Assembly: GCF_022965805.1 (NCBI RefSeq)
Contig: NW_027331260.1
Coordinates: forward strand, 434,001 to 498,000
Direction of reading: 5' to 3'
Length of the DNA stretch: 64,000 nt
From: Primulina eburnea
Taxonomy: Eukaryota; Streptophyta; Magnoliopsida; Lamiales; Gesneriaceae
The position numbers and the translations under genes were made by a program. Of the stretch, positions 1 to 64,000 are shown piece by piece. Each line of letters begins with the position of its first letter. The stretch's first letter is position 1. The notes beneath the pieces are model-generated. The model was not told the origin of the DNA. It saw only the letters and a list, made by a program, of their open reading frames with translations, and ran no database searches.

Positions 1-922
1 AACAAGACGATTATTTACATACAGTACACTATCAAGTACCTGATATTCTGATCGATGCCCTGCTCTGACCATCGAAATCGAGTCATGAACATTCTGATCA
101 ACTTTCTGAGCTGCTTTAATTTTCAAAATCAGCTCTGATTCAACTTGAACGGCATAAAGTCGCAACGGTTTACAATCTGTCTCAAATACCAATCTAGAAA
201 GAAAGCAATCTTCAATCAAATTTGAAACACCAATCGTCGATAAGGATAAAGAACATACCTTTCGTCTCAGTGCATCAGCTGCTGCATTCGATTTTCCCGG
301 ATAGTACATGATTTCACAATCAAAATCTTTAAGCAAATAAAGACATCTTCGTTGTCTCATATTCAGCTCTGACTGTGAAAACAAATACTTCAAGCTTTTA
401 TGATCAGAATATATCTCAAACTTCTCACCGTATAGGTAATGTCGCCATATCTTCAGTGCAAAAACAATGGCCGCCAATTTAAGATCATGAATTGGGTAGC
501 GAGTCTTCTGCGGCTTCAACTGTCTCGAGGCATAGGCAATCACATGTCCCCGCTGCATCAAAACACAAACCAATCCTCTGTGAGAAGCATCGCAATAAAC
601 AACAAAATCACCAGTACCTAACGAGATAGTCAATATCGGAGCACTGGTTAATCTCTTCTTCAACTCTAAGAAGCTGGACCCGCACTCTTCTGACCAAACA
701 AACAGTGCATTCTTCTGAGTCAGCTGAGTAATCGGCTTAGCAATAATGGAGAAATCTTTAATTAATCGTCGATAGTAACCTGCTACACCCATAAAACTGC
801 GTATTTCGGGTACGGATGTCGATCTCAACCAACTGATCACGGCCTCAACTTTGCTAGGATCAACAAAAATCCCATCACCAGATATAATGTGACCCGGAAA
901 TACAACCTGTCTCAGCCAAAAC
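1..922 (-). pseudogene. R1a RT connection, RNase H and integrase N-terminus (runs off window)
   Basis: Reading the complement from about 900 to 1 gives one open frame. It contains the connection stretch [14 protein letters not shown], the RNase H start [40 protein letters not shown] and ADALRRK, then the linker before the integrase zinc region. RNase H removes the RNA strand of the hybrid. The usual Glu of HDLEL is Lys here, so one RNase H catalytic residue appears lost. The frame is interrupted only upstream at about 923. The integrase body is outside the window. Confidence 0.85.
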
Positions 923-1747
923 TCACATTTCGAAAGCTTGACATATAATTCTCAGCCTCAGAGTTCTCAATACAGTTCTCAAATGCTCAACATGATCAAT
1001 CATATTATTCGAATAAATCAAAATATCATCGATAAAAATAATCACGAAATCATCAAGATACTTCTGAAACACACGGTTCATCAAACCCATAAATACAGCT
1101 GGAGCATTTGTTAAACCGAACAGCATGACTATAAACTCATAATGGTCATACCTGGTTTTAAACGCTGTCTTCGAGATATCAGAATCTCTGACTCTCAGCT
1201 GATGATATCCAGATCTCAGATAGATCTTGGAATACACGGAAGAACCCTGCAATTGATCAACTAAATCAAATATACGAGGAAAATGATATTTATTCTTTAC
1301 CGTAGCCTTGTTCAGTTGCCGATAGTCAATGCAGAGTCTCATTGAACCGTCTTTCTTTCTCACAAACAACACTGGAGCACCCCAAGGAGAAACACTCGGT
1401 CTGATGTATCCCTTGGCCAGTAAATCTTCTAACTGCTCTTTCAGTTCAATCGGTGCCATTCTGTACAGAGCTCTAGAAATCGGAACTGTATCTGGTACTA
1501 ATTCAATGCTGAAGTCTATCTCTCGAATCGGAGGCAAACCCGAAATCTCATCCGGGAAGACGTCAGCAAACTCACATACCACTGGGAGGTCTGCCAATGA
1601 TGGACTCGACTTCAGTACATCTACTGAATAGACAAGGAATCCTTCTGCTCTTTTCTGTAATAGTCGAGACATAGATAACGCAGATATCAAAGGAACCCTT
1701 ACCGTACAATTTCCATTCATCAGCCATATCAGGTCTGAATCGTACAA
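923..1747 (-). pseudogene. R1a reverse transcriptase domain
   Basis: RT copies element RNA into cDNA. Visible family motifs in order: the N-terminal [16 protein letters not shown] region, [20 protein letters not shown], the palm motif region, and FIDDILIYS with the catalytic Asp pair. The first catalytic Asp, normally in [11 protein letters not shown], is Tyr here ([12 protein letters not shown]). The same change is in R1b. The frame closes at 923 by a frameshift; the connection domain and RNase H resume in another frame. Confidence 0.9.
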
Positions 1748-2102
1748 TCTTATGGAAACTGTCTACAGTAGCTCTGTACTTGGTCAGCATATAAATACCG
1801 ATAATATAATCAAAATCAGACAACCCAAGTACAATATAATATAGCTCAATCTCATGCCCGTCATACTGTAGCATACAATGTTTCACAGAATTCACTGATA
1901 TCAAACCTGTCCCCAATGGAGAAGAGACAAACACTACATCAGATAAAGACTCAACAGGAAATGCATCACTCAATGCAAATCGTTCAGAAATAAATGTATG
2001 AGAAGCACCCGTATCAATCAATACGTAAGTAGGGTAACCACAAAGAGAACAGTTACCTGCAACAACATCATCTGGTGCTTCCTGTGCCTGTTCCTCAGTC
2101 AA
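1700..2102 (-). pseudogene. R1a aspartic protease domain
   Basis: Retropepsin-like protease that would cut the Gag-Pol polyprotein. The frame (open 2102-1572) contains the active-site string LIDTGASHTFIS, and further on the conserved stretch [10 protein letters not shown] that ends the domain in this family. The true reading leaves this frame near 1745 after YGKG and continues in the RT frame, so one frameshift separates protease from RT. R1b has the equivalent domain with DTG changed to DMG. Confidence 0.85.
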
Positions 2103-2269
2103 AACAAATACTCTGGCCTGCTGTCTAGGAGGTTGGCTAACTGTCTGGATTCCTCCTGGCCTTGGCTGTGAGTGGGCTAGTGCTGGCTGGAAAGAATGAA
2201 CAGCTGATGATCATATATCAGTCTGAGCCACTGATCTAGCTGATTCTGCTCTCTGGGATCCATGGGAAC

Positions 2270-3163
2270 CTTTCTGTGGACATAATCTAGAGAAATATCC
2301 ATGCTGTTTGCACATACGGCAACTACCAATCACTCCCTGGCATTGCTCGGTCGGATGTCTCCCTCCGCAAGTTCTGCAATAAGCCCCGGTATAATTCTGG
2401 CTCTGTCGGGAACCACTGAAGTTAGAAGAACTGCTGCCAGATTTCTTAAACTATCTTCCTCTTGCTTTCAGATAGTCTTTCTTCCCACCACTTGTGCTAC
2501 CACTCTCAAATCTGGGAGGGGGTTGCTGTGGTCTCGGTGCTTGAGGAACATACGAAGCTCCCTTCTATCTCATCAGACCCGCTTCGGCTTCTTTGGCTCT
2601 GTTCAGGGCATCAGCAAAATTATTTGGTCGCCCGGTGTTCACCAATGTAAAAATCTCAAGATTCAACCCATTGATAAACTGATCAGCAACAGCTTCGTCA
2701 TTCTCGGCAACATGTGGAGCAAATCGTAGCAAGGTAGAGAACTTGGCACATACTCTTCAATGTTCAGCTGACCCTGTCTCAAATTTGCAAACTCTGCACC
2801 CTTGTCCTTTCTGTATGACATTGGGAAAAATCTTTGATAAAATTCAGTCTTAAAGATGTTCCAGGTAATATTCGTACCTCGATGCTCCAACGCTCTCTTG
2901 GTTGTGAGCTACCAATTCTTCGCAACATCATGCAACTAGTTCCCAATCAATCGGACTCTTCACTCATCTGTGTATTCCAAGGAATCAAACAGCATCTCAA
3001 TGTCATCTAACCAACTCTCACAGTCAACAGAAGTCTCTGTTCCTTTCAGGGTTGGCGGTTTGAACGACTGAAATCTCTTCAGTAGCGTTTCCATCGGTGT
3101 TGCTGTCACATCCATCGGATTAGCTGAGGTACTGCCTTGTTCTGGGATTCGTCGAGGAGGCAT
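2270..3163 (-). pseudogene. gag: R1a gag (capsid/nucleocapsid), broken
   Basis: Structural protein that packages element RNA. The frame opens at 3163 with MPPRRIPEQGSTS, the same N-terminus seen in R7. It stops at 2960, resumes at about 2890 with the capsid stretch around ITWNIFKTEFYQRFF, then shifts frame near 2740. A cysteine/histidine region follows at about 2390-2280: CRTCGGRH...EQC, then a knuckle reading CRMCKQHGYFSRLC, where the usual His is Tyr. At least one stop and one frameshift separate these parts. The order and spacing match the R7 and R5 gag copies, so the identification is firm although no intact protein can be made. Confidence 0.85.
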
Positions 3164-3422
3164 ATCTGATTATCAAAAGGGTTAGCAATCAAATCTGACA
3201 AATCTGTATCATCCCCTTTCTGATCATCTTACCTCTGATCAAGAATCGGTTCTGATTCATTCTCGATAATACATGTTACCAATTCAAATCAGATAATCAG
3301 GTAAACATGTATTTCAAAGCAGTAAAACATGCTAGCAATCAAAAGCAAAGAAAGAAAACTCATTCTACTCCGCTCACTAGCTTCTATCTCAGTCTAAGGA
3401 ACCTACAGTTCTGGAACCTACT

Positions 3423-3434
3423 ACTCTGATATCA
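3423..3434 (-). other. R1a primer-binding site, degenerate
   Basis: Minus strand reads TGATATCAGAGT directly next to the LTR, against TGGTATCAGAGC, the sequence complementary to the 3' end of initiator tRNA-Met. Two differences suggest age. Confidence 0.6.
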
Positions 3435-3439
3435 CCTGC

Positions 3440-4193
3440 TGTGGGGACCCGGACGCTAATTCATCTCTTAATCGTTCTTGGAAATAATTGGATCAATTCA
3501 ATACACTGGGTCTAATTTTTTTTTTCTTAAATCTGGTTTTGATTATACGATGTCTAATATATCAAGAACATCATATATTAATCATATATGATTCCTTCAA
3601 TATCATATTTTCAAATCATAACAAAACTTAGTAAAACTTACGTCTGTGTGAAGACGCTAACACGAGGATCATAGAAATATATTCAGATCGAAATTCTGAC
3701 AAGCGGATCTTGCAATAAAATTCATTTCCTCTTATTTGAAGCAATTTTCTCCAGAACTTCTCATCCCTTTTCTGCCTGAATTTGCTGAAGGAATTGCAAC
3801 ATTTATACAAACACTTTGCATGAAAAAACATGTGGCTAACTCTATGCACTGCACGTCTCGCGCATATGCGCGACCCTCCTCGGCACATATGCGTGAGACA
3901 TTCTGTCTCGGCGTATGTCTTCTCGGCAGCTCGCTCATATGCGCGAGACCTACTGTCACGGCTGCACATGTTCGCGCATATGCGCACACCTCCTTCGCAC
4001 ATATGCGCGAGGTTCTCTGCCTATCTCGCGCATATGCGCGCCTCCTGCTCGCACATATGCGCGAGGGGTTCTGTCCTCACACATCAAATATCACTTGACA
4101 ACTCAAATCAAGTCTCGGAGGGGTTCTTCATAATCATATCAATTCAAAATCAATAATCACAAATTAACATGATATAAAATCTCGGGCATTACA
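3440..4193 (-). repeat. R1 LTR shared by two tandem R1 copies
   Basis: This 754-bp LTR reads TGTAATGCCC... to ...GGTCCCCACA on the minus strand. A primer-binding site and gag (R1a) lie on its left, and a polypurine tract and integrase (R1b) on its right. It therefore serves as the 5' LTR of R1a and the 3' LTR of R1b. It holds a GC-rich dyad array (3859-4063) upstream of a TATA-like box (3801-3807, minus). Its end sequence is shared with the R5, R7 and R8 LTRs. It is much shorter than theirs (1.8-2.2 kb). Confidence 0.85.
3801..4063 (-). promoter_or_regulatory. R1 U3 dyad array plus TATA-like box
   Basis: Copies of CGCGCATATGCGCG, exact or degenerate, have CATATG cores starting at 3863, 3886, 3912 (as CGTATG), 3936, 3977, 4000, 4031 and 4054. 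They fall into four pairs with 23, 24, 23 and 23 bp between starts. On the minus strand a TATAAAT at 3807-3801 follows about 50 bp downstream of the last dyad, with an AGCCAC and a CATGCA between. This layout is that of a U3 promoter. The binding factor is unknown. Confidence 0.65.
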
Positions 4194-4208
4194 TTTCTCC
4201 CCTCCAAG
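4194..4208 (-). other. R1b polypurine tract
   Basis: Minus strand reads CTTGGAGGGGAGAAA immediately before the LTR start TGTAATGCCC. This is the expected second-strand primer site. Confidence 0.85.
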
Positions 4209-4278
4209 ATACGATTTCGTCCCCGAAATCACAGACAATCAAATCATATCAAATAAGAAGGTATAATAGAAACTGAAT

Positions 4279-5492
4279 AGAAAAATCACATCAATTAAAC
4301 AACTCGGGAAATCTCTGTCTCATATCTGATTCAGTTTCCTAGGTAGCTTCTTCAATGCTATGACGACTCCACTGAACTTTCACAAGCGGAATAGTCTTCG
4401 TTCTGAGTAGCTTTTCTTTACGATCGAGAATCTAGATCGGCTTCTCGAAGTAACTCAGTGTCTCATAAAGTTCGGCCTCGCCTGGCTGAATAATATGAGA
4501 TGCATCAGGAATATAATTCCGCAATAAAGACACATGAAAGACATCATGTATTCCAGATAGAGAAGACGGTAATGCGAGTCGATAGGCACGATCTCTTATC
4601 TTCTCGAGAATCTTGTACGACCCAATATAATGTGGAGACAACTTCCCTTTCTTGCAAAATCTGAAAACTCCTCTGAAAGGTGAAATCTTCAAGAAATACT
4701 CTGTCTCCTGCCTCAAATATCACTGGTCTACGTCGAACATTGTTATATTTGTCCTGTATGTCCTGAGATGTCTTCATTCTCTTCTGAATCAGCTTCACTT
4801 TTTCAGTCACCTCTCGAATCATATCAGGTCCAATCTCAGGTTCCTCCGATATATCATCCCATTACAGAGGGGATCTACACTTCTTGCCGTACAACGCCTC
4901 AAACGTTGCCATCTCAATACTCGTCTGATAGCTGTTGTACGAAAACTCGCAAAACGGCAAAGATTCTTGCCAACTAGTGCCAAAATCTAGCACTACAGCT
5001 CTAAGCATATCCTCCAGTGTCTGGATAGTCCTCTCTGGTTGTCCGTCGATCTGTGGATGATATGCGGTACTCAGATGTAACTTTGTACCTAGAGCCTGCT
5101 GTAAACTGTGCCAAAAATGCGAAGTAAACCGAGGATCACGGTTTGATACAATCGACTTCGGCACTCTGTGCACTCTGACCACTTCTCTGACATAGATCAC
5201 TGCCATCTGGTCATGTCTGTATGTCATCTTTTACGGAATAAAGCATGTAAATTTGGTCAATCTGTCAATAACGACCCAAATCGTATCACAATCTCGGGAG
5301 GAACGCGGTAACTTCGTCACGAAGTCCATGGAAATGTGATCCCATTTCCATTCAGGAATAGACAAACTCTGTAATAGACCTCCTGGTTTCTTTCTTTCCG
5401 CTTTTACCTGATGGCAATTCGGACAGTTGGATACAAATTTAGAAATATCAACTTTAATCTGTTTCCACCAAACTGTCTTTTCAAATCATTGT
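4279..5492 (-). pseudogene. R1b integrase core, C-terminus and chromodomain-like tail
   Basis: Minus-strand continuation of the R1b pol cut by R2 at 5492/17121. It carries the end of the zinc region ([13 protein letters not shown] near 5410), the core with MDFVTKLPRSS and IDRLTK, then [15 protein letters not shown], where the catalytic Asp of SDRD is Asn. The [10 protein letters not shown] stretch keeps the core Glu. After 4862 the frame shifts, and the GPY/F-like region and the tail (VKVQWSRH, EAT then a stop in place of Trp) follow to about 4279. Integrase would insert cDNA; the tail may target chromatin. Several stops and frameshifts make it inactive. Confidence 0.85.
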
Positions 5493-8400
5493 TGTAAGGC
5501 CCAAAATTAAGACAACGTAATCCAACTGCATGCAAATCTAAGAAATATGAAAAATGAGTAATTAATTACTTTTAATTGCTAATTAATTATGTGACATACT
5601 TGTTTATATGTTAAATGAGATTTTTATTGTCATCATGCATAAAATGGTATTTTTAAGGAATAGTCAAACGACGATCGAGGAACGGTGACCGAGGGCTGAA
5701 AAATGTAACATGTTTTTATTAAATAATTATTTTTAATTATTTAAAATATGGTGGTCGCTTCTAGTATTTTTGAAATTTAAGGGTTTTGAGGTGATTTTAT
5801 ACGCCGGGGCGTAAACTTTATCGGTGTTGGTTTTCAACTAAAATGCGAGATTTTTGGGCAACCCGACTAATAAATTCACATGTTTAATTAAACAAAAAAA
5901 CTTTGTATATTTTATTTAAATCCTAATTAAACTAATGGGCTTAATTAGAAGGCTTAATAGGCCTAAGCCTTAATTAGTTGAATTATGTAGTATATAATAT
6001 ATTAAACCCTATTCTAGCAACAAAAATAATCGGCCACTATTTTTTTAAATCAAAAAACTCTCCCCAACCCCCACCACACACGGCAACAGACATACACATC
6101 ACTTTGAAGGATTTTGGGAAGGGTTTTCGAAGGTAGTTAGCAAGAACAAGCCAAAGTCGTCTCCCGTTCTTCGTCGTCAACGTATATACGAGCGTATATA
6201 ACGCAAAGGCACGCCTTAATCTTCCTTTTCTCATCCATCATGTCATAATATGTTTTTTTAAAGTTTTTGTATGAAGCATGAAAACCAAAGTTGCTGCCTT
6301 TGTTTCCCTTTTTCATGATTTATGTATCTCTTATTGCATGCCATGTTACACGTTTTTTTGTTATACTAAGGGGCTGCCATGATGTCTAAGCATGCTTAAG
6401 CATAACTTTGGTATGAATTGAAGTCCCTAACACCACGCATTACTCGACAGAAATAAATAATAGAAGGAACGAGAAAAAGCTGAACCCTAGAAGCTGCTGT
6501 CAAGAGCATGGGGTTCGGTTTTTGTTGTGCAGGGGCTAGGGCTTGGTTGGCTCGTTCCAGGGGCTATCCAAGGACATGAGTGAGTCAGGGACGGAGTCCT
6601 AGCCACGCTAGGACTCGTGCTCTAAGGCAGGGAAAGATTCTTAGCAAGCTAGGACTCGCACCCGAGAAGCAAGGGAACGCGTGCAGGGTTCTGTACTTCG
6701 CACAAGCTTGGGGGCTCGGTTCAGGGGTCCTGGGCCGGGTCAATTCGAGTCCGTAGGTGGTGCAAAACAGGTTGGTTCGGTGGCTGGGTTCATGGGTAGG
6801 GGCAAGGAAGCTTGATCAAGAGTCCTTGTCCAACAAGGTGTCTTGGCCAGCTTTTGGTAAGGGGGTAGGGGGCTCGTTTTTGAGTCTAGGATGGTTTTCT
6901 TGATGAGGTTAGAGTCCAGTAGGTTAATTTAAGATGTTGGTCAAGTTTTGGACCAACATGGTTCGGGGGTAACTCGTGAAAATCGGAAGTTGGCTTGGGG
7001 TCGAAGTTTAGGTGTCATAATAAGCTCTTCAAAATAAAGAAAAATTGGAAAACGGCTAACGGGTGTCGAGTCATGGTCCATAAGGGTTAAAATAGTATAA
7101 AAAGACTAAATTATGAATTTAGGAATTTTATATTGAAGTTTGAAATTTTTCGGGATTAAAACACCGTCAAAACAATTAATTAAATATAAATGTAAATGTC
7201 TAATATTTAAACTAAATAAAATTATGGAAAAATTAATGTAAGCTTAAATAATTATTTGGGACATGTTATAGTCAATAAATCTAGAAAAAAAGTCAAAACG
7301 GGAGATTTTACGTCAAGGGGTAAAAGAGTCATTTTACACTAGAAATTAGTAAAGGTCATGGCAGTGCCCTAAATGCTGTTTTTATGGTATTATGATTATT
7401 TTAATTGTTTATAAAATGTTCATGATTAAATTATGATTTTTAAATGTCTATTTGATTTTTATGATTCAAGGAAGACATTTAAAATATATGTTGCATGCTT
7501 GGTTTCAAAATGAAAAATGCAAATATTATTCATGATTTTTCTAAACTGATGGGAATGAAAAATGTTGAAGGAAGAGAAGTGATTGTGAATAATTTGTTAA
7601 TGATGGCGATGTCGTGAGGGTGATGGTCCCAGTGGGAGCCCGACGATCGAGTTTCCATTATTGCGAATATGAGGTTATGAGGATAGGAGGTTTGAGGTAA
7701 GAATGAGAATATCGTGAGGGGAGAAGGCCCCAGAGGGAGCCCATTTATGGGAGAAGGCCCAAGAGGGAGCCCCGACGATCTTATTTTTATTCGATCATGA
7801 TAGGCCAGGGCCCAGTTGACCGATGAGAGTGTTGCTGGTGTTCCCCGCCACCCAGTATTGTGGTTACATGTAGATGGATCCATCGACTTTTGAGGTTTGA
7901 GGAAAGTCACAATTAACGATCTGAATTCAACAAAGGAAAAAGGAAAACTGTTTATGATCATGAAAAATGTTTATATCATGTCATGTTGAGGAAAAAAGGA
8001 AAAAAAAAGGTTAAGGTTTATGAAATGCAAGTCATGAAAATGTTTATTCTTAAGTTTAAGCATCATGAGAATATTTATGAAAATGATTATGTTTGAAATT
8101 TATGCATCTTCATGAAAACGATATTTTAAGTACAAGTATTTTTCACTGTTATGTTGACTGTATTACGTATTATTTGTTATAAAGATTATGGTGTGTTGAG
8201 TCTTTAGACTCACTAGATGTGATGGATGCATGTGAGGTTGAGGGAGGTCTTGACGGATGATTTGACTGGACTGATGGCACACACAACCCGAGGACCAGCG
8301 CTTCTATCTTTCCGCATTTACGATTATAACTCATGATTTATGTTAGAGATATTTAAGATTATTTATTTATGTTTTTGAGAGATTTTTGAGAGGTTTAGTA

Positions 8401-8629
8401 TGTGCTATTCTTTTCAAATTATTGCTTTCTTTAGGTTTGGTAAAACAGTAGACGATTTTATTTTGTGACTATTTCACTTGATTTTTAAATGCTAGTTGGC
8501 TGATGTTTTATTTTAAAAGGGGCAAAATATTTTATAAAAAATATTTTAGGGAAAGCCGAAGTTTAGAAAATTTTTTTAAAAAATATATTTTTAGTACTTT
8601 TAAAGCAATAAAAAGGCCGAGACGTTTCA
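5493..8629 (+). repeat. R2 5' LTR
   Basis: 3137 bp, TGTAAGGCCC... to ...ACGTTTCA. It matches 13998-17120 nearly base for base, with scattered substitutions. A TATA-like TATATAATAT lies at 5991-6000, just after a GGCCTAAGCC dyad. Other structures: a GAGTCCTAG/CTAGGACTC inverted repeat at 6594-6616, and GAGTCTTTAGACTC at 8198-8211, also found in R4 and R6. Long LTRs of this size are usual in Tekay/Del elements. No credible gene lies in it; its short open frames recur in the 3' LTR only because the LTRs are copies. Confidence 0.92.
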
Positions 8630-8631
8630 GT

Positions 8632-8643
8632 TGGTATCAGAGC
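8632..8643 (+). other. R2 primer-binding site (initiator tRNA-Met)
   Basis: TGGTATCAGAGC begins two bases after the LTR end. It is a perfect 12-base match to the usual tRNA-Met primer site. Confidence 0.92.
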
Positions 8644-8918
8644 AAAGGTCCTGTATATGGTTGTGCCACCATCAACGCCGGGAAGATCAGTCGTCAAGCC
8701 TCAAAGTTGTAAATTTTACATGCTTTATGTGATTTAATATGTAGTTACCTGCATGACGATAAGAATATTATGTTTATGATATGTGTTTATTAGCTTTTTG
8801 AGTATTTATGCTTTGCATGCTTAACTTGCTAAAATGAATTAGGACATGTCACATGATTAGAGAACTTAGATTTAACTGCATGTTGGTTACGTTAGAATTT
8901 GGAAAAAATTCAGATAAA

Positions 8919-10044
8919 ATGCCTCCTAGACGTGCACCCGTTATCGAGAATCAAGAAGAGAATAGTGTTAATCGTCGAGGGAATAGTCAAAGAAATGCAC
9001 CACCACCACCACCTCCTCCTCCAGGGGATCCTGCTACTCATGCATTAGAGGGTATGGCTCGTCTCTTCGAGCAACAATTACAGCAGCAGCATTTACAACA
9101 GCAGCAGTTATAGCTACAGTTACAGCAGATGCAGCAGCAGCTACAGAAGCCACCTAGGCCACAGCAGGATATCTATGAGCAGTTCCGGAGGCTAGGGCCA
9201 AAGGAATTTTCTGGCACCACCGATCCATTTGCTGCTGAGAGTTGGATCCGTTCACTCGAGGTACATTTTCGCTATCTGGACATGGGAGATGCCGACCGTG
9301 TTAGGTGTACTACTTATCTGCTTAGGGACGATGCTTCTTTATGGTGGGAAGGAGCTGAGCATGGTGTTGAACTTGCTACACTCACTTGGGCACAGTTCAA
9401 GGCAAAATTCTATGAGAAATACTTTACTACTGATGTCAGAGGCCGAATAAAGAGAGAATTTATGACTCTCCGTCAGGGAGACATACCTGTTGCTGATTTT
9501 GTGAAGAAGTTTGATAGGGGTTGCCACTTTGTACCCCTTATTGCCGGGGACGCGGAAGAAAAACTTAGGCATTTCATGGATGGCCCACGACCTACCATTC
9601 GGGATAAAGTTATGTTGATGCGTCCGGAGAATTATGCTATGCAGTTACTTATGCATATCAGACTGAGCAGTCCTTGAAGGACATTCTTTGAGATTCAGCG
9701 CAAGAGGCAGTACTATCAGAATAACAATCAACCCAACAAGAAGACAAATACTGGTCCTCCTAGACCTCAAGGGCCTCAAAAGCCTCAAGGTCAAGTCAAG
9801 AAGCCAGCGCCACCAAAGCCACAAAATCCTAGAGTACCAAAGCCTGCTGAGAGGAAACTATGCAAACAATGCAACCGCCCACATCTTGGCAAGTGTGAAT
9901 GGGGATCATTTAAATATTTCTACTGCAAGGAGGATGGACACAAAGCCAACGACTGCCCAAAGAGGAAAGCAGCTACTACGGCACGAGCTTATGTTATGAA
10001 TGCCGAGGAAGCGGAGGAAGAGGCAGACACTACACTCATCACGG
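8919..10044 (+). pseudogene. gag: R2 gag with CCHC region, broken
   Basis: The start ATG at 8919 gives MPPRRAPVIENQEEN, followed by a proline run and a glutamine-rich stretch. An in-frame TAG at 9111 interrupts the Gln run (CAG to TAG is the simplest cause). The capsid body (RLGPKEFSGTTDPF, SLWWEGAEHG, MTLRQGDIPVADF) runs to about 9650. A local frame slip leaves a TGA at 9675, and the original frame resumes by 9690. The zinc region at 9857-9960 reads CKQCNRPHLGKC, then YFYCKEDGHKANDC, in which the first Cys of the knuckle is Tyr. The frame reaches a GT dinucleotide at 10045, where a possible intron begins. Confidence 0.88.
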
Positions 10045-10622
10045 GTAACCTAGTCATTTAACATTTTTATATTGCTTATTATTGGGAATCAAGATTCAAC
10101 CTAGTGAAAAATTAGGTTGCATGTTCTACTTAGTTGAACTTAAGCTATGATTTTAGAAACCATGGAAAATGATTTGAATTTTGTGCCTTATTTTATGTGA
10201 AGGATGTAATGCTTCCAAATAAAAAGTTTAGGGCCAAAAATTAAAGGAAATCATAATTAAGGGGTTTAGGAAGAAATTTCGAATTTTTGGAGGGGTTATC
10301 ATGCGAATTCGATAAAATAAGGGACCAAATTCCAATATTTCAAAATATAAGGGACCTAAGTGAAATTTCTGAATTCTTATTGATCAAAAGTGCAATTCTC
10401 GAAACATAAAGGGCTAAAAGATAATTTGAAATAGTATAAGGACTTAATTGCAATTATTCGAAAATTTGGGGTCAATAATGTAAATTTCAAAAATTGAGGG
10501 ACTAAAGTGCAATTTGTTTCCAGGAATGTTTAAGTTTAACGTGCAATCTTCTTATAACCTTAGGATGATAGTAAATCCTTGAGATTCAACGCGAAAATAT
10601 TTAAATGACATCTTCACCGCAG
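10045..10622 (+). other. R2 intron-like block between gag and protease
   Basis: A 578-bp non-coding AT-rich block splits the gag zinc region from protease. It starts GTAACC (after ACGG) and ends ACCGCAG (before AGAGG). The gag frame leaves one base at the left edge and the protease frame needs two at the right edge, so exact removal restores one frame across the junction. The block holds degenerate repeats of a GGGACTAAAGTGCAATTT type at 10316-10520. No TSD or terminal inverted repeat was seen, so a later insertion is less likely than an intron or an inherited spacer. Splicing is inferred, not shown. Confidence 0.55.
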
Positions 10623-11115
10623 AGAGGATCATCATTCTAGGTGTAGCTACCTATGCCTTGCTAGATTCAGGAGCTACACATTCATTCATATCTGAAACCT
10701 TCATCAAAAGACTGAAAATTACTCCTCAAGATATGGGTTTGGGTTTCAAAGTTACTATCCCTTCTGGAGTTCAAATGCTCACATCCAAAATTGTCAAGAA
10801 TCTGGAGCTTCGTTTATTCAAAGATGTTGTGCGGGCAGATCTTATTGTGCTTCCTATGCCCGAATTCGATATTATACTCGGGATGGATTGGCTATCAGCA
10901 AATGGAGCATCGATTGATTTTCGTCAACGATCAGTATCTATTAGGCCACCTAGTGGTAAATCTTTTGTCTTTGAGGCGGCTTGAAACAAGCAAATGCCGC
11001 ACATCATCTCTTGTCTATGCGGAGGAAGCTTATTAAGCGTGGATGCTAAGCTTATCTAGCATGTGTCACTACTACACATGCATCTACCAGTCAGAAGTTA
11101 GAAGATGTTGACGTT
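10623..11115 (+). pseudogene. R2 aspartic protease domain and linker to RT
   Basis: Retropepsin-like domain with active-site string LLDSGATHSFISETF and the later IILGMDWLSANGASIDF, both standard for plant Ty3/gypsy proteases. A TGA at 10982-10984 follows FEAA; the linker sequence in the same frame continues beyond it, so this looks like a CGA to TGA mutation. RT begins at about 11116. Confidence 0.88.
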
Positions 11116-11841
11116 GTGAGATATTTTCCTAGCGTCTTTCCCGAGGACGTTTCTGGCATTCCGCCCGATCGTAAAGTGGAATTCTCTATTGATCTTATGT
11201 CGGGCACTGTTCCTATATCAAAAGCACCATATCGTCTAGCACCTGTCGAAATGAAAGAATTGAAAGATCAAATTCAAGAATTGATAAACAAGGGTTTCAT
11301 TCGCCCTAGTTACTCTCCATGGGGCGCTCCGGTTTTGTTTGTGAAAAAGAAAGATGGTAGCATGCGTCTTTTTATCGATTATCGTGAGCTTAATTGGGTT
11401 ACCATAAAAAATAAGTATCCACTGCCTAGAATCAAAGATTTATTTGATCAGTTACAAGGAGCATCGATATTTTCTAAGATTGATCTGCGATCTGGATACC
11501 ATCAATTGAAAGTGAAGGAGTCTGATGTTCACAAGATAGCGTTTCGCACAAGATATGGGCACTATGAGTTCATGGTCATGCCATTTGGGTTGACCAATGC
11601 GCCAGCGATCTTCATGGATCTCATGAATCACGTATTTCAGCCGTATCTGGATCAGTTTATTATTGTCTTCATTGATGACATTTTGATATATTCCAAGAGC
11701 ATAGAGGAGCATAGCCGTCATTTGAGGACCGCACTGCAAGTACTGCAAGACAGAAAACTTTATGCAAAATTCAGTAAGTGCGAGTTTTGGCCATTTCCAG
11801 TAGTGGAGTGGAAGTTGATCCAAGTAAAGTGGAAGCAGTGA
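11116..11841 (+). pseudogene. R2 reverse transcriptase domain
   Basis: It shows the RT motifs in order: [49 protein letters not shown] with the first catalytic Asp intact, [11 protein letters not shown], and FIDDILIYS with the Asp pair intact. After KCEFW a short deletion removes the usual FLGHV segment and shifts the frame. The domain core therefore looks sound, but the polyprotein is cut here. Confidence 0.9.
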
Positions 11842-12470
11842 AAGAGTGGCCAGTACCGAAAAGTGTCACCGAGATTCGCAGTTTCTTGGGACTAGCTGGC
11901 TATTACCACAAGTTTATTCAGGGGTTCTCATCTATAGTAGTACCTATGACCGCCTTGACAAAGAAAAATGCAAAGTTTATTTGGGGACCCGAGTGTCAAG
12001 ACAGTTTTGACAAGTTTAAGCAAGCCTTGATATCCGCACCAGTGTTATCTATGCCATCGGGACAAGGGGAGTATGTTCTTTATACCGACGCTTCTAAACT
12101 TGGTTTGGGCGCAGTTGTGATGAAAAAAGACCGAGTTATCGCCTATGCGTCAAGACAGTTGAAAATTCATGAAAAGAACTACCCTACTCATGACCTTGAT
12201 CTTGCAGCAGTAGTTTTTGCACTAAAAATTTGGAGACACTACCTTTATGGGGAGAAGTGCAAAATATTCACCGATCATAAAAGTTTGAAATACTTCTTCA
12301 CCGAAAAGGAGTTGAATATGAGACAGCGCAGATGTCTTGAATTGGTAAAGGACTATGATTGTGACATTAGCTACCATCCGGGGAAAGCTAATGTAGTGGC
12401 AGATGCGTTGAGTAGAAAAGCAGCATTTATCACTCCAAAGACCGTTGCAGTCCGAGATACAATGGCTTGA
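11778..12470 (+). pseudogene. R2 connection and RNase H domain
   Basis: It continues pol in a new frame after the deletion near 11790. It contains [15 protein letters not shown], then RNase [56 protein letters not shown]. The first and third catalytic Asp are kept; the usual Glu of HDLEL is Asp. It stops at 12470 after a frame change into integrase. Confidence 0.88.
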
Positions 12471-13572
12471 GCTTACAGTGTATGCTAGGGGCGAGGCCCC
12501 TAATCTTGCCACATTATCAGTACAGTCGACTTTGAGAGACAGAATTCGTGATGAACAGTCTACTGATGAGCAGTTGCAAAAGTGGAGAGCAAGAGATGAG
12601 GCCAAGGGTCGGAGTTTATATTCAGTAGTGGATGGTTTAGTCCGTTATCAAGACCGTCTATGGGTTCCTAGTAACGGTTCTTTGAGAGAACCTATTACGA
12701 AGGAAGCTCATGACTCACCATACTCCATTCATCCGGGTAGTACAAAAATATATAAAGATTTGCAGTTGTTATATTGGTGGCCAGGCATGAAGAGGGACAT
12801 TCTGAGATATGTATCCGAGTGTTTGACTTGTCAGCAACTCAAAGCAGAGCATCAGAGACCAACGGGAAAATTGAAGCCACTCCTTATTCCCGAGTGGAAA
12901 TGGGAGAACATCACTATGGACTTTGTAGTGGGATTTCCAAAAACCGTCAAAGGGTCAAATGCCATTTGGGTGATAGTTGATCGTCTTACGAAATCAGCGC
13001 ATTTTCTACCTATTAAGACGACATTCACCATGATTCAGTGTGCAGAGTTATATATTCGGGAGATAGTTCGTCTGCATGGGATTCCAGTGTCTATTATTTC
13101 CGACAGAGATCCGAGATTCACATCTTCTTTTTGGAAGAGTCTGCATGCAGCGATGGGGACCAAATTATTGTTCAGTACAACATTCCATCCTCAAACCGAT
13201 GGTCAGTCAGAAAGAGTTATACAGATTTTGGAAGATCTACTGTGAGCATGCGTTATTGATTTCCATGGCAGTTGGGAACCAAAATTACCTCTAGTAGAGT
13301 TCACTTACAATAACAGCTATCAATCATCAATCGGGATGGCTCCTTTTGAGGCACTCTATGGAAGGAAGTGTAGATCTCCTATTCATTGGGACGAGGTTGG
13401 GGAAAGAAGAGATATTGGTCCAGATGTGATTGAAGAGACACCAGAGCTTGTAGTCAAAATTCGTGACAGAATGAAGACTGCACAAAGCCGACAAAAGGTT
13501 TATGCGAACAAAAGGCGAAGGGACTTAGAGTTTGCAGTGAGCGATCATGTATTTGTGAAAATGGCACCATGA
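12445..13572 (+). pseudogene. R2 integrase: zinc region and catalytic core
   Basis: The zinc region HPGSTKIYKDLQLLYWW...CLTCQQLKAEH is followed by the core with [37 protein letters not shown] and TDGQSERVIQILED, so all three acidic residues (D, D, E) are present. A TGA at 13243-13245 (CGA to TGA likely) interrupts it, and the same frame continues to 13572 through FEALYGRKCRSP. A 1-2 base loss at 13569 then shifts into the C-terminal frame. Confidence 0.9.
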
Positions 13573-13961
13573 AGGGTGTTATGCGCTTTGGCAAGAAGGG
13601 CAAGCTTAGTCCAAGATTTATAGGTCCGTTCGAGATTTTGGAGAAGATTGGGACACTAGCTTATAGAGCGGCATTGCCACCAGTGCTTGCAGGAGTTCAC
13701 AATGTGTTCCACATTTCAATGCTATGGAAGTACATGTCGAATCCGTCACAAGTGCTTAATTATGAGCCTCTTCAACTAACTCCAAATATGACATATGAAG
13801 AGAGGCCTGTCCAAATCTTAGCAAGGCAAGAAAGACGATTGCGGAACAAAGTCATTCCAATGGTCAAGGTCAAGTGGCTGAATCACTCGGAAGAGGAAGC
13901 TACTTGGGAAACCGAGAAAGACTTAAAGAGTCGCTATCCTGATCTATTCGGTAAGTTCTAA
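13569..13961 (+). pseudogene. R2 integrase C-terminus with chromodomain-like tail
   Basis: Contains the GPY/F-type stretch GKLSPRFIGPFEILEKIG, then VHNVFHISMLWKYM, and ends with VIPMVKVKWLNHSEEEATWE plus about 20 residues. This tail is what places R2 among chromoviruses, whose chromodomain is thought to bind marked histones and steer insertion. The segment itself is open, but it is out of frame with the upstream integrase. Confidence 0.85.
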
Positions 13962-13982
13962 TTTCGAGGACAAATTTTATTT

Positions 13983-13997
13983 AAGGGGAGGAGGAAT
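13983..13997 (+). other. R2 polypurine tract
   Basis: AAGGGGAGGAGGAAT lies directly before the 3' LTR. Confidence 0.88.
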
Positions 13998-16900
13998 AGT
14001 AAGGCCCAAAATTAAGACGACGTAATCAAACTGCATGCAAATCTAGGAAATATGAAAAATGAGTAATTAATTACTTTTAATTGCTAATTAATTATGTGAC
14101 ATACTTGTTTATATGTTAAATGAGATTTTTATTGTCATCATGCATAAAATGGTATTTTTAAGGAATAGTCAAGCGACAATCGAGGAACGGTGACCGAGGG
14201 CTGAAAAATGTAAAATGTTTTTATTAAATGATTATTTAAAATTATTTAAAATATGGTGGTCGCTTCTAGTATTTTTGAAATTTAAGGGTTTTGAGGTGAT
14301 TTTATACGCCGGGGCGTAAAATTTATCGGTGTTGGTTTTTCAACTAAAATGCGAGCTTTTTGGGCAACCCGACTAATAAATTCACATGTTCAATTAAACA
14401 AAAAAACTTTGTATATTTTATTTAAATCCTAATTAAACTAATGGGCTTAATTAGAAGGCTTAATAGGCCTAAGCCTTAATTAGTTGAATTATGTAGTATA
14501 TAATATATTAAACCCTATTCTAGCAACAAAAATAATCGGCCACTACTTTTTTAAATCGAAAAACTCTCCCCAACCCCCACCACACACGGCAGCACACATA
14601 CACATCACTTTGAAGGATTTTGGGAAGGGTTTTCGAAGGTAGTTAGCAAGAACAAGCCAAAGTCGTCTCCCGTTCTTCGTCGTCAACGTATATTCGAGCG
14701 TATATAACGCAAAGGCACGCCTTAATCTTCTTTTTCTCATCCATCATGTCATAATATGTTTTTTTAAAGTTTTTGTATGAAGCATGAAAACCAAAGTTGC
14801 TGCCTTTGTTTCCCTTTTTCATGATTTATGTATCTCTTATTGCATGCCATGTTACACGTTTTTTTGTTATACTAAGGGGCTGCCATGATGTCTAAGCATG
14901 CTTAAGCATAACTTTGGTATGAATTGAAGTCCCAAACACCACGCATTACTCGACAGAAATAAATAATAGAAGGAACGAGAACAAGCTGAACCCGAGAAGC
15001 TGCTGTCAAGAGCATGGGGTTCGGTTTTTGTAGTGCAGGGGCTAGGGCTTGGTTGGCTCGTTCTAGGGGCTATCCAAGGACATGAGTGAGTCAGGGACGG
15101 AGTCCTAGCCACGCTAGGACTCGTGCTCTAAGGCAGGGAAGGAGTCCTAGCAAGCTAGGACTCCCACCCGAGAAGCAAGGGAACGCGTGCAGGGTTCTGT
15201 ACTTCGTACAAGCTTGGGGGCTCGGTTCAGGGGGCCTGGGCCGGGTCAAGTCGAGTCCGTAGGTGGTGTAAAACAGGTTGGTTCGGTGGCTGGGTTCATG
15301 GGTAGGGGCAAGGAAGCTTGATCAAGATTCCTTGTCCAACAAGGTGTCTTGGCCAGCTTTTGGTAAGGGGGTAGGGGGCTCGTTTTTGAGTCTAGGATGG
15401 TTTTCTTGATGAGGTTAGCGTCCAGTAGGTTAATTTAAGATGTTGGTCAAGTTTTGGACCAACATGGTTCGGGGGTAACTCGTGAAAATCGGAAGTTGGC
15501 TTGGGGTCGAAGTTTAGGTGTCATAATAAGCTCTTCAAAATAAAGAAAAATTGGAAAACGGCTCACGGGTATCGAGTCATGGTCCGTAAGGGTTAAAATA
15601 GTATAAAAAGACTAAATTATGAATTTAGGAATTTTATATTGAAGTTTGGGATTTTTCGAGATTAAAACACCGTCAAAACAATTAATTAAAGATAAATGTA
15701 AATGTCTAATATTCAAACTAAATAAAATTATGGAAAAATTAATGTAAGCTTAAATAATTATTTGGGACATGTTATAGTCAAGAAATCAAGAAAAAAAGTC
15801 AAAACGGGAGATTTTACGTCCAGGGGTAAAACAGTCATTTTACACGAGAAATTAGTAATGGTCATGGCAGTGCCCTAAATGCTGGTTTTATGATATTATG
15901 ATTATTTTTAATTGTTTATAAAATGTTCATGATTAAATTATGTTTTTAAATGTCTATTTGATTTTTATGATTCAAGGAAGACATTTAAAATACATGTTGC
16001 ATGCTTGGTTTCAAAATGAAAAATGCAAATATTATTCATGATTTTTCTAAAGTGATGGGAATGAAAAATGTTGAAGGAAGAGAAGTGATTGTGAATAATT
16101 TGTTAATGATGGCGATGTCGTGAGGGTGATGGTCCCAGTGGGAGCCCGACGATCGTGTTTCTATTATTGCGAATATGAGGTTATGAGGATAGGAGGTTTG
16201 AGGTAAGAATGAGAATATCGTGAGGGAAGAAGGCCCCAGAGGGAGCCCATTTATGGGAGAAGGCCCCAGATAGAGCCTCGACGATCGTATCTCTATTCGA
16301 TAATAATAGGCCAGGGCCCAGTTGACCGGTGACAGTGTTGCTGGTGTCCCCCGCCGCCCAGTACTGTGGTTACATGTAGATGGATCCATCGACTTTTGAG
16401 GTTAGAGAAAAGTCACAATTAACGATCTGAATTCATCAAAGGAAAAAAGAAAAATGTTTATGATCAAAAAAAATGTTTTATGTCATGTCATGTTGAGGAA
16501 AAAGGAAAAAAAAAGGTCAAGGTTTATGAAATGCAAGTCATGAAAATGTTTTTGCTTAAGTTTAAGCATCATGAGAATATTTATGAAAATGGTTATGTTT
16601 GAAGTTTATGCATCTTCATGAAAACGATATTTTAAGTACAAGTATTTTTTACTGTTATGTTGACTCTATTATGTATTATTTGTTATAAAGATTATGGTAT
16701 GTTGAGTCTTTAGACTCACTAGATGTGATGGATGCAGGTGAGGTTGAGGGAGGTCTTGACGGATGATTTGACTGGACTGATGGCGCAAACAACCCGAGGA
16801 CCAACGCTTCTACTTTTTCCGCATTATGATTTATGATTCATGATTTACGTTAAAGAATTTTAAGATTATTTATTTATGTTTTGAGATATTTTTGAGAGGT

Positions 16901-17120
16901 TTCGTATGGGCTATTCTTTTCAATTATTGCTTTCTTTAGGTTTGGTAAAACAGTAGACGATTTTATTTTGTGACTATTTAACTTGATTTTTAAATGCTCG
17001 TTGGCTGATGTTTTATTTTAAAAGGGGCTATTTTAGGGAAATCCGAAGTTTAGAGGATTTTTTTTTTGAAAAAATTCTTTTTTAGTACTTTTAAAGCAAT
17101 AAAAAGAGCGAGACGTTTCA
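13998..17120 (+). repeat. R2 3' LTR
   Basis: 3123 bp. It starts AGTAAGGCCC where the 5' LTR has TGTAAGGCCC, so the first base is mutated, and ends ACGTTTCA. Two perfect hairpin arms GAGTCCTAG/CTAGGACTC lie at 15100-15122 and 15142-15163; in the 5' LTR the second copy is eroded. GAGTCTTTAGACTC is at 16704-16717. Confidence 0.92.
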
Positions 17121-17125
17121 GTTGT

Positions 17126-17378
17126 ACAATTTTATGCCACCAGGATGAATACTAAATCGACTGCTATGTGCTTTTGACAATATTTGTCGTTTCAAATCTG
17201 AAACATCTGGCAAAACAAGACGATTATTTACATACACTACACTATAATGTACCTGATATTCTGATCGATGCCCTGCTCTGACCATCGAAATCGAGTCTTG
17301 AACATTCTGATCAACTTTCTGAGCCGCTTTAATTTTCAAAATCACCTCTGGTTCAACTTGTACGGTATAAAGTTGCAA
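17126..17378 (-). pseudogene. R1b integrase N-terminal zinc region
   Basis: Minus-strand frame with [37 protein letters not shown] and [15 protein letters not shown], where R2 cuts it. The matching segment in R7 is near 42,590-42,800. The rest of the zinc region is on the other side of R2, just below 5492. Confidence 0.85.
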
Positions 17379-17393
17379 CGTTTTACAATCTGT

Positions 17394-18044
17394 CTAAAAT
17401 ACCAATCCCAAAAGACAGCAATCTTCAATCAAATTTGAAACACCAATCGTCGATAAGGATAAAGAACATACCTTTCGACTCAGTGCATCAGCTGATGCAT
17501 TTGATTTTCCCGGATAGTACTTGATTTCACAATAAAAATCTTTAAGCAAATCAAGACATATTCGTTGTCTCATATTCAGCTCTGACTGTGAAAACAGATA
17601 CTTCAAGCTTTTATGATCAGAATATATCTCAAACTTCTCACCGTATAGGTAATGTCGCCATATCTGCAGTGCAAAAACAATGGCCGCCAATTCAAGATCA
17701 TGAATTGTGTAGCGAGTCTCATGTGGCTTCAACTGTATCGAGGCATAGGCAATCACATGTCCCCGCTGCATCAAAACACAACCTAATCCTCTGTGAGAAG
17801 CATCACAATAAACAACAAAATCACCAGTATCTAATGGGATAGTCAATATCGGAGCACTGGTTAATCTCTTCTTCAACTCTAAGAAGCTGGATTCACACTC
17901 TTCTGATAAAAAAAACGGTGCATTCTTCTGAGTCAACTGAGTGATCGGCTTAGCAATACTGGAGAAATCTTTAATGAATTGTTGATAGTAACCTACTAAA
18001 CCCATAAAACTGCGTATTTCGGGTAAGATGTCGGTCTCGGCCAA
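17394..18044 (-). pseudogene. R1b RNase H domain
   Basis: It reads [61 protein letters not shown] and SADALSRKV. The catalytic Asp, Glu and Asp positions are all kept, unlike R1a where the Glu is Lys. It follows RT by a frameshift near 18030. Confidence 0.88.
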
Positions 18045-18959
18045 CTGATCACGACCTCAACTTTGCTAGGATCAACAGAAATCCCATCACCAGATATAAT
18101 GTGACCCAGAAATGCAACCTGTCTCAGCCAAAACTCACATTTTGAAAGCTTGGCATATAATTTCTCAACCCTCAGAGTTCTCAATACAGTTCTCAAATGC
18201 TCAGCATGATCAATCATATTCTTCGAATAAATCAAAATATAATCGATAAAAATAATCACGAAATCATCAAGATACTTCTGAAACACACGGTTCATCAGAC
18301 CCATAAATACAGTTGGAGCATTTGTTAAACCCAACGGCATGACTATAAACTCATAATGGCCATACCTGGTTCTAAACGCTATCTTCGAGATATCAGAATC
18401 TCTGACTCTCAGCTGATGATATACGGATTTCAGATAGATCTTGGAATACACAGAAGAACCCGGCAACTGATCAAATAAATCATCTATACGAGGCAAAGGA
18501 TATTTATTCTTTACCATAGCCTTGTTCAGTCATCGGTAGTCAATGCAGAGTCTCATTGAACCGTCTTTTTTTCTCACAAACAACACTGGAGCACCCCAAG
18601 GAGAAACACTCTGTCTGATGTATCCTTGGCCAGTAAATCATCTAACTGCTTTTTCAGTTCAATCGGTGCCATTCTGTACGGACTCTAGAAATCGGAACTG
18701 TACCTGGTACAAATTCAATGCTGAAGTCTATCTCTCGAATCGGAGGCGAACCCGTAATCTCATCTGGGAAGACGTCAGGAAACTCACATACCACTGGTAA
18801 GTCTGCCAATGATGGACTCGACTTCAGTACATCTACTGAATAGACAAGGAATCCCTCTGCTCCTTTCTGTAATAGTAGAGACATAGATAATGCAGATATC
18901 AAAGGAAACCTTACCGTAAAATTTCCATTCATCAGCCATATCAGGTCTGAATCGTACAA
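17996..18959 (-). pseudogene. R1b reverse transcriptase domain
   Basis: It is split over two frames (18959-18654 and 18517-17996). Motifs: [52 protein letters not shown], and FIDYILIYS. The first catalytic Asp is Tyr, as in R1a, and the second Asp of FIDD is also Tyr. RT activity is therefore excluded by residues as well as by frameshifts. Confidence 0.88.
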
Positions 18960-19439
18960 TCTTATGGAAACAGTCTACAGTAGCTCTGTACTTGGTCAGC
19001 ATATCAATACCGATAATACAAAATCAGACAAACCAAGTACAATACAATCTAACTCAATTTCATGCCCGTCATATTGTAGCATATAATGTTTCACAGAATT
19101 CACTGATATCAATCCTGTCCCCAGTAGAGAAGAGACAAACACTACATCAGATAAATACTCAACAGGCAATGAATGAATCAATGCAAATCGTTCAGAAATA
19201 AATGTATGAGATGCACCCATATCAATCAATATGTAAACAGGGTAACCACAAAGAGAGCAGTTATTTGCATCAACATCATCTGGTGCTTCTTGTGCCTGTT
19301 CCTTAGTCAAAGCAAATACTCTGGTCTGCTGTCTAGGAGGATGGCTAACTTTCTGGCTTCCACCTGGCTTTGGCTGTGACTGGGCTGGTGCTGGCTGGAA
19401 AGAATGAACAGCTGATGATCGTCTATTAGTCTGAGCCAC
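18960..19439 (-). pseudogene. R1b aspartic protease domain
   Basis: Frame 19439-18996 contains a Q/P-rich linker, the EEQAQEAPDDV-like segment (here KEQAQEAPDDV), and LIDMGASHTFIS, where the active-site Thr of DTG is Met. A small deletion near 19015 shifts the frame before [14 protein letters not shown]. Confidence 0.85.
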
Positions 19440-19505
19440 TGATCCAGCTGATTCTGCTACCTGGGATCCTTGGGAACCTCTCTGTGGACATGCTCTAGCA
19501 AAATG
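19440..19505 (-). pseudogene. gag: R1b gag end, cut by R3
   Basis: On the minus strand the last visible codons read HFARACPQRGS, the end of the CCHC knuckle. R3 starts at 19506 in the middle of this motif, so the rest of R1b gag should lie beyond the right edge of the window. Confidence 0.75.
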
Positions 19506-19773
19506 TGTAATAGCCTAGCCTGGTGAACGGTACGGTTTAAGATTTCGTATGATTATTGACTATTTGGTAAGTTTTAGTATAGTTTTGATGTTAAGAGTTG
19601 CGATTTAATTCATGGTAATTCGTATGTTGAGCCAATTGGTATGAGGCCAATTGGGGTGGATAGATAAGTTATAGAGGTTCAACTTTCTTGTTGAGAGTGT
19701 TGCCGAATTATGAGGAGAAGCGGCGTTGCGATTCGATTTTAGTTGCAAAAGTTTGTTGTTGGCTACAGAGGTG

Positions 19774-19939
19774 ACCGCACCCGCGGTCAGTTAGCCACCG
19801 CACCCGCGGTGTTTGGGCAGAGACCAGACCGCACCCGCGGTCAGTTTTGTAGCGCACCTGCGGTCGACTTTTTCAGATTTTCGGTTGTTGTCCAGTACAC
19901 GCAGCGCACCCGCGGTAAGATCAGTAGCACACCCGCAGT
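19774..19939 (+). promoter_or_regulatory. R3 5' LTR dyad array (ACCGCACCCGCGGT type)
   Basis: Six copies, exact or with 1-3 changes, start at 19774, 19797, 19828, 19851, 19903 and 19926. They form three pairs each spaced exactly 23 bp. Two copies show C-to-T or G-to-A changes at CpG sites. The regulatory role is inferred from position and from the same arrangement in R7 and R8. Confidence 0.6.
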
Positions 19940-20644
19940 AGTGAACAGTAGAGTCGTGTTTTACGGTTTTAAGTGATTAAATGCAAGAGTTGGCTTCATT
20001 TTCCTCATTTCTTCTCCTAGTTCTCGGTTTGTAGCTCAAGGGGAAAGCTAGGGTTCCATTTTCTTTCATTTCCTTCCTTTGATTATAGCTTCTTGTTGGA
20101 TATTCGAAGGATGAACAAGATAGTTTTGGGTTCAAGGAGCTAAGGTAAGCTTGTGGTATATTTTATTCTTGGTTTTTGATGTTGGGAGAAATTATGGATT
20201 ATTGAGTGTGTTGGCTTTATAGGTTTTGTGGTATGGGTTTGTGATTATTGAGATGTTGATGGTTCATTATATGGTTTATTGTTGTAGGAAGTGTACCAAG
20301 ATAATAGAATAAAGTGATCGAAGTGTAGTAAGTGGAATTCATTTCCTTGTGCTCACATGATAATATATGTATTGTGTTTCAATGGTTTTAACATGTTATT
20401 CCCTTCCATTTCATTCATGCTATGTATTAATGCACTTTGTTGTATATTAGAGGCATTTTATGTCTCAATTATGTCAAAGGTAATACAAAAGAAAAGAGTA
20501 TGCAAAGTTTTTGGTTTAATGCCTAAAAGAGAGTTCAAATGATTTATCGGACTGATAGATACATAGTCAGAGATTGAATGCAATTAGTTGATCAACGACC
20601 ATAGGCTTATATCCCAACAGAGTATCGATTTATATCGATGGGAT

Positions 20645-20960
20645 ATAGGTACAGAGACAGAGATGCTATTTAGATATCAATCCATCAGAGAAAAGAGAAA
20701 TACCATCTTTATTGTTATTCATGCTATGATATTTATGTTTCAGAGTTGATGGTATTCAATGTTTTCAAAGTCATGTTTTTCAGAGTATGCTATGTATTCA
20801 TTATAGGTACAGAGACAGAGTTGCTATTTAGACATCAATCCATCAGAGAAAAGAGAAATACCATCATTATTGTTATTCATGCTATGATATTTATGTTTCA
20901 GAGTTGATGGTATTCAATGTTTTCAAAGTCATGTTTTTTAGAGTATGCTATGTATTCATT
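20645..20960 (+). repeat. 158-bp tandem duplication inside R3 5' LTR
   Basis: The segment 20645-20802 is repeated at 20803-20960 with a few changes; both copies contain GGTACAGAGACAGAG and TTTCAGAGTTGATGG. The corresponding part of the 3' LTR lies outside the window, so it is unknown whether this arose before or after insertion. Confidence 0.85.
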
Positions 20961-21273
20961 GCTATGTAAGAGTTACACTTGCTGAGTTTTATACTCATTT
21001 CAGTTATTTCATGTTATGCAGATAATAGTGACAAGCCTGGACGTTGATTGGAGCCGGAGTCATATGCATAAGAGAAGGAAGGAAGAAGGCTATTTTGATA
21101 GTATTTTGGACATGATCACAAAAATGACATTTTGTATTTTGTTGTATCATTTTATTGATCATGTATATACTTTTGATTATATATTGAAATTTATTTTAAA
21201 TCCTTCTTTCTTTTAAGGAAATTTTAAATTCCGGTGTTATTTAATTAAAACTGGTCAAGGGCGTTACATTTAG

Positions 21274-21285
21274 TGTTATTAGAGC
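21274..21285 (+). other. R3 primer-binding site, degenerate
   Basis: TGTTATTAGAGC, against TGGTATCAGAGC, lies five bases after the LTR end. Two mismatches. Confidence 0.65.
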
Positions 21286-21404
21286 AACGTTCTTCGGACC
21301 AATGCATATGACTTCGTCTACTTTCAACAGTCCGGGTATGTCTTCTTCTACATCTATTTATTGTTATCAGTTGATATGTATTATGTGAGCACATTGTAGG
21401 AGTA

Positions 21405-22215
21405 GTGCCTCCTAAGAGTAATCGTCAGAGGGTGAAGATAGTTCTTCATGGAGAGTTGTCGACGAGTTCGGCAAGTTACTGAAAGAGCAAGCCAAGGTCC
21501 ACAGTGAGCAAATCCAACAGTTGCTCCGTTTGCAAGGTTCAGGTCAAGGTAGAGGACAAGGGAGAGGCCAAGTGGCACAAACAGTTGGAACCGATGGGAT
21601 CTTTACTGGTTTTAAGAGGATGGATCCGCCGGAATTTGCAGGAAGCACTGATCCATTGGTGGCTGTAGAGTGGATCAAAGCACTTGAGGTGATATTTGAT
21701 CATTTCAACTATGAAGACAATGACAGAATTGGTTGTGCAATGTTCATGTTAGTCAAAGCTGAATGCATATTTCCTCCAATGACAAAGACAAGGGTGCTCA
21801 TTTCATTAGAGGTCTTCGAGAGATCAGAAGGGTCATCAATATGTCTAAAGCGGTGACATTTAAAGAGATTGTGGCTAAAGCCTTGTTAGCTGAGCAAGAT
21901 GAGAAAGATATTGCCAGAGAGAGACAGGCGAGGCAGCAGGTTATTGCTCAAAGAGGTCAAGGTTCGAGTCAAAGAGGAAAAGGAAATTTTAAGGGGAAAG
22001 TTAAGGTAGAGTCGAGTTCTAAAGCACCAACAGTTCCATCTGATCCAGAGAAGCCGTTGTGTCCCAAGTGCAGTAGGCATCATAGGGGAGAGTGCAGATT
22101 TGGTACTCATACTTGTTACCGATGTGGTACTGCAGGCCATATTGCCAAGGACTATCCAAGAGGATCGAGTAAAGAGAAGGTGCAGGGTTGCATCTTCACC
22201 ATGACGAAGGAAGGT
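21405..22215 (+). pseudogene. gag: R3 gag, internally deleted
   Basis: The expected start is GTG at 21405 (GTGCCTCCTAAGAG), a likely ATG loss. The body reads GIFTGFKRMDPPEFAGSTDP and AVEWIKALEVIFDHF. It then jumps at about 21750 directly to the late capsid, omitting the WWEGA and MSLRQGD segments seen in R2. The frame changes and resumes with SKAVTFKEIVAKALLAEQ. The zinc region at 22060-22160 reads CPKCSRHHRGEC, then CYRCGTAGHIAKDY, where the last Cys is Tyr. Confidence 0.85.
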
Positions 22216-22608
22216 ATAAACCATGATTCTTCTGTGATCTCTAGCACTATTTTAATTTCAGGCAGAGTAGCTACGACATTAATTGATACAGGTGCTACTC
22301 ATTCTTTTATGTCTGAACTATTTTTGAGATCTTTGGGATTCGTTCCTTCTGTTCTTCCCCTCCAGTTTAATTTTGTATTGTCTTCTGGGGATGTGTTGTG
22401 TCCGACATCTATTGTGTATGCATGCTCTGTTCAAATTGATGAGCGAGTGGTTTATGCCGATTTGATTGTTTTTTCGATGGTTGCGTTTGATATTATACTT
22501 TGCATGGATTGGCTATCGACTTATCGTGCATTGATTGATTGCGTTGCCAAGACGGTGAAATTTGCAGATGATGTTAATAGGGAATGTATGCTCGCTAGTG
22601 CAGGTATT
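22216..22608 (+). pseudogene. R3 protease, interrupted by R4
   Basis: Same frame as the gag end. The active-site string is LIDTGATHSFMSELF, with FDIILCMDWLSTYRALIDC further on. R4 begins at 22614 inside the linker that leads to RT; the continuation is at 51816. Confidence 0.88.
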
Positions 22609-22613
22609 TCGCT

Positions 22614-23417
22614 TGTAACACCCCAAAAATTTAAAGGTTCACGCGAACCACATGCATGCAATTATTAAATTCTCTTGTATTTTAATTAAATATTTTGATT
22701 GCATGAATTAATTATGTTGTGCATATTTACATGTTTAAAATATATTTTCTTCATGGTTGCATTAAAATGTATTTTTAAAAGATTATTTGAGTTGAGATCG
22801 AGAAACGGAGACCGATGACTGAAAAATGGAAAATCTTTTCATTAAACAACTCTTTTTAATTATTTAAAATAAGGGTGATGCTTTTTATTATTTTTGAAAA
22901 TAATGAGTTTTGAGGTGGTTTATATGTCGGGGCGTAATTTTTATCGGTGTTGGATTTTCAACAAAAAAAATACGAACTTATAGGCAACACGGCTAATAAA
23001 TTCACAAACTTATTTAAGCAAAATTATTTTAAATATTTTAATTAATTACTAATGGGCTAATTGGGCCTAATTAATATGGTTAATGGGCCTAAGTTAGCAA
23101 TTAGAGTTTAATTAGAATTCTAACCAATATTTAAAACTAAAACCCACCCACAACAAAATTAAACTCTCCCCTTACAAAATTCTTCACGGCACACACACAA
23201 TTTTGAAAAGGAATTTTCAAAGGTTGCAAAGAAAATTCAAGCCAAGGATCTTCGGGTCGTCGTTCTTCAATCGTCAACATTTTTATCGTGCGTTTAAAAA
23301 GCAAAGACAAACCATATTCTCCTTTTACTCATCATCACTCCATATTATGATTTATTGCATATTTTGAATGAAAAATCAAGGGCCATGATAATTATTTTCG
23401 AAATTGCATGGACATGG
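22614..23417 (+). repeat. R4 solo LTR, left part
   Basis: It shares with the R2 LTR the stretch around GAGAAACGGAGACCGA and the GGGGCGTAA and AATGGGCCTAAG segments. It ends with CATGG, the TSD of R5. Confidence 0.88.
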
Positions 23418-25176
23418 TGTGGGGACCCGGACTCTAATCCAGTTCTTAATCATCATTAGGATCCATGTACTAATTCAAATAATTTGGGTCATAAAAAATT
23501 TCTTTAAATGCGGAACGTAATGGAATGAACTAATATACATATTCGTATAAAATAAAGTACAAGTCCTGTACGGTCTACATTCAATAAAAACTAAGGTTTA
23601 ACAACTAATTATCAAGTATTCAAACCCTATCTTTAATCCAAGTCCGTTGTCTCCACTCTAATCATGATCTCCCTCTTCTTGTCTTGACCCTGATCCTGTC
23701 CCACCTGTTGTCATGCACACATACAAACAGGACAACAGCCGGATAACTCCGGTGAGAATTATATTCCCAGTATAAATCATGTATACATGCATTTCCTATA
23801 AACCATATAAAAACATTAAATAAACATTCATAACAAATATCAAATCAGAAACGTAAATCAATACAAACTCTGAATATAACATGTATCAAATCCGACAAAT
23901 GAATCAACACAGACTCTGAATCACACTCCGTGACTCCTGGACTTTGACTCGACGCGTCCTAATCTAGGGATCCCGATCGGAATAAGAACATACACCCACC
24001 TACACTCCCGATCGGGGTGGTGGTATGTTCTTTTTCACGGACTTTGGCTCTTTCCATATCGAACAACAGTAATAGAAGAAACTCCAATTCTATCCACTTC
24101 GATATAGCCAAACGTCCGGCAGATGTTGGTATTACATATCGAACATCAGTAATAGAAGAAACTCCAATTCTATCCACTTCGATATAACCAAACATCTGAT
24201 GTCTTGACCTATCCGCCACAGACTTTGGCATTTTCACCAATATCCTATCTTGGGACAATGTGCAATGTGCCAGTGACGATACCATCACTACCCGGCACTA
24301 CTGTCACAAGATTACTCATGTACGACTAGACGTATTCGCCTATGACTCAGTACATAAATCAATAAATCAAAGATATCAATATAATTCAATTGCAAATAAC
24401 AATGCAATAAAATAAAGTATGTGATTTTGGGAAACTCAAGTCGAATCCAACTTGAGTTGTGCAATCCCGCATCAACATTAATTTATACCTTTCGTTCTGT
24501 TGCTCTGACTCTGTCGAAGTCTCGAACATGCTGCCTATCAATATCAATCTGGAAACAACAATATCAATACACTGTATCAATATATAACTCAAATCAAGAC
24601 CTGTTCTGATCGATACTCAACTTAAAACACATTCTGATCAATGTCACGATCGAACGATACAATCATGATCAATACTGAATCTGATCGATACCAATCTACT
24701 GATATTTCAACGGCATAGTAATACAATCTCGATAATCCCGTCCATTTCAATATCACATATATAATATCACAACTCATAATCGGTATCAATTACATTTATA
24801 ATCTCAATAATAACAGATTGTAATACCAAATCTGTACAATCCCAGTCATATTACTTCAGAAATTCATAACAATTGTATAAACAGTCTGTTCTTTGATCTG
24901 ACTTCGATTATATACTGAGCAGTATATATAGAACACATAATATCAGTCAAATAACAATTTCCCCAATATCATTATTTCAAACGATATCAGAACTCAATGA
25001 AACTTATGTCCTTTTGTAGCTGTCGTTGCTAGGAACTCGGTACTGAAGTCGGATTGAAAATCGTACAGGCGGATTTCTCGCAAATCACAAAATAAACGTC
25101 GAAGAATTTTAAGTTGGCTTCCCAGCTATTCCTTCTGCTTTTCTTCCTTTTGTTTCTAAGGAATTGTACGATTATA

Positions 25177-25180
<4 letters not shown>

Positions 25181-25239
<59 letters not shown>
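25181..25239. repeat. (TA)n microsatellite in R5 left LTR
   Basis: About 58 bp of alternating TA beside the dyad array, at the position of the TATA box in the related R7 and R8 LTRs. The right LTR has the same at 48809-48863, followed by (CA)n. Confidence 0.92.
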
Positions 25240-25243
<4 letters not shown>

Positions 25244-25283
25244 GCATGCAAGGCAAGTGGCTTAATGTGCTTACTGCACGTCT

Positions 25284-25408
25284 CGCGCATATGCGCGACA
25301 CTACTCGGCCCGTAGCATCACCGCAACTCACGCATATGCGCGCCCCATCGTCGCGCATATGCGCGAGACCTACTATCTCGGCATACCACCATTTGCGCAT
25401 ATGCGCGC
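25284..25408 (-). promoter_or_regulatory. R5 left LTR dyad array, part 1 (CGCGCATATGCGCG type)
   Basis: CATATG cores start at 25288, 25333, 25356 and 25398; 25333 and 25356 are 23 bp apart. The partner of the first copy has been deleted compared with the right LTR. R6 inserted exactly at a CGCGC in the last copy. The array continues at 34095-34168. Confidence 0.6.
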
Positions 25409-28387
25409 TATAAAGGTCTAAAAATCCTTACTTTGAAAATTTGCGGGAAATTTAAAATTTTTCTTTTAAAATAAATGGAGTGCCTCATTCATACCAAAAA
25501 ATGATAAAATGTTTAACGTTCAAAATAGCAGCGGAAGAAATTATTACTTGCCAAAAAACAAGTTAAAGTATTCAACAACTGATAAAATATTTGAGCATCA
25601 AAAATAAAATGGCAAGTGCTGAAACTGAGGTCCTCGGGTGCTACTACTGCCGACCCAAGCTAGCTCACTGGTCCCCGCCCCCGATCCCGACATCATCAGT
25701 ACCTACAACAATCAAGTCTAGTGAGTCTAAAGACTCAACATGCATATATCGTAAATAACATGTAAATATAGTAAAATTTCATGGGAGTAAAAATATCATG
25801 TCATGAGGCATAATGTAAAGTATCGTTTCAAGAGTAATTATAATACGTGCATAACTGAACTGAAAATCATAGTGAAACTATTTGCTCCTTAGAGCCCTGT
25901 ACTGAAATAGCTTGTAATAATTTTCTGGTGAGATTATGGTTTACGCAAGTGGTCCCTGAACTGAACTGAACTGAGCTGACCGATACTGGGGATCGGATTT
26001 ACGTCTGATCAGACTACTGCCACAGTACTGGGTGAAACAACTGAACTAACCGGTAACTGGTGACCGGACCGATACTAGGACCGGATTTAATACTGATAGT
26101 AAAGTGACCACAAGCAATATCGTATAAATCTCAAAATTTGTATTTTATGTACTTAATATAATGAAATAACTGAATTAAATATCCTGTAGCCATTTACTGA
26201 TTGGATTGGATCGCTCCCAGGCTCGCTGCAACCTAAATATGCCATGAAAAATATGCAATAGATTTATGAGACCAAACTATGCAATAACCTTAAAAAATGT
26301 GACAATTACGCTTACCGGCTTCGTATTTAATCATGAATCCGAACCAACCCGAACCAACACTGAACCATCATGTAGTAATGATTAAAATACGCCTAAAATG
26401 ATAAAATAATGCTCCTAAAATGGTGAGGGCCGAAATCTAGGTGAATGGAGGCCAAAACATGAAACACTCTTTCGAGAGTCAATTTGGCCCATCGCACCGT
26501 AAATTCTCGTACGACCTAAAAAATGATCCGAATGACGAACGGTCAAAAACATGACCTTCCCAACTCAATGGGGCACTATCCAGTCCAAGGCCATAGGCTA
26601 AAAGCCAACCGAGAACTCGAACGAGCCACCAAACCGACGCAGCAAGCTGCTGTCCAGAAATTCCAGCAGCTGCGCTTGGGTTGCTTGTGTCGTTTGCGAG
26701 GCTAATGGCCATTGGGGCTTGAACCACTGACCAGAACCTCTTACCAACATCCTAAGAAATGATTTGAACCATGGCTATGGGTCCTAGACCAGCCACAATT
26801 CGCACCATTCAGAAAACACCAGAAAAACTCCAACCGAGAACACCTTGCATGCGTGTGTGCTTTTGTGCTATGCTTGCTGTCTCGTCTCGTTCCAGTGGCC
26901 ATTTGATTGACCATGGCACGATCTAGACATCTTGGGGTATGGTATGAACCGTGGCTGAGGGCCATAGGCCAAACAAGATCCACACCATTCCACCAAACCG
27001 AATGTTACACTTGCTGAATTTGAAAGGGGCGAAGGGGCTGTTCTTGTTGTTTAATTTAAAAACCGATTCACCATGGACCAAGCCACCAAAAGGGCGACTT
27101 AGTCACGTCTTAGACATGCTAGGGAAGTGATCTAACCATGGCTATAAGCCTTGGGGCAGCCATGATCAGATTCATATCCCTTTGACATCAAAACTGAATT
27201 TTCGAAGACTCAAGTGGCAAGAATGGAACGTTGCTGTCATTTTCGTGTTTTCCAGCGTGCATGGGGTTGAATGAGTGGACCAACATGATCATAATGCATC
27301 CTATTACATGTCTAGATGTCGCCTTGGGAGCCTGGAATCGAACCAATACCTGAAACCATGGAAACAAAAGAAACCGTGAAGCTTGTCATGGAACCAAAAA
27401 TTCTGCATGTTTAATTTTCTGAAAATTGTTGGTACATTTCGGTTTTAGCATGAAAGTGATGATCATGAAATGTAAAAATAATGATAATAGGACTTGATTG
27501 AAGAGCAATGAAATATATATACATGCCTTGGTTTTGTTTCGAAATAAAACGAAAGAATGAAACGATTCGGCGCGGAGGAGTGGAGCGCTTTGCTACCTAG
27601 CTTGCTACTGAATTTTTCCTCTTGTGTCTAGCTATGCAACCCACGGTTTTCTACTTTGAAATGGATCTGATTTTTGAGATTAGGGAGATGGGGAAATGGT
27701 TAGGGGAGTGAGGGAGATTGGTGCAAAATATAAGGGGCAAATCAAGACCAAGTCTCCCTCATTTTGAAATTTGAATTTTTGTTGCTATCAAATATTGGTT
27801 GGAGGGATTAAGGATGAGGTGTGGCCAATTCTACCATGCACAAAAAGGCTAGGATAAGGTTGATTATTAATTAAATGGTGCTCCAAAAACTCAAAAGAAT
27901 TATCCTACTAATTAAATACAAAGAAAGGTTCAAAGGTGATGTGTTGGCAAGGAATGTTCTAGCAACTAAGGGTGGCCAAATTCTTCAATAAAAATGAAGG
28001 GAATTTATTTTCTAACTAGTAAATTTATAACCCTTAAAAGCCTCACTAATCCTTTAATTAATTTAGTGAATTAATCCCTTAATTATTGGAACTTAGATGA
28101 ATTTATTTTCTACTCACCTCAAGTAACTTAAATAATTCCTTAAAATTCCTTTTTAACTTAAATGAACTTACTTGCTAGCTAAAATAAATTCTGGAAATGA
28201 TTTCTGAATCTTAAATTTTTATCTCTAAACTCCAACTCCAGTCCGGCCTCACTGAATTAACTGAAATGATAAAATTTAAACTGCTACGAAAAATAATTAA
28301 ATTTAAATACTCATGCAATAAAATCATTTTAATTTAAATACTAGAATTATGCATGGCTTATACGCAGTCCAATTTACGGGTTCTACA
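25409..28387 (-). repeat. R6 3' LTR (left)
   Basis: 2979 bp, on the minus strand TGTAGAACCCG... to ...CCTTTATA. The end is TATA rather than the usual CA, in both LTRs. It contains GAGTCTAAAGACTC at 25723-25736 (the R2/R4 dyad on the other strand) and short tandem units built on CCGATACTGGGGA near 25970-26090. Short open frames here recur in the right LTR at matching positions and are not genes. Confidence 0.88.
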
Positions 28388-28401
28388 ATCCTTCCCCCCT
28401 T
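28388..28401 (-). other. R6 polypurine tract
   Basis: Minus strand reads AAGGGGGGAAGGAT directly before TGTAGAACCC. A TTCGAGGACGAAATTT stretch, typical of the end of a chromovirus internal region, precedes it. Confidence 0.88.
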
Positions 28402-30719
28402 AAAAGAAATTTCGTCCTCGAAATTCGCTTATCCTTGATAAACAAAAAGTTTAGACTCTTAATTGTAGAGTCATAATAATCCACGCTTCCGATGCGCTAC
28501 TCTGATAAGATAAATATTAAGCTGTCCTTACGTCTCCTCAATCCTAAATAAATTTGTCTACCAAAGTCCTCGTTTGTGAATCGCAACTTAAAATAACTTA
28601 TGGTGACTTAGTTCTATTCAACTATAGCCCCGAATTTTGACTTATCCCGCAGTTTCTCATACTAGAGATGGATGTCTAAACTTATCGCACCTTAATTTTC
28701 TTATACTATACTCGTAATATTCATCGACTTATTATATCAGTATTTATGCAGTACGACTTAAGAAACCTTTGTACCAAAATTTACTGATCGACTTCTATTC
28801 TCAGTAGAACGCTTAAAGGTTACACCTTACTTCAACCTCATATTAGTATTAGCCTAAAATCCTTGAATCGAATATTTATCTAAACTTACGTAACTTATTA
28901 TTTACAAGTGCATCCCGGGTGTGAAATCGTTGTAAATCTTAAACCTTGAATAACGTTAATCCATAAAACTCAATTATACAACTTCGACCTTCTACCTTAA
29001 TAATGACACTTCTAGCATCAATTACCTGCTCAAACTATCCTCTTCCCAATTACAATCTAGTTGAGACCTAGGACTCTGAACTTCCTCATTGGAACAAGTG
29101 TCGCACTCTTATGTATCCTTAATACTTACTTAATTTTAGCATATAAAACTTAATAAGTTAGCCCATGGTAGCATTAGACTAACTCTAATAAATCAATTTC
29201 ACTTATAACCCATAGAACTCTAGAATCCCCATATCAAGCTTTTAGATTCCTTACATGATAAAAATCTTAATATTCATCAATTGTTAAGTTATATTGAACA
29301 CAACTAATTCCCTTTTGTTTTTATTTCACTCAAAATTTCCGTATGAACAAATATCCCATAATTTGAAATTCAAATTTACCTAATCCAAATAGCTTTGAAT
29401 AAAAGAATTCCAATACACATATCCGTTTAGTCCCAAGTTTGTTAATGACTTCCAAAATTTCTCATGACAAAGTGTCCACCTCACCTCTTACGTGCGTCTA
29501 CCAATTAAACTAACCATCATCGTACCCAACTTTCCTAAAAATTTTAAATTCTCACAAGGTATAATCTTAACTGTTAAGATCATGACTAAAACTTGTGACA
29601 CATCAAACTTATGTTCCCAAAAATTTACTAACTCCATGTTTATCCTTATAACTTAACTAGCCGATCAAATTTACCTTAAATTGTCATCACTTTAAATCCT
29701 TAATTTGCCACATTATTTCATCAACGTTCAAATTTTCTCGCCTAAGATTGATTCATCCTACAATGTCCTTGGTTACCATTCATTGTAACATTATAATCCA
29801 AATATCTAAATATTCTATATTTCCTTCGAGCCTAAATAACCGAAAATTTCTATCATTTAAACCGTTCAATTCTCACTTACTACTAAATAAGTTCTCAAAT
29901 TTCTTAAAATTGTAAGATTAATTCTTACTTTCCTCGAATATCATCCAATATTTTTTTCCTAGATCTCGAAATTGCACAATTATCCATTAGTCCTCAGTAT
30001 TCACAATTTCATTTTATAGATTTCCCGCATCATAAGATTCAATAGCCTTAAGTTTATTAAACCCAAAATTAATTCCCATAACACGTCTTACATTCTTATA
30101 AATACTTAAAATTCCAATTCATCAAAAGTTCGCATTTAATCCTTAAAATTTTGAAAATTGCAATCTGACCCTTACAGTTCTCCAAATTTACATTTTGGCC
30201 CTACAACTCTTCAAAATTTGCATCATTGTCCCCATAAAATTTTCTAATGTTACCTCATTAAACTTTTAGATTCTCGAACTCGAAATTAATCCCAAACTTT
30301 GGTAAATTCAAAAATAGTCCCTTAGAATTTTATTTTTGAACTTAGGTCCTCAAATCATTGGTTATTACAATTGTGTCCTTAAAATTCTCAATTCCTGCAA
30401 TTCCATCCTTAAATCCAACTATTTAGACCATGCATCTACATTCTCATAATTAATCTTACATTTCCATAGATACTTAAAATCCTCAAATTTTACATTTATA
30501 ATCCTAAAGATTGTCGTAGTCTTCGAATTGCTATTGCTTATATGAAATCCTAAAAAAAATTACTCGACTAGCAACCAAGAACCATCATTAATTTCTTACA
30601 AATTCTACAAGTCCCGAAGACATTCATAATTTTTAAGTTTAACTTATGGCCCATAAGTAGAACATCAGTACTATTAACCCAAAAATTAATATAGTCAAAT
30701 AATTTACGACCCCTCCTAA
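28402..30719 (-). other. R6 internal non-coding filler
   Basis: AT-rich sequence with no open frame of note on either strand. On the minus strand around 30100-30460 it shows degenerate repeats such as AAGGGTCAGATTGCAATTTT and GGGACTATTTTTGAATTT, the same type as the R2 intron-like block at 10316-10520. This suggests that what remains is the gag-protease spacer, expanded or kept while the coding parts were lost. Confidence 0.6.
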
Positions 30720-30744
30720 TGTCCAATAGAAAAATTCATATTTA

Positions 30745-30850
30745 TGTCCGGTGGGGGTGGAGGTGCATTTCCCTCCTACCTCTGATGCTCAGCGTCCTAA
30801 TGACGGCGCTCATCATCCCTCACGAGCTAAACAAGGCATCTAGGAGGCCT
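30745..30850 (-). pseudogene. gag: R6 gag N-terminal remnant
   Basis: On the minus strand from 30850 the sequence AGGCCTCCTAGATG stands where R2 has ATGCCTCCTAGACG, and codons for a PPPPPG run follow at about 30760, with stops between. The pattern (PPR start, RD/E-rich stretch, NAPPPPPG) matches the R2 gag start over about 35 codons. The ATG is lost. It shows that R6 derives from a gag-bearing element related to R2. Confidence 0.65.
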
Positions 30851-31078
30851 ATTGTTCCATACATAACCCATACGTAACCAACATGCATAATTCCATAATT
30901 TATTTAAATTTAAATAATGAACAATAAGATAAATTCGGACGTAAAACATTTCATGAAAACATGCTATTAAATAATTCATGCTTTAAATAAAATGCGTAAA
31001 TGTAAAACTTACAGACCGAAGACGTGACTTCATGAGCTTCTCGAGGTCAGTAGTAGTACAACCCTATACAGAATCATT

Positions 31079-31090
31079 GCTCTGATACCA
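31079..31090 (-). other. R6 primer-binding site
   Basis: Minus strand reads TGGTATCAGAGC two bases from the LTR end: a perfect match to the initiator tRNA-Met site. Confidence 0.92.
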
Positions 31091-31092
31091 TC

Positions 31093-34089
31093 TATAAAGG
31101 CCCGGAAATGCATGTTTGAAAATTTGCGGGAAATTTAAAAATTTTATTTTCAAATAAATGGAGTGCCTCATTCATACCAAAAATTGATAAAATGTTTAAC
31201 GTTCAAAATAGCAGCGGAAGAAATTATTACTTGCCAAAATAACAAGTTAAAGTATTCAACAACTGATAAAATATTTGAGCATCAAAAATAAAATGGCAAG
31301 TGCTGAAACTGAGGTCCTCTGGTGCCACTACTGGCGACCCAAGCTAGCTCACTGGTCCCCACCTTCGATCCCGACATCATCAGTACCTACAACAATCAAG
31401 TCTAGTGAGTCTAAAGACTCAACATGCATATATCGTAAATAACAAGTAAATATAGTAAAATTTCATGGGAGTAAAAATATCATGTCATAAGGCATAATGT
31501 AAAGTATCGTTTCAAGATTAATTATAATACGTGCATAGCTTAACTGAAAATCATAGTGAAACTGTTTTCTCCTTAGAGCCCTGTACTGAAATAGCTTGTA
31601 ATAATTTTCTGGTGATATTATGGTCTACGCAAGTGGTCCCTGAACTGAACTTAACTGAGCTGACCGATACTGGAGACCGGACCGATACTGGGGATCGGAT
31701 TTACGTCTGATCAGACTACTACCACAGTACTGGGTGAAAAAACTGAATTAACCGGTAACTGGTGACCGGACCGATACTGGGGACCGGATTTAATACTGAT
31801 AGTAAAGTGACCACAAGCAATATCGCATAAATCTCAAAATTTGTATTTTATGCACGTAATATAATGAAATAACTGAATCAAATATCCTGTACCCATTTAC
31901 TGATTGGATTGGATCGCTCCCAGGCTCGCTGCAACCTAAATATGCCATGAAAAATATGCAATAGATTTATGGGACCAAATTATGCAATAACCTTCAAAAA
32001 TGTGACAAGTACGCTTACCGACTTCGTATTTAATTATGAATCCGAACCAACCCGAACCAACACTGAACCATCATGTAGTCATGATTAAAATAAGTCTAAA
32101 ATGATAAAATAATGCTCCTAAAAATGGTAAGGGACGAAATCTAGGTGAATGGAGGCCAAAATATGAAACGCTCTTTCGAGAGTCAATTTGGCGCATCGCA
32201 CCGTAAATTCTCGTACGACCTCAAAAATGATCCGAATGAGAAACGGTCAAAAACATGACCTTCCCAACTCAATGAGGCACTGTCCAGTCCAAGGACATAT
32301 GCTGAAAGCCAACCGAGAACTCGAACGAGCCACCAAACCGAGGCAGCAAGCTGCTGTCCAGAAATTCCAGCAGCTGCGCTTGGGTTGCTTGTGTCGTTTG
32401 CGAGGTTAATGGCCATTGGGGCTTGAACCACCGGCCAGAACCTCTTATCAACATCCTAAGAAATGATTTGAACCATGGCTATGGGCACTAGACCAGCCAC
32501 AATTCGAACCATTCAGCAAACACCAGAAAACTCCAACCGAGAACACCTTGCATGCGTGTGTGCTTTTGTGCTTCGCTTGATGTATCGTCTCGTTCCAATG
32601 GCCATTTGATTGACCATGGCACGATCTAGACATCTTGGGGTATGGTATGAACCGTGGCTGAGGGCCATAGGCCAAACAAGATCCACACCATTCCACCAAA
32701 CCGAATGTTACACTTGCTGAATTTGAAAGGGGCGAAGGGGCTGTTCTTGTTGTTTAATTTAAAAACCGATTCACAATGGACCAAGCCACCAAAAAGGCGA
32801 CTTAGTCACGTCTTAGACATGCTAGGGAAGTGATCTAACCATGACTATAAGCCTTGAGGCAGCCATGATCAGATTCATATCCCTTTGACAGCAAAACTGA
32901 ATTTTCGATGACTCAAGTGGCAAGAATGGAACGTTGCTGTCATTTTCGTGTTTTCCAGCGTGCATGGGGTTGAATGAGTGGACCAACATGATCCTAATGC
33001 ATCCTATTACATGTCTAGATGTTGCCTTGGGAGCCTGTAATCGAACCAATACCTGAAACCATGGAAACAAAAGAAACCGTGTAGCTTGTCATGGAACCGA
33101 AAATTCTGCATGTTTAATTTTCTGAAAATTGTTGGTACATTTCGGTTTTAGCATGAAAGTGATGATCATGAAATGTAAAAATAATGATAATAGGACTTGA
33201 TTGAAGAGCAATGAAATATATATACATGCCTTGGTTTCGTTTCGAAAGAAAACGAAAAAATGAAACGATTCGGCGCGGAGGAGTGGAGCGCTTTGCTACC
33301 TATCTTGCTACTGAATTTTTCCTCTTGTGTCTAGCTATGCAACCCACGGTTTTCTACTCTGAAATGGCTCTGATTTTCGAGATTAGGGAGATGGGGCAAT
33401 GGTTAGGGGAGTGAGGGAGATGGGTGCAAAATATAAGGGACAAATCAAGACCAAGTCTCCCTCATTTTGAAATTTGAATTTTTGTTTCTATCAAATATTG
33501 GTTGGAGGGATTAAGGATGAGGTGTGGCCGATTCTACCATGCACAACAAGGCTAGGATAAGGTTGATTATTAATTAAATGGTGCTCCAAAAACTCAAAGA
33601 ATTATCCTACTAATTAAATACAAAGAAAGGGTCAAAGGTGATGTGTTGGCAAGGAATGTTCTAGCAACTAAGGGTGGCCGAATTCTTCAATAAAAATGAA
33701 GGGAATTTATTTTCTAACTAGTAAATTTATAACCCTTAAAAGCCTCACTAATCCTTTAATTAATTTAGTGAATTAATCCCTTAATTATTGGAACTTAGAT
33801 GAATTTATTTTCTACTCACCTCAAGTAACTTAAATAATTCCTTAAAATTCCCTTTTAACTTAAATGAACTTACTTGCTAGCTAAAATAAATTCTGGAAAT
33901 GATTTCTGAATCTTAAATTTTTATCTCTAAATTCCAACTCCAGTCCGGCCTCACTGAATTAACTGAAATGATAAAATTTAAACTGCTACGGAAAATAATT
34001 AAATTTAAATACTCATGCAATAAAATCATTTTAATTTAAATACTAGAATTATGCATGGCTTATACGCAGTCCAATTTACGGGTTCTACA
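31093..34089 (-). repeat. R6 5' LTR (right)
   Basis: 2997 bp, close to 25409-28387. It has one more CCGATACTGG-type unit near 31665-31700 than the left LTR, and GAGTCTAAAGACTC at 31407-31420. No gene. Confidence 0.88.
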
Positions 34090-34094
34090 CGCGC

Positions 34095-34168
34095 CTCCAG
34101 CCGCACATGTGCGCGCAATGTTCTGCCTACCTCGCGCATATGCGCCTGGCAGGGTCGCCATATGCGCG
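34095..34168 (-). promoter_or_regulatory. R5 left LTR dyad array, part 2
   Basis: Degenerate and near-exact dyads have cores at 34106 (CATGTG), 34137 and 34159 (CATATG). They match the right-LTR copies at 49085, 49116 and 49139, with one base lost in the last interval. Confidence 0.6.
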
Positions 34169-34318
34169 AGGGCTCCTCCTCGCACACAACGTCCAATCTT
34201 CTTTCGGCTCTCCCGGTCTGGTCCGTTCCCTCTATAAACACATTTCAATTATCAATTGATCATAATAATTATTGCCGAATCATTTCAAATTACGGTAATC
34301 AAATTCTCGGGCCTTACA

Positions 34319-34333
34319 TTTCTCCACCCCTAA
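34319..34333 (-). other. R5 polypurine tract
   Basis: Minus strand reads TTAGGGGTGGAGAAA next to the LTR start. Confidence 0.85.
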
Positions 34334-34399
34334 GATCTGATTTAGTCCTCGAAATCACAGGAAATCAGATCATATCACAGGTAATCATATCAACCCGAA

Positions 34400-36700
34400 A
34401 AGAAATGTATAATGGGAGTTAATCAGAAAACTCACCTCAATAATCAATTTTGAAATCTTCGTCTCATCTCATACTTTGTTTCCCGACTAGTTTCTTCAGT
34501 ATCATAACGATTCCATGGAACTTTCACAAATGGAATAGTCTTCATTCTGAATTATCTTTCTTTTACTGATTCTGAATTCAATCTGGAATAATAATTCAAG
34601 AAATATACTATCATAATACAACTTGAAATAATTCTGATAGAATCGATCTCAATACTGGTTATACGATTTTCGTATATACCCATCAACAACTCATAATAAA
34701 TCAACATCAACAGCTGTTATCAAATCTGTTCATTTCTAATTAATTCAATATTCAATTTGCTGCCTCAACTATCAACGGTCATCATCTGACGTTGGCATAT
34801 TTAATCTGTCTATTTTGATCTATCTTCAGTACTCATCTAATCGCTATTGTTGTACAATAATTCATAAAGTGACGACGAATCTTATCAACTAGTGCTAACA
34901 TCCAGCACTATTGTTCTACGGATATCCTCCAGTGTTTGGATAGTCCTCTCCGACTATCTATCAGTATGTGAATGATAGGTTCAAGAGTTCGTTGTGTATT
35001 CTGCCAAAAGTACAAAATCAACTGACATTCACAATCTGATATAATCAACTTTGGCGTTCTGTACACTCTGATCATCTCTTGACAGAAAGCTCAGTAATCT
35101 AGTTATATCGGTTCGTGTTCATGTATGAACTAGAATCCCCAGACTTGGTCGGTCTGTCACTCTCAAATCAAATCAATACTCAATCTCCGGAGTATTATTA
35201 GAGCTTTATCACGATATCCCTGGAAATGTAATTCAATTTCCATTCAGGAATCGATAAGTTATAAAACTAATCTCCTGGTTTCATTCTTTCTATTCTCATA
35301 TGTTGATAATTCAAACATTTCAATCCAGACTCTGTCATATCTGATCTTATCTGTTTCTTGTCGAAACCTTCTTTTCAAATCGGTATACACCTTTCTGCCT
35401 TCAGAATGAATACTGACTCAATTTCTGTACACATCTGACAATACCCGTCGTTTCAAATTTGAAATATCTAACACAACTGATTGGTTATTCACATACAATA
35501 CCGTATTACATACCTGACATTCTGATTGATACCCTTCTCTGACTATCAATATCAAACTCTGAACATTCTGGTCAATTTTCCGAACTGCTTCAACTCTCAA
35601 CATCAGCTCTGATTCGGCTTGTACAGTATCGATTCTCCACTGCATACAATCGGTATCAAATACTGCTGCAGAAAATAATCATTCTCACGCAATTCAGAAT
35701 GAAAATCAGATACAGTAGCCTGCTAACTCCTGTAACCACAAATTTCTGACACTAACATCAATCCCAGCCAACTGATCACAGCCTCATTGTACTCAGCTCA
35801 ACAGATATATTGTCCTCAGATGTCACATACTCTGAATACAATCTGTCTCAGGCAAGATTCATATCTCAACAGTTTCTGTATATATCATCTCAGTTTTCAG
35901 AATATTCAACACAATTCTCCGATATTCAACAAAATCAGTCATATTCTTTCAATATTTCAGAACATAAAAGCTAATACAAGCATAGAGTCATCAAAATATC
36001 TCTGAATACATAGTTTATCAACTTCCAAACATAGCTGATATATCCTCAAAGAGAACTACTCAATCGGATGTAACTCTCGGCCAGTAATCTTCAATTGATT
36101 TTTCAACTCTTCCAGTTCTATCGGTGCCATTCTGTACAACGTTCTAAAGAAAAGAAACTGTACCTGATATCAATTCAAGGCGAACATCAATCTCCCTGAC
36201 TAAAGGCAAACCCGAAATATCCTCTGAAAACAAGAGTAACACTCGTGCCATTGAAAAATCAGCCAAGAATCAACTCGATTTCAGTAAATCAACTGAATAC
36301 ATAAGGAGTCCCTCCGCTCCTTTCGATAATCCTTGAGTCATAGAGAATACGGGTATCAAACGAATTCTAAATCCAGAATCCTTACCGTATAATGTTCATC
36401 CTTCGGCCATGTCGGTTCGAATCTTACCATCTTTTGGGGTTAGTCTGTAATAGCTCTGTACTTGGTCATCATATCATTATTCAAAATGTATTCACAATCA
36501 GACAATACAAGTACACATCAGCTAATTCAATTTCATTCTCATCTCACTGCAGTATACGATGTCTCACAAAATTCACTGATATAAAAACTCTTCCCAAGAA
36601 GGTAAAGAGATAACCACTACCGCAGATACAGACTCAACAAATAAAGCATCCATCAATGCAATTCATTCAGAATCATGTATAAGATGTATGAGAATCTCCC
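34400..36700 (-). pseudogene. R5 pol remnants (protease to chromodomain-like tail), decayed
   Basis: Only short segments are recognisable on the minus strand: protease around 36660-36400, the RT N-terminal region around 36360-36050, the linker before the integrase zinc region (35645-35418, with VRKIDQNVQSLILIVREGYQ), integrase core traces around 35330-34870, and tail traces around 34560-34430. The RT palm and RNase H are missing or beyond recognition, which explains the short internal length. Many stops. R8 has decayed in much the same pattern. Confidence 0.7.
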
Positions 36701-36750
36701 AATACATATGCAACAAAATCATAAAAGAACAGATACCTATCACTACATCA

Positions 36751-36936
36751 TCAAGTGCATCCTGGATCTGTTCCTTGGTCACTATCATCAGATACCTCTG
36801 CTCCTTGGAATCTTCGAGAACCTCGCTGTGGACATACTCTCGCAAAATGTCCTGAGTGTCGGCAGATACGGCAACTACCAAAGACTCCTTGGCATTGCTC
36901 CGTGGAATGTCTCCCTCCACAGGTGCTGCAATACAC
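36751..36936 (-). pseudogene. gag: R5 gag CCHC region
   Basis: Reads YCSTCGGRHSTEQC, then CRICRHSGHFARVC, a complete CX2CX4HX4C knuckle. It is separated by a frameshift from the upstream gag at 37030-37393, and the protease trace follows. Confidence 0.82.
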
Positions 36937-37029
36937 TCTGGTATAACTCTGACTCGAACTACTGGAGCTAGAAAGACTGCTGCCTAACTTCTTAAACTGT
37001 TTCTTTCGAGCTTTAAAATAGTCTTTCTT

Positions 37030-37393
37030 TTAACCACTACTACTACCAGTCTCAGGCCCGAGAGGTGGTTGCTGTGGTCTCGATGCTAAAGGCGCAAACG
37101 AAGCTACTTTATGTCTCATCAGACTGGCTTCGGCTCTCTTGGCTCTACCCAGAGCTTCAGCAAAAGTATCGGGTCGACCTATATTCACTAATGTCAATAT
37201 CTCAAGATTCAATCCCTTAACAAACTGATCAGTCACAGCTTCATCGTTCTCGGCCACGTGAGAAGCAAAACGTAGCCAGGTAGAAAATCGAGTAACATAT
37301 TCTTCAATACTTAGCTGACCCTGTTTCAAATTTTCAAACTCTGCCCTCTTATCTTCTTGGTACGAACTTGGGAAAAATCTTCGATAGAATTCA
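37030..37393 (-). pseudogene. gag: R5 gag, middle part downstream of R7
   Basis: Minus-strand frame starting at the R7 insertion point: TEFYRRFFPSSYQEDKRAEF, then QGQLSIEEYVTRFSTWLRF, RPDTFAEALGRAKRAEASLM, and a P/S-rich end. It joins the N-terminal part at 46473-46748 across the ATTTT TSD. Confidence 0.87.
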
Positions 37394-37398
37394 ATTTT

Positions 37399-39206
37399 TG
37401 TGATGCCTGAGATTCTTGTAGATAGTTGAATACGAAACGCAAGAACAGACGGGGCGAAACGATGCGAGAAAATAGGAAATTTTAGCTGTGCAAGACCGCA
37501 CCCGCGGTCTGGCAAGCACTGCACCCGCGGTGCAATGAGCAGAAAATTAGTGAATTCCCGTAGCCACACCGCTCCCGCGGTGTTTACATGACCGCACCCG
37601 CGGTCATCACTTGTGAAAAATAAATAGTTCTGCCGAGAGCATGGCGCACCCGCGCTCCTAAGAGCACCGCACCCGCGGTCATGCCTGCCTTTTGAAGAAT
37701 AAGCCATGTGTTTGTTTTCATGCAAGATATATATAGTGTTGTCTTCATTACCTTCCTTGGAACAGCAGATGACCGAGAGCAACTAAGAGAATTCAGCAAG
37801 TTCTTCCAAGTTTCATTTGCTAGTTTTACAAGATTCGATTACCCGAATTTAGTTCCGAGTTCAGATTTGAGTTCCTGGCATCAAGAACTTCAAAAGGGTA
37901 TAATTTTTATGTCTTTTCAGCCTGTTTTGAAGTTGACATGTTGGGGAAATTCTGATATGATTGTGAATATATGTTATTTAGATCATAGATGTTATAGAAT
38001 CGAAAACGTATCGAAGAAATGTTATCATATGCAAATTATATGAATTTCCAGCATATATATGTTGAGCTTATGCGAAATTTCAGAGTTTTAAGTGAATATG
38101 ATTGGATTATGAGTTGAGGATGTTATAGTGTTGTTATCTGTTGAGATTTGGATTGACCGGTGTTAAGAATATACGTCGTTATGCCGTCAAAGTCTATACC
38201 GAGATTGATTATTGATAGTGTAGGTCTTGACTAGAATTAATAATTAATTGTATATTCATTATACATTTCCATTTCAGATTCGTATTGTCAACCGTGACAG
38301 CAACTGTGCAACGAAAGGTATAGTACATGTTTTGTTTGGGGAATCACGACTCAAGTGAGATCACATTTGAGTTTCCCAACCAAAATCACATACTTGTTTT
38401 ATTGTTTATATATATATATGATTATAATTGTTTATGGATTTGTTTATAGAACTGGTATACAAATCTTGCTATGCTTTGTTTACAGATCATGTGACATTGC
38501 AGTAGAATGATTATGCTTGTTTACAGATTGTGTATTCATGCATTAAGATAGGACAGTCTGGAGATCAGGCAGACTTCTAGACGTTCGGCGATATCACAGC
38601 TTAGGGGAAGATCACCGCCCCTATTGTATACGCGGATACAGATCAGGCCGAAGTCTAGGAATAGGACGGTCAGCACCTCGATTGGGAGGGTAGGTGACAG
38701 ACAGTGCCGTCTTATTCACAACGGGATCCCTAGAGTTCTAGTCGAGTCGCGTCTAGACATGATTAGACTCGCATTGCATGATTATATATGAATGACATTC
38801 ATATTAGCATGTTTCATGTTTTAGATTGTTTTAATGCATGTATACATGTTAAACTGGGATTTGTTCTCACCGGTTTTCCGGCTGTTGTTATGTCTGTATG
38901 TGTGCATAACAACAGGTGGGGCAGGATCTGGGTCGAGACAGAGACGAGATTGATATAGCGTGGAGACTACGGGCGCAGCAGAGGACTAGTGTTTTACTCG
39001 CTTTGTACTGCTTGTAGATAGTGGTTTGTTTAAACACTAGTTGGTTGAATGTAGTAAAACAAGACTTGTTGTATGTTTGTAAAATAAATAAGAACTTATG
39101 TTTGTTGTTTACATTTGAGTTAATGTAAGAGCGAAAATTTGACCCACTTTTTATATTAATGATCCATTTAATCCCAAGAAAAAGAATTAGAGCCCGGGTC
39201 CCCACA
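37399..39206 (+). repeat. R7 5' LTR
   Basis: TGTGATGCCTGAG... to ...GGTCCCCACA. The dyad array 37495-37679 is followed by AAGCCATG, a CATGCA (RY-type) and TATATATA at 37728-37735. Confidence 0.95.
37495..37735 (+). promoter_or_regulatory. R7 5' LTR dyad array and TATA box
   Basis: Dyads of the ACCGCACCCGCGGT type start at 37495, 37518, 37568, 37591, 37643 and 37666: three pairs, each 23 bp apart, pairs repeating at 73 and 75 bp. TATATATA at 37728 is 49 bp after the last dyad. The same set lies in the 3' LTR, shifted by 7260 bases. Each dyad has 5-base arms ACCGC/GCGGT around ACCC. Confidence 0.7.
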
Positions 39207-39211
39207 ACATG

Positions 39212-39223
39212 TGGTATCAGAGC
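39212..39223 (+). other. R7 primer-binding site
   Basis: TGGTATCAGAGC, a perfect match to the initiator tRNA-Met site, five bases after the LTR. Confidence 0.93.
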
Positions 39224-39468
39224 GATAGATCCTTTAGAGTAAGATAAGATAGAATGAGCGGGGTAGATCGAGTCTTCTTCCTTGCTTTATGATGTGCTAG
39301 CATGATTTATTGGTTTTCTTATGGCATGTTGTACTGTTATCTGACTGGTATTACAGCATGTAGTAGTAAAGACTGAATCAGAACCGATTCTAGATCAGAG
39401 GTAACTGACTAGAGGAGGGCTGAGACAGTTGTATGTCTCGTATACTAATCAGTTGGATTATCAGATAC

Positions 39469-40440
39469 ATGCCTCCTCGAAGAGCAGCATTGCCTCTACG
39501 ACCTACAGCGCCAGAACAGGGTAGCACATCCGGGGATCCAATGGACGTTACTGCTACGCCAATGGAGACGCTGCTCAAACGATTTCAATCCTTTCGACCG
39601 CCAACCTTGAAAGGTACAGAACTGGCAGTGGATTGTGAAAGTTGGCTTGAAGACATTGAGATGTTATTTGAGTCTTTGGAGTATGGTGACGAGAAAAGAA
39701 TAAAGCTTATTGGCCATCAACTCCAAGATGTAGCCGAGAACTGGTGGTTGAACATGAAGAGAGCACTAGAGCAACGTGGTACCGAAATTACCTAGAAGGT
39801 GTTCAAGACAGAATTCTATCAGCGTTTCTTTCCCATCTCCTACCGTAAAGACAAAGGTGCTGAATTTGCCAATCTGAGGCAAGGGCAATTAAACATTGAG
39901 GAGTACGTTGCCAAATTTTCTTCTTTGCTTCGTTTCGCACCCCATGTTTCAGGGAATGACGAGGCCATGGCGGATCAATTTATCAATGGCTTAAATCCGG
40001 ACATCTTTATGTTGGTAAACACGGGGAGACCTAATAACTTTGCAGATGCACTGAATCGGGCCAAAGGTGCAGAAGCAGGATTGCTTAGGCAACGGAGTGC
40101 TCCGTATGTTGCTCCGACTCCGAGACCACCACTACCTCCAGCACAACCTCCTCCTAGATTCGATACCGGTGGTAGTAGCAGCGGGCGGAAGGATCAGCTG
40201 AAAGCAAAAGGGAAGCAGTTCAAAAGACCTGGGAGCAGTTCGTCAAGCTCCAGTGGATCCAGACAGAGTGGTTTTGATCAGAGTACCAGGTATACAGGTG
40301 TCTACTGCAATTCTTGTGGGGGTAGACATACGACTGAACAATGCCAGGGAGTTACAGGCCGATGTAACATATGTAGACAACCGGGGCATTTCGCCAAAGT
40401 GTGTCCCAGAGAAGCTCACAGAGATTTCAAGGTGCAGGGT
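39469..40440 (+). pseudogene. gag: R7 gag
   Basis: ATG at 39469 gives MPPRRAALPLRPTAPEQGST. The capsid body includes FQSFRPPTLKGTELAVDCES, FKTEFYQRFFPISYRKDKGA and RPNNFADALNRAKGAEAGLL. One in-frame TAG at 39793-39795 stands where relatives have Trp (TWK), a single TGG-to-TAG change. The zinc region at 40306-40410 reads YCNSCGGRHTTEQC, then CNICRQPGHFAKVC, complete. Near 40420 the frame shifts by one into protease. Length and order are normal for the family, so the damage is recent and slight. Confidence 0.9.
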
Positions 40441-41070
40441 CATCTGCATCCGTGGCTCAGCCTGAGAGGCAAGCTTCATCTGTTCACTCCTTTCAGCCAC
40501 CACAGACACAGACGCAGCCCATAGGCAGAGGTAGCCAGACCGTGAGCCAACCCCCGAGACAACAGGCTCAGGTTTTTGCATTGACAGAGGAGCAAGCACA
40601 GGATGCCCCAGATGATGTCATAGCAGGTAACTGTTCTCTTTGCGGTTATCCTGCTTATATATTGATAGATACGGGTGCATCGCATACATTCATCTCAGAA
40701 CAATTTGCATTATTGCATTCTTTGCCTGTTGAGTCAATGTCGGATGTAGTGTCTATTATTTCTCCGTTGGGAAGTGGTTTGATAGCGGTGACTACGGTTA
40801 GACATTGCATCTTACAATTTGAGGGGCATGAGATAGACCTAGATTGTATAGTGTTGGGTCTAGCTGATTTTGATTGTATAGTCGGTATTGACATGCTAAC
40901 AAAGTACAGAGCCACCGTGGATTGTTTCCACAAGATTGTCAGATTCAGACCTGAGATGACAGACGAGTGGAAATTCTACGGGAAGGGTTCCAGATCTCGG
41001 ATTCCCTTGATTTCGGCTCTTACTATGAATAGATTGCTACAGAAAGGAGCGGATGTTTCTTTATTTATAC
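40441..41070 (+). pseudogene. R7 aspartic protease domain
   Basis: Open frame 40401-41075. A Q/P-rich linker leads to ALTEEQAQDAPDDVIAGNCS, then LIDTGASHTFISEQF (active site intact) and [20 protein letters not shown]. The frame ends at TAG 41073-41075 after a one-base shift near 41055; the linker to RT continues in the pol frame from 41078. Confidence 0.9.
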
Positions 41071-41077
41071 TGTAGAT

Positions 41078-44000
41078 ATGCAGAAGTCGAGCCCGGCATT
41101 GACGGATCTGCCAGTAGTGCGGGAATTTGCAGATATCTTTCCAGATGAGATCCCAGGATTACCTCCGGTGCGAGAGGTAGATTTTATTATTGACCTTGTA
41201 CCAGGTACCGTCCCTATTTCGAGAGCTCCGTATAGGATGGCACCCATCGAACTAAAAGAATTTAAAGCACAGTTAGAAGATCTTCTGGCCAAGGGATATA
41301 TCAGACCTAGTGTATCTCCTTGGGGCGCTCCGGTGCTGTTTGTGCGAAAGAAAGACGGTTCGATGCGATTGTGTATAGACTACTGGCAACTGAATAAGGC
41401 AACGATTAAGAATAAATATCCTTTGCCTAGAATTGACGATCTATTTGATCAGTTGCAGGGATCCTCTGTGAATTCGAAGATTGTTTTGCGGTCTGGGTAT
41501 CATCAGCTCAGAGTTCGAGATATAGACATACCAAAGACAGCATTTCGAACCAGGTATGGACATTACGAATTTATTGTCATGCCTTTTGGTTTAACCAATG
41601 CTCCTGCGGTATTTATGGGCTTGATGAACCAAGTGTTTCAGAGATATTTGGATGAATTTGTGATTGTCTTCATTGATGACATTTTGGTGTATTCAAAGAA
41701 CAGAAATGAGCATGCAGAGCATCTCAGAATTGTCTTGCAGACGTTGAGGAGCGAGCAACTGTATGCGAAATTGTCAAAGTGTGAGTTTTGGCTGAATCGA
41801 GTTGTCTTCTTAGGACATATCAACTCAGGAGATGGTATTTCTGTAGACCCGAGTAAAGTGGAAGCTGTGATCAGTTGGTCGAGACCGACTTCGGTACCAG
41901 AAATACGCAGTTTCATGGGCTTAGCCGGATACTACAGAAGATTTATCAAAGATTTCTCCAGTATTGCAAAGCCAATAACTCAATTGACGCAAAAGAATGC
42001 ACCATTTGTTTGGTCAGAGGAGTGCGAGTCTAGCTTTCTAGAGTTGAAGAAAAGGCTGACCAGTGCTCCAGTACTGACGATACCTTCAGGTACGGGTGAT
42101 TTTGTTGTGTATTGTGATGCTTCTCATAGAGGTTTGGGATGTGTTCTTATGCAGCGGGGCCATGTGATCGCATACGCCTCGAGACAATTGAAGCCACATG
42201 AAGTTCGATACCCCATTCATGATCTGGAATTGGCGGCTATCGTATTTGCATTAAAGATTTGGCGTCATTATCTCTACGGCGAGAAATTTGAGATCTTTTC
42301 CGATCACAAGAGCCTAAAGTACCTATTCTCTCAATCAGAATTGAACATGAGGCAGCGTAGATGGTTAGATTTATTGAAAGATTTTGACTGCGAAATCAAA
42401 TACTATCCAGGAAAGTCAAACGCAGCAGCAGATGCCTTGAGTCGGAAGGTATGTTCTTTATCCTTGTCGACGATAGGTGTTACGAATATGATTGAAGACT
42501 GTTGTTTGGCTGGATTAACATTTGATACAGATAGTAAGCCACTACGACTTGCTATGATTCGAGTTGAACCAGACTTGATAATGAGAATCAAAGAAGCACA
42601 AAGAACAGATCAAAAGGTGCAGAAATCAATTCAAATGGTTCAAGCAGGGCACATGTCAGAATATCAGGTACGTGATCATGTGCTATATGTGAATAACCGT
42701 CTAGTCGTGCCAGATGTTGCAGATTTGAGACAGCAGATCCTGTCAGAAGCACATTGTAGTCGGTTCAGCATTCATCCTGGTGGCAGGAAGATGTACAATG
42801 ACTTGAAGACACAATTCTGGTGGAAGCAGATGAAGTCAGAAATCGCAGAATATGTGTCTAAGTGTTTGAACTGCCAACAGGTAAAAGCTGAAAGAAAGAA
42901 GCCGGGAGGTTTACTTCAGAGTTTATCTATTCCCGAATGGAAATGGGACCACATTTCCATGGATTTTGTAACGATGCTACCTAGATCATCCAGAGGCTGC
43001 GATGCGATTTGGGTCATTATTGACAGATTGACCAAATCTGCTTGTTTTATTCCGTACAGAATGACGTATAGACAAGATCAGATGGCAGAGATATATATTC
43101 GAGAGGTAGTCAGATTGCATGGAGTGCCGAAGTCTATCGTATCAGATCGTGATCCACGATTCACTTCACACTTCTGGCACAGTTTACAGCAGGCCTTAGG
43201 TACGACATTACACCTGAGTACTGCTTACCATCCTCAGACAGACGGACAGTCAGAGCGGACTATCCAGACACTAGAGGATATGTTGAGAGCCGTAGTGCTA
43301 GATTTTGGCACTAGTTGGCAAGATTCTCTACCTCTTTGCGAATTTTCTTACAATAATAGCTATCAGACGAGTATCGAGATGGCACCGTTTGAAGCTTTGT
43401 ATGGCAAGAAGTGCAGATCTCCGCTATACTGGGATGACATCTCAGAGGTACCGGAACTTGGGCCAGATATGATTCGTGACATGACTGAGAAGGTGAAAGT
43501 CATTCAGAAAAGAATGAAGACAGCACAGGATAGACAAGCAAAGTACGCCAATATCCGACGTAGACCGTTAGTATTTGAGGCAGGAGATAGAGTATTCTTA
43601 AAGATTTCTCCTTTCAGAGGCGTTGTAAGATTTGGCAAACGCGGGAAACTGTCTCCTCGATACATTGGGCCTTACGAAATTCTTGAAAAGGTTGGCGATC
43701 GAGCTTACAGACTTGCTCTTCCTCCTTCTCTCTCCGGTATACATGACGTGTTTCATGTATCCATGTTGCGAAGATATATGCCAGATATTTCTCAGACAGA
43801 CGGACAGTCAGAGCGGACTATCCAGACACTAGAGGATATGTTGAGAGCCGTAGTGCTAGATTTTGGCACTAGTTGGCAAGATTCTCTACCTCTTTGCGAA
43901 TTTTCTTACAATAATAGCTATCAGACGAGTATCGAGACGGCACCGTTTGAAGCTTTGTATGGCAAGAAGTGCAGATCTCCGCTATACTGGGATGACATCT

Positions 44001-44557
44001 CAGAGGTACCGGAACTTGGGCCAGATATGATTCGTGACATGACTGAGAAGGTGAAAGTCATTCAGAAAAGAATGAAGACAGCACAAGATAGACAAGCAAA
44101 GTACGCCAATATCCGACGTAGACCGTTAGTATTTGAGGCAGGAGATAGAGTATTCTTAAAGATTTCTCCTTTCAGAGGCGTTGTAAGATTTGGCAAACGC
44201 GGGAAACTGTCTCCTCGATACATTGGGCCTTACGAAATTCTTGAAAAGGTTGGCGATCGAGCTTACAGACTTGCTCTTCCTCCTTCTCTCTCCGGTATAC
44301 ATGATGTGTTTCATGTATCCATGTTGCGAAGATATATGCCAGATATTTCTCATGTCATTCAACCTGACGAAGCTGAACTTGACCAGACATTGAGCTATAT
44401 TGAACAACCGATACAGATTCTTGATCGGAAAGAAAAGAAGCTCAGAACGAAGATTATTCCACTTGTGAAAGTTCATTGGAGTCGTCATGGCATCGAAGAA
44501 GCGACGTGGGAGACAGAAGCAAATATGCGACAGAAATACCCCGAACTATTTCAATGA
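41078..44557 (+). CDS. pol: R7 pol: RT, RNase H, integrase with internal duplication, chromodomain-like tail
   Basis: 1159 codons without a stop; the start shown is only the first ATG after the frameshift, since pol is normally made as a fusion. [22 protein letters not shown] at about residue 85-105, [11 protein letters not shown] with Val at residue 136 where the first catalytic Asp belongs, and FIDDIL with Asp 200-201. RNase [10 protein letters not shown] near 347, [12 protein letters not shown] near 382, [10 protein letters not shown] near 407. Integrase: [11 protein letters not shown]...CLNCQQVK near 565-602, MDFVT near 629, [12 protein letters not shown] near 689, [14 protein letters not shown] near 721. 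Residues 719-904 are repeated as 905-1090. The tail ends [16 protein letters not shown]. The RT change alone should abolish polymerase activity. Confidence 0.88.
43233..44348 (+). repeat. 558-bp in-frame tandem duplication in R7 integrase
   Basis: Unit 1 is 43233-43790 and unit 2 is 43791-44348, both beginning CTCAGACAGACGGACAG. The unit is 186 codons, so the frame is kept. Only three differences were seen between units (for example ATGGCACCG against ACGGCACCG). It spans the catalytic Glu to the region before the tail. A short repeat TTTCTCA/TCCTCA at the junction fits slippage or template switching. The other R1, R2 and R3 copies have the segment once. Confidence 0.95.
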
Positions 44558-44645
44558 TGTAAGTATTGATTTAACTTTAATGTTATTCTCGTTTATACTT
44601 GCATTGATAGAATGATGTGCGATTTCGAGGGCGAAATCATTTCTT

Positions 44646-44658
44646 AGAGGGGGAGAAA
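44646..44658 (+). other. R7 polypurine tract
   Basis: AGAGGGGGAGAAA immediately before the 3' LTR. Confidence 0.93.
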
Positions 44659-46467
44659 TGTGATGCCTGAGATTCTTGTAGATAGTTGAATACGAAACGC
44701 AAGAACAGACGGGGCGAAACGATGCGAGAAAATAGGAAATTTTAGCTGTGCAAGACCGCACCCGCGGTCTGGCAAGCACCGCACCCGCGGTGCAATGAGC
44801 AGAAAATTAGTGAATTCCCGTAGCCACACCGCACCCGCGGTGTTTAGATGACCGCACCCGCGGTCATCACTTGTGAAAAATAAAAAGTTCTGCCGAGAGC
44901 ATGGCGCACCCGCGCTCCTAAGAGCACCGCACCCGCGGTCATGCGTGGCTTTTGAATAATAAGCCATGTGTTTGTTTTCATGCAAGATATATATAGTGTT
45001 GTCTTCATTACCTTCCTTGGAACATCAGATGACCGAGAGCAACTAAGAGAATTCAGCAAGTTCTTCCAAGTTTCATTTGCTAGTTTTACAAGATTCGATT
45101 ACCCGAATTTAGTTCCGAGTTCGGATTTGAGTTCCTGGCATCAAGAACTTCAAAAGGGTATAATTTTTATGTCTTTTCAGCCTGTTTTGAAGTTGACATG
45201 TTGGGGAAATTCTGATATGATTGTGAATATATGTTATTTAGATCATATATGTTATAGAATCGAAAACGTATCGAAGAAATGTTATCATATGCAAATTATA
45301 TGAATTTCCAGCATATATATGTTGAGCTTATGCGAAATTTCAGAGTTTTAAGTGAATATGATTGGATTATGAGTTGAGGATGTTATAGTGTTGTTATCTG
45401 TTGAGACTTGGATTGACCGGTGTTAAGAATATACGTCGTTATTCCGTCAAAGTCTATACCGAGATTGATTATTGATAGTGTAGGTCTTGACTAGAATTAA
45501 TAATTAATTGTATATTCATTATACATTTCCATTTCAGATTCGTATTGTCAACCGTGACAGCAACTGTGCAACGAAAGGTATAGTACATGTTTTGTTTGGG
45601 GAATCACGACTCAAGTGAGATCACATTTGAGTTTCCCAAACAAAATCACATACTTGTTTTATTGTTTATATCTAGATATGATTATAATTGTTTATGGATT
45701 TGTTTATAGAACTGCTATACAAATCTTGCTATGCTTTGTTTACAGATCATGTGACATTGCAGTAGAATGATTATGCTTGTTTACAGATTGTGTATTCATG
45801 CATTAAGATAGGACAGTCTGGAGATCAGGCAGACTTCTAGACGTTCGGCGATATCACAGCTTAGGGGAAGATCACCGCCCCTATTGTAGACGCGGATATA
45901 GATCAGGCCGAAGTCTAGGAATAGGACGGTCAGCACCTCGATTGGGAGGGTAGGTGACAGACAGTGCCGTCTTATTCACAACGGGATCCCTAGAGTTCTA
46001 GTCGAGTCGCGTCTAGACATGATTAGACTCGCATTGCATGATTATATATGAATGACATTCATATTAGCATGTTTCATGTTTTAGATTGTTTTAATGCATG
46101 TATACATGTTTATACTGGGATTTGTTCTCACCGGTTTTCCGGCTGTTGTTATGTCTGTATGTGTGCATAACAACAGGTGGGGCAGGATCTGGGTCGAGAC
46201 AGAGACGAGATTGATATAGCGTGGAGACTACGGGCGCAGCAGAGGACTAGTGTTTTACTCGCTTTGTACTGCTTGTAGATAGTGGTTTGTTTAAACACTA
46301 GTTGGTTGAATGTAGTAAAACAAGACTTGTTGTATGTTTGTAAAATAAATAAGAACTTATGTTTGTTGTTTACATTTGAGTTAATGTAAGAGCGAAAATT
46401 TGACCCACTTTTTATATTAATGATCCATTTAATCCCAAGAAAAAGAATTAGAGCCCGGGTCCCCACA
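44659..46467 (+). repeat. R7 3' LTR
   Basis: 1809 bp. Its dyad array is at 44755-44939; here the second and third dyads are perfect where the 5' LTR has single changes. Confidence 0.95.
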
Positions 46468-46472
46468 ATTTT

Positions 46473-46748
46473 GAAGATCTTCCACGTAATCACCGTACCA
46501 CAATGCTCCAAGGCTTCTTTGGTTGCAATCCACCAACTCCTTGCGACTTCCTGTAACTGATGTCCAATCAGTTTAACTCTACGTTCATCTTGGTACTCAA
46601 GTGAATCAAATAGTATCTCTATATCATCCAACCAATTCCCACAATCAACAATCGTCTCAGTACCCTTCAAAATCGGCGGTGTCAATGACTGAAACATTTT
46701 TAACTGTATTTCAATCGGAGTTTCTGACACATCCATCTGATCAATCAA
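46473..46748 (-). pseudogene. gag: R5 gag N-terminal part
   Basis: Minus-strand frame with DVSETPIEIQLKMFQSLTPP, LKGTETIVDCGNWLDDIEIL, and VITWKIFK at the R7 junction. The usual MPPRR start is eroded upstream (TAGCTCCTTGAAG). The open frame read past 46473 enters R7 LTR and is not real. Confidence 0.85.
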
Positions 46749-47037
46749 GATACTTCCTTGGTTCTGGGATTCTTCAAGGAGCTAATCTGATTATCAAAAA
46801 GGTTAGCAACCAGATACCGCAACCTGTTTCAAGTTTCAGTCCTCCTCTGATCATCTTACAGCTGATCAAGAGTCGGTTCTGATTCAACCTCAATAATGCA
46901 TATTAATATATCAAATCAGAGAAATCAAGTAACATGTATCAACAAAACAGTAAACCATGCTAGCACTCACATGCATGGAAAGAAAATTCATTCTACCCCG
47001 CTCACTAGTCTCTATCTTAGTCTCAATCTAATGGATA

Positions 47038-47049
47038 GCTCTGATACCA
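47038..47049 (-). other. R5 primer-binding site
   Basis: Minus strand reads TGGTATCAGAGC, a perfect match, five bases from the LTR. Confidence 0.92.
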
Positions 47050-47054
47050 CCTGT

Positions 47055-48807
47055 TGTGGGTCTCGGGCATTAATCCAATTCTTAATCATCATTAGGATCA
47101 ATGTACTAATTCAAATAATTTGGGTCATAAAAAAAATTCTTTAAATGCGGAACGTAATGGAATGAAATAATATACATATTCGTATAAAATAAAGTACAAG
47201 TCCTATACGGTCTACATTCAATAAAAACTAAGGTTTAACAACTAATTATCAAGTATTCAAACCCTATCTTTAATCCAAGTCCGTAGTCTCCACTCTAATC
47301 ATGATCTCCCTCTTCTTGTCTTGACCCTGATCCTGTCCCATCTGTTTTCATGCACACATACAAACAGGACAACAGCCAGATAACTCCGGTGAGAATTATA
47401 TTCCCATTATAAATCATGTATACATGCATTTCCAATAAACCATATAAAAAAATGAAATAAACATTCATAAAATATATCAAATCAGAAACTTAAATCAATA
47501 CAAACTCTGAATATAACATGTATCAAATCCGACACATGAATCAACACAGACTCTGAATCACATTCCGTGACTCCTGGACTTTAACTCGACGCGTCCTAAT
47601 CTAAGGATCCCGATCGGAATAAGAACATACACCCACCTACACTCCCAATCGGGGTGGTGATATGTTCTTATTCAAGGACTTTGGCTCTTTCCATATCGAA
47701 CATCAGTAATAGAAGAAACTCCAATTCTATCCACTCCAATATAGCCAAACGTCCGGCAGATGTTGGTATTACATATCGAACATCAGTAATAGAAGAAACT
47801 TCAATTCTATCCACTTCGATATAACCAAACATCTGATGTCTTGACCTATCCGCCACAGACTTTGGCATTTTCACCAATATCCTATCTTGTGATAATGTGC
47901 AATGTGCTAGTGACGATTCCATCACTACCCGGCACTACTGTCACAAGATTACTCATGTACGACTAGACGTATCCGCCTATGACTCAGTACATAAATCAAT
48001 AAATCAAAGATATCAATATAATTCAATTGCAAATAACAATGCAATAAAATAAAGTATGTGATTTTGGGAGACTCAAGTCGAATCCAACTTGAGTTGTGCC
48101 ATCCCGCATCAACATTAATTTATAGCTTTCGTTCTGTTGCTCTGATTCTGTCGAAGTCTCGAACATACTGCCTATCTATATCAATCTGGAAACAACAATA
48201 TCAATACACTGTATCAATGTATAACTCAAATCAAGACCTGTTCTGATCGATACTCAACTTAAAACATATTCTGATCAATGTCACGATCGAACGATACAAT
48301 CATGATCAATACTGAATCTGATCGATACCAATCTACTGATATTTCAACGGCATAGTAATACAATCTCGATAATCCCGTCCATTTCAATATCACATATATA
48401 ATATCACAACTCATAATCGGTATCAATTACATTTATAATCTCAATAATAACATATTGTAATACCAAATCTGTACAATCCCAGTCATATTACTTCAGAAAT
48501 TCATAACAATTGTATAAACAATCTGTTCTTTGATCTGACTTCGATTATATACTGAGCAATATATCTAGAACACATAATATCAGTCAAATCACAATTTCCC
48601 CAATATCATAATTTCAAACGATATCAGAACTCAATGAAACTTATGTCCTGTTGTAGCTGTCGTTGCTAGGAACTCAGTACTGAAGTCGGATTGAAAATCG
48701 TACGGGCGGATATCTCGCAAATCACAAAATAAACGTCGGAGAATCTTAAGTTGGCTTCCCAGATATTCCTTCTGCTTTTCTTCCTTTTGTTTCTAAGGAA
48801 TTGTACG

Positions 48808-48880
<73 letters not shown>

Positions 48881-49297
48881 GCATGCAAGGCAAGTGGCTT
48901 AATGTGCTTACTGCACGTCTCGCGCATATGCGCGGCACTACTCGGTACATATGCGCGAGACAATGTGTCTCGGTGCGTAGCATCACCGCAACTCGCGCAT
49001 ATGCGCGCCCCATCGTCGCGCATATGCGCGAGACCTACTTTCTTGGCATACCACCATTCGCGCATATGCGCGCCTCCAGCCGCGCATGTGCGCGCAATGT
49101 TTTTCCTACCTCGCGCATATGCGCCCGGCAGGGTCGCGCATATGCGCGAGGGCTCCTCCTCGCACACAATGTCCAATCTTCTTTCGCTCTCCCGGTCTGA
49201 TCCGTTCCGTCTATAAACACATTTTAATTATCAATAGATCATAATAATTATTGCCGAATCATTTCAAATTACGGTAATCAAATTCTCGGGCCTTACA
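47055..49297 (-). repeat. R5 5' LTR (right)
   Basis: 2243 bp, matching 23418-25408 plus 34095-34318. It retains dyads that the left LTR has lost. The 3' terminal bases differ (TGTGGGTCTCGGGC on the plus strand against TGTGGGGACCCGGAC on the left). Confidence 0.9.
48809..49148 (-). promoter_or_regulatory. R5 right LTR dyad array and TA tract
   Basis: CATATG (or CATGTG) cores start at 48925, 48948, 48998, 49021, 49063, 49085, 49116 and 49139: four pairs spaced 23, 23, 22 and 23 bp. The pair-to-pair steps (73, 65, 53) partly match R1 (49, 65, 54), so the two arrays are probably of common origin. An (AT)n tract at 48809-48863 with (AC)n stands about 57 bp downstream on the minus strand, where related LTRs have a TATA box. 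Confidence 0.65.
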
Positions 49298-49302
49298 CAT
49301 GG

Positions 49303-51810
49303 GTTCTAAAACATGAGTTTTGTTTACCAAAAACATGTATTTGTATTGATTAAGGGCTGCCATGATATAGGTATTGATCAAGCATGGTTTTATATGAATT
49401 TAACGTCCTAACATCACCTTAGAAACGTTGCATAACGAGAATCTAAAAGCTGGAAGCTAGGTTGCTGTCATAAGGAGTCAAGCTTTGGTTTGTTGTTTTT
49501 CATGGGTCGGCTGGGATTGGTTGGGACCAGGGCCTGTCTAGGGATGTGGTTGAGTCAAGGGAAGAGTCCTAGCCATGCTAGGACTCGAGCTAAGTGGGCT
49601 GGGAAGAGTGCTTGTTGACAAGGACTCCTGCTCGAGAGTGTATGTAAGGGACGCGCAAGTACAGCTGCAGCGCAGGGTAGGATGAAACTTGGCCGAGGGC
49701 TAGGGGCTTGGCTAGAATAGGTCCTTAGGGTCCTAAGGGGGTGCACAAGGGCTGGGCTAGGGGCTGGTGCGGCCGGGGTGGCTGCTGGCTCGAGCAAAAC
49801 ATGAGGAAGCACAAGGTAGCAAGGTGCACACGAGGCTGCTGTCTCGCTCAGGAGGATTGCTGCTCACGTCCAGGGGCTTGGGTTGGTCTGGGCTGGGTCT
49901 GGGCGTGGTCCAGGGAAGGTTAGGGTCATGAGGGGTCAAGTGGGTAAGGGCTGGAAGGGTCCTAGACTAGGTGGGAGTCCTATTGTTCTAGGGAACTCAC
50001 GTACACACACATGCAGCACATGGTTTGAGTTTCCAGAAGGTTTTTGAGCGGGCCAGGGCTTGTTTTACGGGCTGGGCTTGTTTTGTAGGGTCCATAGATG
50101 GGTTGGCTAAGTTTTGGCTGAGGTGGCTCGGGCGTGGCTCGAGTAAATTAGGAGATGGCTTGGTGTGTTCGATAAGGTGTCAATTTCGAATTTAATTAGA
50201 CTAAAATTGAATCCATGGGTCCACGGGGGTGGCTCATGACTTGGAAGGGTAGAATTAATTATTAAAGGTTATGTTTAAAATTTGAGATCAAAATAATGAG
50301 TTTTGGAATTTTCCGGGATTTAATCGTCGCACGAAGCGTTAATTAATGAATTAATTGAAACGTCTAGTTTTAGGCTTTATAAAATTATGAAAAATTATTT
50401 TTAATCTTAAATAATTATTATAAGTCTAATTTTTTTAATTTGGGAATTTTCTATTAAGGTTTGGGTTTAATTCGAGATTAAAATGAATTAAAATGATATA
50501 TTTAAGGATTAAATTAAAAGTCATCGATTTAAGCTAAATAAAACTATGAGAAAATTTATGTAAGCTTAAATAATTATTTGGGACATGTTAGAGTCAATGA
50601 ATTTAAGAAAATGCCAAAAATGTGAAATTTTACGTCTAGGGATAAAACTGTCATTTTACACCTATAAATTAGTGAACGTCATGGCAGTGTCCTGAAGGCT
50701 GTTTTATATGCTAACATGATTATTTTAAATGTTTATGGATGCTTATATGATTTCATATGCCAAATGATTATGAAATTTTATACGTTTATGGATTTTTATG
50801 TCAAAATGTTTATGATTTTAAATGTTAAAATGTTCATTTTGAATGTCTATGGATTTTTATAATGAAACGATAACGTTAAAGACATGTTGCATGCTTGATT
50901 TAAAATGAAAAATGTTATATGCATGATTTTTATTAAGTGATGATAACACGTTGAAGGATGTGAAAGGATCGTGACTAATACGATGATATGTTGGAGATAT
51001 CGTGAGGGTTATGGTCCGAGTGGGAGCCCGACGATCGTGTTTACTTGGACACAAATATGTGTATGTATATGATGATATGTTAATACGTAAGGCCAATGCC
51101 CAGTTGACGGGTGAGAGTGTCGCTGGTGTCCCCGCCGCCCAGTACTGTGGTTACATGTAGATGGATCCATCGCCTAACATGTATATGAAAGTCACAATCA
51201 ACGATCTGAATTCAACCAACACGAACATGAATATGAATATGAATATGGACACGAATATGGACATGAATATGAATATGTTTATGTGATATGTTTATGTTTT
51301 TATGAAAATGTTTTTATGCATCATGAAAATGTTCACGAAAATGTTTAAGTTTAAATTTATGCATCCTCATGAAAATGATATTTTAAGTAAAAATATTTTT
51401 CACTGTTATATGTTTACTGTATTACGTATTATTTGTTATCAAGTATATGACGTGTTGAGTCTTTAGACTCACTAGGTGTGATTGATACAGGTGATTATGA
51501 TAATAATGTTTATGGAGGTCTTGATGGTTGATCTGACTGGACTGAAGGTGCACATAACTCGAGGACGGACGCTAGTTTTCCGCACTAGTTATGATTTATG
51601 ATTTCAAGTTATATTAAAAATATTTTACGACTTTTTATTCATGTTTTGACAGATTATAGTATGGGTTGTATTTCTCAATTATAAAGCTGGTTGTTTTACT
51701 TTTAAAATGGTTCCAAAATATTTTATGATTCGGCCGAATGCTATGTGAGGTTTTTTTTTAAAAAAAAGAATTCTAGTACTTTTAAAGTAAACGACTAAGT
51801 AGACGTTTCA
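49303..51810 (+). repeat. R4 solo LTR, right part
   Basis: It continues from 23417 after the R5 TSD. Landmarks shared with R2 LTRs: GGGCTGCCATGAT, GAGTCCTAG/CTAGGACTC at about 49565-49587, the GGCCAATGCCCAGTTGAC block near 51090, GAGTCTTTAGACTC at 51457-51470, and the ACGTTTCA end. No gene seen. Confidence 0.88.
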
Positions 51811-51815
51811 TCGCT

Positions 51816-52488
51816 GGTCCTTCCTTTTATTTCGTGTCTTGAGGATAAGAATTTGTTGTTTAGAGGTTGTGATGGGTTTTTGGCTTCAATTGTTGATATG
51901 GATAGAATGGCTAAGTTGAATATTGATGATATTGATGTGGTAAGAGAGTTCCCTGATGTATTTGAGGATGATGTTCCGGGTTTACCGTCGGACAGAGATG
52001 TAGAGTTTGTGATTGATCTAGTTCCGGGTACGGTTCCTATTTCTATGGCTCCGTATAGAATGAACCCTTCAGAGATGAAAGAGTTGAAGACGCAGTTGCA
52101 GGATCTTTTAGATAAAGGTTTTATTCGGCCGAGTTCTTCGCTTTGGGGAGCTCCGGTTTTTTTGTCAAAAAGAAAGATGGATCTTTGCGGCTTTGCATTG
52201 ATTATAGAGAGATCAACAAAGTGACTATCAAGAATAAATATCTGTTGCCACGAATAGACGATCTTTTTGACCAAGTGCAGGGAGCTACAATGTTTTTGAA
52301 GATTGATCTGCGATCTGGCTATTATCAGTTGAAGGTTATGGAGTCTGATATCCCTAAGACGGCGTTTCGGACCAGGTATGGTCATTAATTTCTTGTTATG
52401 TCATTCGGTCTGACTAATGCTCCTTCAGTCTTCATGGATCTTATGAACCGAGTGTTCAAGCCATTTGGATAGCTTTGTCATTGTTTTC
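51816..52488 (+). pseudogene. R3 RT, N-terminal part, between R4 and R8
   Basis: It starts in the protease-RT linker, then [34 protein letters not shown], a frameshift near 52160, [18 protein letters not shown], and [14 protein letters not shown] with the first catalytic Asp present. A TAA at 52386-52388 follows TRYGH, and the frame then reads FGLTNAPSVFMDL. R8 cuts it just before the FIDD motif; the rest resumes at 60837. Confidence 0.9.
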
Positions 52489-52618
52489 TGTAATGCCCAG
52501 GAATTATAGAATTGATAAACCAAGATTATTAATCTTCTTTAACGTGAGACTCAGAAGATATGAGAATGCATGACATGTAATGAGGGAAGAGAAGACATGA
52601 GAAAATAGGGTTTGCAAG

Positions 52619-53003
52619 ACCGCACCCGCGCCCAGAACAGGAGTGCACCCGCGGTCATGCAATTGTGGATTTTTGCAAGAAATGCCGAAGCATTACCGCA
52701 CCCGCGGTGCAACCAAGACCGCACCCGCGGTGCATGGACAGAAAGTTGGAAAATTTATTCGAAGCAAGACCGCACCCGCAGTGCGAGAAGGACCGCACCC
52801 GCGGTGGTGTGACCGCACCCGCGGTGGTGTGACCGCACCCGCGGTAAGAACATGACCGCACCCGCGGTCGCTGAATTTCAGAAAATGATAAGCATGCCGA
52901 AGCATGAGCGCACCCGCGGTGCATGACACGACCGCACCCGCGGTCATGCGTGTAGCATGAAAAATAAGCCACGTTTTCAGATTGTGCATGCAGTATATAT
53001 ATA
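52619..53003 (+). promoter_or_regulatory. R8 5' LTR dyad array and TATA box
   Basis: ACCGCACCCGCGGT-type dyads start at 52619, 52642, 52695, 52718, 52769, 52792, 52812, 52832, 52855, 52907 and 52931. Spacing inside pairs is 23 (last pair 24), between pairs about 51-53, with a local run at 20-bp steps. The TATA box begins 50 bp after the last dyad, preceded by AAGCCACG and CATGCA. Confidence 0.7.
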
Positions 53004-53850
53004 GAAGCATGACACGTTTTCTTCAGAATTTCAAAGGGGAAACCGAAAGCTTTGGAGAAAAGTTGATTTCTTAAGTTAGAATTTGATTTACAAAGATCCG
53101 TATATCAGAATTCGAATCCGAAAGCAGTATCGTGCTCCTTTCGCTACGAGCTACACAAGGACGTAAGTTTTGTTACATTTTGAGATGTTTTGGAAATATG
53201 ATGCTACTAAAATCGACTATGATTCAGATATGGTGTTTCTGCTACCGTAGATATTATAGAATTAAAGTCAGATTAAAGAACAGATTGTTTCTGTAATTGT
53301 TATGATTTTCGAAAGATATTGACTGAGATTTTGATATCAGAATTGTGTATTAATGATTTTGAATATACCGATATTCAGATTATGAGTTCCAGTATTATAT
53401 TTGTGATGTTCAGATTGACGGGGTTATTCAGATTGTATTGTTATGCCGTCGAAACATCAGTTGATTTAGATTGATCAGATTTAGAAATGATTTCGAATTA
53501 TATTCTGATGTCACTGATATGAATTGAATTGTGTCTTGTTCAGATATTGATCAGATTATGTACTGAGTTGAGTATTGATCAGAACAGATTGTGTATTGAA
53601 TTATTCACTGACACAGTGTATTCGTTATTGTCATTTCAGATTTGATATGGACAGATTTGAATACAGATCATCGTCTTCGTCAGACCAGGAAGACAAAGGT
53701 ATAAATTAATGTTGAGTTGGGATTGCACAACTCGAGTGAGGTTTGACTCGAGTTTCCCTAAATCACATACTTAGTTTATTACATTGATACTTGTAACTAA
53801 TGAGATTGATGTTTGTAGGCTATTGATTCATAGCCACTGCATGTATTGAT

Positions 53851-54050
53851 TACTGAGTCGTTTAGTCATGGGATGATTCGCCTAGTCACCGGTTGATTCG
53901 TCTGGTTATTGGCTGATTCGCCTAGTTATTGACTGATTCGTCTAAACTTTGGCTGATTCGCCTAGTCACTGGCTGATTCGTCTAGTTATTGGCTGATTCG
54001 CCTAATTCTTGACTGATTCTTCAATTCTGCGGCTGATTCGCCCAGACACT
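53851..54050 (+). repeat. 20-bp minisatellite in R8 5' LTR
   Basis: About ten units with TGATTCG every 20 bp, alternating CCTAG and TCTAG types so that a 40-bp order is visible. The 3' LTR has the same at about 59941-60140. The related R5 LTR has only a single related unit (near 24325), so the expansion is specific to the R8 line. Confidence 0.88.
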
Positions 54051-54737
54051 GGATATATGAATTATATCGATGCCGTGTAGGAATTGATTCATTCCTATCG
54101 ACTGAGATTCAATATAATTATCAATATCCAGACATCGGGATCCCTAGGTTAGAGTTGAGTCGAGTCTGAGACGACGCGTCAATGGAGTCGAGTCTGAGAC
54201 GACGCGTTGGTTGGGTTGAGTCTGATACGACATGTTGATTTACATTGTTTATATCATTCATGTTTATTGAATGCTTGATATTGATTTATGTTTCTGATTT
54301 GATACTTGTTATGAATATTGCTTATATGCTTTCGTATATGCTTCTATATGATTGCATGTATACATTGTTTATACTGGGATATTTATATCTCATCGGAGTT
54401 ATCCGGATGTTGTCTTGTTTTGTATGTGTGCATGACAACAGATGGGACAGGATCAGGGTCAAGAAGATGATGAGAGAAGACGAATTAGCGTGGTGATTCC
54501 GGACTTATTGTAGACTTGGTTTTATTACTTGAACTTTAGTAGTTGAACCTTAGAATAGTTGAAAGACTGTTGTACTATTATACTGAAATGTAGTTTTATA
54601 CAGATACGTATATGCCATTACCTTCCGCACTGTTATTTTAAAAAGAAAAAAATTTTAGACCTTGTTTTATCTGAATTGATAATTAAATCCCAAAGATGAT
54701 TAAGAAGAAAGATCAGCGTCCGGGTCCCCACAACAGG

Positions 54738-54749
54738 TGGCATCAGAGC
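54738..54749 (+). other. R8 primer-binding site
   Basis: TGGCATCAGAGC, one change from the tRNA-Met site. The GATAGATCCTTTAG stretch after it is repeated nearby (54750-54830). Confidence 0.82.
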
Positions 54750-55094
54750 ATAGATCCTTTAGGAGGAAATAATCAGAGCGATAGATCCTTTAGATTGAGA
54801 TAGTCAGAGTTGATAGATCCTTTAGACTGAGATAGAAGAGAATGAGCGGAGTAGATTGAATTTTCTTTCCTTGCATGTGATTGCTAGCATGAGAATTATT
54901 TCAATGTTGACTTACATTGTGTGTGCTAGCATGATTTATTGCTTTCCCTATTACATGTTGTTTGTTATCTGAGTTGATTACAACATGTAATTACCAAGAC
55001 TGAATCATAACCGAGTCTGAATCAGAGGTATATGATCAGAGGAGGGTTGATACAGAATATATAGATTGTGTATCGACTTGTTGGATATTCAGAT

Positions 55095-55718
55095 ATACCT
55101 CCACGGAGAATTCCAGAAAGGGGTAGTACTTCGTCTGAACAGATAGATGTATCAGAAACTCAGATAGAAGCCAAGATGAGGGAGTTTCAGTTATTACAGC
55201 CGCCGATTCTGAGTGGTACAGAGACATCTGAAGATTGTCAGAACTGGTTTGATGATATGGAAATCTTGTTCGATTTACCCGATTGCACAGATGAACAGAG
55301 AGTTAAATTGGTATTTCACCAGTTACGAGAAGCCGTCAGGAATTGGTGGATTACAATCAAAGGAATATTAGCACAACGTGGTACAGTGATTTTATGGGAA
55401 ATATTCAGAACTGAATTTTATCGAAGATTTTTCTCAGCCTCGTACCGAGAGGATAAGAAATCAGAGTTTGAGAATTTGAGCCAAGGGCAGCTGAATATTG
55501 AAGGATATGTGGCTAAATTCTCTACTCTACTGTGTTTTGCTCCTAATTTAGCTGGAAATGATGAAGCTGTAGTGAATCAGTTCATCAAAGGGTTGAATTC
55601 GGAGGTAGTTGCATTGATGAATTTGCAGCGACCTTACCATTTCGCTGATATCTTGAGTAGAGCGAAGAGAGCTGAGGCAAGTCTGATTAGACAATTGACA
55701 AGGTTGTGTGTGAAGTAA
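55095..55718 (+). pseudogene. gag: R8 gag, N-terminal and capsid part
   Basis: The expected start codon is ATA at 55095 (IPPRRIPERGSTS), so the ATG is lost, although the frame is open from 55068. Capsid stretches: NWWITIKGILAQRGTV, FRTEFYRRFFSASYREDKKS, SQGQLNIEGYVAKFSTLLCF, RAKRAEASLIRQ. It ends at TAA 55716. R5 gag is the closest relative in the window, along with R7. Confidence 0.87.
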
Positions 55719-55811
55719 CCTCAGACGCAACAATCCCCTCTCAGATTTGATCGTGGCAGTACGAGTGGGAAGCAAGATTCGCTGAAAGCTCGAAAGAAGC
55801 CATTCAAGAAG

Positions 55812-55994
55812 TTGGGAAGTGGTTCCTCTAGCTCAAGTGGTTCCAGTCCAAGTCATACTGAGGTTTATTGCAGGAATTGCGGAGGGAGACATTCCTCAGA
55901 GCAATGCCAAGGAGTTCTTGGTAGATGTAATATTTGTAGACAGCCAGGGCATTTTGCTAAGGTTTGTCCACAGAGAGGTCCCCGAAGATCTTAG
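55812..55994 (+). pseudogene. gag: R8 gag CCHC region
   Basis: A Ser/Gly-rich run, then YCRNCGGRHSSEQC and CNICRQPGHFAKVC, a complete zinc knuckle. The stop after PRRS at 55994 comes before the expected protease linker. Confidence 0.85.
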
Positions 55995-56039
55995 AGGGCT
56001 GGACCATTTGGATATGTGATCGAGGGACAGACCCAGGAC

Positions 56040-58600
56040 CCACTGGGTGACATAGTGACAGGTACTGATCTTTTATGATTATGTTGCATATGTATTGATT
56101 TATATACAAATTCACTTGCTACGATTATCTTTGACTGAGTTGCGTTGATATATGATGTACCTGTTGGGTCGGTATTTATTGTAGTATCGATGTCTTTACC
56201 TTTTGGGAAAGAAAGATTGATATCAGAGATTTCTGTAACATCTTTTATATTACAGTAAGAAGAGAATAAGATTGAGTTAGATTATAATGTACTTGTGTTT
56301 TCTGATTCGACCGCATTATTGATGTTAATATGCTGAACAAGTACAGAACTGTTATAGATTCCTTCCAGGAGAATATAAGATTCAGACCGGATATGGTTGA
56401 TGACTAAAGATTTCATCGTAAGGATTCTAGATTTAGAATTCCTTTGATATCTGTGATGTCTATGACTCGATTATTACAGAAAGGAACAGATGGTATCCTT
56501 ATGTATTCAATAGATTTACTGAAATCGAGCATAGCATTGGCAGATTTGCCAATGATGTGCGAATTGGCTGATGTTGCCTAGATAAGATTTCAGATTTGCT
56601 TTATAGCAGACAGATAGATTTCAGAATTGAATTCAGATTAGATACGAATTGTTGTTGTAGAATTCAGTACAGAATGATATAGAATGAGTTGAAAGAATTG
56701 AAAGATCAGTAGAAAAGTACCGACCAGGAGTTTCATCTGATTTAGTGTTGTTCTTTGGCATGTTTCAGTATCTTCAGAGAAGTTCTGATGATTCTATGCT
56801 TGTTATATCTATGAGATTTTGATATAATTGCAGCATCTGATTGATTGAATTGAATATCTGAAGATTGTATTGAATATTCTGAGAACTGTAATGATTGTAT
56901 ACCGAAATTATTCAGATAAGAATCCTGCTTGAAACAGATTGTATTCAGAAGTATGCGATATCTGAAGTTAGTATACCGATTGATTCTGATACAGTTAAGA
57001 GTGTGATCAGTGACCGAGAATGATATTGAGACCAGAAAGTTCAGAAATTTCAGAAATGTATTTTGTCTGATTTGGAAGATTATTTTATTCGACTGTTGCT
57101 TTATATCTGCTGAGTATTTTTATTGTTCTAAATCAGTATTTGAGACATCTTATATTGTTTTGGGGAGCATATTTTCTTTGCAGAAGGGATCTAACAGTTG
57201 ATTAGAATGACATGAAGATATTTATCAAAAAGCATTGTTTATGAGTTCATTGAACTCACTAGATCTGTATAGGATACTGATATTTTGTCTCTGATTTGAT
57301 ATTACTGTTATTGTGAATCCGTATATGCTACAGATTAGTGTGAACCGGTGAGAGTATATACAATTTCAACCGAATCAGAGTTGAATTCGAGAGTTACAGT
57401 GATTCAGAAATGTGATCAGAATATTCAGAACTAGATTTTAATAATCAGAGCCGAGTAACAGATATATGATTTTATGTTTGTATCAGGATGTTTCAGAATT
57501 GTCAACAGAATTTGATATCGACAGTCAGAACAGATTACCAGGTAGGTATTTCTTCTTTAATTTATGTTATTAACTGATTTGTCTATGTCAGTAATTCGGA
57601 TCTGAAATCACAGATAGGGTCAGAAATGCACCGTAGTGGATTCAGTTCTCAGTTTGATAATTGAGAATGTATTGTATCCGAGCAGATAGTTTCGATATAG
57701 ACAGATTAGATCAGTGGTGACAGAATTTGTATTGAAATGTTGGCAGACTTTGTACTGATATGGCTACATTGTCAACAAATGAAGACAATAAGATAAAGAT
57801 CAGAAGATTTATTACAGAAGTGTATAGTTCTGAATTGAAATGGAAGTACATTTCTATGGCTTTCGTAATGACATTACTGCCATTTCCTACAGATGGTGAT
57901 ATGATATGATTATGATTGACAGATTGTTTAATCTATATCTATCAGTTTGTACCAGATAACGTACAAACATGACCAAATGACACAGATCGATGTCAGAAAA
58001 GTGGTCAGAAAGATCAGAATGCCACAGTAGATTAGATCAGATTGTGATTTGATTGAGTTTGTACGTGTGACAGAGTATATCATGAACTCTCTTTTAGATT
58101 GTTTTACAGATTGGCAAACTGTCAGAATGTATTATTCAGATATTGGGAGATTTTGGTACAGCTTTAGTGCTGGATGTTAGCACTATACAGCTTTAGTGCT
58201 GGAGGTTAGCACTAGTTGTTATGACTTATTGTCACTGTATGAATTACTATATGACAATAGCTATTAAGACAGTTCAGAATGGACAGACTTAAGAAACCAA
58301 CGTCGGATGATGACGATTGGTATTTAAAGATAAAGATTGTATATGCCTTTGTTTGAGATAAACAGATTTGATAACAGCTGATGGTACTGATATGTGATGA
58401 GCTGTAAATTGGTTTATACGGATGGTGAATAGCCAGTAATGCGAGATTGATTTTGTCAGAAGGATTGGAGAAGTGTTATGACATTATACTTAGTGAATTC
58501 TTATTCCAGACTGGAATCAGATATGGAAGTTTGGTCTAAACTCTGAGATGCATTTCTTCTGATATCTCTGAATTGATTGTTATGAGTTCGAGGACGAACT
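56040..58600 (+). pseudogene. R8 pol remnants
   Basis: No frame longer than about 60 codons. Traces in order: the protease start after a DDIV-like stretch (56040-56070), the protease end (near 56335-56400, around KYRTVID), the linker to RT (56455-56580), RT N-terminus (56600-56750), integrase core and the C-terminal region (57830-58300), and the GGGGGAGAA region at the end. Sequence between reads as AT-rich drift. In the integrase part a segment with CTTTAGTGCTGGA is doubled (58160-58205). Confidence 0.65.
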
Positions 58601-58607
58601 CAAATCT

Positions 58608-58621
58608 AAGAGGGGGAGAAA
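58608..58621 (+). other. R8 polypurine tract
   Basis: AAGAGGGGGAGAAA directly before the 3' LTR. Confidence 0.92.
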
Positions 58622-60831
58622 TGTAATGCCCAGGAATTATAGAATTGATAAACCAAGATTATTAATCTTCATTAACGTGAGACTCGGAAGATATGAGAAT
58701 GCATGACATGCAATGAGGGAAGAGAAGACATGAGAAAATTGGGTTTGCAAGACCGCACCCGCGCCCAGAACAGGAGTGCACCCGCGGTCATGCAATTGTG
58801 GATTTTTGCAAGAAATGCCGAAGCATCACCACACCCGCGGTGCAACCAAGACCGTACCCGCGGTGCATGGACAGAAAGTTGGCAAATTTATTCGAAGCAA
58901 GACCGCACCCGCGGTGCGAGAAGGACCGCACCCGCGGTGGTGTGACCGCACCCGCGGTCGCTGAATTTCAGAAAATGATAAGCATGCCGAAGCATGAGCG
59001 CACCCGCGGTGCATGACACGACCGCACCCGCGGTCATGCGTGTAGCATGAAAAATAAGCCACGTTTTCAGATTGCGCATGCAGTATATATATAGAAGCAT
59101 GACACGTTTTCTTCAGAATTTCAAAGGGGAAACCGAAAGCTTTGGAGAAAAGTTGATTTCTTAAGTTAGAATTTGATTTACAAAGATCCGTCTATCAGAA
59201 TTCGAATCCGAAAGCAGTATCGTGCTCCTTTCGCTACGAGCTACACAAGGACGTAAGTTTTGTTACATTTTGAGATGTTTTGGAAATATGTTGCTACTAA
59301 AATCGACTATGATTCAGATATGGTGTTTCTGCTACCGTAGATATTATAGAATTAAAGTCTGATTAAAGAACAGATTGTTTCTGTAATTGTTATGATTTTC
59401 GAAAGATATTGACTGAGATTTTGATATCAGAATTGTGTATTAATGATTTTGAATATACCGATATTCAGATTATGAGTTCCAGTATTATATTTGTGATGTT
59501 CAGATTGACAGGGTTATTCAGAATGTATTGTTAAGCCGTCGAAACATCAGTTGATTTAGATTGATCAGATTCAGATATGATTTCGAATTTTATTCTGATG
59601 TCACTGATATGAAATGAATTGTGTCTTGTTCAGATATTGATCAGATTATGTACTGAGTTGAGTATTGATCAGAACAGATTGTGTATTGAATTATTTACTG
59701 ACACAGTGTATTCGATATTGTCATTTCAGATTTGATATGGACAGATTTGAATACAGATCATCGTCTTCGTCAGACCAGGAAGACAAAGGTATAAATTAAC
59801 GTTGAGTTGGGATTGCACAACTCGAGTGAGGTTTGACTCGAGTTTCCCTAAATCACATACTTAGTTTATTACATTGATACTTGTAACTAATGAGATTGAT
59901 GTTTGTAGGCTATTGATTCATAGCCACTGCATGTATTGATTACTGAGTCGTTTAGTCATGGGCTGATTCGCCTAGTCACCGGCTGATTCGTCTGGTTATT
60001 GGCTGATTCGCCTAGTTATTGACTAATTCGTCTAAACTTTGGCTGATTCGCCTAGTCACTGGCTGATTCGTCTAGTTATTGGCTGATTCGCCTAATTCTT
60101 GACTGATTCGTCAATTCTGCGGCAGATTCGCCCAGACACTAGATATATGAATTATATCGATGCCGTGTAGGAATTGATTCATTCCTATCGACTGAGATTC
60201 AATATAATTATCAATATCCAGACATCGGGATCCCTAGGTTAGAGTTGAATCGAGTCTGAGACGACGCGTCAGTGGAGTCGAGTCTGAGACGATGCGTTGG
60301 TTGGGTTGAGTCTGATACGACATGTTGATTTACATTGTTTATATCATTCATGTTTATTGAATGCTTGATATTGATTTATATTTCTGATTTGATACATGTT
60401 ATGAATATTGCTTATATGCTTTCGTATATGCTTCTATATGATTGCATGTATACATTGTTTATACTGGGATATTTATATCTCACCGGAGTTATCCGGCTGT
60501 TGTCTTGTTTTGTATGTGTGCATGACAACAGGTGGGACAAGATCAGGGTCAAGAAGATGATGAGAGAAGACGAGTTAGCGTGGTGATTCCGGACTTATTG
60601 TAGACTTGGTTTTATTACTTGAACTTTAGTAGTTGAACCTTAGAATAGTTGAAAGACTGTTGTACTATTATACTGAAATGTAGTTTTATACAGATATGTA
60701 TATTATGTAGATGCCATTACCTTCCGCACTGTTATTTTAAAAAGAAAAAAATTTTAGACCCTGTTTTATCTGAATTGATAATTAAATCCCAAAGATGATT
60801 AAGAAGAAAGATCAGCGTCCGGGTCCCCACA
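58622..60831 (+). repeat. R8 3' LTR
   Basis: 2210 bp. Its dyad array (58752-59034) has 9 copies against 11 in the 5' LTR. TATATATATA is at 59084-59093. A ten-base insertion near 60700 is absent from the 5' LTR. Confidence 0.93.
58752..59093 (+). promoter_or_regulatory. R8 3' LTR dyad array and TATA box
   Basis: Dyads start at 58752, 58775, 58828, 58851, 58902, 58925, 58945, 58997 and 59021: pairs at 23, 23, 23 and 24 bp plus one extra copy at 20 bp. The TATA box follows 50 bp after the last dyad, as in the 5' LTR. Confidence 0.7.
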
Positions 60832-60836
60832 TTTTC

Positions 60837-61084
60837 ATCGATGACATATTGATTTATTCCAAGACCAGAGAGCTTCATGCAGGGCACCTCAGAGTTGTTC
60901 TTCAGTTGCTGAGAGAGAAGAGGTTGTATGCTAAGTTGAAGAAATGTGATTTCTGGTTGGAGCAGATTTCTTTCTTAGGCCATGTTGTCTCGAAGGATGG
61001 TATAGCTGTTGATCCAGTGAAATCGAGGTAATACAGAAGTGGCATATTCCTACCACTATATCAGAGGTACGCAGTTTTCTTGGT
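60837..61084 (+). pseudogene. R3 RT C-terminal part and connection
   Basis: It begins with the [17 protein letters not shown] stretch (the TTTTC TSD supplies its first bases). It continues with [37 protein letters not shown], then a frameshift at about 61025 leads to the connection and RNase H in another frame. Confidence 0.9.
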
Positions 61085-61669
61085 TTGGAGGGTTATTATC
61101 GTCGTTTTATTGCAAAATTTTCCAAGATTGCCCTGCCGTTAACCAATTTGACGAGAAAGACTGTGAAGTTTGAGTGGTCCTATGAATGCCAGAGTGGATT
61201 CCAAGAGTTGAAAGATAGGTTGACGTCAGCTCATGTACTTGCTTTGCCCAGTGGTTCAGAGGAATTTGTTTTTTTTACCGATGCGTCAAAGAAGGGCCTC
61301 GGTGCGGTGCTGATGCAACGTGGAAACGTTATAGCTTATGCTTCTCACCAGTTGAAGGACTACGAGAAGAATTATCCTACGCATGATCTGGAATTGGCAG
61401 CTGTGGTTTTCGCCTTGAAAATCTGGAGACACTACTTATATGGCGAAAAGTGTGAAATTTTCACGGGCCAAAAGAGTTTAAAGTATTTGTTTTCTCAGAA
61501 AGAACTTAATATGCGTCAGAGAGGGTGGTTAGAGCTTGTCAAAGACTATGATGTGACGATTAGTTATCACCTGGGGAAAGCGAATGTTTTAGCAGATGCA
61601 TTGAGCCGTAAGTCGAGTTCTTCTTTGAGTGCTGTGATTCAGAAGCCGTTGTTGTTAGACTTACAATGA
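61085..61669 (+). pseudogene. R3 RNase H domain
   Basis: [56 protein letters not shown], then [11 protein letters not shown], where the usual Asp of FTDHKSL is Gly, so one catalytic position is lost. [12 protein letters not shown] ends the domain. Stop at 61667. Confidence 0.9.
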
Positions 61670-62702
61670 GCGGAGATAGCTTTGGTGGTTCCTGGAACCA
61701 TTGCTCGCTTTTCAGCATTGATCATCCTAGGCTACTTTGACAAACAGAATTCGTAGAGGGCAGGCTATTGATGTACATTTGATAGAGATGAGAGCTAGAG
61801 CAGAGGTGAGAGGTAATTCAGAGTTTGAGATGAATAGAGATGGTTTGGTGACATTTAGAGGCCGTATATGTATTCCTGCTGGTGATGATATTCGATGAGA
61901 CGTTTTGACAAAGGCACATACCGCCCCATACTCGATACATCCAGGTAGCACCAAGATGTATCATGATCTTCGTAGACTCTATTGGTGGCCAGGTATGAAG
62001 AAGGATATTGCCATGTTTATTTCTCAGTGCCTAACTTGTCAGCAGGTGAAAATCGAGCACCAGAGACATGCTGGGACATTGCTATCATTGCCGATTCCTC
62101 AATGGAAATGTGATCATATTACGATGGACTTCGTGACTGGTCTTCCCAGAACGTAGAAAGGTTTTAACTCTATTTGGGTTATTATTGATCGGTTGAACAA
62201 GTCAGCGCATTTTCTTCCAGTCAAGACGACGTATTCCATGAACCAGTATGCCAAAGAGTACATAGCAGAGATTGTTAGACTTCATGGTGTTCCAGTGTCG
62301 ATCGTGTCTGATCGTGACCCTAGATTTACTTCAGAGTTTTGGAAGAGTTTGCACAGAGCTATGGGTACACGGTTAGCATTCAGTACAGCATATCACCCCC
62401 AGAGTGACAGTCAATCAGATGGAGTTATTCAGATTTTAGAGGATATGCTCAGAGCTTGTACTATTGATTATCCTTGTAGCTGGGATTCCAAATTGCCTCT
62501 TGTTGAGTTCACGTACAATAATAGCTACCAAGCGACGATTGGCATGGCACCGTATGAAGCACTTTATGGACAAAAGTGTAGATCTCCCTTGTATTGGGAC
62601 GAGATTGGTGAGAGGAAGATGTTTGGTCCCGAGTTGGTCCAACAGACAGCTGATGTTGTTGCTGTTATCCAAGAAAGAATGAAGAAAGCACAGTCAAGAT
62701 AG
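61670..62702 (+). pseudogene. R3 integrase, zinc region and core
   Basis: After a linker with stops (61670-61900), the zinc region reads [19 protein letters not shown]...[11 protein letters not shown]. The core has [10 protein letters not shown], then TAG at 62154, [27 protein letters not shown], and SDSQSDGVIQILED, where the catalytic Glu of QSER is Asp. It ends with a TAG at 62700. Two stops and the Glu change make it inactive. Confidence 0.9.
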
Positions 62703-63150
62703 AAGAGTTATGCTGATGTGAGACGAAGGCCGTTGCAGTTTGTGGTTGGTGATCACGTGTTCTTGAAGATTGCACCTTTTAAGGGTGTGATGCGGTTTGG
62801 CAAGAAGGGAAAGTTGAGTCCGAGATTTATTGGCCCATTTGAGATCTTGGATAGAGTTGGTGATCGAGCTTACAGGTTAGCCCTACCGCCAGATCTTGAT
62901 AGAGTTCATAATGTTTTTCATGTCTCCATGCTCAGGAAGTATATTGCAAATCCTTCCCATGTTCTTCGCCACGAGCCATTGGATTTGACGCCGAATTTGA
63001 CGTACCAAGAGGTTCCAGTTCAGATTCTGGATCGCAAATTTAAAGTGTTGAGAAACAGAGAGATTGACATTATTATAGTCTTTTGAAGGAATCATTTGAT
63101 TAAAGAAGCCACGTGGGAACCAGAGGATGACATAAAAAGAGAATTATCCT
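62703..63150 (+). pseudogene. R3 integrase C-terminus and broken chromodomain-like tail
   Basis: Same frame as the core after the 62700 stop: [48 protein letters not shown]. The frame ends at 63086. The EATWEPEDD part of the tail is visible just after in another frame (about 63100). Confidence 0.87.
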
Positions 63151-63195
63151 GAGTTTTTTGTGCAGTGACGTCAATTTCGAGGGCGAAATTACTTT

Positions 63196-63208
63196 AAGGA
63201 GGGGAGAT
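63196..63208 (+). other. R3 polypurine tract
   Basis: AAGGAGGGGAGAT directly before TTTAATAGCC, the 3' LTR start (5' LTR reads TGTAATAGCC). Confidence 0.87.
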
Positions 63209-64000
63209 TTTAATAGCCAAGCCTGGTGAACGGTACGGTTTAAGATTTCGTATGATTATTGACTATTTGGTTAAGTTTAAGTATAGTTTTGATGTTAAGA
63301 GTTGCGATTTAATTCATGGTAATGCGTATGTTGAGCCAATTGGTATGAGGCCAATTTGGGTGGTTAGATAAGTTATAGAGGTTCAACTTTCTTGTTGAGA
63401 GTTTTGCCGAATTATGAGGAGAAGCAGCGTTGCGATTCGATTTTAGTTGCAAAAGTTTGTTGTTGGCTACAGAGGTGACCGCACCCGCGGTCAGTTAGCC
63501 ACCGCACCCGCGGTGTTTGGGCAGAGACCACACTGCACCCGCGGTCAGTTTTGTAGCGTACCTGCGGTCGACGTTTTCAGATTTTCGGTTGTTGTCCAGT
63601 ACACGCAGCGCACCCGTGGTAAGATTAGCAGCGCACCCGCGGTAGTGAACAGTAGAGTCGTATTTTACGATTTTAAGTGATTACATGCAAGAGTTGGCTT
63701 CATTTTCCTTATTTCTTCTCCTACTTCTCGGTTTGCAGCTCAAGGGGAAAGCTAGGGTTCCATTTCCTTTCATTTCCTTCCTTTGATTCTAGCTTCTTGT
63801 TGGATATTTGAAGGGTGAACAAGATAGTTTTGGGTTCAAGGAGCTAAGGTAAGCTTGTGGTATAGTTCATTCTTGGTTTTTAGTGTTGGGAGAAATTATG
63901 GATTATTGAGTGTGTTGGTTTATAGGTTTTGTGGTATGGGTTTGTGATTATTGAGATGTTGATGGTTCATTATATGGTTTATTGTTGTAGGAAGTGTACC
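63209..64000 (+). repeat. R3 3' LTR, cut by window edge
   Basis: The first 792 bases of the LTR, matching 19506 onward with scattered changes. Confidence 0.92.
63478..63643 (+). promoter_or_regulatory. R3 3' LTR dyad array
   Basis: Starts at 63478, 63501, 63532, 63555, 63607 and 63630: exactly the 23, 31, 23, 52, 23 spacing of the 5' LTR. Individual base changes differ between the two LTRs. Confidence 0.6.

Follow-up and report, generated by a model that had tools for sequence, protein, structure and literature searches.

The 64,000-nucleotide window analyzed here has a GC content of 38.9% and consists of plant-type DNA with nested LTR retrotransposons, which were delimited by self-comparison and by reading of the LTR ends. 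An LTR of element C lies on the minus strand at 3443..4193 (~751 bp, ends approximate), flanked on either side by internal sequence of its own family, and element A (LTRs at 5494-8633 and 13999-17124) is nested within C. Element D, on the plus strand, has its 5′ LTR from ~19505 and its 3′ LTR from ~63211, the latter running past the window end. Two further elements are nested within D: element E on the minus strand (one LTR at 23412-25408 plus 34090-34318, the upstream-copy LTR at 47049-49297) and element H on the plus strand (5′ LTR at 52489-54732, 3′ LTR at 58622-60831). Element E itself contains element F (~25409-34089), which splits one E LTR, and element G, on the plus strand (5′ LTR at 37399-39207, 3′ LTR at 44659-46468). 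The pol of G has the domains RVT_1 (104-262), RNase H (327-451), integrase zinc (564-619), and rve (640-734), and this order of reverse transcriptase (RT), RNase H, and integrase identifies the element as Ty3/gypsy. A chromodomain match in G scored 22.1 bits against the Pfam Chromo model, which has a curated cut-off of 25.1 (eight open frames given). The relatives of G pol are plant Ty3 polyproteins, at most 66% identical among the best 120 of 8000 scored in a protein search, and no relative was detected among the viral contigs searched.

Five Ty3/gypsy elements of the window, C, D, E, G, and H, carry arrays of 14-bp dyads, with 6-11 dyads per LTR, and the dyads are confined to the LTRs. Dyad P (CGCGCATATGCGCG) is found in C and E, and dyad Q (ACCGCACCCGCGGT) in D, G, and H. 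When up to two mismatches are allowed, the window holds 19 P sites (0.05 expected) and 40 Q sites (0.06 expected); the same scan found neither in A nor in F. The 40 Q sites, like the elements D, G, and H that hold them, are without exception on the plus strand. The P arrays are on the minus strand, at 3859..4063 in C (7 dyads), at 48921..49148 in the upstream-copy LTR of E (8 dyads), and, in the other E LTR, at 25284..25408 (downstream half) and 34090..34168 (upstream half), where the array is interrupted by the insertion of F. The Q arrays are on the plus strand: those of D are at 19774..19939 (5′ LTR) and 63478..63643 (3′ LTR), and those of G at 37495..37679 (5′) and 44755..44939 (3′), each of these four with 6 dyads, while those of H are at 52619..52944 (5′, 11 dyads) and 58752..59034 (3′, 9 dyads). 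A general scan for any perfect 5-4-5 dyad accompanied by a copy with at most four mismatches 22-24 bp away returned 16 pairs, 15 of which were P or Q and one of which was AT-rich (49308); ten simulated windows gave one pair in total. Among the viral contigs, the Q pair pattern had no match and the P pair pattern had one, in an unrelated contig that reads as phage and has simple alternating repeats. A protein search with the translated Q array found no match, and neither did a comparison with Rfam.

The spacing of the dyads was counted in one LTR per element (the sister LTRs E5, G5, H3, and D3 were left out), with overlapping off-register sites removed and sites with three mismatches retained. 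The successive gaps are 23, 31, 23, 41, 50, and 23 bp in C; 23, 31, 22, 42, 23, 50, and 23 in E; 23, 50, 23, 52, and 23 in G; 23, 53, 23, 51, 23, 20, 20, 23, 52, and 24 in H; and 23, 31, 23, 52, and 23 in D. Thus, 18 of 33 gaps are of 22-24 bp. The translated C array also matched a 128-aa protein from an 809-bp ENA contig (P0121; E 0.093). This score is not significant alone, and we take P0121 to be a P array because of the spacing of its sites and because one reading frame of the E array matches it at 44% over 112 positions. Its codons permit 11 P sites with at least 12 of 14 bases, compared with 1.05 on average and never more than 4 when shuffled 300 times, and these sites are separated by gaps of 23, 51, 23, 51, 23, 42, 22, 31, 23, and 31 bp. 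With P0121 included, 23 of 43 gaps are of 22-24 bp, compared with a mean of 4.26, and never more than 12, when the sites of all six arrays were placed at random 20,000 times, so that the 23-bp pairs described in the first-pass annotation are borne out, with the reservation that these 43 gaps are not independent, because the arrays are related to one another. The other 20 gaps are of 20 (2), 31 (5), 41-42 (3), or 50-53 bp (10). The description of the layout as simple pairs 22-24 bp apart was correct as far as it went and is incomplete: one pair follows another at a distance of 53-54, 63-65, or 73-76 bp, and additional dyads in H bring three dyads into exact 20-bp steps. The cluster distances of 54, 64, and 74 bp fit a period of 10.5 bp (p ~0.02 for three random distances). 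A period scan of 17 distances, including a single 114 that reflects a missing dyad in C and that was excluded from the three-distance test, gave a broad peak at ~9.75 to 10.5 bp (R 0.83-0.87). Because this peak is broad and the distances share ancestry, helical phasing is a mere hint.

The two dyads had been described as having no sequence in common, and this was wrong. In register, 7 of the 14 positions are the same in both dyads, CGCANNNGCG included, and this core is concentrated in the arrays: all 48 of its plus-strand occurrences are within them (0.7 expected), as are 16 of its 17 minus-strand occurrences, the exception being at 12140. We rejected the shared core as proof of kinship, as two random GC-rich dyads share 7 positions with a probability of 0.12-0.34. 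The spacers of the arrays are clearly homologous just between C and E (z 8.9, both P) and between G and H (z 4.6, both Q). Comparisons of C or E with G or H, all four of them P-Q, are at chance level (z -0.8 to 0.6), and the spacers of D have no significant match (p 0.056 with C, 0.093 with G, 0.28 with H, and 1.0 with E). A single ancestral array for P and Q is therefore unsupported, the C-D value being marginal. Gaps of 23, 31, and 50-53 bp are nevertheless found with P and with Q alike, and this identity of geometry may reflect either a common constraint or an old common ancestry.

The sequence on the promoter side of the arrays is shared across dyad types. The end of the last dyad is followed after 50 bp by a TATA-like box in C (GTATAAATG, 3800..3808, minus strand), after 55 bp by the start of a TA tract in E (48854..48865, minus strand), after 46 bp by a TATA box in G (GATATATATAG, 44986..44996, plus strand), and after 48 bp by a TATA box in H (GTATATATATAG, 52993..53004, plus strand). 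These distances of 46-55 bp, in four of the five elements, agree with the proximity claimed earlier for the same arrays (50-57 bp in C, E, G, and H, there called R1, R5, R7, and R8); inspection by eye revealed no TATA box downstream of the array in D. The 130 bp past the array align between C and G (z 6.7), C and H (7.8), G and H (8.9), and E and H (3.6), as well as between C and E (3.2), E and G (2.1), and G and D (3.7); those of C, E, and H do not align with that of D. Inspection by eye shows this region to have in common a stretch resembling AAGCCAC, the sequence CATGCAAG, and the TATA box. The arrays of C, E, G, and H, whichever dyad they hold, stand upstream of a homologous promoter.

The coding regions group these elements differently from their dyads. 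Both internal pieces support the split CG|EH, with 133 informative columns in gag-RT (25 for CE|GH and 12 for CH|EG) and 97 in the integrase (21 and 10), the other trees being rejected in each case. The protein kinship of C with G and of E with H, noted earlier as running against dyad type, thus holds as an unrooted four-way split of the internal genes. When D and A were added to the tree, they attached together on the branch of G, and C and G would therefore form no clade if the root lies there. The R-U5 region (255 columns) has 6 informative columns for CG|EH, 15 for CE|GH, and 26 for CH|EG; in the AU test, CH|EG was best, CE|GH was kept (p 0.11), and CG|EH was rejected (p 0.002). Since R-U5 rejects the tree of both internal pieces, the LTR parts and pol differ in history, as in modular U3 evolution and as would be expected when LTR elements recombine. 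The U3 flanks (97 columns), which are difficult to align before the array, lean toward the grouping by dyad type, not significantly so (2 columns for CG|EH, 7 for CE|GH, and 1 for CH|EG; AU p 0.089 for CG|EH). The simplest reading of these conflicting histories is that LTR-LTR recombination switched lineages from one dyad type to the other and would have moved the whole array, rather than replacing it site by site. The earlier notion of a replaceable regulatory module fits in part, the unit exchanged appearing to be the whole array and not single sites.

On balance, we are inclined to regard the arrays as cis-regulatory, enhancer-like modules of U3, in which the dyad is a putative site for a dimeric host protein and the 23-bp pair forms one unit. 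The symmetry or near-symmetry of the 14 bp would suit a dimer, and pairing at 23 bp (~2.2 turns) would place two such dimers side by side as one unit. With its position 46-55 bp before the TATA box, the array would correspond to an upstream activator region and presumably activate transcription. A more specific version of this model has two parts, which taken jointly we consider rather doubtful. P and Q could be bound with differing specificity by dimeric host regulators of a single class, which would read NNCGCANNNGCGNN. In addition, dimers 23 bp apart could co-assemble, with pairs stepped by whole turns (~54, 64, and 74 bp), such that retrotransposon lineages would switch host regulator by trading whole arrays while the geometry of the socket stays fixed.

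The geometry might instead be the memory of an inert tandem duplication, with slippage or unequal exchange having produced successive copies of a unit of 23 bp or ~75 bp. The spacers bear most directly on this explanation. Within arrays, the dyads are 0.886-0.929 identical and the 9-bp spacers 0.29-0.48, so that duplication alone is inadequate; in particular, the P spacers are at chance level (p 0.17) while the dyads remain conserved, and identical gaps occur in two dyad types. The Q spacers do bear a trace of duplication, with an identity of 0.331 compared with 0.259 expected, a value that none of 2000 shuffles reached. This trace is strongest in D (p 0.005), followed by H (p 0.046) and, less clearly, G (p 0.064), and the three dyads of H in exact 20-bp steps point the same way. 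Part of the geometry is therefore inherited from duplication. Tandem duplication with conserved spacers, a case put forward beforehand as one that would undo the regulatory proposal, accounts for this Q trace and not for the whole, and we consider it unlikely as a full explanation. To judge from these identities, duplication helped build the arrays, yet something has kept the dyads. The dyads have no shielding after insertion, which we likewise count against inert duplication: between sister LTRs, they differ at 2/84 positions in G (17/1725 in the rest of the LTR) and at 3/126 in H (38/2075 in the rest). With dyads that have changed at least as much as the remainder of the LTR, the constraint would act during replication and not on inserted copies, most likely on elements that are still replicating.

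Another explanation to which we assign a small probability is that the dyads work as RNA hairpins, since each dyad in the U3 RNA of the 3′ end would pair into a stem of 5 bp closed by a loop of four bases, which could serve in processing, packaging, or small-RNA production. Single dyads fold at -9.6 kcal/mol for Q (z -4.1) and -9.4 kcal/mol for P (z -2.8), and dyad pairs have z values of -3.6 and -5.2 (four sequences folded in all); it should be noted that fold stability decides nothing here, because any GC-rich palindrome folds. One Q site of G is changed on both arms with pairing kept (GGCGC...GCGCT), and the palindromes of maize Sireviruses are described as small-RNA hotspots in the passages cited (PMC5311732, PMC10760457). 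Against hairpins stands the pattern of change over 38 sites, in which change is rarer in the four bases of the loop (0.013 per position) than in the ten of the stem (0.066), the opposite of a constraint on structure only, as well as the lack of an Rfam family match. This difference, to which CpG decay in the stems contributes, would be expected of a site read over its full 14 bases and speaks for a reading of the bases over a hairpin alone.

The arrays might also serve chiefly to draw in or fend off DNA methylation through their CpG density, without any factor that recognizes a specific sequence. They have a GC content of 0.60-0.61 and a CpG observed/expected ratio of 1.18-1.66, compared with 0.33-0.37 and 0.36-1.07 in the downstream LTR, and the passages cited for Sireviruses describe predicted CpG islands bordered by the motif clusters (PMC2829016). 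However, such a model requires neither an exact 14-bp sequence nor 23-bp pairs, and the stretch before the array is also CpG-high in E (1.57), G (1.58), and D (1.29), which makes this explanation very unlikely.

The least probable explanation by our estimate, rejected as the identity of the motif, is that P represents a double binding site of FHY3/FAR1, plant regulators of transposase origin that recognize CACGCGC: the GC-rich core resembles a P half, the flanks of P often read CTCGCGC (7) or GCGCGAG (8) on the plus strand of the window, one base off, and FHY3 and FAR1 can form dimers (PMC13306707, in the part cited), but the exact site is not repeated here, as the window has a single CACGCGC (34088, at the junction with F) and no GCGCGTG, and Q is dissimilar to it.

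The closest known parallel is provided by the RM boxes of Sireviruses, palindromic motifs repeated in Ty1/copia LTRs for which a regulatory role has been proposed; in the passages cited, RM arrays are regarded as exclusive to Sireviruses, the classic Ty1/copia elements used for comparison having none (PMC2829016). As described there, RM boxes are short, CpG-rich palindromes of dyad symmetry that occupy the first half of the LTR in many copies, ahead of a TATA box, and their sequence varies among elements around a common core (PMC2829016). The arrays in the window share this organization, with 6-11 near-identical palindromes per LTR lying before a TATA box in all carriers except D. Sireviruses, as portrayed in the same passages, are nonetheless Ty1/copia elements with a CGG-CCG core and often with extra copies before an envelope-like gene (PMC2829016), whereas the elements studied here are Ty3/gypsy, with LTR-only dyads, a CGC-GCG core, and fixed 23-bp pairs; the cited passages give no spacing rule (PMC2829016). 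We rejected a Sirevirus identity on the grounds that G has RT before integrase, unlike the Ty1/copia order, and that the cores of P and Q both read CGC...GCG and not CGG-CCG. C, D, E, G, and H are not Sireviruses but seem to work like them. A literature search, which covered few subscription papers, found no published account of 23-bp pairing or of P or Q, and no plant or transposon paper was among those listed by exact-word searches. The presence of palindromic LTR arrays with rigid pairing in Ty3/gypsy suggests that unrelated elements reached one promoter design.

Separate histories of U3 and coding modules, as seen here, are also described in the passages cited for the Tnt1 superfamily, in which U3 evolution is modular and U3 differs between subfamilies with close coding regions (PMC1838419). 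The Tnt1 elements are Ty1/copia with diverged U3 regions, and the same passages describe no interchange of two dyad arrays of equal geometry (PMC1838419). Two interchangeable arrays within one promoter frame would offer a system for studying a change of host regulator and the ensuing silencing. A further parallel is found in ONSEN and other heat-responsive COPIA elements, which, according to the part of the account cited, have clustered factor sites in the LTR that were gained by duplication and repeatedly lost (PMC5059998); there, the factor is HSFA2 and the units are short nGAAn motifs, which differ in sequence and spacing from the dyads of the window (PMC5059998).

Around ATGCAAGA, the promoter region of D is similar by eye to that of G, both being Ty3/gypsy elements that carry the Q dyad, and the alignment of the 130 bp after the array, on the promoter side, gave a z of 3.7 for this G-D likeness. 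The TATATATA stretch was found by eye to be missing from the promoter region of D in both LTRs (19505-20000 and 63211-63750).

C (1-5493 and 17122-19504), one of the two elements with the palindromic dyad P, has an LTR that is flanked on both sides by internal sequence of the same family. Self-comparison of the window showed that 1-2296 and 17214-19504, within this internal sequence, are 92.8% identical. The arrangement looks as if one LTR were common to two elements.

In E, the other element with P, the TATA box lies within an extended, uninterrupted run of TA repeats, with 29.5 copies in one LTR (25180-25238) and 27 in the other (48810-48863). Element F is inserted within one of the P dyads of an E LTR, and its 5-bp target duplication, GCGCG (25404-25408 and 34090-34094), is half of the P palindrome.

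Both LTRs of H, a Q-bearing element, possess a second tandem array of 20-bp units (TAGTCATTGGCTGATTCGCC) farther downstream (53852-54052 and 59943-60140). Other repeats were also observed: D contains two repeats of a 158-bp unit with 97% identity (20644-20960), and in the pol of G a 562-bp stretch is present head to tail, with 99.5% identity, in a single open frame (43233-44352).
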